Shown one piece after another: positions 1-29,685 of a stretch of 29,685 bases of DNA (within the stretch, counting starts at the first letter, position 1; each line of letters opens with the position of its first letter). The translations under genes were made by a program, and so were the position numbers. Location: IMG/VR virus record IMGVR_UViG_3300028364_000109, positions 1 through 29,685 of that record; one strand, written 5' to 3'. This stretch comes from a virus. A model generated the notes under the pieces. It searched no databases, was not told the DNA's origin, and saw only the letters and a list, made by a program, of their open reading frames with translations.

Positions 1-374
1 TCTTTTGCATACTGTAGGTCAGGACAATTATCTTTTTTAATTTTGAAATCTTCCGCAATCATCGTATACTTAATCATTTGAAGTTCAAGGTCTTCTTTAC
101 AAATAGAGTCATCTACAAACTTTTTTAACTGTTCTACTTTAGATATAGACTGCTTAATAACAGTGTCGTAAGGTTTAGACTTTTCTTTCACAACCTCTTG
201 CAACTTCTTTACCTTGTCGCTACTACTAATAGCATTCTTTGTTTCCTCTAGAAATTTTGTATACTGTAAAAGATTAGTACTCAACTCAGCCACTCCCATA
301 GGGTATAGGGTTTCAAAAAAGATACCGTGATCTTTTTCTATTTTGTCTTTAACTTTTTGAACTTTATCAGCCAT
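1..374 (-). CDS. Unknown protein, C-terminus cut off by window edge
   Basis: An open frame runs from an ATG at 372-374 to the window edge, giving at least 124 codons. The protein begins MADKVQKVKDKIEKDHG and is rich in Lys and Glu, with long stretches likely to be helical or coiled coil. No catalytic motif is visible. A strong ribosome site (AAGGAG) lies just upstream and overlaps the stop codon of the preceding gene (377-736), so the two are probably co-transcribed and translationally coupled. I do not recognise the family. Reality of the gene is well supported by the frame length and ribosome site; function is unknown. Confidence 0.75.
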   Translation of the reverse strand, partial: MADKVQKVKDKIEKDHGIFFETLYPMGVAELSTNLLQYTKFLEETKNAISSSDKVKKLQEVVKEKSKPYDTVIKQSISKVEQLKKFVDDSICKEDLELQMIKYTMIAEDFKIKKDNCPDLQYAK

Positions 375-376
375 TA

Positions 377-736
377 CTACTCCTTAAGTTTGTTTTCTTT
401 GTAGTTAAATTTTGGTAATTTCTTTAAACATTTTTTATTATTTAGATGTTGAATTGTAGATTCAATAACACACAAGTTAGCTTGATCACCTTTGGGTACT
501 AACCTACACTTATCTCCTAAATAGATAGGGAAGTTCTTACTTGCAAACAGACCTTTAGCTCCACTAATAATAGTAAATAGATCGTGTTTATCCAACATAT
601 AGTCAGAAGTGTTTAGTAAGAGGTGTTTTTCAAATAAAATCTTAAGACTCAGAACTCTATCGTTGTGACCCTGTTTTTCCATGTTTTCAAAAAAACGCTT
701 AATATCTACTTCTAACTCTTGACTAATTTTGCTCAT
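377..736 (-). CDS. Unknown 119-aa protein
   Basis: This 119-residue protein starts MSKISQELEVDIKRFFENME. The ATG is preceded by CGGAG about 7 nt upstream, a good ribosome site. It looks soluble, with an N-terminal helical part and a mixed C-terminal half; there are only two Cys (both C-terminal) and no recognisable active-site motif. It is the first gene after SbcC, but it has its own extended -10 promoter lying inside the 3' end of the SbcC gene. Position next to recombination genes suggests an early or middle gene, but the function is not known. Confidence 0.75.
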   Translation of the reverse strand: MSKISQELEVDIKRFFENMEKQGHNDRVLSLKILFEKHLLLNTSDYMLDKHDLFTIISGAKGLFASKNFPIYLGDKCRLVPKGDQANLCVIESTIQHLNNKKCLKKLPKFNYKENKLKE

Positions 737-751
737 TCAAACTCCGATACA

Positions 752-2815
752 TTATAATACCACACTTTTTCCATTTTCCTTGACAACTGTGATCCCATCT
801 GTAATCATTTCTTTGGCAATTGGATTATGGTCAACAATTATGATTTTTTTGTTAGTGTCTATCTGCTTAAGAACTTCCAAACACTGAGAAATGTTAATAT
901 CCTCAAGACCGTTAAAGGGTTCATCTAAAATAAAGAAATCAGCACCCTTACCAGCCTTAGACTCTATCATATCTATAACAGCTAAATCTACAGCTAGGTC
1001 AATCGCAGTCCTTTCTCCACCCGATAGAGTTTTGATATTAACCTTATCGTAACCACACATATTTACAATAGCATTAACTTCATCCTTGATTGTTCCAGAC
1101 TTGTTTTCCTTACACCCTTCAAAGTAGATAGTTGTATTCATCATATTAGGTATGTCTGATAAGATTTCGGTAGCGTAAGACCCGATATAATCCAGTGTAT
1201 CTTGGAATACCTGCAAGGTGTACGATTTAAGTACTCTTTTGGATTCTTCTGCTACTGAGAGTTTATAGTTGCTATCTTTAAGATTGTCGTTATCTGCAGT
1301 TAGAGAAGATTGCATTTCTTTTATCTTAACTTCAAAGTTAGACACTCTTTCTTTATATGAATTTAGAGAGTTTTGATAGTTGCTCATTTGGCTTTGAATA
1401 TTTTTTAACTCACTTTCTTTTGAACTTAGATTACTTTTAATATCTGTGGCGTTTTTATTATAACTACCCTCTATTACATTTAGCTTGGCAGTATAGTCAC
1501 TTAGTTTTTTAAGATACTTATTTTCAATATCTGAATTTTTACTTATCTTAGAAGCATTGATTTCAACTATGGATTGGTTGATTTCGTTTACTTTTTTGTT
1601 AATTTCCTCTACTTTGTCCTTAACATCAAATGAACTATGTGCTTCATCTATAGCTTGTAACTTACTTTCCAACAAAGGTTTCTTATCTATAAATTCCTTT
1701 AATGCTAGTATAGATACCTTAGAATCTTCAATCTTACTAGTTAACTCTTGTATTTTGGCTACAGCACCTTCATCACTCCACTGTTGGAGACAGGTAGGGC
1801 AATTACTTTCTTCTAAATGTTTCTTTTGCTCTACAGTCTTATTGATCCCCGTAACTAGTATATTTATACTTTGTTCGTGATGAGGTATTGAGTTTAACTC
1901 TTTATTTGTCTCATTTCTAGCAACTTCCAATTTAGAGATGTTTTCTGACGATACTCTTACGATCTCAGCTATTTCAGCCTTATGGTCTGCTATTTGATTT
2001 ACTAATTTAGAAACCTCTTCCTCATCTTCTGCATTGGATATAGGTTGCGGCTCTACAGGTTTTTCAATAGATATTTTTGCCAATTCTTCGGCTTTTTTTA
2101 AATCGTTGTTTTTAGAGTCTTCTGCTAATGTTTTGATTTCTTTTTCGAGAATACCGACCTTACTAGCGTCAAAGTCAACTACAGGTTCTTTTTCAAATTC
2201 CCTAAGTTGCTTAACGTCTTCTAGAGATTTTTCCTTAAGCTCAATTGCCTGTATAAGCTCTTGAATCTTAGACTTGATATCTTTAATATCAAGATCAATT
2301 TTGTAGGACTTTTTAATGGTCTCTTCTAAACCCAAAGCTGTCATTAAAAACTCATAAGATTCTTTACCAGTTAGGTTAAGAAAAAAACCACCTTCTTTTT
2401 GTTTCTTATGAATCATCTTTTTAAATAACTTCTTAGGAATACCAATAATTTCCCACAACCTCTCTTCAGCTAATTTTACGTTTCCACTTACAACTTCATC
2501 ACCATACTTAATAGTAAGACCGTTTTTCTTACATCTTCTGATAGTTAAAGGTACTTGGTTAGCTATATACTCACCTTCAACGTACATAGACTCTTTTGTA
2601 AGTCTAGATTGCATTGCTGTAGCAGGTATATCGTTAATACCAAACAGGTAGTCTTGAGCATGAAAGATACTAGACTTAGCAGCACCCGACCCACCACCTG
2701 TATCGTTATTTTGACCGTTGACTTGTATTAATTTGTCAAAATGAGTAAAATCAACAGTCTGCTCTTCTACAAATGTAGCTATATTGTTAAACGTTAAACT
2801 TTTAATTGATAACAT
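752..2815 (-). CDS. SbcC/Rad50-like recombination ATPase (T4 gp46-like)
   Basis: This 687-residue protein has the SMC/Rad50 plan: N-terminal ATP-binding half, long coiled coil, zinc hook, second coiled coil and C-terminal ATPase half. Visible motifs are a P-loop around residues 40-48, the hook CPTC at 339-342, the ABC signature LSGGE at 597-601, Walker B FFILDEP at 627-633 and the H-loop His663. With the SbcD-like nuclease at 5103-6107 it should form the end-processing complex used in phage recombination and recombination-dependent replication. It is cotranscribed with the zinc-ribbon gene; the start overlaps that gene's stop as TAATG. Odd point: the P-loop reads GSGAAKSS, with Ala where Gly normally precedes the Lys. 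Confidence 0.92.
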   Translation of the reverse strand: MLSIKSLTFNNIATFVEEQTVDFTHFDKLIQVNGQNNDTGGGSGAAKSSIFHAQDYLFGINDIPATAMQSRLTKESMYVEGEYIANQVPLTIRRCKKNGLTIKYGDEVVSGNVKLAEERLWEIIGIPKKLFKKMIHKKQKEGGFFLNLTGKESYEFLMTALGLEETIKKSYKIDLDIKDIKSKIQELIQAIELKEKSLEDVKQLREFEKEPVVDFDASKVGILEKEIKTLAEDSKNNDLKKAEELAKISIEKPVEPQPISNAEDEEEVSKLVNQIADHKAEIAEIVRVSSENISKLEVARNETNKELNSIPHHEQSINILVTGINKTVEQKKHLEESNCPTCLQQWSDEGAVAKIQELTSKIEDSKVSILALKEFIDKKPLLESKLQAIDEAHSSFDVKDKVEEINKKVNEINQSIVEINASKISKNSDIENKYLKKLSDYTAKLNVIEGSYNKNATDIKSNLSSKESELKNIQSQMSNYQNSLNSYKERVSNFEVKIKEMQSSLTADNDNLKDSNYKLSVAEESKRVLKSYTLQVFQDTLDYIGSYATEILSDIPNMMNTTIYFEGCKENKSGTIKDEVNAIVNMCGYDKVNIKTLSGGERTAIDLAVDLAVIDMIESKAGKGADFFILDEPFNGLEDINISQCLEVLKQIDTNKKIIIVDHNPIAKEMITDGITVVKENGKSVVL
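754..764 (-). promoter_or_regulatory. Class I extended -10 promoter for gene 377-736
   Basis: On the minus strand the sequence reads TGTGG-TATTAT, an extended -10 of TRTGN type, about 18 nt before the start codon. It overlaps the last codons of the SbcC gene. A second reading as TATAAT is possible 3 nt downstream. No convincing -35 box. Confidence 0.6.
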
Positions 2816-3066
2816 TAGTCTTCTTCCCCTCTACTTTTCTTTCTGGTTTTTTCTACCACCGCATCCATTACTTCAACTCTTCTGGCTTGAATTCCGTTAT
2901 CTATGAATTGTGTACTTTTAGAGGTTGGTGCTCCAAGAGTCCTTTCCAGCTTACCTGTACCACAAGCTCCACAATCGAGAAAAGACGAAATATCCTTTGC
3001 TTCTTTGAAGAATTTTTTTATTTCGTTGTCACAGTCTGGGTTGTTACATACAAACTTAATAATCAT
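2815..3066 (-). CDS. Small four-Cys zinc-ribbon protein (FmdB-like)
   Basis: This 83-residue protein carries two Cys pairs, C7/C12 and C32/C35 (CNNPDC and CGAC), spaced as in a zinc ribbon of the FmdB/regulatory type, followed by a charged, probably disordered tail ending in KKSRGEED. It is the first gene of a two-gene unit with SbcC, with TAATG overlap at the junction. A ribosome site (AGGAG) lies 6-10 nt before the ATG, and an extended -10 promoter lies further upstream. The zinc ribbon suggests nucleic-acid or protein binding; a precise role is not known. Confidence 0.8.
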   Translation of the reverse strand: MIIKFVCNNPDCDNEIKKFFKEAKDISSFLDCGACGTGKLERTLGAPTSKSTQFIDNGIQARRVEVMDAVVEKTRKKSRGEED

Positions 3067-3085
3067 AAAGATCTCCTGATTTACT

Positions 3086-3096
3086 ATTATACCACA
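3086..3096 (-). promoter_or_regulatory. Class I extended -10 promoter for zinc ribbon-SbcC unit
   Basis: Minus strand reads GCAATTGTGG-TATAAT, a perfect TATAAT with TRTGN extension, 20 nt before the ATG and directly after the terminator of the upstream gene. No -35 box, since that position falls in the terminator stem. Confidence 0.75.
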
Positions 3097-3100
3097 ATTG

Positions 3101-3130
3101 CCAAAAAAAGCCCCAATTAAGGGGCTTTTT
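3101..3130 (-). terminator. Rho-independent terminator after ClpP-like gene
   Basis: A perfect 10-bp stem (AAAAAGCCCC / GGGGCTTTTT) with a 6-nt loop, followed on the minus strand by a run of T. It lies about 20 nt after the stop of the 3150-4061 gene and runs straight into the next promoter. Confidence 0.88.
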
Positions 3131-3149
3131 AAAAGTAATTATTCACTGT

Positions 3150-4061
3150 CTAGTAAGAGTACTCAATATGATCTTTTAAATCTCTATTAATGATGTTTTT
3201 TTGTTTTTCCATCGCTTCTTGTAAGATACCTAAATTTAATTTTTTATCATAAGCACATAGTTCATTTGAATTATCTTCACAACTAGCTCCAAACTTACCG
3301 TTAGACTCTAAGAATTTTTGAAGATCCATATATCCCTTGTTTGTTAGTAACTCAGCACTCATAGAAAGAGGAGCAGTTAAGATTGGACATCCAGATAGCT
3401 TTACTTTAATTTTAAAAAACATAACGTTAATTACACTATCTCTTGTTTTTGAAGCTAAGTCACTCGAACAAGATACCGTGGCAATTTCATCAGCGTAACC
3501 TTTTTCCACAGCCTCAGGACCATTTAACCATAACTCATTGTCATAAGCAGATCTGTAAGATTGTAGACTTTGTTTTCCATTAGTTCTTTTTACAGTAGTT
3601 TTGTCTAGCATGTCGATTCTCTTCAACCACATTCCATATCTAGAATCAAGTTGAGACAGTCCACCTCCAAATTCACCCTTAAAGCCACCTCTAGCCTTGT
3701 GAGACATGAGAACACCGTACTTAATAATATAACGCTTACCGAGGTTTTGAACTGTTTGAAAGCCCATAGATGCTGCGAACAAGGTAACTGTATGTACTGG
3801 TCTATTTAGTCCGTTTACGAACTCATACAACTCCAAACCTGCTTGTACAGATCCACCTGGCGTGTTTAGTACTAAATAAATAGGATATCCACTTTTCAAA
3901 TTGGCATCTAACTTAAGTAGATCTTGTTTTAAGGTAGAAATAGATGAAGAACTAAAAGAAGTACTTAAACTTACTGTATTGTCTGACGTTAATTTAATTT
4001 CTTTTGCACTGATTGTCAGACTCATCATCAGTACCAAAAGCATTCCTAAAAGTTTTTTCAT
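3150..4061 (-). CDS. Exported ClpP-like serine protease
   Basis: This 303-residue protein opens with a Sec-type signal peptide (MKKLLGMLLVLMMSLTISA, cleavage likely near residue 19) and then a ClpP/S14-type fold. The oxyanion segment NTPGGSV (66-72), nucleophile Ser98 in AASMG, His121 in MSHKARGG and Asp174 in a stretch ending WLNGPEAVEKGYADE match the ClpP triad order and context. A C-terminal extension beyond about residue 200 with several Cys has no counterpart in ClpP. It stands alone between its own promoter and a terminator. Normal ClpP is cytosolic and works with an AAA unfoldase; export predicts a different, envelope-located role. Role in the phage is unknown. Confidence 0.8.
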   Translation of the reverse strand: MKKLLGMLLVLMMSLTISAKEIKLTSDNTVSLSTSFSSSSISTLKQDLLKLDANLKSGYPIYLVLNTPGGSVQAGLELYEFVNGLNRPVHTVTLFAASMGFQTVQNLGKRYIIKYGVLMSHKARGGFKGEFGGGLSQLDSRYGMWLKRIDMLDKTTVKRTNGKQSLQSYRSAYDNELWLNGPEAVEKGYADEIATVSCSSDLASKTRDSVINVMFFKIKVKLSGCPILTAPLSMSAELLTNKGYMDLQKFLESNGKFGASCEDNSNELCAYDKKLNLGILQEAMEKQKNIINRDLKDHIEYSY

Positions 4062-4096
4062 TTCTTCTCCTGTGAAGATTGGTTGTTTAGGACTAA

Positions 4097-4107
4097 ATTA
4101 TAACACA
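4097..4107 (-). promoter_or_regulatory. Class I extended -10 promoter for ClpP-like gene
   Basis: Minus strand reads TTGTGT-TATAAT, 35 nt before the ATG, with an AGGAG ribosome site between. Same layout as the other class I sites. Confidence 0.7.
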
Positions 4108-4142
4108 ATGTGTAAGAAAGTATGTATTTATTTCACATATTT

Positions 4143-4781
4143 TTATTTTTTACGTGATCTCGATAGGATAGCTAGATTTTTAAGAGCCTCAGAAGCTTCG
4201 TTTTCACTTACTTCACCATCTTCATCCTCTATAGAGTCTAACACATCACTTGTATTTTGAGTGTAAGCTGTAGCCTTAGGTACTCCAGAATTCGGCTCTT
4301 CTGGGTTTTTAGGGTTGATTATTTTATCTATAGAGTCCATCACTTTGTAATACTGAGATAGCATTTTAGTATCTATTTCTTCAATAATACTGTCATCTTT
4401 GTTTTTTAAGTATTTGTTAAATTTTCCACCGTAATACTTGTTCAAAGCACTTACCATAGTGGTCATAGTGTCTAGTGCCTCTAGCTTTGAAGCCATACAT
4501 TTAGCAACAACAGCATCGCTCATATCTGAATAGTGAGCCATTCTCTTTTCGTGCCACGCACACTTTTCACTAAAATACAGAATAACATCTCTTTTTGAGT
4601 TTGTTAGTGTAGCGATTTCCAAATAGGTCTTTCCAGACATATACAGTTCAAACCACTGAAAAGCGTCTGATTCACTAGTCTTTAGTAAACTAGGACATCC
4701 GTTTGACTTATAGTTGTCTAAAGATTCTCTTTCTTCTTGACTAAAATCAAACGATGTATGATTTAACTGTTTATTTTCCAT
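4143..4781 (-). CDS. HTH protein, possibly terminase small subunit-like
   Basis: This 212-residue protein has, at about residues 48-83, a segment (ELYMSGKTYLEIATL, then KRDVILYFSEKCAWHEKR) that looks like a homeodomain-type helix-turn-helix followed by the Trp/Arg pattern often seen in phage small terminase subunits. The rest is helical with an acidic C-terminal tail ending in RSRKK. It overlaps the preceding gene by 19 nt, so it belongs to the SbcD operon. Location is 10 kb from the large terminase, which weakens the terminase idea. Alternative: a phage DNA-binding regulator. The HTH call is by eye. Confidence 0.55.
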   Translation of the reverse strand: MENKQLNHTSFDFSQEERESLDNYKSNGCPSLLKTSESDAFQWFELYMSGKTYLEIATLTNSKRDVILYFSEKCAWHEKRMAHYSDMSDAVVAKCMASKLEALDTMTTMVSALNKYYGGKFNKYLKNKDDSIIEEIDTKMLSQYYKVMDSIDKIINPKNPEEPNSGVPKATAYTQNTSDVLDSIEDEDGEVSENEASEALKNLAILSRSRKK

Positions 4782-5116
4782 TTTTTACCATCTATTTTCA
4801 TCTCTACTTTAGTTTCAGACCAAAAAAGAAACTTAACACAAGCAACTATCTGATCAATACCTTTAGATACCTTTTCCATATCTAATTCACTATCCTCTTT
4901 AAAGCCGATGTCGTAGATAACTTTACCTGCAAAGAAATCTTTAGTCTTATTTTTTCTAAAGAAATTCCAAGAGACCTTGATCGTATCAACATCGTCTAAG
5001 AAGATAAATGCCCAAGATTTTAAGTTTTCCTGTTGGAATTGGGATATGTTTTTAGACACTTGGAGCATATTTCTATGATCTGTTACAACATCTTGTTCTT
5101 TTTTAATTAGATCCAC
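4763..5116 (-). CDS. Unknown 117-aa protein in SbcD operon
   Basis: This 117-residue protein starts at a GTG (M-D-L-I-K-K) that lies 14 nt inside the end of the SbcD gene, with GGAG 9 nt upstream. Its other end overlaps the HTH gene. The middle and C-terminal parts alternate hydrophobic and charged residues as in a small alpha/beta domain (VKFLFWSETKVEMKIDGKKW). I do not recognise a family. The tight overlaps on both sides argue that it is a real, translationally coupled gene. Confidence 0.7.
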   Translation of the reverse strand: MDLIKKEQDVVTDHRNMLQVSKNISQFQQENLKSWAFIFLDDVDTIKVSWNFFRKNKTKDFFAGKVIYDIGFKEDSELDMEKVSKGIDQIVACVKFLFWSETKVEMKIDGKKWKINS

Positions 5117-6107
5117 TTACATTCTCCAGATAACTAACAACGTCTTTTGTCTCTACACCATCTATCAAACTAAACATTTCACCTCTAAGATAGTCGTATA
5201 TACTGATGTTATCAAATTTGTCAATCTTACCTATTTTTCTATCTGTAGGTCTAGCTTTGATTTGAGCTTTATTTTTATACTTCTTTTTCATCTTGGTGAT
5301 CCAAGCTGATTTACCTACCAATTCAATGTAGTTCTTAGCATTTTCAAAAAGCTCAGCTTCCTTTTCACCCTCAATCATAGTGTGCTTATAGATAGGAGTA
5401 AGTACTTTAGAAGTAGAAATAAATTCTTTAGAAGCTACAGATCTATCTTCATTATGGGTATAAATCCAAATTCCCTTGTCTTTATTGGCATCGCTCATAT
5501 TATCCCATTTGGCAGTGCCTGGGTAATCACATTTTCCAATTTGTTGGTTGGCATGAATGTGACCGCTAATAATTGCATCTTGTGCTACCAAAGATGGGTC
5601 TATTCCATCTTCAGCATAAAAGCCGTTGTCATATTGAGCACCTGTAAACGTCTGGTGTGCTACTAATAACTTTGTAGCTCCTTGGCTGTACAGATCTTGA
5701 GAAGCCTTTAAAAACTCCTCTTTGTTGCTCATGTACGGTATGTATGCGATTCCATCTACTATCGTAGGTTCGTTTAGAATCATCCTCATACAATCAGCAG
5801 TACCGTCATCTTTAAATATATTAAGAGCATTCATAACCTGCTCTTTCTCTCTAGAGCCAGGTTGATCATGATTACCAACTAAAACCCTACACTCCAGACC
5901 AGCTAACTCTATTTTTTCAAAAGCCTTCTGCCAAAAATCTACAATCTCAACTCTCATCACAGCGTGTGTATGGAATAGATCCCCAAGAAATTCTATAGTG
6001 TTTATTTTTCTATCCAAAGCAGTCGCTACAACAAAGTCTATTAACTTCTCAGACTCTTTTAGGTTTGAAATCATAACGTGTGGATCACCGATCCTTAATA
6101 TATTCAT
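5103..6107 (-). CDS. SbcD/Mre11-like nuclease (T4 gp47-like)
   Basis: This 334-residue protein shows the five calcineurin-type metal-binding motifs in order: GDPH (D8, H10), GDLFH (D43), GNHD (N79, H80), AHQ (H151) and GHIH (H183, H185). Length and order fit the phage gp47/SbcD nuclease, partner of the SbcC-like ATPase encoded at 752-2815. Together they should resect DNA ends. The ATG has an AAGGAG ribosome site, and an extended -10 promoter lies inside the end of the preceding gene. In many phages the two subunits are adjacent; here four genes separate them. Confidence 0.92.
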   Translation of the reverse strand: MNILRIGDPHVMISNLKESEKLIDFVVATALDRKINTIEFLGDLFHTHAVMRVEIVDFWQKAFEKIELAGLECRVLVGNHDQPGSREKEQVMNALNIFKDDGTADCMRMILNEPTIVDGIAYIPYMSNKEEFLKASQDLYSQGATKLLVAHQTFTGAQYDNGFYAEDGIDPSLVAQDAIISGHIHANQQIGKCDYPGTAKWDNMSDANKDKGIWIYTHNEDRSVASKEFISTSKVLTPIYKHTMIEGEKEAELFENAKNYIELVGKSAWITKMKKKYKNKAQIKARPTDRKIGKIDKFDNISIYDYLRGEMFSLIDGVETKDVVSYLENVSGSN

Positions 6108-6110
6108 TTA

Positions 6111-6407
6111 CTACTCCTTAACAAAAGACACATGTCCAAAATTAATTATAACACAAGATTCCTTCATGTCCTCACAAATTAGTGGAATTGAGTACTGAGG
6201 AGTTGTATGTAGTATTTCTTCTTTAATGTAGACTACAGAGCCTTTCTTAATAGATAGGTCTTTGGTTATATACGCATCTCTCAACACTTTAAGACCTATT
6301 AATGCAGTTTTTTGGGAGATTGTAGCCATTCCACCCTGTATTTTCTTTCTAATTCCACCTTCTTTCACATAAGGCTCACAAATAACGTTGTTGTTGTACG
6401 AAATCAC
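6111..6407 (-). CDS. Possible GroES-like co-chaperonin
   Basis: This 98-residue protein has the size and outline of GroES. Seen: a short N-terminal strand NNVICEPY like the GroES DRVIV strand, a glycine-containing loop KIQGGMATI at the place of the mobile loop, a strand pair around KKGSVVYIKEE resembling the GroES VGDIVIF segment, and a final strand CVIINFGHVSFV. Similarity is by pattern only. It starts at GTG, overlapping the sigma-factor stop as GTGA, with AAGGAG 8 nt upstream. A phage GroEL-like protein is encoded at 17498-19264, so a matching lid is plausible. Alternative: an unrelated small beta-barrel. Confidence 0.5.
   Translation of the reverse strand: MISYNNNVICEPYVKEGGIRKKIQGGMATISQKTALIGLKVLRDAYITKDLSIKKGSVVYIKEEILHTTPQYSIPLICEDMKESCVIINFGHVSFVKE
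6145..6155 (-). promoter_or_regulatory. Class I extended -10 promoter for SbcD operon
   Basis: Minus strand reads CTTGTGT-TATAAT, inside the last codons of the GroES-like gene, 38 nt before the SbcD ATG. It would allow the SbcD operon to be transcribed independently of the sigma-factor transcript. Confidence 0.65.
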
Positions 6408-7450
6408 AATTCCACTCCTTTTAGTCTAATAACTTTTCTTTCTATAACTTCTAAACTAGTACATGCGTTTGTTACATGTTCCATAGCATCTTTTTTTTCA
6501 ACTATATCTTCAACCATATCTGGGTGAGGTGTGTAGTCATAAATGCCAACACCCTCTTCGTCTTCACCCTCTTCACTTAACTTACTATCTACACTAATGT
6601 AGTTAGATCCGTTCATTAGTGTAGTAATTTGTATTTCTGTAATTGGTAGTTTTGGGATTCTTTTACCTTTCTCTTTATCTTCTAAAAAACTTTCGTTAAC
6701 TGCATCTGTAAGGTCTTTAATGTTATCAATCTTCATCCTGTGTCTCAGGGCATTTGCTCTATAAAGTATCTTTTTTTCTTTAGGGTATAGATTAATGAAG
6801 GATTTTGAGTATTCTTCTATCATAAAGCCAACCATTCTACCTATACTAACAGAAGCCCATACCTTCCTGTAATCACCAGTATACTTATCAACGCCAGCTA
6901 TAAGACCACAAACACATATGTCTATTAAGTCTAGTAATCCTAAATGTGATTTTGGCGTTTTACTGTAAAATATTTTAGCTCTATTGATAGCTAAGGGTAG
7001 GTTGTTTTCAATTAATATATTTCTAGTTTCTAGTATTTCTGTATAGTATCTTTGAGATCTTTCTGGTAAATCTCCTTCCCAGTTATCCGATATATACTTA
7101 ATAAGTTGGTAGTTAATGTCGAACTTCATTAGAGCTTGAGGATCTTTGGCTCTTATAGCTGGAGAGATGTTGGAACTAAAATTCTTAGAACTTTCTCTAA
7201 AATAAGATTGAGATTTTAAAATATTGCCTAGACCATCTTCCTTATCGTTTATGAAACTTATAAAATTTCTATAGACCCTAACTGCTTGACTGTACTTAGA
7301 TATGTCGTTTCTAAACTTTCTCTCTAAATTTACTAGTTTTTCTACTTGGGCTTGCTGGTCTCCTATGAGTCCTTCGTTATCCTCAATAATGTATTTGATA
7401 TTCTCAGCTAATTTCTGAAAATGTCTATCGTTGATTTTTTTTCTAGCCAT
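6404..7450 (-). CDS. Phage sigma-70-like factor lacking region 4.2
   Basis: This 348-residue protein has sigma-70 features: a region 2 at about 145-235 (NNLPLAINRAKIFY, then LLDLIDICVCGLIAGVDKY) and a region 3 and linker at about 236-320 (ITEIQITTLM, then an acidic stretch and DYTPHPDMVEDIV). The protein stops at LEVIERKVIRLKGVEL, where region 4.1 begins in RpoD-type factors; the -35-reading helix-turn-helix is absent. Residues 1-140 are an unrelated N-terminal extension. It probably directs host RNA polymerase to phage promoters. An extended -10 lies 7 nt before the ATG, with no ribosome site. It could be the late factor, in the manner of T4 gp55, but that is inference. Confidence 0.82.
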   Translation of the reverse strand: MARKKINDRHFQKLAENIKYIIEDNEGLIGDQQAQVEKLVNLERKFRNDISKYSQAVRVYRNFISFINDKEDGLGNILKSQSYFRESSKNFSSNISPAIRAKDPQALMKFDINYQLIKYISDNWEGDLPERSQRYYTEILETRNILIENNLPLAINRAKIFYSKTPKSHLGLLDLIDICVCGLIAGVDKYTGDYRKVWASVSIGRMVGFMIEEYSKSFINLYPKEKKILYRANALRHRMKIDNIKDLTDAVNESFLEDKEKGKRIPKLPITEIQITTLMNGSNYISVDSKLSEEGEDEEGVGIYDYTPHPDMVEDIVEKKDAMEHVTNACTSLEVIERKVIRLKGVEL

Positions 7451-7457
7451 TAGTTAA

Positions 7458-7468
7458 TATATACCACA
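7458..7468 (-). promoter_or_regulatory. Class I extended -10 promoter for sigma gene
   Basis: Minus strand reads TGTGG-TATATA followed by 7 nt and then the ATG of the sigma gene. The start of transcription would fall at or one base before the start codon, predicting a leaderless mRNA. Confidence 0.65.
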
Positions 7469-8956
7469 TTATTTGACATAAACTACTTCTTCACCAGTTT
7501 CTTCGTAATATTTAACACGTTTTTTTAACTGGTTACCTAGAATTGTTTGTTTTACAACATCAACATCCCATATTTTAGATTGAGTTTTAGGTTTGTGAAA
7601 TTTAGCGTACTTTTTCTTCATCCATCTAGTAGCTCTCCCCATCGTACCTTGCTTTGTAACGATCTCAGAGCTTCCACCTACCCAATTACACACATTGTGT
7701 GTTGGATATATATTAGTTCCAGTAGCTATTGATTTAGTCCCTATTAGAACCCTTACTTCGCCACTATTAAACCTTTCTAGTTCATCCGTTAGATTAACCT
7801 TTTCTAAACCCCATATAGCAGCATCTTTCTTAGATCCAGAGTGTATATATGTGTAGGGTACTTTAAGTAGCTTAGCAATTCTGGCTATTTGAGACAATTC
7901 CTCTACCAAAATCAAAGTAGATTCTTGCATACTTTCCCACATGACATTTGAAATGTTAGCAAAGAATTTAGCTACTTCTTGGTTGCGTAATAAATGCTCT
8001 CTTTTACACTCAAGTGGATCTGACTTTCTTAAGGTAGACGGGCTAAAGGTAGTTTTTACATAAAACTTCAAAGGACATAGAAAGCCTTTGTCAATTGCAT
8101 CAGATATTGACATTTGAAGTACGTTCTTTCCAACAATGGATTGTAATACTTTAACAGTACCATCACCCCTAGTTTGTGTAGCACTCATAAAGAATCTTCT
8201 TGGAGCATCTTTTAGAACACCGTGACAAACCTTGTCAAGCCCATCAGCACCCCAAGTATGAGACTCATCTACTAATAATGCTTTTTTATTAGCAAAAAAA
8301 TCATACTGAGGAGTTCCCTCTTTTAACATAGTTACAGATCTACCAATGGCTATAGTAATTGGTTTTTTAATATCTTTTTTACCATCACCGTAACCACCCA
8401 CATTCTTTTTTCCCAATCTAATTTGAAATTCATGCATCAGTTCTTTAAAAATAGAGGCAGAAGGTACTACGATAACTACGTCTTCACCGATTTGTTGAGC
8501 CAACATCATTAATATAAAACTTTTTCCACAACCTGTAGGTAGCTCAACGTTCCCATGTCCTATTTTAAGCAATTCTACTACAGACGTGCCTTGGTATTCG
8601 TAAGGGTCAAACTCAGGCTCTACAGCCCATTTGATAGGTTTTAGAGCTGGATAGGAGATTTTGTTGGTTAAAGTGTACTCTACACCTCTAATGTAAGGTA
8701 TAGAACCTGCTTTCATAGTAAAGTTAGCTCCAGTATCTGTCAAAACATTACACCTAACTTGAGATAGTAACTCTATTTCCCTATCTTCCCAAGTGTCGTA
8801 ATTTTTTTGTTTCCACCATCTATTGTTCCGATGTCTACGCAACTCTTCTTTGATTTTACCATCTTCATAAGCAAACTGTTGCCTAAGAGTATCGATTTGT
8901 TCTTGACTTGCATTTGTCACCTTAGCAAGCGTTGGTGATTCTATTGTAATTTCCAC
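7469..8956 (-). CDS. UvsW-like SF2 DNA helicase
   Basis: This 495-residue protein is an SF2 helicase: Walker A TGCGKS at 141-146, DESH box at 230-233, SAT at 258-260 and QGTMGRATR motif VI at 436-444. Its first 60 residues (MEITIESPTLAKV, ending TWEDREIELL) recall the N-terminal domain of T4 UvsW, and this similarity supports the GTG start at 8954-8956. UvsW remodels recombination intermediates and R-loops and helps switch T4 replication to the recombination mode. It neighbours the sigma gene. There is no ribosome site; the -10 box is 6 nt before the GTG. Confidence 0.85.
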   Translation of the reverse strand: MEITIESPTLAKVTNASQEQIDTLRQQFAYEDGKIKEELRRHRNNRWWKQKNYDTWEDREIELLSQVRCNVLTDTGANFTMKAGSIPYIRGVEYTLTNKISYPALKPIKWAVEPEFDPYEYQGTSVVELLKIGHGNVELPTGCGKSFILMMLAQQIGEDVVIVVPSASIFKELMHEFQIRLGKKNVGGYGDGKKDIKKPITIAIGRSVTMLKEGTPQYDFFANKKALLVDESHTWGADGLDKVCHGVLKDAPRRFFMSATQTRGDGTVKVLQSIVGKNVLQMSISDAIDKGFLCPLKFYVKTTFSPSTLRKSDPLECKREHLLRNQEVAKFFANISNVMWESMQESTLILVEELSQIARIAKLLKVPYTYIHSGSKKDAAIWGLEKVNLTDELERFNSGEVRVLIGTKSIATGTNIYPTHNVCNWVGGSSEIVTKQGTMGRATRWMKKKYAKFHKPKTQSKIWDVDVVKQTILGNQLKKRVKYYEETGEEVVYVK

Positions 8957-8962
8957 AAACTA

Positions 8963-8973
8963 TATATACCACA
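8963..8973 (-). promoter_or_regulatory. Class I extended -10 promoter for UvsW-like helicase
   Basis: Minus strand reads TTTGTGG-TATATA, then 6 nt, then the GTG start codon. Transcription should start at the G of GTG. It abuts a divergent class II promoter at 8979-8995. Confidence 0.7.
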
Positions 8974-8978
8974 AATAG

Positions 8979-8995
8979 CAATCTATAAAGTATGG
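8979..8995 (+). promoter_or_regulatory. Class II (putative late) promoter for endolysin
   Basis: Reads CAATCTATAAAGTATGG. A 20-nt block AAATAGCAATCTATAAAGTA at 8973-8992 is identical to one at 24713-24732 upstream of the prohead protease. It resembles the T4-type late box TATAAATA in form. The annotated ATG (8992) overlaps it. Confidence 0.6.
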
Positions 8996-9630
8996 AAGCA
9001 CTAATTAAATTTATAATGTCTTTTTTAAAAACAGAAAAAAAGCCCGAAAAAGAACAAAAAATAGCAAAAAAAGACAAAAAACAAGAAAAAATAGCAAAAA
9101 AAGACAAAAAACAAGAAAAAATAGCAAAAAAAGACAAAAAACAAGAAAAAAAGCCCGAAAAAGAGGAAATTGACTGGAACAACCCAGAAGCTAAAATAAG
9201 TAAACACTTTAAAGTCAGAGAAGTTATTTACCTTCCAAGTTGGAAAATGTTTCACATTCCATCTGAGCAAGAAAAAAAAGATATAGTTGAGTTTGCAAAA
9301 AAAATGGATGATATTAGAGACACAATAGGGTTACCAGTAAATGTTCACGTTTGGATAAGACCTAAAAGTGTTAATAACCCTGACCACAAGAGACATGGGC
9401 AAGATTACAATGTCTTTATAGGATCTAAATCAAAAACTTCTGGTCACATTACTGGTATAGCGGTTGATTTTCACTTTAAAGGGTACTCTAGCCCTGCACT
9501 TTGTCACGAAATGAGACAATTGATAATTCCCCATCTAGAAAGGTTAAACCTTAGGATGGAAGATATTAAGGGTAACTGGATACATATTGACAGTAAACCA
9601 GTAGGTCACAAAAGGTTCTTTAAACCTTAA
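8992..9630 (+). CDS. Endolysin, M15-type zinc peptidase with Lys-rich linker
   Basis: The C-terminal 140 residues of this 212-residue protein match the M15/DD-peptidase plan: SGHITGIAVDF gives zinc ligands H152 and D159, and NWIHID gives H198. It should cut peptidoglycan peptides at the end of infection. Residues 1-13 (MEALIKFIMSFLK) form a short hydrophobic or amphipathic stretch; residues 14-58 are almost all Lys, Glu, Gln, Asp and Ala, made by a 10-residue unit repeated three times. It is the only plus-strand gene among minus-strand genes from 0 to 24 kb, and its stop overlaps the convergent helicase stop by a few bases. The first ATG lies inside the promoter box, so ATG at 9016 may be the real start. 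Confidence 0.85.
   Translation: MEALIKFIMSFLKTEKKPEKEQKIAKKDKKQEKIAKKDKKQEKIAKKDKKQEKKPEKEEIDWNNPEAKISKHFKVREVIYLPSWKMFHIPSEQEKKDIVEFAKKMDDIRDTIGLPVNVHVWIRPKSVNNPDHKRHGQDYNVFIGSKSKTSGHITGIAVDFHFKGYSSPALCHEMRQLIIPHLERLNLRMEDIKGNWIHIDSKPVGHKRFFKP
9061..9150 (+). repeat. Three perfect 30-bp tandem repeats
   Basis: The 30-bp unit beginning ATAGCAAAAAAAGACAAAAA occurs three times without a mismatch (9061-9090, 9091-9120, 9121-9150) and encodes the decapeptide IAKKDKKQEK. A near-identical flank (AAGCCCGAAAAAGA) occurs on both sides. Perfect identity suggests recent slippage expansion. Confidence 0.95.
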
Positions 9631-10709
9631 GCCGCCTTCATACTGTTCTTAAGTGGTGTACCGTCATATTTTGTAAAAACTTTTCTGTCCATTAGGCTAA
9701 CTACTTGATTGAGGATTTGTCCTTCTCTGTTCCAATTCTCACTAGTAGAAACTGAAAGGTAAGCTTTCTTGATATTGTTAGGGTGAACTCTCAAACCTCT
9801 TGCAAAAAACTGATTTCTGTTGTCAAGGTCTTTAGAGCACTTGAAGTCAACTAAAGAAGTAATTGTATTGTCAGAAAATCCTAAGATCCCTTTGTTAACA
9901 ACGATAAGGATAGAGTTAGTTGATTTTTTAAAATTATCAATCTGATCGTTGTCTTTGTCATTTTTAGAAGTAGAAACAAACACTTCTTTTCTAAAAGTTT
10001 CTTTAAGTATCTTAGCAACATCATTAGCTTCTTTGATATTACTACAAGCCCACATAACTTTAGTCATATTGTATCTACGTTGCTTAGCTTGCTTATAAAC
10101 AGCCTTAACCTTCTCTAAAAGATTATTTCCATCATATCTAACAACGTCTAAATCGATTGCTGAAAAAACACCATCTAAAAGGTCATTTGCAGCAATAAAG
10201 TGAATACCAAACTTCTTGATATCTTTGTTAGACTTATCTACAGCATTGTTGTACTTGATAAAGTAAGAAGGTGATCCTGTCATAAGGATTTGATGCTTAG
10301 GGTTAAACTTTGCAACAATCTTATCGACCATTGGCTCGTAGTAGTATTGATGAGCTTCATCAACCATTAATAAATCCATTTCAGTAATATCAGCAGAACT
10401 AGAAGGAATTCCAATCTCTACTTGACTTCCAGATCCAAAAGCACCAAAAGTAAAGTTAACATCTACATTAGGTGTTTCAAAATTGTCAATCATTTGATCT
10501 TTAAGAATATTTTGGTTGTGAGTTAAAATAATAACTTTAAAGTTTGGCTTAATCTTAAAAAGATTGTTAAGAATATGGATAGCCATAGTAGATTTACCAG
10601 AACCTGGTGCAGCTGCCAAGATAGAGGCAACAAGGCTAGTATCTAAAGCCATCTCTAATACTTTGTTAGCAGCTTCGATTTGGTAAAAATATTTATTAGT
10701 TGTTTTCAT
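9627..10709 (-). CDS. Second SF2 helicase
   Basis: This 360-residue protein has Walker A APGSGKST at 34-41, a DEAH box at 117-120, TGSPS at 144-148 in the place of the SAT motif, and a motif VI-like QFFARGLRV at 300-308. It is a compact two-domain SF2 ATPase without extra domains, so it is distinct from the UvsW-like protein. A role in replication, recombination or transcription is likely but not decided. It has its own promoter directly after a terminator, and the -10 box is 6 nt before the ATG with no ribosome site. It is convergent with the endolysin gene with overlapping stops and no terminator between them. Confidence 0.8.
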   Translation of the reverse strand: MKTTNKYFYQIEAANKVLEMALDTSLVASILAAAPGSGKSTMAIHILNNLFKIKPNFKVIILTHNQNILKDQMIDNFETPNVDVNFTFGAFGSGSQVEIGIPSSSADITEMDLLMVDEAHQYYYEPMVDKIVAKFNPKHQILMTGSPSYFIKYNNAVDKSNKDIKKFGIHFIAANDLLDGVFSAIDLDVVRYDGNNLLEKVKAVYKQAKQRRYNMTKVMWACSNIKEANDVAKILKETFRKEVFVSTSKNDKDNDQIDNFKKSTNSILIVVNKGILGFSDNTITSLVDFKCSKDLDNRNQFFARGLRVHPNNIKKAYLSVSTSENWNREGQILNQVVSLMDRKVFTKYDGTPLKNSMKAA

Positions 10710-10715
10710 ACTTTA

Positions 10716-10737
10716 ATTATAACAGATTATAATCACA
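10716..10737 (-). promoter_or_regulatory. Tandem class I promoters for second helicase
   Basis: Two -10 boxes on the minus strand: a distal TGTGAT-TATAAT (10726-10737) and a proximal TGT-TATAAT (10716-10724). The proximal one is 6 nt before the ATG, predicting a leaderless mRNA; the distal one would give a leader of about 10 nt. Confidence 0.6.
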
Positions 10738-10749
10738 ATGCAAGCTTTT

Positions 10750-10797
10750 TTTTAAAAAAATAAGCCCCCAGACAAGGGAGAGTAGTCTGAGGGCTTG
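10750..10797 (-). terminator. Rho-independent terminator
   Basis: Minus strand: AAGCCCTCAGAC pairs with GTCTGGGGGCTT (one mismatch) around an 11-nt loop, followed by TTATTTTTTT. It ends the portal operon transcript and any transcript from the promoter at 10829-10839. Confidence 0.88.
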
Positions 10798-10822
10798 AGA
10801 AACATTCTTCAACAAAGGAGAA
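10752..10822 (-). ncRNA. Candidate small RNA or attenuated leader of about 70 nt
   Basis: Between the stop of the gp7-like gene and the terminator there is an extended -10 promoter (10829-10839). A transcript from it would begin near 10822 and stop at the terminator, giving roughly 70 nt with the terminator stem as its 3' half. No good coding frame: a 17-codon ORF exists but has no ribosome site. It could be a phage small RNA, or an attenuator leader read through into the helicase gene. Confidence 0.35.
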
Positions 10823-10828
10823 TAACTA

Positions 10829-10839
10829 ACTATACCACG
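10829..10839 (-). promoter_or_regulatory. Extended -10 promoter before terminator
   Basis: Minus strand reads CGTGG-TATAGT, a variant of the class I box, placed between the last gene of the portal operon and its terminator. No gene lies between it and the terminator. Confidence 0.45.
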
Positions 10840-10861
10840 TTTTTAATATAATGCAACATTT

Positions 10862-11641
10862 TTATGCCACTTTACCGTATTTTTTTCTTTGATACTCTAA
10901 TTCGTTCCAATCAAGTCCTTTCCAAGTAACCTTACCAGCTTCATCAAAACCAAAACCTTCAGCTAAATATGTAATTTTACATCTGCAATTTGGATGTAAC
11001 CCTGCGAATTTAGGGTTTTTTTCACCTTTTTTATGGTAAGTACTTCCTATTTCTGATAGTTTCCATAATCTTGGCGTCTTTCTGTCTGGTAATAGGTGTA
11101 ACTTAAACTCTTCCGAACCTGTAACATCATCCACAGTGACAATAAAAAACACAGTAGGGTCTTTTTCACCGTTGGACTCTCCAACTTTAGAAATCTGTAA
11201 AGCAGTACCTATATTGGCTGTTTTATTTGACTCACTGTTGGCTATCAATTTAAAGTGCTTACCAGCCTTAGACATCTCATCTCTAAAGATTCCCTTAGCC
11301 TTATCTGTACTTACTTTTCCACCCTTAAGGTTTTGCTCTAATACATAGGCATTTATATCGTGAATAATTCTAGACTGAGTTCTCTCTTTAAGAGCGTCTA
11401 CATAACCACTAGCAATCCTTAAAAGAACCTTTAAAGTGTCCTCTTCGTCTGTATTGGGTTTTTTAGTACCTAAAGCTTTTAAAAATAAGGAAGTTAAACT
11501 GTTCTTAGCTGTGCTAAATACTATTTTTTTGGTTTTAGATATTTTTGGAACTAAACCTAAAAAACTCAAGGAAATTTTGTCAAAGCGTTCTGAGACCATC
11601 TTTTCGATAGCCTCAGTAGCCTTTATTCCTAGACCTTTCAT
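10862..11641 (-). CDS. SPP1 gp7 / Mu gpF-like head morphogenesis protein
   Basis: This 259-residue protein ends with the family hallmark GLHPNCRCKI (214-223), preceded by segments typical of the F-like head protein (RIIHDINAYV; DEMSKAGKHFKLIANSESN). Members are minor head proteins found next to the portal and thought to act in DNA packaging or ejection. It lies two genes downstream of the portal, as usual for the family. Its ATG overlaps the stop of the Q-rich gene as ATGA, so translation is coupled. Last gene of the operon. Confidence 0.8.
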   Translation of the reverse strand: MKGLGIKATEAIEKMVSERFDKISLSFLGLVPKISKTKKIVFSTAKNSLTSLFLKALGTKKPNTDEEDTLKVLLRIASGYVDALKERTQSRIIHDINAYVLEQNLKGGKVSTDKAKGIFRDEMSKAGKHFKLIANSESNKTANIGTALQISKVGESNGEKDPTVFFIVTVDDVTGSEEFKLHLLPDRKTPRLWKLSEIGSTYHKKGEKNPKFAGLHPNCRCKITYLAEGFGFDEAGKVTWKGLDWNELEYQRKKYGKVA

Positions 11642-12207
11642 TCTTCTAACTTTATTCCTTCTTTGAGGATTATTTCTTCTAAGTTATCAGTAACAGATTT
11701 TGTATTCGCTTCTGTTTCCCACTTTTTCAATATTCCGTTTACTAAGTTTTTTTGTTCAGAAACAGTTACCTCTTTATGGTTACTTTTAAGTGCGTTTTTA
11801 TGACTCTTTCTTAAGTCTGCAATTTCTCTAACAATTTTTCTAATATCTGTAACTTTAGGCTTTTCACCTTTAGATACTAGACTTTCCAACTCACCAATTT
11901 GCTGATCAAGTTCAGTTCCAGCTTCTTCACCCATTTCTTCTGGAGACATCTCTTGTCCTTGCATAGCAGGGTCAATGGGCTGACCAGTTTCTGGATCTAT
12001 TTGAGGTTCAATAGGTTGACCTGTTTCTGGATCTATACCTTGCTGCATCATTTGTTCTTCTTGCTGTTGCTGTTGAGCCTCAGCTTGGGCTTGCATCTGG
12101 GCTTCTTTCATTCCCTCTTCATATCCCATTTTATAGTAGCTTTCACAACTATCTTTAAATTTAGACCTCATATCTAGGTATTTAGTCTTATAATCTACAC
12201 CTGCCAT
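11638..12207 (-). CDS. Q-rich coiled-coil protein between portal and gp7-like genes
   Basis: This 189-residue protein is very rich in Gln, Glu, Met and Pro. Residues 31-56 are a Gln-rich helix; residues 58-68 and 70-80 are a direct repeat of IDPETGQPI(E/D)P; after about residue 90 it is acidic and helical. It has no enzymatic motif. The place between portal and gp7-like genes suggests a head protein or internal chaperone, but this is inference only. Ribosome site AGAGG lies 6 nt before the ATG. Overlaps the next gene as ATGA. Confidence 0.75.
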   Translation of the reverse strand: MAGVDYKTKYLDMRSKFKDSCESYYKMGYEEGMKEAQMQAQAEAQQQQQEEQMMQQGIDPETGQPIEPQIDPETGQPIDPAMQGQEMSPEEMGEEAGTELDQQIGELESLVSKGEKPKVTDIRKIVREIADLRKSHKNALKSNHKEVTVSEQKNLVNGILKKWETEANTKSVTDNLEEIILKEGIKLEE

Positions 12208-12222
12208 AATTTCCTCTTTTTG

Positions 12223-14028
12223 TTACTTATCAACATCTGATTCATCTAAATAATCTTGTATATATAAATCCATCATTTTTCTTTTTGCTTCACCTTGTAA
12301 CCCAACTAAATAAGCCTGTGCAGCTGTAGGGTTTAATTCCGTTAACATCTCTAACCATTGAAAAAAGAACTGATCTCTTCTGTAGTTTAAAATCGGATCA
12401 AAAACAGCTGTTGGAGAATCCATATAGAAACTTTCAAATTTACCAACGGTCATGTGGTTATCTGATATTTGCCTTATAAATTCATTAAAAGGAACGTTAC
12501 CGCCCATTGAAGGTCCGATAAGCTCTTTTTCTGTATTTTCCATTACCCCGTCATACGTCATATGAATTGGCATATCTGTTTGAAGTCTTTGAGATTCTTT
12601 TTCTCTTGTTTCAGCATCAAATCCAGCAAGAACAATATCACACAGTTGAGATAGCTCTGGATCAATTAGAGGAAATACTTTGTTGTTTAAAAAGTTTTCC
12701 CAATGATTAATAAGAGGTCTGATACCTGTATCTCTAGCTGCAGTTAATTTCCACTCATTATTTGCTTCAGAAAGACCTTGCTGATTAGTACCTCTTGATA
12801 GATGGGCAAAGCCTGGTAATTCATCTGGAGACATATTAAATGCAGATAGGATATTTCTAGTTGTTTGATCAAATAAGTACTCGAACTCACCATCTTTCTT
12901 TTGTGCTGTAGTTGATACCCACTCTACATTATCCGTAGACGAAACACCAAAAATAGGTACTCTAAATGAATTTTCAACACTATTGATAGAAGCATTAAAC
13001 TGCTGCTTAACATCCTCAATTGTTGCTTGATCGATTTCATCTGACTGAATTACTAACATCCCCTTAGCTGCCTTACCGTTTTGGAAGTACAGTTTATTGT
13101 AGTGCTCAATAGAAGAGTGTGTAGTAACAGCTGTGATAACTGTATCTAGAGGAGTTACTGGGTATCCATTGTGCTCAACATCAGTTGAAGGATATAGATT
13201 ATAAACAATTAATTCTTCTGGTGCAAAAGCTTGTCTTGGAAATCCTTCAACTACCTGAACCCAATCGTACTGGTATTTTTCAAGAATATCTGTGTCTATA
13301 TCAACACCAGTCATTTGTTTAATCAATTGTATAGAGTTTCTACGAACTGCCTCAGCAGCTTCACCGTCTTTAACAGCGTGATATATTGTTCCAGCATCTA
13401 CAGGTCTAAATCTATGAAACTCTTTGTTGTCATCGTCAGAGTAAATAACCTCTGTTGCAAAAGTACCAAACGCTAATCCGTTTCTAGTTTGCATATCCAA
13501 GAACTCAGGAAGAGTCATTTTTTCTTTTTCTTCCAAACCTTCGTTAAAACCACAGTTTACTAAAACCTTTAGAGTTCTATCAATTCTTTCTTGGATCTTA
13601 ACCATCTGTTCTGGCTCAATAACTTTTTGAAACTCTTCTTTGAGTGTAAGATCAATACCAATATCATGTCTGTCTTTTTGGATATGACCAAACATCGACA
13701 TCGAGTTACCACGAGCACGAAGGATACCAGCTACTAGAAGATTGTGTACTCTAATTGACTTAATCGCTCTTTCTGGTAGTAAACCTCTCTTAAGCTTATA
13801 AATACCAGCATAGTGGTCTTTATTTAGAGGGTTTTCAGTAATAGCCAGTCGAGGAACTTTTCTCTTTTTGTCTGCAGAACCAATTGCGTTTTTGATAATA
13901 TCCGTCATGTAATCACCATGACCAGAGTTTTTAGCAATTATTTCGTTAAACTCATCTTGTCTTTCTTGGATTGGAGAGGCTATAAGAGGTTTTTTACCCT
14001 TAGCCTTTTCTTCTTTTTTGTCGCTCAT
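12223..14028 (-). CDS. Portal protein
   Basis: This 601-residue protein has the length and outline of a tailed-phage portal: a basic N-terminus, a central alpha/beta part and the recognisable stretch HYNKLYFQNGKAAKGMLV followed by FRVPIFGVSS and FNMSPDELPGF, typical of HK97/SPP1-type portals where the clip and stem helices follow. The portal forms the twelve-membered ring at one capsid vertex through which DNA enters and leaves. It is followed by the Q-rich and gp7-like genes and preceded by a beta-rich virion gene; all share one promoter region at 15002-15019. Confidence 0.88.
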   Translation of the reverse strand: MSDKKEEKAKGKKPLIASPIQERQDEFNEIIAKNSGHGDYMTDIIKNAIGSADKKRKVPRLAITENPLNKDHYAGIYKLKRGLLPERAIKSIRVHNLLVAGILRARGNSMSMFGHIQKDRHDIGIDLTLKEEFQKVIEPEQMVKIQERIDRTLKVLVNCGFNEGLEEKEKMTLPEFLDMQTRNGLAFGTFATEVIYSDDDNKEFHRFRPVDAGTIYHAVKDGEAAEAVRRNSIQLIKQMTGVDIDTDILEKYQYDWVQVVEGFPRQAFAPEELIVYNLYPSTDVEHNGYPVTPLDTVITAVTTHSSIEHYNKLYFQNGKAAKGMLVIQSDEIDQATIEDVKQQFNASINSVENSFRVPIFGVSSTDNVEWVSTTAQKKDGEFEYLFDQTTRNILSAFNMSPDELPGFAHLSRGTNQQGLSEANNEWKLTAARDTGIRPLINHWENFLNNKVFPLIDPELSQLCDIVLAGFDAETREKESQRLQTDMPIHMTYDGVMENTEKELIGPSMGGNVPFNEFIRQISDNHMTVGKFESFYMDSPTAVFDPILNYRRDQFFFQWLEMLTELNPTAAQAYLVGLQGEAKRKMMDLYIQDYLDESDVDK

Positions 14029-14035
14029 ATATTAC

Positions 14036-14980
14036 CTATTCGCCTGTAACGTAAAAAATTGCAGCTTCTGACGATGATTTATTTTCCACTGAAGCTTGAA
14101 TCATATCTCCAGTTTTTAGCAGAATGCCTCTTTTAAGTTTAGTTCCAGCCCCTAGTGGTTTGATATTACCTACAGACACGCCATCAATGGTAATATCTAA
14201 CTCTTTATCTGACTCTATATATATAAATTGTTTTGAATTGTTAAAAATAGAAAGTTGTGCTGTCACGTTACTCTCTACTGGAAGTGCTGTTCCGCTATAT
14301 ATTTCAATATAGTCTGGATTTACATCTGTAATTTCGTAAGTACCTAAACTTACAGGAGAAAATCCAGCTGTAAGTTTAACTTTATCGTTTTTCTGAACAC
14401 CGTCTTGTGAAAAAATTTGAACTTCTGATAAGAAATTAACTAAAACTATTGGACCTTCTACCTGACCATTTGAATCTTCATATTGAATAGAAGTTGCAGT
14501 TACAGCTATAATAGTGTACAATCCCTGATTAGCTTGATTAAATAAAGTACCTAACCTAACCTTATCCCCAACCTGAACACCTCCTACAAGAAGATCTAAT
14601 GGAGTCCCACCAGTAGATGATAATTCCATCACAGTGCCGTTTCTTGTTAATGTAACTTCTGTTGTGGCGTCAGCCCCAGTAGCTCTAGATTCTCTAAAGA
14701 CTGGTGCAGTTCCACCGTTATGGGATAAAATGTAAGTATTACTGGTACTTGCTTTTAAAGTTATATCGTAGGTAGTTGTATTGTCGTCTGAAATAAGAAC
14801 ATTTCCAGAAAAAAGATCTAAAACCTGTCCCGATTGTAATTTCAATGACTTAGAGCATGGCTCTTGAATGTCTAGTCCACATTGATCGGAAGTCCAATTG
14901 ACATTATTTAAACTTGGACTATTAGTTGCATTTGCATCTTCATATATGTTAATATGATTAAGCAGGTTCATTTTTGACAT
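14036..14980 (-). CDS. Beta-rich virion protein upstream of portal
   Basis: This 314-residue protein is rich in Thr, Ser, Gly and Val with regularly alternating strands and two similar modules around GGVQVGDKVRLGTLFNQANQ (residues ~137-170) and GVQKNDKVKLTAGFSPVSLG (~195-225), both followed by a GxYxI strand (GLYTI; GTYEI). This looks like tandem small beta barrels, as in neck, tail or decoration proteins. No catalytic motif. The ribosome site plus start (GGAGAAAATATGTC) is identical to those of the GroEL and AAA genes. It heads the portal operon. Exact structural role unknown. Confidence 0.75.
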   Translation of the reverse strand: MSKMNLLNHINIYEDANATNSPSLNNVNWTSDQCGLDIQEPCSKSLKLQSGQVLDLFSGNVLISDDNTTTYDITLKASTSNTYILSHNGGTAPVFRESRATGADATTEVTLTRNGTVMELSSTGGTPLDLLVGGVQVGDKVRLGTLFNQANQGLYTIIAVTATSIQYEDSNGQVEGPIVLVNFLSEVQIFSQDGVQKNDKVKLTAGFSPVSLGTYEITDVNPDYIEIYSGTALPVESNVTAQLSIFNNSKQFIYIESDKELDITIDGVSVGNIKPLGAGTKLKRGILLKTGDMIQASVENKSSSEAAIFYVTGE

Positions 14981-15001
14981 ATTTTCTCCGTTGTATACTT
15001 A

Positions 15002-15019
15002 TATATACCATAAAGATTG
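15002..15019 (-). promoter_or_regulatory. Combined class I/class II promoter for portal operon
   Basis: Minus strand reads AGCAATCTTTATGG-TATATA. It fits the class II box (CAATCTTTATGGTATAT, 15003-15019) and at the same time the extended -10 of class I (TATGG-TATATA, 15002-15012). Located 22 nt before the ATG of 14036-14980. Confidence 0.6.
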
Positions 15020-15066
15020 CTGTTTTACGCAACTTTTACTTATGTTAAGTGTTTCTTGCGAAAGAA

Positions 15067-16935
15067 TCACCACATTATCTTTTTCTTAGCTTTACTTTTC
15101 GCATTTAAAGTCTGATCTGTAGCTAAAGATCCTATTTTTTGCTTCATTAGGTCACTATTTACACTTTTAGCTACTTTTTGGAGGTCTCTAGAGTTACCTA
15201 TTAGCTTTTTTTGCTTCTCAGCTCTACCACCACCAGCCATACCAAAGCTAGGCTTAACACCTTTTGAAAATAGGTTTTGGAATGGGTATCTAATAGAATC
15301 CATAATATCTGATACACCATCCTTATCATGGTAAGGCTTACCTTCTATAATGTCACCCTTACCATCTGTAGCCCATCGATATTCACCGAAAGCTTCTTTT
15401 ACTTGGTGGTTGTTTGGCGTATCTAGTATAAAGTATTTTCTAACATTTGCGCTGTCTACACATTTTGCTTGTAGTGCAGAAATTCCAGCAGCAACATCTT
15501 TGTTAAACTTAACACAATTCATATTAGCTTTACGCTTAAGTGTCTTTAAATAAGAAGGATAGTTTTGATCACAATACCACTTACTAACACCCCAAGTGTC
15601 TTGCATTTCTTTTCCGTATTTTACAATATCGTCTATTTCAAGACCAGGCATGACCATAGAATCCATGTGCCATATCTCACCACCAGGCAGTAATGCAAAT
15701 ACAACTAAACTAGTACAATCGGTAAAACCCCAGTCAGCTCCACCAATAAACTCAATACCTAAGTCAATCAAATACTGTTTAAGATTATTAAAATCACAAG
15801 GGTTATCAACACCAGATATTTTTTCCCAAGCATCTTGGACAGTGAGTACATTTTTAGCTTCGTCAAATCTAGGATACACTAAACCACTTGAAGATGGCTT
15901 GTTACATAGTAACTGTGCGTTTGCCATATCTGGCTCAATCTGTCTAAAGTTATTTAGGGTTGCTGATAGTTTTTTAAATAGACCACCAACATTGTCTTGA
16001 GGTCTATCTACTAGATAGTTCTTCATAACTGGTAAAAATGGATGATCTGCAATTCCAGCATAAGCTTCAAAACGTTCGTATTTAGTCTGTATTTTTTCAG
16101 GCAGTGCTTCCCAAGCCTCTTGTAAGATAGACTCCATAGGGAGATCTCTAGCTAGATATCTAATCTGTTTAGGTTCATCTACCTTAGCCTCTTCGTGAGT
16201 AATTCTTTCAGTTACATCTAAAATATTCCAACGCAAAATTTCACCACCAGCATCGATAGTTTGTTTAAGCGTCTTTTCCATAAGTCCACCAGCAAACTTA
16301 CGAGTAGATAGGTATACAGTTAATGGATAGTAGTCTTCATAAACAGAAGGGATCATCTTGGCTTCTTTTAAGGCTCTTGGATCTTGAACAACGTCAACTT
16401 CGTCAATAAATAACATAGGAACGTGCTCTGAGTTAGCACCTGCGATAGTTGCAATAACGATTCGGATATAGATTTCTTGATCTTTATCAGTCAGCCAAGC
16501 TACCATCTTCTTATTGTCAGAAGATTTTCGCCAACCGTTAGCTTCCAAATAAGGTCTAGTACTTCGTAAAAAAGCATTGATATACTGAATAGCCTTGGCT
16601 GATTGTGAAGTAATTGCCGCCATATGAGCCATACTGATTCTAAAGTGTAACATACAAAGCACTTCAAGAGCCGCTGCCCCAAGTGTCTTAAACGAGTCAC
16701 GAGAGGCTAACATACAGACTTGTGGGATGTGTTCGTTTTGCCCAGTCCTCATCAACTCATATATTCTCCACATAGCCTCTACTGGACCGTGAGTAGATGT
16801 AGGGTAAACAGTACCGTATGGAAAGTCTAGATCTAAATACACAAGTATCCAATCTCTCAACTCTTCTGCAGAATTGAGAGGTTTTAAAATGTTTTCACAC
16901 TTTGATTTGAATTCTACTTGCGATTCGTTTTGCAT
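15067..16935 (-). CDS. Terminase large subunit (TerL)
   Basis: This 622-residue protein packages DNA. N-terminal ATPase: deviant Walker A SRDSFKT at 78-84 (common in terminases), Walker B MLFIDEVD at 174-181. C-terminal RNase H-like nuclease: GADWG with D401, CDQNYP with D456 and HDKDGVSDIMDSIRYP with D537/D543 as metal ligands. It follows the 183-aa coiled-coil gene with an 8-nt gap, in an operon headed by the GroEL-like chaperonin. No obvious small subunit lies next to it. Clear assignment. Confidence 0.93.
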   Translation of the reverse strand: MQNESQVEFKSKCENILKPLNSAEELRDWILVYLDLDFPYGTVYPTSTHGPVEAMWRIYELMRTGQNEHIPQVCMLASRDSFKTLGAAALEVLCMLHFRISMAHMAAITSQSAKAIQYINAFLRSTRPYLEANGWRKSSDNKKMVAWLTDKDQEIYIRIVIATIAGANSEHVPMLFIDEVDVVQDPRALKEAKMIPSVYEDYYPLTVYLSTRKFAGGLMEKTLKQTIDAGGEILRWNILDVTERITHEEAKVDEPKQIRYLARDLPMESILQEAWEALPEKIQTKYERFEAYAGIADHPFLPVMKNYLVDRPQDNVGGLFKKLSATLNNFRQIEPDMANAQLLCNKPSSSGLVYPRFDEAKNVLTVQDAWEKISGVDNPCDFNNLKQYLIDLGIEFIGGADWGFTDCTSLVVFALLPGGEIWHMDSMVMPGLEIDDIVKYGKEMQDTWGVSKWYCDQNYPSYLKTLKRKANMNCVKFNKDVAAGISALQAKCVDSANVRKYFILDTPNNHQVKEAFGEYRWATDGKGDIIEGKPYHDKDGVSDIMDSIRYPFQNLFSKGVKPSFGMAGGGRAEKQKKLIGNSRDLQKVAKSVNSDLMKQKIGSLATDQTLNAKSKAKKKIMW

Positions 16936-16943
16936 ACTATTTA

Positions 16944-17495
16944 TTAGTCAATTTGTGTAGAGTTATCTTCTAACTTACTCAGTATCATGGATTTTATTGC
17001 TAACATTACTTCCTGACCAGAATATTTATCTATATCCTCTTCTTGAAGACCGAGATTTCTAAATAAATTCTCAACTCTTTCAGTGGATCTTTCAGCCTTT
17101 GTTAGGGCGTTTTCTGAATTAATAACCATATTGTTAACTTTGTTTGATAGTGTGTTGTAGGCAAACATTTTTTCAGTCAATTCACTTTGTTGAATATTTA
17201 TTTCCCTATCGTGCTTAGATAAGATTCCCTTAATAAAACTAATAGCTTCAGGATCTTCTACTTTCAATACAGGTTTAATCTGCTTAACATTTGACTTGAC
17301 ATTTCTAATATCACCCTCAAGTTCTCTATATAGAGTATGCATATCTTTTTTTAGTGTATCCATATCGCTCATCGATAAGAGTACTAATTCTCTAGCTTGA
17401 TCTAGCTTTCCATGAATCATAAACGACTCTTCATTAAACTTCTCCACTTGTTCTGCGCTAGGTACTCCTAGCCATTTTCTAATTAATTTCTTCAT
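16944..17495 (-). CDS. Coiled-coil protein between GroEL-like and TerL genes
   Basis: This 183-residue protein is almost wholly helical. It starts MKKLIRKWLGVPS, an amphipathic basic stretch that could touch a membrane, followed by heptad-rich segments (about 15-75 and 90-150). The ATG lies 2 nt past the GroEL stop with GAGAGG as ribosome site, overlapping the end of GroEL. Placement directly before TerL is where a small terminase might be expected, but no HTH is visible. Function unknown. Confidence 0.7.
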   Translation of the reverse strand: MKKLIRKWLGVPSAEQVEKFNEESFMIHGKLDQARELVLLSMSDMDTLKKDMHTLYRELEGDIRNVKSNVKQIKPVLKVEDPEAISFIKGILSKHDREINIQQSELTEKMFAYNTLSNKVNNMVINSENALTKAERSTERVENLFRNLGLQEEDIDKYSGQEVMLAIKSMILSKLEDNSTQID

Positions 17496-17497
17496 TC

Positions 17498-19264
17498 TTA
17501 ACCTCTCTCATTTGCTTCATTGACAAAATTTTCAGCGTTATCTAATGTTCTGTTAAAACTTTGAAGGTCTCTAGCTTCTTGTCTTTCCAACTGACCATCT
17601 CTAGGGAAACAAACAATTCCACCCAAAGTACCCATAACAGAAGAAATAGACACAGCATTTGTCAAAGCCTGTTTTACAGCCAATGCAGCGTCAAATATAC
17701 CTAGTTTTTTAGGATCTCCAAAAATACCGTTTTCAACATCGTATACCTTTTTAGGTTTACTGATCATTTCAGTTAAGATTTCTTCAACCTCTTCGTCAGT
17801 ATACCCAGCATTCTCAAAAAGCTTATAGAAAGGTGCAAAAAGTGATGGTGCTATAACATCTCTAGCTACATCGTCTTCTGAATTAATAAATTTTAAACCT
17901 AGATCTACTAAAACCCTGCAACCGCCTGGCAGTATTCCCTCATTAATAGAAGCCCTTACAGCACACACAGCATCCTCTGCTCTATCTGCCTTTTCCTTTA
18001 GCTCACCATTTGAAGATCCATATATCTTTAATTGAGCAATACCACTTGTTAATTTACCTAGTCTTTCTTCAAGGAGAACTTTTTCAATCTTAGATTCAGA
18101 CTGTTCAATTTGAGTAGTTATTTCATCTGCTCTAACTTCTAAATTAACTTCATCTGGATTTCCTACAATTGTAGTTCTAAACCTATAAATATCAATTTTT
18201 TCTACACCCTCGCCCCAATCATCCTCAGTAAAGTTACTTAGTGGATTTTGGACATCATATATCTTAGCACCTGTAAAGGCAGATAGATCCAGTAAGAAGT
18301 TCAATTGAGAGTTGACAATTTGACTTATAGGTGTTTTAAGTGGTACAACGTTGATCGTGCCTGGGTTTGGAAAGTTAAACGACAGTTGTGTAAGTACTTG
18401 GTCTGAGAAACTGTGAGCCACAATAACTACATTTTTAAACTCTGAATCTCCACTTACCCAAGCATTACCGATAGCAAAAAGTTGAGGGTGGATTTGAGAG
18501 TAATCAGTAAGACTACCGTCAAATAAGATAAATAGTGGTTTTTCTAAACTACACCTTTGATGACCCTTATCGTTAATAAAGGCAGGGTGGAATTTACCAA
18601 TAGATTCTTCATAGCCTCTATCGATAGGAAACCCCTCTACTTTAGAGACTTCGTAGTTTCCACTTGGACCAGATAGTTCTTGAATAGTAACGTGTGAACT
18701 AGAAGAGATTCCTGTAATCTCAAAGGCTTCCATAACAGCCTTAGCCATTTCTTCATCACCATTGGCAGATACCTTAGCTACTTTTTCAAGTAGTTTTTTG
18801 TTTTTATTTGTAATTTTAATAGAGTTACTATCGATATAAGGAATGATTTCTTCCTTAAGGTATTGACTAACTTTTCTAGTAACTTTTTGAGGACTATACT
18901 TTCTATTTTCTCTACAAAAATTAAATAGATTTTTAATCAAAGCTGCAGAAATAATGGTAGCAGTAGTAGTTCCATCACCAGCTTCATTAACTGTTCTAAT
19001 TGCAACGTCTCTGGTTTGCTCTATAATTAGATGCTCATAAGCATCGTCTGAACCTAAAGATCTAAATATAGACACTCCATCTTTAGTATTTTTATTGGGA
19101 ATACCTGGCAAGTCAGACTCGATAATTGTGTTTCTACCACCTGGTCCTAGAGAAGACCCTACAATATTAGCGATCTTGTCGATAGTAGTAACTACCTTAT
19201 CCTCTAAATAACTTGGGTTACTAGTGAACATTTTTGCAGGTGTTTTTACTTTCTTTGTTGACAT
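17498..19264 (-). CDS. Phage GroEL-like chaperonin (HSP60)
   Basis: This 588-residue protein matches group I chaperonins: SLGPGGRNTII (38-48), KDGVSIFRSL (61-70), AGDGTTTATII (95-105), AEDAVCAVRASINEG (429-443) and LPGG (445-448). ATPase residues corresponding to E. coli D87 (D97) and D398 (D431) are present. The position of D52 appears to be Glu49. The C-terminus lacks the GGM repeats and instead ends in a charged tail. Phage chaperonins are known from jumbo phages such as EL and OBP. It heads an operon with a coiled-coil protein and TerL, so it probably assists virion proteins. A possible lid is encoded at 6111-6407. Confidence 0.93.
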   Translation of the reverse strand: MSTKKVKTPAKMFTSNPSYLEDKVVTTIDKIANIVGSSLGPGGRNTIIESDLPGIPNKNTKDGVSIFRSLGSDDAYEHLIIEQTRDVAIRTVNEAGDGTTTATIISAALIKNLFNFCRENRKYSPQKVTRKVSQYLKEEIIPYIDSNSIKITNKNKKLLEKVAKVSANGDEEMAKAVMEAFEITGISSSSHVTIQELSGPSGNYEVSKVEGFPIDRGYEESIGKFHPAFINDKGHQRCSLEKPLFILFDGSLTDYSQIHPQLFAIGNAWVSGDSEFKNVVIVAHSFSDQVLTQLSFNFPNPGTINVVPLKTPISQIVNSQLNFLLDLSAFTGAKIYDVQNPLSNFTEDDWGEGVEKIDIYRFRTTIVGNPDEVNLEVRADEITTQIEQSESKIEKVLLEERLGKLTSGIAQLKIYGSSNGELKEKADRAEDAVCAVRASINEGILPGGCRVLVDLGLKFINSEDDVARDVIAPSLFAPFYKLFENAGYTDEEVEEILTEMISKPKKVYDVENGIFGDPKKLGIFDAALAVKQALTNAVSISSVMGTLGGIVCFPRDGQLERQEARDLQSFNRTLDNAENFVNEANERG

Positions 19265-19296
19265 ATTTTCTCCATTGGGTTGTTATGTATAGTTAA

Positions 19297-19307
19297 CATA
19301 TACCACA
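19297..19307 (-). promoter_or_regulatory. Class I extended -10 promoter for GroEL-TerL operon
   Basis: Minus strand reads TTTTTTTTGTGG-TATATG, 32 nt before the GroEL start, with a ribosome site GGAGAAAATATG. No proper -35 spacing. Confidence 0.65.
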
Positions 19308-19327
19308 AAAAAAATGTCAAAATTGAT

Positions 19328-19513
19328 TTATTTTTCGGATAATTCTTTTTGTTTCTCAAGAAAGTGCTTTTCACACCTGTGGTTACCTAAAATAGCATCC
19401 TCTTTCTTATCTAGATTATTTCCATATTTAGTAAATGACCATAACTCATCATGCTTAGAAGCCTTAGTTTTTGGACAATCACAACATTTCCACTCATCAT
19501 CTTTATTCATCAT
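19328..19513 (-). CDS. Small Cys-containing protein
   Basis: A 61-residue protein if started at the ATGATG pair at 19508-19513, which has AAGGA about 6 nt upstream; the longer frame to 19555 overlaps the phosphoesterase more and has no ribosome site. It holds Cys residues in WKCCDC near the start and HRC near the end with His, which could bind one metal ion. The stop of the phosphoesterase gene lies just inside it. Small, unrecognised, but with well-placed translation signals. Confidence 0.65.
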   Translation of the reverse strand: MMNKDDEWKCCDCPKTKASKHDELWSFTKYGNNLDKKEDAILGNHRCEKHFLEKQKELSEK

Positions 19514-20234
19514 CAAATCCTTCTGATGTGCATGTTTGTACTTTTTCCCAATCAAACACGTAAAAATCCCTATTGTAAGGGCTGTATCTTAAATTTAAAC
19601 TGGATGTATTGACATAGGTAATCCCGTTGTCTTTGTCTAGGAAAACACCTCTATCTTCGTGAATATGACCAAATACGTGCATTTTAGGCTTGACTTCTAG
19701 TATTTTCTTTGATAGGGACTCACAACCAACCCTTTCGTTGCTACGAACTACCCTATCACCATAGCCATAAGAAGGACCGTGTGTTACTAAGATATCTACA
19801 TCGTCAGATATTAAGTCCCAATGTTTTTTGATTTGTTCTTTATCTCTATTCCAAGCCCAACCACGACCAAACGTAGGTGTAACTGGAGATCCGTGTATTT
19901 TAATAACACTACCATCGTTAGCGTATACTTCACAGGAGCTGTCTTCTAAATATAGAATATCGTGTTTTTTAATCATCTCACGAAAAAAATCTAAAGTACC
20001 TTCGTACACAACACGATCTTTGAATGTCGGATCTGTGCCTTTGTCGTGATTACCAGCTATAAGTATCTTGTTGTAATGAGGTAAATCACCAAACCATTCT
20101 AGAAAGTCATATATACCTCTAGAAGTACCTATATTAGTAAAGTCTCCAGAACATATAAGTATATCCCCCATTGGAATATCCATATTGTAGTGCAAGCCAT
20201 GCGTATCTGATATAGTTACTATCCTAGTTTTCAT
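19503..20234 (-). CDS. Calcineurin-like metallophosphoesterase
   Basis: This 243-residue protein carries the full set of metallophosphoesterase motifs: SDTHG (D10, H12), SGDF (D31), GNHD (N62, H63), VTHGPS and FGHIHEDRG. It resembles single-domain cytosolic members that act on nucleotides or phospho-proteins rather than SbcD, from which it is clearly different. The ATG comes 1 nt after the stop of the AAA ATPase gene, so the two are coupled. The substrate cannot be told from sequence; a role in nucleic-acid end repair or in removing host modifications is possible. Confidence 0.85.
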   Translation of the reverse strand: MKTRIVTISDTHGLHYNMDIPMGDILICSGDFTNIGTSRGIYDFLEWFGDLPHYNKILIAGNHDKGTDPTFKDRVVYEGTLDFFREMIKKHDILYLEDSSCEVYANDGSVIKIHGSPVTPTFGRGWAWNRDKEQIKKHWDLISDDVDILVTHGPSYGYGDRVVRSNERVGCESLSKKILEVKPKMHVFGHIHEDRGVFLDKDNGITYVNTSSLNLRYSPYNRDFYVFDWEKVQTCTSEGFDDE

Positions 20235-20235
20235 A

Positions 20236-21258
20236 CTAAGCCATTAGCCCAACACCGCCCTTGGCAGCTTGAGAAAAGGCTTCTTTAAATCTCTTCTTGT
20301 GATCTACAAGTTGTTCTGTAGCTTCAAGGATAGATATGTCTTCAAGTTTAGACCTAACAACAGCTTCTTGAACATGTGCAATTGAAAATTCATTCTTAGC
20401 TGAAAGCTTTGCAGCTTCTACTTGAGAATCATCTAACTCTTCAATTCCAAGGATAAATTTGAGTAAGTCCCTACACTCCCTTGCAGAAGGTGTTTTAAGC
20501 TCTAATACCTTATCAAACCTGCCTGGTCTGTCAATGAGAGCACCAACTGATTGTTCAGGGTTGTTTGTAGTAGCAATAATAAATGTTGGAACGCCCTTAA
20601 ATGGAGAGCCAACACCGTCTAAGAAATTAAGTAGAGAAGAGTTTGCACTTCTAGCTCCGTAATTTTCCTCAGAAGTACCACCCTCAACATCTTCGATAAC
20701 CATGATGAGCTTTTTTACTTTTTTGTCAAATTGAGATCCGTTTGTAAAGAATTTACTAATATCGGTAGCTCTAATCTCAGAAGTATCCCAAATAATAATG
20801 GCAGTACCTTCTTCTTCCATAGCTTGTTTACATACAGTATTGATTGCTGCAGTTTTACCCACACCTGGTGGGGAACACAGTAATATAGCTCTTTTAGGTT
20901 CTTTTTTAAGTTCCTTATATACATCGAGTCTATTAAAAAACTTATTCTTTTCAGCTATAATCATTGAAGTATTATCAATGGTTTTTAGTAACTTATAGTC
21001 TCTTAGTTTAAATTTTTCTAAAATAACACCCATATTAGTATTAGTGGTGTTAAAACAACCTTCTTTAATTATAAATTTTTGTCTTTCTTTGTCATCAACG
21101 TCTTTGTATTCAAATTGAATCAGTTCGGTATCAGTCTGAATAGTTAGATCTGATTCAGGTATTTGGAAGTTTTTTTTATTTTTTTGATATTCTGTAGATA
21201 TTTCATCTAGTTTGGTTACTTTGATTACTTTGAAATGACCGCTTTTGTTTTCTGACAT
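20236..21258 (-). CDS. AAA+ ATPase
   Basis: This 340-residue protein has an unrecognised N-terminal 110 residues and one AAA module: Walker A SPPGVGKTA (129-137), Walker B IMVIEDVE (185-192), sensor 1 IIATTNN (227-233) and arginine-finger motif DRPGRFD (243-249). The module is of classical FtsH/BCS1/proteasome-ATPase type, hence a ring-forming unfoldase or remodeller. It has no protease domain. A strong ribosome site identical to that of GroEL suggests high expression. It is followed directly by the phosphoesterase. It might be a partner for head assembly, but no evidence fixes the substrate. Confidence 0.88.
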   Translation of the reverse strand: MSENKSGHFKVIKVTKLDEISTEYQKNKKNFQIPESDLTIQTDTELIQFEYKDVDDKERQKFIIKEGCFNTTNTNMGVILEKFKLRDYKLLKTIDNTSMIIAEKNKFFNRLDVYKELKKEPKRAILLCSPPGVGKTAAINTVCKQAMEEEGTAIIIWDTSEIRATDISKFFTNGSQFDKKVKKLIMVIEDVEGGTSEENYGARSANSSLLNFLDGVGSPFKGVPTFIIATTNNPEQSVGALIDRPGRFDKVLELKTPSARECRDLLKFILGIEELDDSQVEAAKLSAKNEFSIAHVQEAVVRSKLEDISILEATEQLVDHKKRFKEAFSQAAKGGVGLMA

Positions 21259-21284
21259 ATTTTCTCCTGTAGATTTATATTTTT

Positions 21285-21295
21285 AATATATCACA
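21285..21295 (-). promoter_or_regulatory. Class I extended -10 promoter for AAA operon
   Basis: Minus strand reads TTTTGTGA-TATATT, 27 nt before the ATG, with an AGGAG ribosome site. Confidence 0.6.
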
Positions 21296-21315
21296 AAAAA
21301 TCAAAAAGTAAACAA

Positions 21316-21564
21316 CTAATCCACACAACCACTGTCAAAGTTGTTATAATTGTGAAAATTATCACTTTCTTTGTTGATACCTATCTTAAGGTCTACACTC
21401 GAAATACCATCATCCCCATAAATATATGTCTCATCAGCATGGATTAAGTAATTTTTACCATTTGCTTTCCATCTCTTGTAGCCTTTGATTTTTATCTTTT
21501 TTGTTGAAGCGTTAATGTAGGAATCAACATCCATACTGTTTCTGCGACTATTGATATTTGACAT
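21316..21564 (-). CDS. Unknown 82-aa protein
   Basis: Starts MSNINSRRNSMDVDSYIN and contains a basic middle (KKIKIKGYKRWKANGKNYLIH) followed by an acidic, Asn-rich end. It may be a small beta domain of SH3 or KOW type, but that is a guess from strand alternation. The ATG follows the stop of the 21567-21965 gene by 2 nt, with TAGG upstream, so the two form one unit. No recognised family. Confidence 0.65.
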   Translation of the reverse strand: MSNINSRRNSMDVDSYINASTKKIKIKGYKRWKANGKNYLIHADETYIYGDDGISSVDLKIGINKESDNFHNYNNFDSGCVD

Positions 21565-21566
21565 AA

Positions 21567-21965
21567 TTACCTACCAGAATATTTTTTTATCTTTTTTCTT
21601 TCTTCTAATACCTTTTCAATAGGTATCTCTTTTATCTCTTGCTCTTTCTCAGCAAGCTTTATCTCTTTTTTCTTGATTTTTTCTTGATTTTTGGATTTTT
21701 TTGGTTTGTTTTGACTTTGAAGCTTTTTCAACTCTCTTTCCCAATAAACAACATCTAATTTAGCTAATTCTAGCATCTTGAAAGCTCTATTAGTTCTAAC
21801 CTCTAACTCTGTAGGGTGACTGTTGCCTTTTTTGTCTTTATACTCTTGGCTACATGGAACACTATTAGACCAATTATGTACCTCATCACCACCGTTTTTA
21901 GGTACTACCTTATCTAGAGCAGTAGCTTCTTCATCGGTATAAATGCATTTTCTTTTACTAGTCAT
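21567..21965 (-). CDS. Treble-clef/HNH-like protein with Lys-rich tail
   Basis: The first 65 residues of this 132-residue protein read like a reduced HNH or treble-clef domain: KCIYTDEEATALDKVVPKNG, then GDEVHNWSNSVPCSQEYKDKKG. The layout (Cys, then LD-VVP, HNW-N-VPC, and K-KG) recalls HNH endonucleases, but the usual catalytic His after Asp is Lys, and only two Cys are present, so it is likely inactive or not a nuclease. The second half is a Lys/Glu helix. The class I -10 box lies 5 nt before the ATG, with no ribosome site: predicted leaderless. Confidence 0.65.
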   Translation of the reverse strand: MTSKRKCIYTDEEATALDKVVPKNGGDEVHNWSNSVPCSQEYKDKKGNSHPTELEVRTNRAFKMLELAKLDVVYWERELKKLQSQNKPKKSKNQEKIKKKEIKLAEKEQEIKEIPIEKVLEERKKIKKYSGR

Positions 21966-21970
21966 ACTCT

Positions 21971-21981
21971 ATTATACCACA
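21971..21981 (-). promoter_or_regulatory. Class I extended -10 promoter, leaderless type
   Basis: Minus strand reads TTTTGTGG-TATAAT followed by AGAGT and ATG. Transcription would start at the ATG. The T-rich segment before TGTGG is also the T-run of the capsid terminator. Confidence 0.72.
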
Positions 21982-22010
21982 AAAAAAAAGCCCTTCCGAA
22001 GAAGGGCTTT
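21981..22010 (-). terminator. Rho-independent terminator after capsid gene
   Basis: Perfect 10-bp stem AAAGCCCTTC / GAAGGGCTTT closed on the minus strand by a C(TTCG)G tetraloop and followed by nine T. It ends the capsid operon. Confidence 0.93.
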
Positions 22011-22032
22011 AATAAAACTTGTAATCTAAAGA

Positions 22033-23415
22033 TTAAAGTTGTCCAGAAATATTCTCTAAAAGAACATTCTTTCTTGGTTGCTTAACAGCAAGACATAAGA
22101 ATCTGAAGTGAGCTTCAGGAAGACTTAAGTCATTGATAGCAAGCTTTAACTTACTATAAGCAGACAATTGGTGAAGACCCATTGTGTTTGACTGTAAAAG
22201 GAAACCAGTTACAGAACCAGGCTCTCTATTTCCAAGGTCAACAAAAAGAGTAGTAGCAGCACCGCTATCTTTAACTCTACCAACAAACTTTGCAGTTGAG
22301 GCAGATCCACCAGCTTCTGATCTATACACGTTGTGAAATTTAGATCCAACTGAAGGAGTGATAGTGATAGTAGTAGCTTCACCGTCAGCAACAACCTGAG
22401 CAACATCAGTTGACTTAACAGACTCGCCTCTTTCTGTTACAGAAGTTACATAGTAACTATAAGTACCAGCTTCTAGAGATGAAGCACCGTTTGAACCTGA
22501 AGCACCAGAGATAGCCGGAGCACTTGGAGAACCAGCTCTTGCTCTTGCAGGTCTAGTCTTTCCAGACAAGAATCTTGAAGCTTCCATAGAAACTAAAGCA
22601 GAAGATGTCCATTGTGTTCTTAGGTTTGCACCTGAAGCGTCTTGTGGAGATCCAGCAAGCATAATTCTCTCTTTTGCGTGAGCAATCTTATTATACTGAC
22701 TCAAAGAAATTGGGTCTAGTAAAAGCTTGTCAGCAGAACCATGTTGCATTGCTGATTTAACAGCAGCATCTTCAATAAAAGACTGAGTAAGAGTACCGTT
22801 TACAGATACGATTACAGACTGATCAGAACCATATTCAGCGAACATTAAATCCTGAGTATTTGAGATAGCGTCTGACTCTCTAATTTGAGTATCAACTCCT
22901 CTCATGTTAGGGATTGCAGCAGAAGCAATTGGATTACCATCAAATACACCAGCATTTGAGAAATCTGAAGCTCCACGGAACGAATCAAATTCGATATCCC
23001 CAGCTAATTTCATTGCAGCATCATCAGAAGCTCTAGACTCGGCTTGTTTACCGTCAAAAGCACCAATCATGTTAGCAGCAACAGTTACACGTCTAACTGT
23101 AGAGTAGTATGCCATAGGCACGATAGCTCTAGCGTAGTTAGATGTATCTTCTTCACCAATTCCACCTTCTAACTGGGCAGAACCTCCGAAAACACCGTAA
23201 TCTAGCTGTCTGTTGAATTGAATCAAAGTTGACTTAGCATCTTCAACCTTCAACATTTTTTGTAATTTGATGTGTGAATCATCAAATGTTACATTCTCCA
23301 TTACAGGTGATAGATCTTCTACCTGTAATGCCGAACCTTGGACTAGTGACTCTGGAGCAGCGTTGTATTGACCTGCTTCTAGAGCTTTCATCAAATCGTT
23401 TAACTTATCTGACAT
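22033..23415 (-). CDS. Major capsid protein with Ig/Fn3-like inserted domain
   Basis: This 460-residue protein is the best capsid candidate. It has a strong ribosome site (AGGAGAATAAAATG), lies next to a scaffold-like gene and before a strong terminator, and its N-terminal part (ending TVRRVTVAANMIGAF) and C-terminal part (LPEAHFRFLCLAVKQPRKNVLLEN) look like the HK97-fold capsid proteins of large phages. Residues about 296-400 form a separate Ser/Ala/Gly/Thr-rich beta domain containing GTYSYYVTSVTERGES and FHNVYRSEAGG, typical of an Fn3/Ig-like surface domain. Order in the operon: small virion gene, scaffold, capsid. N-terminal residues may be removed on maturation. Confidence 0.8.
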   Translation of the reverse strand: MSDKLNDLMKALEAGQYNAAPESLVQGSALQVEDLSPVMENVTFDDSHIKLQKMLKVEDAKSTLIQFNRQLDYGVFGGSAQLEGGIGEEDTSNYARAIVPMAYYSTVRRVTVAANMIGAFDGKQAESRASDDAAMKLAGDIEFDSFRGASDFSNAGVFDGNPIASAAIPNMRGVDTQIRESDAISNTQDLMFAEYGSDQSVIVSVNGTLTQSFIEDAAVKSAMQHGSADKLLLDPISLSQYNKIAHAKERIMLAGSPQDASGANLRTQWTSSALVSMEASRFLSGKTRPARARAGSPSAPAISGASGSNGASSLEAGTYSYYVTSVTERGESVKSTDVAQVVADGEATTITITPSVGSKFHNVYRSEAGGSASTAKFVGRVKDSGAATTLFVDLGNREPGSVTGFLLQSNTMGLHQLSAYSKLKLAINDLSLPEAHFRFLCLAVKQPRKNVLLENISGQL

Positions 23416-23424
23416 TTTATTCTC

Positions 23425-24144
23425 CTATAATAGATGTTTAATTGCGTCTAGATCAATTTCTTTATGGCAATATTGTGTAACTTTCTGTCTGTCTTCACTC
23501 TTAGCGATTTTTCCATTTCTCATGTTTTGTACTAAAACATTGTTAATTTCTTTTCTGCTAAGTTTTGAATAGTCAACTTCATCAGCCTTAATTTCTGTAA
23601 CTTCTTCTTCAGATTTTTTTAATACCTGAACGTTACCGATCTTAGTAACAGCCTTACGAGCAGGTGCTCTTTTGACCATTTTTGTAACTACTTCTGTTAA
23701 CATTTCAAAATTCTTCTTAAGCTCTTCTTTTTCTTGCTCAGACTTGGCTAACTTATCGTTAATCGTATCTCTTTCAGACTTAAGTAGAGTTTTTTCTTCA
23801 TCTTCAACGATAACTTCTTTAGTTACAACTTCAGACTTTTTCAAGTTTTCACTTGGAGCTTCTTCTTCAGTAAAAAGAGTAGACTTAATTGAATTATAAT
23901 GAGCTTCTTTTTCAGACTTGTTCATAGATGCGTACATCTTGTTCATTTCTGTAATATCACTCTCATCATACTCGTACTCTACTTCTTCTGACTTAGCCAA
24001 AGAAACTTCTTCATTAGCATTAGCTTCAGGAGTTTCAATAGAAACCTCTTCATCAATACTTTGCTCAGCTTTAGCTAGGTGTTGTTTGAATTCTACTTCA
24101 ACCTCACTAATAAGCTTTGCCATGTCTTTTTCATTAAAATTCAT
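23425..24144 (-). CDS. Putative capsid scaffolding protein
   Basis: This 239-residue protein is acidic and mainly helical, with a coiled-coil centre (about 118-155) and a basic patch (VKRAPARKAVTK) near 157-168. It lies directly upstream of the capsid gene with a 9-nt gap, the normal place for a scaffold. A short motif, Leu/Ile-x-Lys-Ser/Ala-Glu, occurs seven times (residues 23-27, 49-53, 101-105, 120-124, 132-136, 175-179, 213-217). The prohead protease is encoded divergently at 24763. A ribosome site AAAGGAG precedes the ATG. Scaffold role is inferred from position and composition. Confidence 0.7.
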   Translation of the reverse strand: MNFNEKDMAKLISEVEVEFKQHLAKAEQSIDEEVSIETPEANANEEVSLAKSEEVEYEYDESDITEMNKMYASMNKSEKEAHYNSIKSTLFTEEEAPSENLKKSEVVTKEVIVEDEEKTLLKSERDTINDKLAKSEQEKEELKKNFEMLTEVVTKMVKRAPARKAVTKIGNVQVLKKSEEEVTEIKADEVDYSKLSRKEINNVLVQNMRNGKIAKSEDRQKVTQYCHKEIDLDAIKHLL

Positions 24145-24171
24145 GGTTACTCCTTTAATTAGTAGTTAAAA

Positions 24172-24564
24172 TTAAATTCCCTTTGTCTTCATTCTATCGC
24201 TATACTCAATAGACTCACCATCACTAGCTTCTGCAAGTGCAAGGTCTGTTGGGTGTGTTTTAATGATCATCTTCATTCCGATCTTTCCGATCTCGATCAT
24301 GATCTTAGCTGATACTAGTGCATCGACTGCATCTGCTCTTGACGAGTAAGATAGTCTATGAGGTGTGTAAGCATCAAGGTCATTTCCAAAAACATCTTTA
24401 GACACTGCACTTTCTTGTTCAATAAAAATTGAAGCTTCGTCAGTGTTAAGAACTAGTTTAGGATACCCATTAACTTTTTCCTCTGATACAGTAAAGCCAC
24501 GTCTCTCAAGCTTATCTTTAAGCTCTCTTACGTGTGCCTCAGCTACGGCTGTAGATTTTGCCAT
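24172..24564 (-). CDS. Small protein heading the capsid operon
   Basis: A 130-residue protein starting MAKSTAVAEAHVRELKDKLE. An ATG four codons upstream (24574-24576) is less likely because its codons contain the GGAGG ribosome site that serves the ATG at 24562-24564. An N-terminal helix is followed by a short beta part (FTVSEEKVNGYPKLVLN) and two more helical segments with a hydrophobic stretch AKIMIEIGKIGMKMII. No signature known to me. First gene of the operon with scaffold and capsid, so probably a late head protein or assembly factor. Confidence 0.7.
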   Translation of the reverse strand: MAKSTAVAEAHVRELKDKLERRGFTVSEEKVNGYPKLVLNTDEASIFIEQESAVSKDVFGNDLDAYTPHRLSYSSRADAVDALVSAKIMIEIGKIGMKMIIKTHPTDLALAEASDGESIEYSDRMKTKGI

Positions 24565-24595
24565 AATTTCCTCCATATATTGGTGTTAATAGTTA

Positions 24596-24611
24596 CCAGT
24601 GAAATTACTGG
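24596..24611 (-). other. Small hairpin in capsid operon 5' leader
   Basis: CCAGT-GAAATT-ACTGG, a 5-bp stem between the class II promoter at 24613-24629 and the ribosome site of the first gene. Might stabilise the mRNA. Stem is short. Confidence 0.35.
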
Positions 24612-24612
24612 C

Positions 24613-24629
24613 ATATAAGTTATAAATTA
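24613..24629 (-). promoter_or_regulatory. Class II (putative late) promoter for capsid operon
   Basis: Minus strand reads TAATTTATAACTTATAT, close to TAATCTATAACCTAATA at 26568 and CAATCTTTAACCTATAT at 28194. Located about 50 nt before the start of the first gene. Confidence 0.5.
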
Positions 24630-24631
24630 CC

Positions 24632-24657
24632 GTTTTTACTAGCTTTTAAGTAAAAAC
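24632..24657. repeat. 9-bp inverted repeat between divergent late operons
   Basis: GTTTTTACT and AGTAAAAAC form a perfect inverted repeat with an 8-nt spacer. It lies in the 198-bp gene-free space (24565-24762) between the capsid operon and the prohead protease gene. It could be an operator or a hairpin. The rest of this space holds the two class II promoters and no gene. Confidence 0.5.
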
Positions 24658-24718
24658 AAGTACTTAAAGGCGTTTTGTCTCCCAACCTATTATTTTCAAT
24701 AAAAAACAGTGTAAATAG

Positions 24719-24735
24719 CAATCTATAAAGTACCT
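24719..24735 (+). promoter_or_regulatory. Class II (putative late) promoter for prohead protease operon
   Basis: Reads CAATCTATAAAGTACCT and shares a 20-nt identical block with the endolysin promoter. The box sits inside an inverted repeat TAGCAAT (24716-24722) / ATTGCTA (24736-24742). Lies about 28 nt before the ATG. Confidence 0.6.
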
Positions 24736-24762
24736 ATTGCTATCAACTAAAACTGGCTAAAT

Positions 24763-26166
24763 ATGACTAGAAAACACGGAACATTTATACACGGTATTGC
24801 AGCTTCTCAACATATAGATTCGAGTGGTGAGAGAATTATCATTTCTGGAGTGGATGTAAGTTCACTAACTCTTGACGGTGTGTTTAACTTTGAACATGAA
24901 AGTAAGCAAGCTTCTCAAATTGTAGGTAAAATACTAGAGGCTAAAAAAATACTAACTAAAGACGATTGTGAAAACAAACATCACAAGTTTTTTTGGGATA
25001 AAGTAAAGATGCCCTTTATTTATGTAATGGGTGAACTATTTGACAGTGTTAACCATATAGGAGCTAACGATGTAGCTGCAATGGCTAGATACGATAAGAA
25101 TGTAGACGATACTAAAACAAAAAAGCTAATTAATTTTTCAATTGAGGGTTCTAGATTAGGTAAAGAAGGTTCAAATATTACCAACTGTATAGCTAGAAAG
25201 GTAACTGTTACCCTAACTCCCTGTAATAAGATGGCTCAAGCTGAACAATTAGATAACCCATCAAAAGAAGTTAAAGAAAAAAGCACATTTGATATTAAAG
25301 AGATACTAGGTAAATTTAAGAAAAGTGAAGAAATTGAGGTTGAATTTTTTAAATCTGAAGATGTACATAATTACCAAACTAACAGTAAAACCAGAAATAT
25401 TAATAGAAAAAAGAACGTCAATCAAAAGAAAATTATAGATAGAAAAAAGAACGTCAACCAAAAGAAAAGAGTTAACCAGAGAAGTAGTAAGGATTTTTTT
25501 ACATCAAATGTAAGGAAAGCTATCACGGCATCTTGTGGTTTAGGTGCTCCAAGTAGTATGGTTGGTGGTGCTGCATTGCAGAAAGAGCATATACTCAAAT
25601 ACCTTGCTGAAGATTCTTGGCAAAGGTTTGAAAAGAAAGACGATATTATAAGGATAATTCAAGAAAAATCTCCATCTATGAGTAAGACTGAAGTTGAAGC
25701 TGTAGCTAAAACTTTTTCTTATATGCAAGAAAAAAAGAAGGAAATGTCTTTGGAAAAGGCATTGGTAGATAGGGGAATGAGTAGACAGAAAAAAGTACAA
25801 GCTAGAGCCGAAAGAGCTGACAACTTCAAACCTAAAACCAAAGAAAAATTCACAGCTGACGGACTTAGAACTATGCCTAAACCCAAAGCACCTGCCGGAT
25901 CTGAGCCTAAATTGTCTACAGACCACGGTAATAGACCTAAAAGAGGTAGATTAGGATTGATTCAAGGTGGGAAGAAAGATTCTAGTGATCAGACCGAGAC
26001 AGATATAATGCCAAATCTTGCAGCATCAGAAGATGATAGGTGTTGGGATGGCTACAAACCTGCTAAAGGCAAAAAAGCTTACAGTAAGGGTTCTTGTGTT
26101 AAAAAGTCTAAAAAAATCTTAAAGAAAAAATCAGAAGACGAAGATACTGAAAAAGGTGTCTGTTAA
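24763..26166 (+). CDS. Prohead protease with long basic C-terminal extension
   Basis: Residues 1-165 of this 467-residue protein look like a phage prohead serine protease (herpesvirus-protease fold): FIHGIAASQHIDSSGERII, FNFEHES with candidate His45, VMGELFD, and LINFSIEGSRL with candidate nucleophile Ser126. The remaining 300 residues are basic and low in complexity, with a 12-residue tandem repeat (RKKNVNQKKIID-like) at about 215-238 and a C-terminal RCWDGYKPAKGKKAYSKGSC motif also seen at the ends of other phage virion proteins. KSE sites occur at 187-189, 197-199 and near the end. It should process scaffold and capsid. No clear ribosome site precedes the ATG. Confidence 0.75.
   Translation: MTRKHGTFIHGIAASQHIDSSGERIIISGVDVSSLTLDGVFNFEHESKQASQIVGKILEAKKILTKDDCENKHHKFFWDKVKMPFIYVMGELFDSVNHIGANDVAAMARYDKNVDDTKTKKLINFSIEGSRLGKEGSNITNCIARKVTVTLTPCNKMAQAEQLDNPSKEVKEKSTFDIKEILGKFKKSEEIEVEFFKSEDVHNYQTNSKTRNINRKKNVNQKKIIDRKKNVNQKKRVNQRSSKDFFTSNVRKAITASCGLGAPSSMVGGAALQKEHILKYLAEDSWQRFEKKDDIIRIIQEKSPSMSKTEVEAVAKTFSYMQEKKKEMSLEKALVDRGMSRQKKVQARAERADNFKPKTKEKFTADGLRTMPKPKAPAGSEPKLSTDHGNRPKRGRLGLIQGGKKDSSDQTETDIMPNLAASEDDRCWDGYKPAKGKKAYSKGSCVKKSKKILKKKSEDEDTEKGVC
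25405..25476 (+). repeat. Two 36-bp tandem repeats in prohead protease gene
   Basis: Two adjacent 36-bp units starting AGAAAAAAGAACGTCAA, differing mainly at their ends, code for RKKNVNQKK plus three variable residues. Confidence 0.85.
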
Positions 26167-26561
26167 TGGCAAAAGAAAGAACTAAAAGAGTTGCTGTTTG
26201 TCTAGTAAAAGATTGGCAAGACAATGTACTTATGGGCAAGAGAAACGATAACGATCTATGGACAAACCCAGGCGGTCACCTAGATAAGGGAGAGTGTCCC
26301 TATGTCGGTGCTATTAGAGAGTTAAAAGAAGAAACAGGACTAGACGCTACAGATACTAAATTAGTTAAAGTCGGAAAAGACGGTGATATGATGATTTACG
26401 TTTTTGAAGTTACTGTAGATCCTGAACAAAAAGTTGATGTATCTAAAGATCCAGATAAAGAGTGTGATGATTGGGAATACAAAGACCCTAACGAAGTTAA
26501 GGATAAACTTCACGTATCGATAGAAAAAAATATGTTGTTAAAATATTGGATAGATTGTTAA
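26166..26561 (+). CDS. Nudix hydrolase
   Basis: This 131-residue protein contains a complete Nudix box from G37 to L59: G, five residues, E43, seven residues, then RELKEETGL. It hydrolyses a nucleoside diphosphate linked to another group; candidates are oxidised dNTPs, ADP-ribose, or NAD- or 5'-capped RNA, and the sequence does not decide. The ATG overlaps the prohead protease stop as TAATG, so it is translated with a late head gene. No terminator follows before the next promoter. Confidence 0.92.
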   Translation: MAKERTKRVAVCLVKDWQDNVLMGKRNDNDLWTNPGGHLDKGECPYVGAIRELKEETGLDATDTKLVKVGKDGDMMIYVFEVTVDPEQKVDVSKDPDKECDDWEYKDPNEVKDKLHVSIEKNMLLKYWIDC

Positions 26562-26567
26562 TAACAA

Positions 26568-26584
26568 TAATCTATAACCTAATA
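26568..26584 (+). promoter_or_regulatory. Class II (putative late) promoter for gene 26630
   Basis: Reads TAATCTATAACCTAATA, matching the class II consensus, about 45 nt before the ATG. Confidence 0.5.
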
Positions 26585-26586
26585 GT

Positions 26587-26613
26587 ACGCATAAGCGTTA
26601 CAGAATAATCTGT
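26587..26613 (+). other. Two small tandem hairpins in 5' leader
   Basis: ACGC-ATAA-GCGT (26587-26598) and ACAGA-ATAA-TCTGT (26600-26613): two short stems with the same four-base loop, just upstream of the ribosome site of gene 26630. They may protect the mRNA 5' end. Confidence 0.4.
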
Positions 26614-26629
26614 TCTATAGGAGAATAAA

Positions 26630-27388
26630 ATGATTAGTAAAAGTGAAGAGGTAATCTTAACAGTTGCTCTTTCAAACGAAAGAATTGCAAGTGAGATTGT
26701 GGCTAGAGTAATTGACACTGCACCAGCCGATGCAGCTGCAGCACAAGCTATTTTAGACATCATCAAACCATCTAAAAAAGAATCAAAAGAAATTGAAGAG
26801 TATTTAGTAGTAGCCCTAACTAGTCGTAAGTACGGTAAGGAAATTGCAGGTCAATTAGAAGTTATAGTTGAATGTCTAAAGCATCAAGTTGATGCAAATG
26901 ACGTAGCATTAGCTGTAGCTCAATCTAAACTATCACCACTTAGTAAAGAAGCTACAGAGTATCTAGTAGTTGCTTGTGCTAACAGAAGTGTTGCAAAAAG
27001 TATATCTGACAAGATAAATGTAGCGATAACGTCAGCATCTAGTATTTCAACATCACCATCAGCAGCTACTTTTTCAGGTACAATGACTATTACAAGTTTT
27101 GCTGATTTAAGTGCGGATTCAGTTTCAGTTGATGGTGGGACTTACTTAGAAGGTATACAGTGGTTTGCTGCTACAACTAACGATGCTACGGCAAACTCAC
27201 TTGCTTCAGCAATTCAAGCTGGAGTACAAGGTGTTACAGCCTTAGCCGTAGGTCCAGTCATTACAATTACCGCAAATGCAACAGAGGTCAACCCAGGTGA
27301 TGCTTTTGGTGCAGTAACAATGGTGTATAACGATGCTGCTGGTGGAGTGGGTATGACAGTATCTGGACCAACTTTAACTGCAGACTAA
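26630..27388 (+). CDS. Virion-type protein with triple helical repeat and beta domain
   Basis: The N-terminal part of this 252-residue protein contains three copies of a helical module: residues 4-27 (KSEEVILTVALSNERIASEI), 52-79 (SKEIEEYLVVALTSRKYGKE) and 105-133 (SKEATEYLVVACANRSVAKS). The C-terminal 110 residues are a Gly/Thr/Ala-rich beta domain with FAATTNDATANSLASAI, a pattern common in phage tail and decoration proteins. The leader TATAGGAGAATAAAATG is like that of the capsid gene, suggesting a high translation level. A KSE site lies at residues 4-6. Probably a structural protein; exact place unknown. Confidence 0.75.
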   Translation: MISKSEEVILTVALSNERIASEIVARVIDTAPADAAAAQAILDIIKPSKKESKEIEEYLVVALTSRKYGKEIAGQLEVIVECLKHQVDANDVALAVAQSKLSPLSKEATEYLVVACANRSVAKSISDKINVAITSASSISTSPSAATFSGTMTITSFADLSADSVSVDGGTYLEGIQWFAATTNDATANSLASAIQAGVQGVTALAVGPVITITANATEVNPGDAFGAVTMVYNDAAGGVGMTVSGPTLTAD

Positions 27389-27408
27389 AAAACAAATGAG
27401 GAGTAAAA

Positions 27409-27549
27409 ATGAAAAAATCAGATAAAATGAGAAAATTAGCCTCTTTACCAGTCAAAAAAACTGAAAAGAAAAAAGAAGTTAAAAAAGAAGTTAAAAAAGA
27501 AGTTAAAAAAGAAGTTAAAAAAGAAGTTAAAAAAGAAAAGAAGAAATAA
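27409..27549 (+). CDS. 46-aa Lys-rich peptide with five KKEV repeats
   Basis: A short gene with ATG at 27409 and an exact ribosome site (GAGGAG, 6 nt upstream). The 46-residue product begins MKKSDKMRKLASLPVKK and continues with KKEV repeated five times and a Lys tail. The charge is strongly positive overall. It follows the 252-aa virion gene by 20 nt and ends just before a terminator. It could bind DNA or RNA, or decorate the head interior, but nothing fixes this. The good ribosome site, operon position and following terminator support that it is translated. Confidence 0.7.
   Translation: MKKSDKMRKLASLPVKKTEKKKEVKKEVKKEVKKEVKKEVKKEKKK
27469..27528 (+). repeat. Five perfect 12-bp tandem repeats
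   Basis: AAAAAAGAAGTT repeated five times without mismatch, encoding KKEV x5. A sixth, altered unit follows. Confidence 0.95.
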
Positions 27550-27550
27550 C

Positions 27551-27578
27551 AGTAAGCCCTCACATAGAGGGCTTTACT
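27551..27578. terminator. Terminator between convergent genes
   Basis: AGTAAGCCCTC pairs with GAGGGCTTTACT (one bulged base) around a 5-nt loop. It lies between the Lys-rich peptide gene and the convergent kinase-like gene and includes the kinase stop codon. T-runs are weak on both sides, so efficiency is uncertain. Confidence 0.6.
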
Positions 27579-28171
27579 ATTTGGTATTCTTTTTTAATGT
27601 GAGTTAGTATTGAACTGTGAATAGTCATTATACTATCACCCTCATCTATATCTAGAACATTGAAAGATATATTCCAATTAAACGGTAAATTTTGAAAGTT
27701 CTTCAAGGCATCTTTGAGGGTATTTAATTGACTTTTGTTTTCTATTATCTCCAGACTTGTCTTAAATAAATTACTTTTTCTGACCAATCTACTATCACAC
27801 ATGTTTATATCTAATGGGCTTAGTATAAAATTTACGAAATTAAACTTAGAATTCATATCCTCATATATTTGTATAGATTCTTTATACTTTTTATATATTT
27901 GTTCGTAATTCATCATATTAGTGTAATCTTGAGATATGGTTGTAGCTACAGATCCATCTAAAAGAACTACGGTGTCTTGGTTATTTTTAATGTAATTATA
28001 AACGGTTAGGAGTTTTTCTTTCAAATCAGATGCTGAAATTTGTTTTTGGAAGTCAAAGGTTTTGCTATCAATACCCTCTCTTTTCAATAGGTTACGTACC
28101 ATATTTATCTGAGTAGTCTTACCAACACCTACAATCCCGTCAATAGACAATACATTCAGTTTTTTTCTCAT
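27560..28171 (-). CDS. dNMP/thymidylate kinase-like P-loop kinase
   Basis: A 203-residue protein starting MRKKLNVLSIDGIVGVGKTT, with a P-loop at 12-20 in the form typical of thymidylate and deoxynucleoside kinases, then VVLLDGSVATT in the place of the DR-type substrate motif and a later ILSPLDINMCDSRLV like the lid segment. It would phosphorylate a nucleotide for DNA synthesis; the typical DRY motif is not present. A longer frame beginning at GTG 28186 is unlikely since that GTG is part of the promoter box. The ATG at 28171 lies 5 nt after the -10 box with no ribosome site, so it is predicted leaderless. It is a minus-strand island among plus-strand virion genes. Confidence 0.7.
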   Translation of the reverse strand: MRKKLNVLSIDGIVGVGKTTQINMVRNLLKREGIDSKTFDFQKQISASDLKEKLLTVYNYIKNNQDTVVLLDGSVATTISQDYTNMMNYEQIYKKYKESIQIYEDMNSKFNFVNFILSPLDINMCDSRLVRKSNLFKTSLEIIENKSQLNTLKDALKNFQNLPFNWNISFNVLDIDEGDSIMTIHSSILTHIKKEYQIVKPSM

Positions 28172-28176
28172 ACTAG

Positions 28177-28187
28177 ATAATACCACA
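28177..28187 (-). promoter_or_regulatory. Class I extended -10 promoter, leaderless type
   Basis: Minus strand reads TTTTGTGG-TATTAT, then CTAGT, then ATG. It lies 6 bp from the divergent class II promoter at 28194-28210. Confidence 0.68.
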
Positions 28188-28193
28188 AAATGA

Positions 28194-28210
28194 CAATCTT
28201 TAACCTATAT
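28194..28210 (+). promoter_or_regulatory. Class II (putative late) promoter for gene 28233
   Basis: Reads CAATCTTTAACCTATAT. About 22 nt before the ATG, with a strong GGAGGG ribosome site between. Confidence 0.55.
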
Positions 28211-28232
28211 TAATAACTTATGGAGGGTTTTT

Positions 28233-28661
28233 ATGTACCTATCTGCCAAAATAATGAAAAATGTAGTAGACGTAAACCACTGGCAACACGCTAATCAAGC
28301 AAATATATCAGAAGGTCAGGCTAATACTATGTATATTCAGCTAGTTAACTTAGATTGGAGTACCAAAGCAAGTCCTGAACAATCTTCAGCATTTGCCCAG
28401 TATCCTATTAGGTATATATCTGAAGACCCTGCTTTGGGTGTTGAAGCTCAATTTTTAAATATTGACGATGCTCAGGAGTTCACAATCTCAGGAACACAAC
28501 CTTTCCCAGATGATAAAAGTATTTGGAAATTTGACTTGACATCTGACCAAATACCTGCTGCAGGTAATATGATAATTAATATTACAGAAGGTGGGGTTGT
28601 TAAATCTTTTCTGATCACACAAGCAATTAAGGTTAATCTCTTAAATGCAGGGGGTTGCTAG
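28233..28661 (+). CDS. Small virion-type protein
   Basis: This 142-residue protein is beta-rich: MYIQLVNLDWS, PIRYISEDPALGVEAQFLNID and NMIINITEGGVVKSFLITQAIKV appear as strands. It has no catalytic motif. A GGAGGG ribosome site lies 8 nt before the ATG. It is followed after 2 nt by the connector-like gene, so a role at the head-tail joint, or as a decoration protein, is a reasonable guess from place only. Confidence 0.7.
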   Translation: MYLSAKIMKNVVDVNHWQHANQANISEGQANTMYIQLVNLDWSTKASPEQSSAFAQYPIRYISEDPALGVEAQFLNIDDAQEFTISGTQPFPDDKSIWKFDLTSDQIPAAGNMIINITEGGVVKSFLITQAIKVNLLNAGGC

Positions 28662-28663
28662 AA

Positions 28664-29482
28664 ATGGCTGACTATACTGACTCAAAAGACAGGGAACAAA
28701 AAGCATATCCTGTAGAAGCTCTGGAAACTTCTGGTCTTATGACTAGGATAGAAACAACTATCACTCCAGAACTGTTAAAATCTAGATATTTACACGGTAT
28801 ATCTTTAGATGACTATACAGAAGAAGAGCTAAAACAAGAAATTATGCTTGCCATGAACGAAATGGAAATTATGAGTGGTATAAACTTTACCAAGGTCGTT
28901 CACAAAGAAAGAGTCCCTTATGACTCTTCTCTTTATAAAAACTTTTTACACATTAAAACTAACCACAAGCCAGTCTTGAACATAACTCAAATGGCAGTTG
29001 AAAGCTCCAATGGTCAAGAAATATATAGATTACCTGCAGATTGGATCGAAATGGGATTTGCACATAAAGGGCAGATAAACCTATTACCTATCCTTACAGT
29101 TTTTGGTACTTCAGGGACAATTGCCCAAGGTGCTCCAGACGGTGCTTTAATTTTCTTACAATCTCTTAGTAATTACAAATGGTTACCAGCTTTTTGGTCT
29201 ATAACCTATACTTCTGGTGTTTGTAAAGAAGATGGTAAATTACCAGTTGTTGTAAATGACCTTATTGGTTTGACAGCTGCGATGGAGATATTAAGTGCCA
29301 AACAAAACCAAATTCAATTTACATCGCAAGCTTTGTCTCAAGATTCAATATCTCAATCTAGCTCTGGTCTAGGTCCAACATCTTACCAAAACAGGATAGA
29401 TATTCTTTTGGCAAAAAGAGATATGATGTTAAAAAGAATCAAGGCTGTTTATCATAGCAAGTATTTTATGACCAACATATGA
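28664..29482 (+). CDS. Putative head-tail connector protein
   Basis: A 272-residue protein if started at ATG 28664 (GGGGG ribosome site about 10 nt upstream); a TTG three codons earlier overlaps the previous stop and is less likely. The N-terminal ITPELLKSRYLHGISLDDYT, the helix with EEELKQEIMLAMNEMEIMSGI, and RLPADWIEMGFAHKGQINLLP are typical of head-tail adaptors that sit under the portal (gp6-like/neck proteins). The C-terminus is helical. It is part of a plus-strand virion gene group. Family call by eye. Confidence 0.6.
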   Translation: MADYTDSKDREQKAYPVEALETSGLMTRIETTITPELLKSRYLHGISLDDYTEEELKQEIMLAMNEMEIMSGINFTKVVHKERVPYDSSLYKNFLHIKTNHKPVLNITQMAVESSNGQEIYRLPADWIEMGFAHKGQINLLPILTVFGTSGTIAQGAPDGALIFLQSLSNYKWLPAFWSITYTSGVCKEDGKLPVVVNDLIGLTAAMEILSAKQNQIQFTSQALSQDSISQSSSGLGPTSYQNRIDILLAKRDMMLKRIKAVYHSKYFMTNI

Positions 29483-29488
29483 TATAAT
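29480..29488 (+). promoter_or_regulatory. Extended -10 promoter for last gene
   Basis: TGA-TATAAT, where the TGA is also the stop codon of the connector-like gene. 10 nt before the ATG of the next gene. Confidence 0.45.
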
Positions 29489-29498
29489 ATAGGTAACT

Positions 29499-29685
29499 AT
29501 GTATAAAAAAGTATTACAAAACATTAAGATTCAGAAAAAACAAACTGAAACCACAGATCTTTGGAAAAAAGAAGAAGACCATGCGATTCATGGTAAGCTC
29601 CCTCATTTCATTTTTTCAGCTGAAAATCCACTTCACCCTACAGATTCTTCAATGACTCACGAACAAGTTCTTGATCTTTTAAAAG
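29499..29685 (+). CDS. Unknown protein, C-terminus cut off by window edge
   Basis: An open frame of at least 62 codons from ATG 29499 to the edge. It begins MYKKVLQNIKIQKKQTETTD and contains AIHGKLPHFIFSAENPLHPT. An AGGT lies 5 nt before the ATG, a weak ribosome site. No family recognised; it follows the connector-like gene by 16 nt and is probably another virion gene. Confidence 0.6.
   Translation, partial: MYKKVLQNIKIQKKQTETTDLWKKEEDHAIHGKLPHFIFSAENPLHPTDSSMTHEQVLDLLK

Follow-up and report, generated by a model that had tools for sequence, protein, structure and literature searches.

Two −35-less promoter motifs and a phage sigma factor without region 4.2 in a myovirus related to Myxococcus phage Mx1

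Background

Promoters read by σ70/σA do not need a −35 element when they have an extended −10 element, T-17 R-16 T-15 G-14 plus the −10 hexamer (PMC7403470). The middle and late promoters of Thermus phage P23-45, used together with its protein gp39, are likewise of the extended −10 type and resist the block to −35 recognition (PMC7403470). The late promoters of T4, served by gp55, gp33 and gp45, are also −10-only, and the sigma involved is without domain 4 (PMC2988020). Divergent phage sigmas with their own short promoter motif, found by a comparison similar to the present one, are known from phiEco32 and 7-11 (PMC4331800); there host promoters serve early expression, and the phage sigma middle and late. 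Leaderless mRNA is a feature of Deinococcus, in which −10 motifs are adjacent to ORFs and only a few nucleotides from the start codon (PMC12340547), and of phage phiYS40 (PMC3594737).

The window considered here is the 29,685 nt of IMG/VR virus record IMGVR_UViG_3300028364_000109, and is from a SPO1-like, Mx1-related myovirus. Its motifs were sought by k-mer enrichment and thresholded scans. (Free EM motif discovery was discarded as its output drifted toward start-codon composition.)

An extended −10 motif upstream of genes

The original prediction was of a single −35-less promoter, TTTGTGG-TATAAT, at eleven gene starts. All eleven are present on the minus strand as 11-mers, and the count of seven with exact TGTGG was correct, though the TTTGTGG of its headline is found at just four of these seven and not at the remaining three. 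Ten of the eleven belong to one class, termed m1 (consensus T-R-T-G-R-TATNAT), to which a twelfth site can be added; that at 15002 goes with a second, late-gene motif which the prediction missed. The m1 sites in the window are:

754..764, minus strand: TGTGGTATTAT, with ATG 736 of orf119 18 nt downstream
3086..3096, minus strand: TGTGGTATAAT, upstream of orf83-SbcC
4097..4107, minus strand: TGTGTTATAAT, upstream of the ClpP-like gene 3150-4061
6145..6155, minus strand: TGTGTTATAAT, within orf98 and upstream of the SbcD-like gene 5103-6107
7458..7468, minus strand: TGTGGTATATA, immediately upstream of the sigma gene, 8 nt from −10 end to ATG; putatively leaderless layout
8963..8973, minus strand: TGTGGTATATA, with the GTG of a UvsW-like helicase 7 nt downstream; putatively leaderless layout
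19297..19307, minus strand: TGTGGTATATG, upstream of groEL-orf183-terL
21285..21295, minus strand: TGTGATATATT, upstream of an AAA ATPase gene
21971..21981, minus strand: TGTGGTATAAT, with the ATG of orf132 6 nt downstream; putatively leaderless layout
28177..28187, minus strand: TGTGGTATTAT, with ATG 28171 (chosen over a longer GTG ORF) of a thymidylate-kinase-like gene 6 nt downstream; putatively leaderless layout
29478..29488, plus strand: TATGATATAAT, the additional site; the ORF from 29499 leaves the window

Judged by its sequence, m1 is a σ70-type extended −10 element: the TG of TRTG is at −15/−14, one base from a −10 hexamer which is TATAAT, TATTAT, TATATA or TAATAT, and a −35 element would be dispensable. 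Alignment of 68 sites from four related phages gives the core TRTGG-TAWAAT. At these sites information is near zero over motif positions −45 to −3, with just two T's conserved upstream, and so the predicted lack of a −35 box is borne out. At 21971 an intrinsic terminator (stem 22010-21987) occupies the −35 region, and its tail supplies the T-run 5′ of TGTGG. A hairpin and T-run resembling this terminator, noted by eye, is just 5′ of the 3086 site. The suggestion that conservation goes beyond known TRTGN elements applies only to these T's and to the R at −13, which is G in the close clade and A in the distant clade. Conventional promoters were rejected as an explanation in the window: consensus −35/−10 pairs are not enriched (61 vs 54.7, sd 7.6, and 38 vs 45.2, sd 8.1, in shuffles) and none is near starts.

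TGTGGTA[TA][TA] occurs 7 times in the window, always no more than 50 nt 5′ of an ORF on the same strand, vs 1.06 expected (300 first-order Markov-simulated sequences, maximum 5). An equal frequency within genes had been named as the result that would count against the motif; however, 7 of the 8 copies of TGTGGTA are no more than 45 nt 5′ of a start on the same strand, in a zone that makes up 2.3% of the window (binomial p=3e-11).

Spacing to the start codon

The distance from the −10 end to the first ORF-opening ATG has two peaks. There are 14 m1 sites at 6–8 nt (1.9 expected) and 25 at 14–30 nt (8.7 expected), with none at 9–13 nt. The leadered sites have a separate GGAG ribosome-binding site downstream. 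The placing of many sites exactly 6–8 nt 5′ of a start codon leads to the prediction of leaderless mRNAs, in particular for the sigma gene, where the start-abutting arrangement has the same geometry in many relatives. About one m1 site in four, together with a small number of m2 sites, adjoins the start codon, so that its transcript would start on or beside that codon.

Nearness to start codons in a genome that is 65% A+T could suggest a signal for translation, such as a ribosome-binding site, or an AT-rich chance pattern. This is highly improbable given the GGAG of the leadered sites, the missing 9–13 nt spacings, a frequency far above the Markov expectation and the conservation of m1 at orthologous positions in relatives whose GC content reaches about 46%.

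Conservation of m1 among related phages

In uncultured relatives, whose ORF starts were called mechanically, m1 7-mers were recovered unseeded upstream of ORFs in G002, G003, G004, G008, G013 and G014. Of 38 distinct relatives, 32 have the motif 5′ of groEL, compared with 8.9% of control windows (p about 5e-28, a value that ignores kinship), and it also precedes the orthologue of the ClpP-like gene in G003, G013 and G002. That m1 mostly leads DNA-metabolism, sigma, chaperonin and ATPase genes, as predicted, holds in the window, and the class is conserved in relatives. Its description as an early/middle set holds to that extent, but some baseplate operons in G013 and G002 have m1 as well as m2, and in a strict comparison of early with late genes m1 does not differ significantly (p=0.22). 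We put no weight on a broader early/late Fisher test (p=2e-10), since some of its class labels were author-assigned. Homologues are found in metagenome-assembled genomes labelled Deltaproteobacteria, Saprospiraceae and Saccharibacteria; a host is known for Mx1 alone.

TTGACA/−10 promoters are present in G013 (11 vs 1.8 expected) and G001 (6 vs 0.7 expected), and in G013 they are mostly before small ORFs at 0.5–12 kb, apart from the m1 genes. Such promoters would suit a programme in which a phage protein displaces region 4 of host σ70, as P23-45 gp39 and T4 AsiA do, with m1 as a middle class following canonical early promoters; extended −10 promoters are spared by both proteins (PMC7403470). 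No candidate for the displacing protein was found, the AsiA profile being without a match, although its control was silent too. We regard this as a credible but tentative alternative. It refines the main model set out below, and the probabilities of the two overlap.

A second motif at late genes

Scanning for m1 also revealed a second −35-less motif, m2 (Y-AATCTWTA; in longer form (AAT.R)Y-AATCT-W-TA), upstream of virion and lysis genes. No −35 element is conserved at 57 sites. In the window the relevant features are:

15002..15012, minus strand: TATGGTATATA, the originally predicted site, overlapped by m2 at 15011-15019
15011..15019, minus strand: m2 CAATCTTTA, late-type, upstream of orf314-portal
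8979..8987, plus strand: m2 CAATCTATA, 5 nt from the endolysin ATG 8992
24719..24727, plus strand: m2 CAATCTATA, upstream of orf467 (protease-like by position)
26568..26576, plus strand: m2-like TAATCTATA, with orf252 54 nt downstream
28194..28202, plus strand: m2 CAATCTTTA, upstream of orf142-orf275 and back to back with m1 at 28177

As an m1 site 15002 was rejected, since in eight relatives conservation 5′ of the orthologous gene is confined to the overlapping m2, and the site is better read as m2. AATCTT is 5′ of orf314 in 9 of 9 orthologues, that of the window included. In the strict test, m2 is associated with 15 of 52 late-annotated vs 7 of 116 early-annotated genes (p=1.3e-4). The major capsid operon has neither m1 nor m2 in any relative examined. 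The searchable literature, which excludes most subscription journals, yielded no account of the late motif or of a link between it and the phage sigma.

A sigma factor that ends in region 4.1

The gene abutted by the m1 site at 7458 is:

6404..7450, minus strand: phage sigma, 348 aa, with regions 1.2-2-3 and the start of 4.1, without 4.2

It was found in 21 of 34 related records, nearly all large ones included. Region 2 is homologous to that of RpoD (profile, 8.5e-6; hhalign to E. coli RpoD, E 5.8e-5, probability 66%), with only region 2.1-2.2 aligning to the E. coli protein by profile. The predicted fold (AF2 pLDDT 78) matches σ70/σA with Z of 11–12. Region 4.2, the −35-binding helix-turn-helix, is absent in 21 of 21 homologues, each of them stopping at an LKGV-type motif that aligns with region 4.1. 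On this alignment the protein has lost the region that reads −35 and is not a full group 1–3 sigma. PF04542, used in looking for a second sigma, matched only that of Mx1, and this profile also misses other known sigmas. Nor is orf98 a separate supplier of region 4: it was rejected as its predicted model resembles GroES.

Evidence from Mx1

Mx1 is a cultured member of the family, grown on Myxococcus xanthus DK1050. YAATCT[TAC] is near its annotated starts 23 times vs 5.8 expected, and all 16 of its TTGACA/−10 pairs, which early genes carry, are near starts. The two classes are divided by strand, with 20 of 23 m2 on the plus (structural) strand and 16 of 16 −35/−10 pairs on the minus (Fisher 2.6e-8). 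No m1 is near any annotated start. Were m1 read by the host and m2 by the phage sigma, one would expect just this: m2 and the sigma retained, with host-type promoters in place of m1.

The converse is that the phage sigma reads m1, giving positive autoregulation, while some other phage activator, or host polymerase in modified form, serves m2. In many relatives m1 does precede the sigma gene, even that for the 28% identical distant homologue in L147; a sigma without region 4.2 is compatible with any −35-less promoter, and the 7-11 phage sigma is transcribed from its own plus host promoters (PMC4331800). Mx1, however, has kept the sigma and m2 without m1, and m1 fits the σ70 extended −10 consensus, whereas the Trp dyad (W433/W434 equivalent) is missing from the phage sigma at the expected place in region 2.3, a position assigned by eye in a weak alignment. 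This converse is unlikely.

A proposed transcription programme

Probably, then, host σ70 reads m1 at early and middle genes, and the phage sigma made from m1 reads m2 at late genes. The most likely reader of m1 is host RNA polymerase carrying its housekeeping sigma, whose region 3 would contact TRTG and whose region 2 would contact the −10 hexamer; it would express genes for replication, recombination, nucleotides, chaperonin and regulation, the phage sigma gene included. The phage sigma without region 4.2 would then, most likely, direct polymerase to m2 upstream of virion and lysis genes. The case for two promoter classes is strong, as the motifs, their placement, conservation and spacing, the want of a −35 and the truncation of the sigma can all be read from sequence. 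That for the assignment of factor to motif is weaker, and draws mainly on the Mx1 lineage, the missing Trp dyad and cascade logic; we infer this pairing, together with timing and start points. Against the assignment count the m1 sites of some baseplate operons, the early/late comparison in which m1 shows no significant difference, and the major capsid operon with neither motif. For the family as a whole it is quite possible, if short of probable, that there are two −35-blind promoter languages, the extended −10 for host polymerase (perhaps phage-remodelled) and then CAATCTTTA for the truncated sigma, both perhaps leaderless. This provides a testable programme for a large, almost uncharacterised phage group and for Mx1, a cultured member.

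Comparison with known systems

While m1 has the same elements as σ70/σA extended −10 promoters, it differs in being a phage-wide class with a conserved R at −13, and in often adjoining the start codon. The late genes of P23-45 have the same extended −10 class as its middle genes, but those of the window have a different motif, and no gp39-like protein was identified here (by profile, AsiA alone was sought). The T4 late promoter is an 8-bp TATA box, whereas the late motif here is YAATCTWTA (CAATCTTTA). The sliding clamp profile matched only G003 and, weakly, G013, a T4-type clamp being outside that search. The likeness to phiEco32 and 7-11 lies in a divergent phage sigma with, here putatively, a short promoter motif of its own; in those phages the sigma serves middle as well as late genes. 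The start-abutting −10 motifs of Deinococcus and the leaderless mRNAs of phiYS40 are paralleled by m1 and by what is predicted from it, but here an extended −10 occurs together with a second, late motif, and the phage family is a different one. Unlike T4 gp55, the window sigma retains domain 3 and the beginning of 4.1. It is apparently a natural −10-only factor whose domain content is between that of ordinary sigmas and gp55, and it bears on how a sigma functions without domain 4.

Extended −10 promoters

The window, a 29.7 kb piece of a tailed phage genome from a virus record, carries genes for SbcC/SbcD-like proteins, helicases, a sigma factor, GroEL, an AAA ATPase, terminase, portal, capsid and endolysin. 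In the major capsid protein it shares 57% identity with Myxococcus phage Mx1 and ~25% with SPO1-group phages. Related groEL genes are present in 50 viral contigs; eight large groEL relatives (121 to 177 kb) and Mx1 (170 kb) were scanned end to end. All eleven extended −10 type sites (m1, T-R-T-G-R-TATNAT) of the original prediction are present, and there is one more:

29478-29488, + strand, additional m1 site

Their expected placement at gene starts rather than inside genes is borne out. Seven of the eight TGTGGTA copies are within 45 nt upstream of starts, which is 2.3% of the sequence, and TGTGGTA[TA][TA] occurs 7 times against ~1 expected, every copy just 5′ of an ORF. At 15002 (minus strand) the predicted sequence is there, but it overlaps another element, CAATCTTTA, and of the two only the latter also precedes this gene in eight other phages, conserved instead of m1.

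The proposed lack of a −35 box also holds. Pooled over the window and three close relatives, 68 sites carry information only in TRTGGTAWAAT, the two T's that precede it and the start region, and the stretch from −45 to −3, numbered from m1, is flat (at 21971, minus strand, an intrinsic terminator sits in the −35 box position). The pattern is that of the σ70 extended −10, T-17 R-16 T-15 G-14 (PMC7403470). An enrichment analysis of k-mers 5′ of ORFs that had been called mechanically recovered m1 in a further six large genomes. The words were TGTGGTA or TGGTATA in the closer genomes and TGATATA or GATATTA in those more distant; sites of the close clade have G at position −13, those of the distant clade A. 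The core is 5′ of groEL in 32 of 38 distinct relatives versus 8.9% of control windows. Judged by its sequence, m1 is a real, conserved promoter class of known type.

Directly 5′ of the helicase2 ATG (10716-10745, minus strand) is TTGCAT-16-TATAAT, and the orthologue in the relative G003 has TTGACA and a −10-like hexamer at a similar position; this is perhaps an ordinary −35/−10 early promoter.

Spacing to start codons

Measured from the end of the −10 hexamer to the first ATG that opens an ORF (53 sites), distances peak at 6-8 nt (14 sites, 1.9 expected) and again at 14-30 nt (25 sites, 8.7 expected), with none at 9-13 nt. The longer spacing would leave space for a GGAG site. With the shorter, retained at the sigma gene in many relatives, leaderless mRNA is expected, because the start codon falls on the expected transcription start. 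Leaderless phage mRNAs have a precedent in φYS40 (PMC3594737), and −10 motifs adjoining ORFs are common in Deinococcus-Thermus (PMC12340547).

A second motif and possible temporal classes

The same k-mer scan yielded AATCTT words, refined to Y-AATCTWTA (m2), frequently preceded by A-rich AAT.R and with no −35 element at 57 sites. This late-type motif, apparently undescribed so far, is 5′ of tail, baseplate, portal-operon and endolysin-type genes in G003, and of + strand genes and orf314 in the window. By a strict test it precedes 15/52 late-annotated versus 7/116 early-annotated genes (p=1.3e-4). Each of the nine phages compared has it ahead of orf314, with a similar spacing of about 20-40 nt to the start, and it is found at orf142 in Mx1 too. 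Neither motif is upstream of the capsid operon (24576, minus strand) in the window or relatives. Between a kinase-like gene and orf142 (28177-28202), m1 (−) and m2 (+) are back to back, a predicted divergent early/late switch point.

The suggested early/middle set fared less well than the class itself, as m1 shows no significant restriction to early genes; some baseplate operons have both motifs. TTGACA/−10 promoters are also found in the relatives G013 and G001, which suggests three temporal classes there, m1 being middle. Blinding of σ70 to the −35 by a phage protein would fit m1 as a middle class, but no candidate was found, only AsiA having been sought, by a profile whose control was also silent.

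The phage sigma and comparison with known systems

In Mx1, 20 of 23 m2 sites are on the + strand, 5′ of structural genes, while all 16 TTGACA/−10 pairs are on the − strand (Fisher 2.6e-8), and no m1 is near starts. Mx1 encodes the phage sigma (35% identity across the matched segment, 29% across the whole alignment). In this one lineage, then, the sigma is accompanied by m2 while the early promoter is of another kind, and this is the chief ground for the likely assignment of m2 to the phage sigma and of m1 to the host. The words GATCAAC (17 versus 1.7 expected), AGATCAAC and TAGATC are strongly enriched 5′ of annotated Mx1 starts.

Four contigs of the Deltaproteobacteria MAG bog_1112 (L144, L145, L146, L148) each carry a differing version or piece of the sigma, so several related phages are probably binned together there. 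Adjoining the sigma gene is orf98 (6111-6407, minus strand), kept in relatives and with no family match by sequence. Its AF2 model is GroES/gp31-like (best Z 6.1). Co-chaperonins make up nearly all of the leading structure matches, and a low-confidence stretch coincides with the GroES mobile loop; it is likely a co-chaperonin for the phage GroEL.

The 348-aa sigma matches σ region 2, and its structure model matches σ70/σA (Z 11-12). No W-W dyad was seen at the expected place of region 2.3, although this segment does not align by profile. All 21 homologues stop at a motif that aligns with region 4.1 and so lack the −35-binding region 4.2. The truncated protein probably reads m2. T4 gp55, which has no domain 4, likewise serves late promoters that consist of a −10 element only (PMC2988020).
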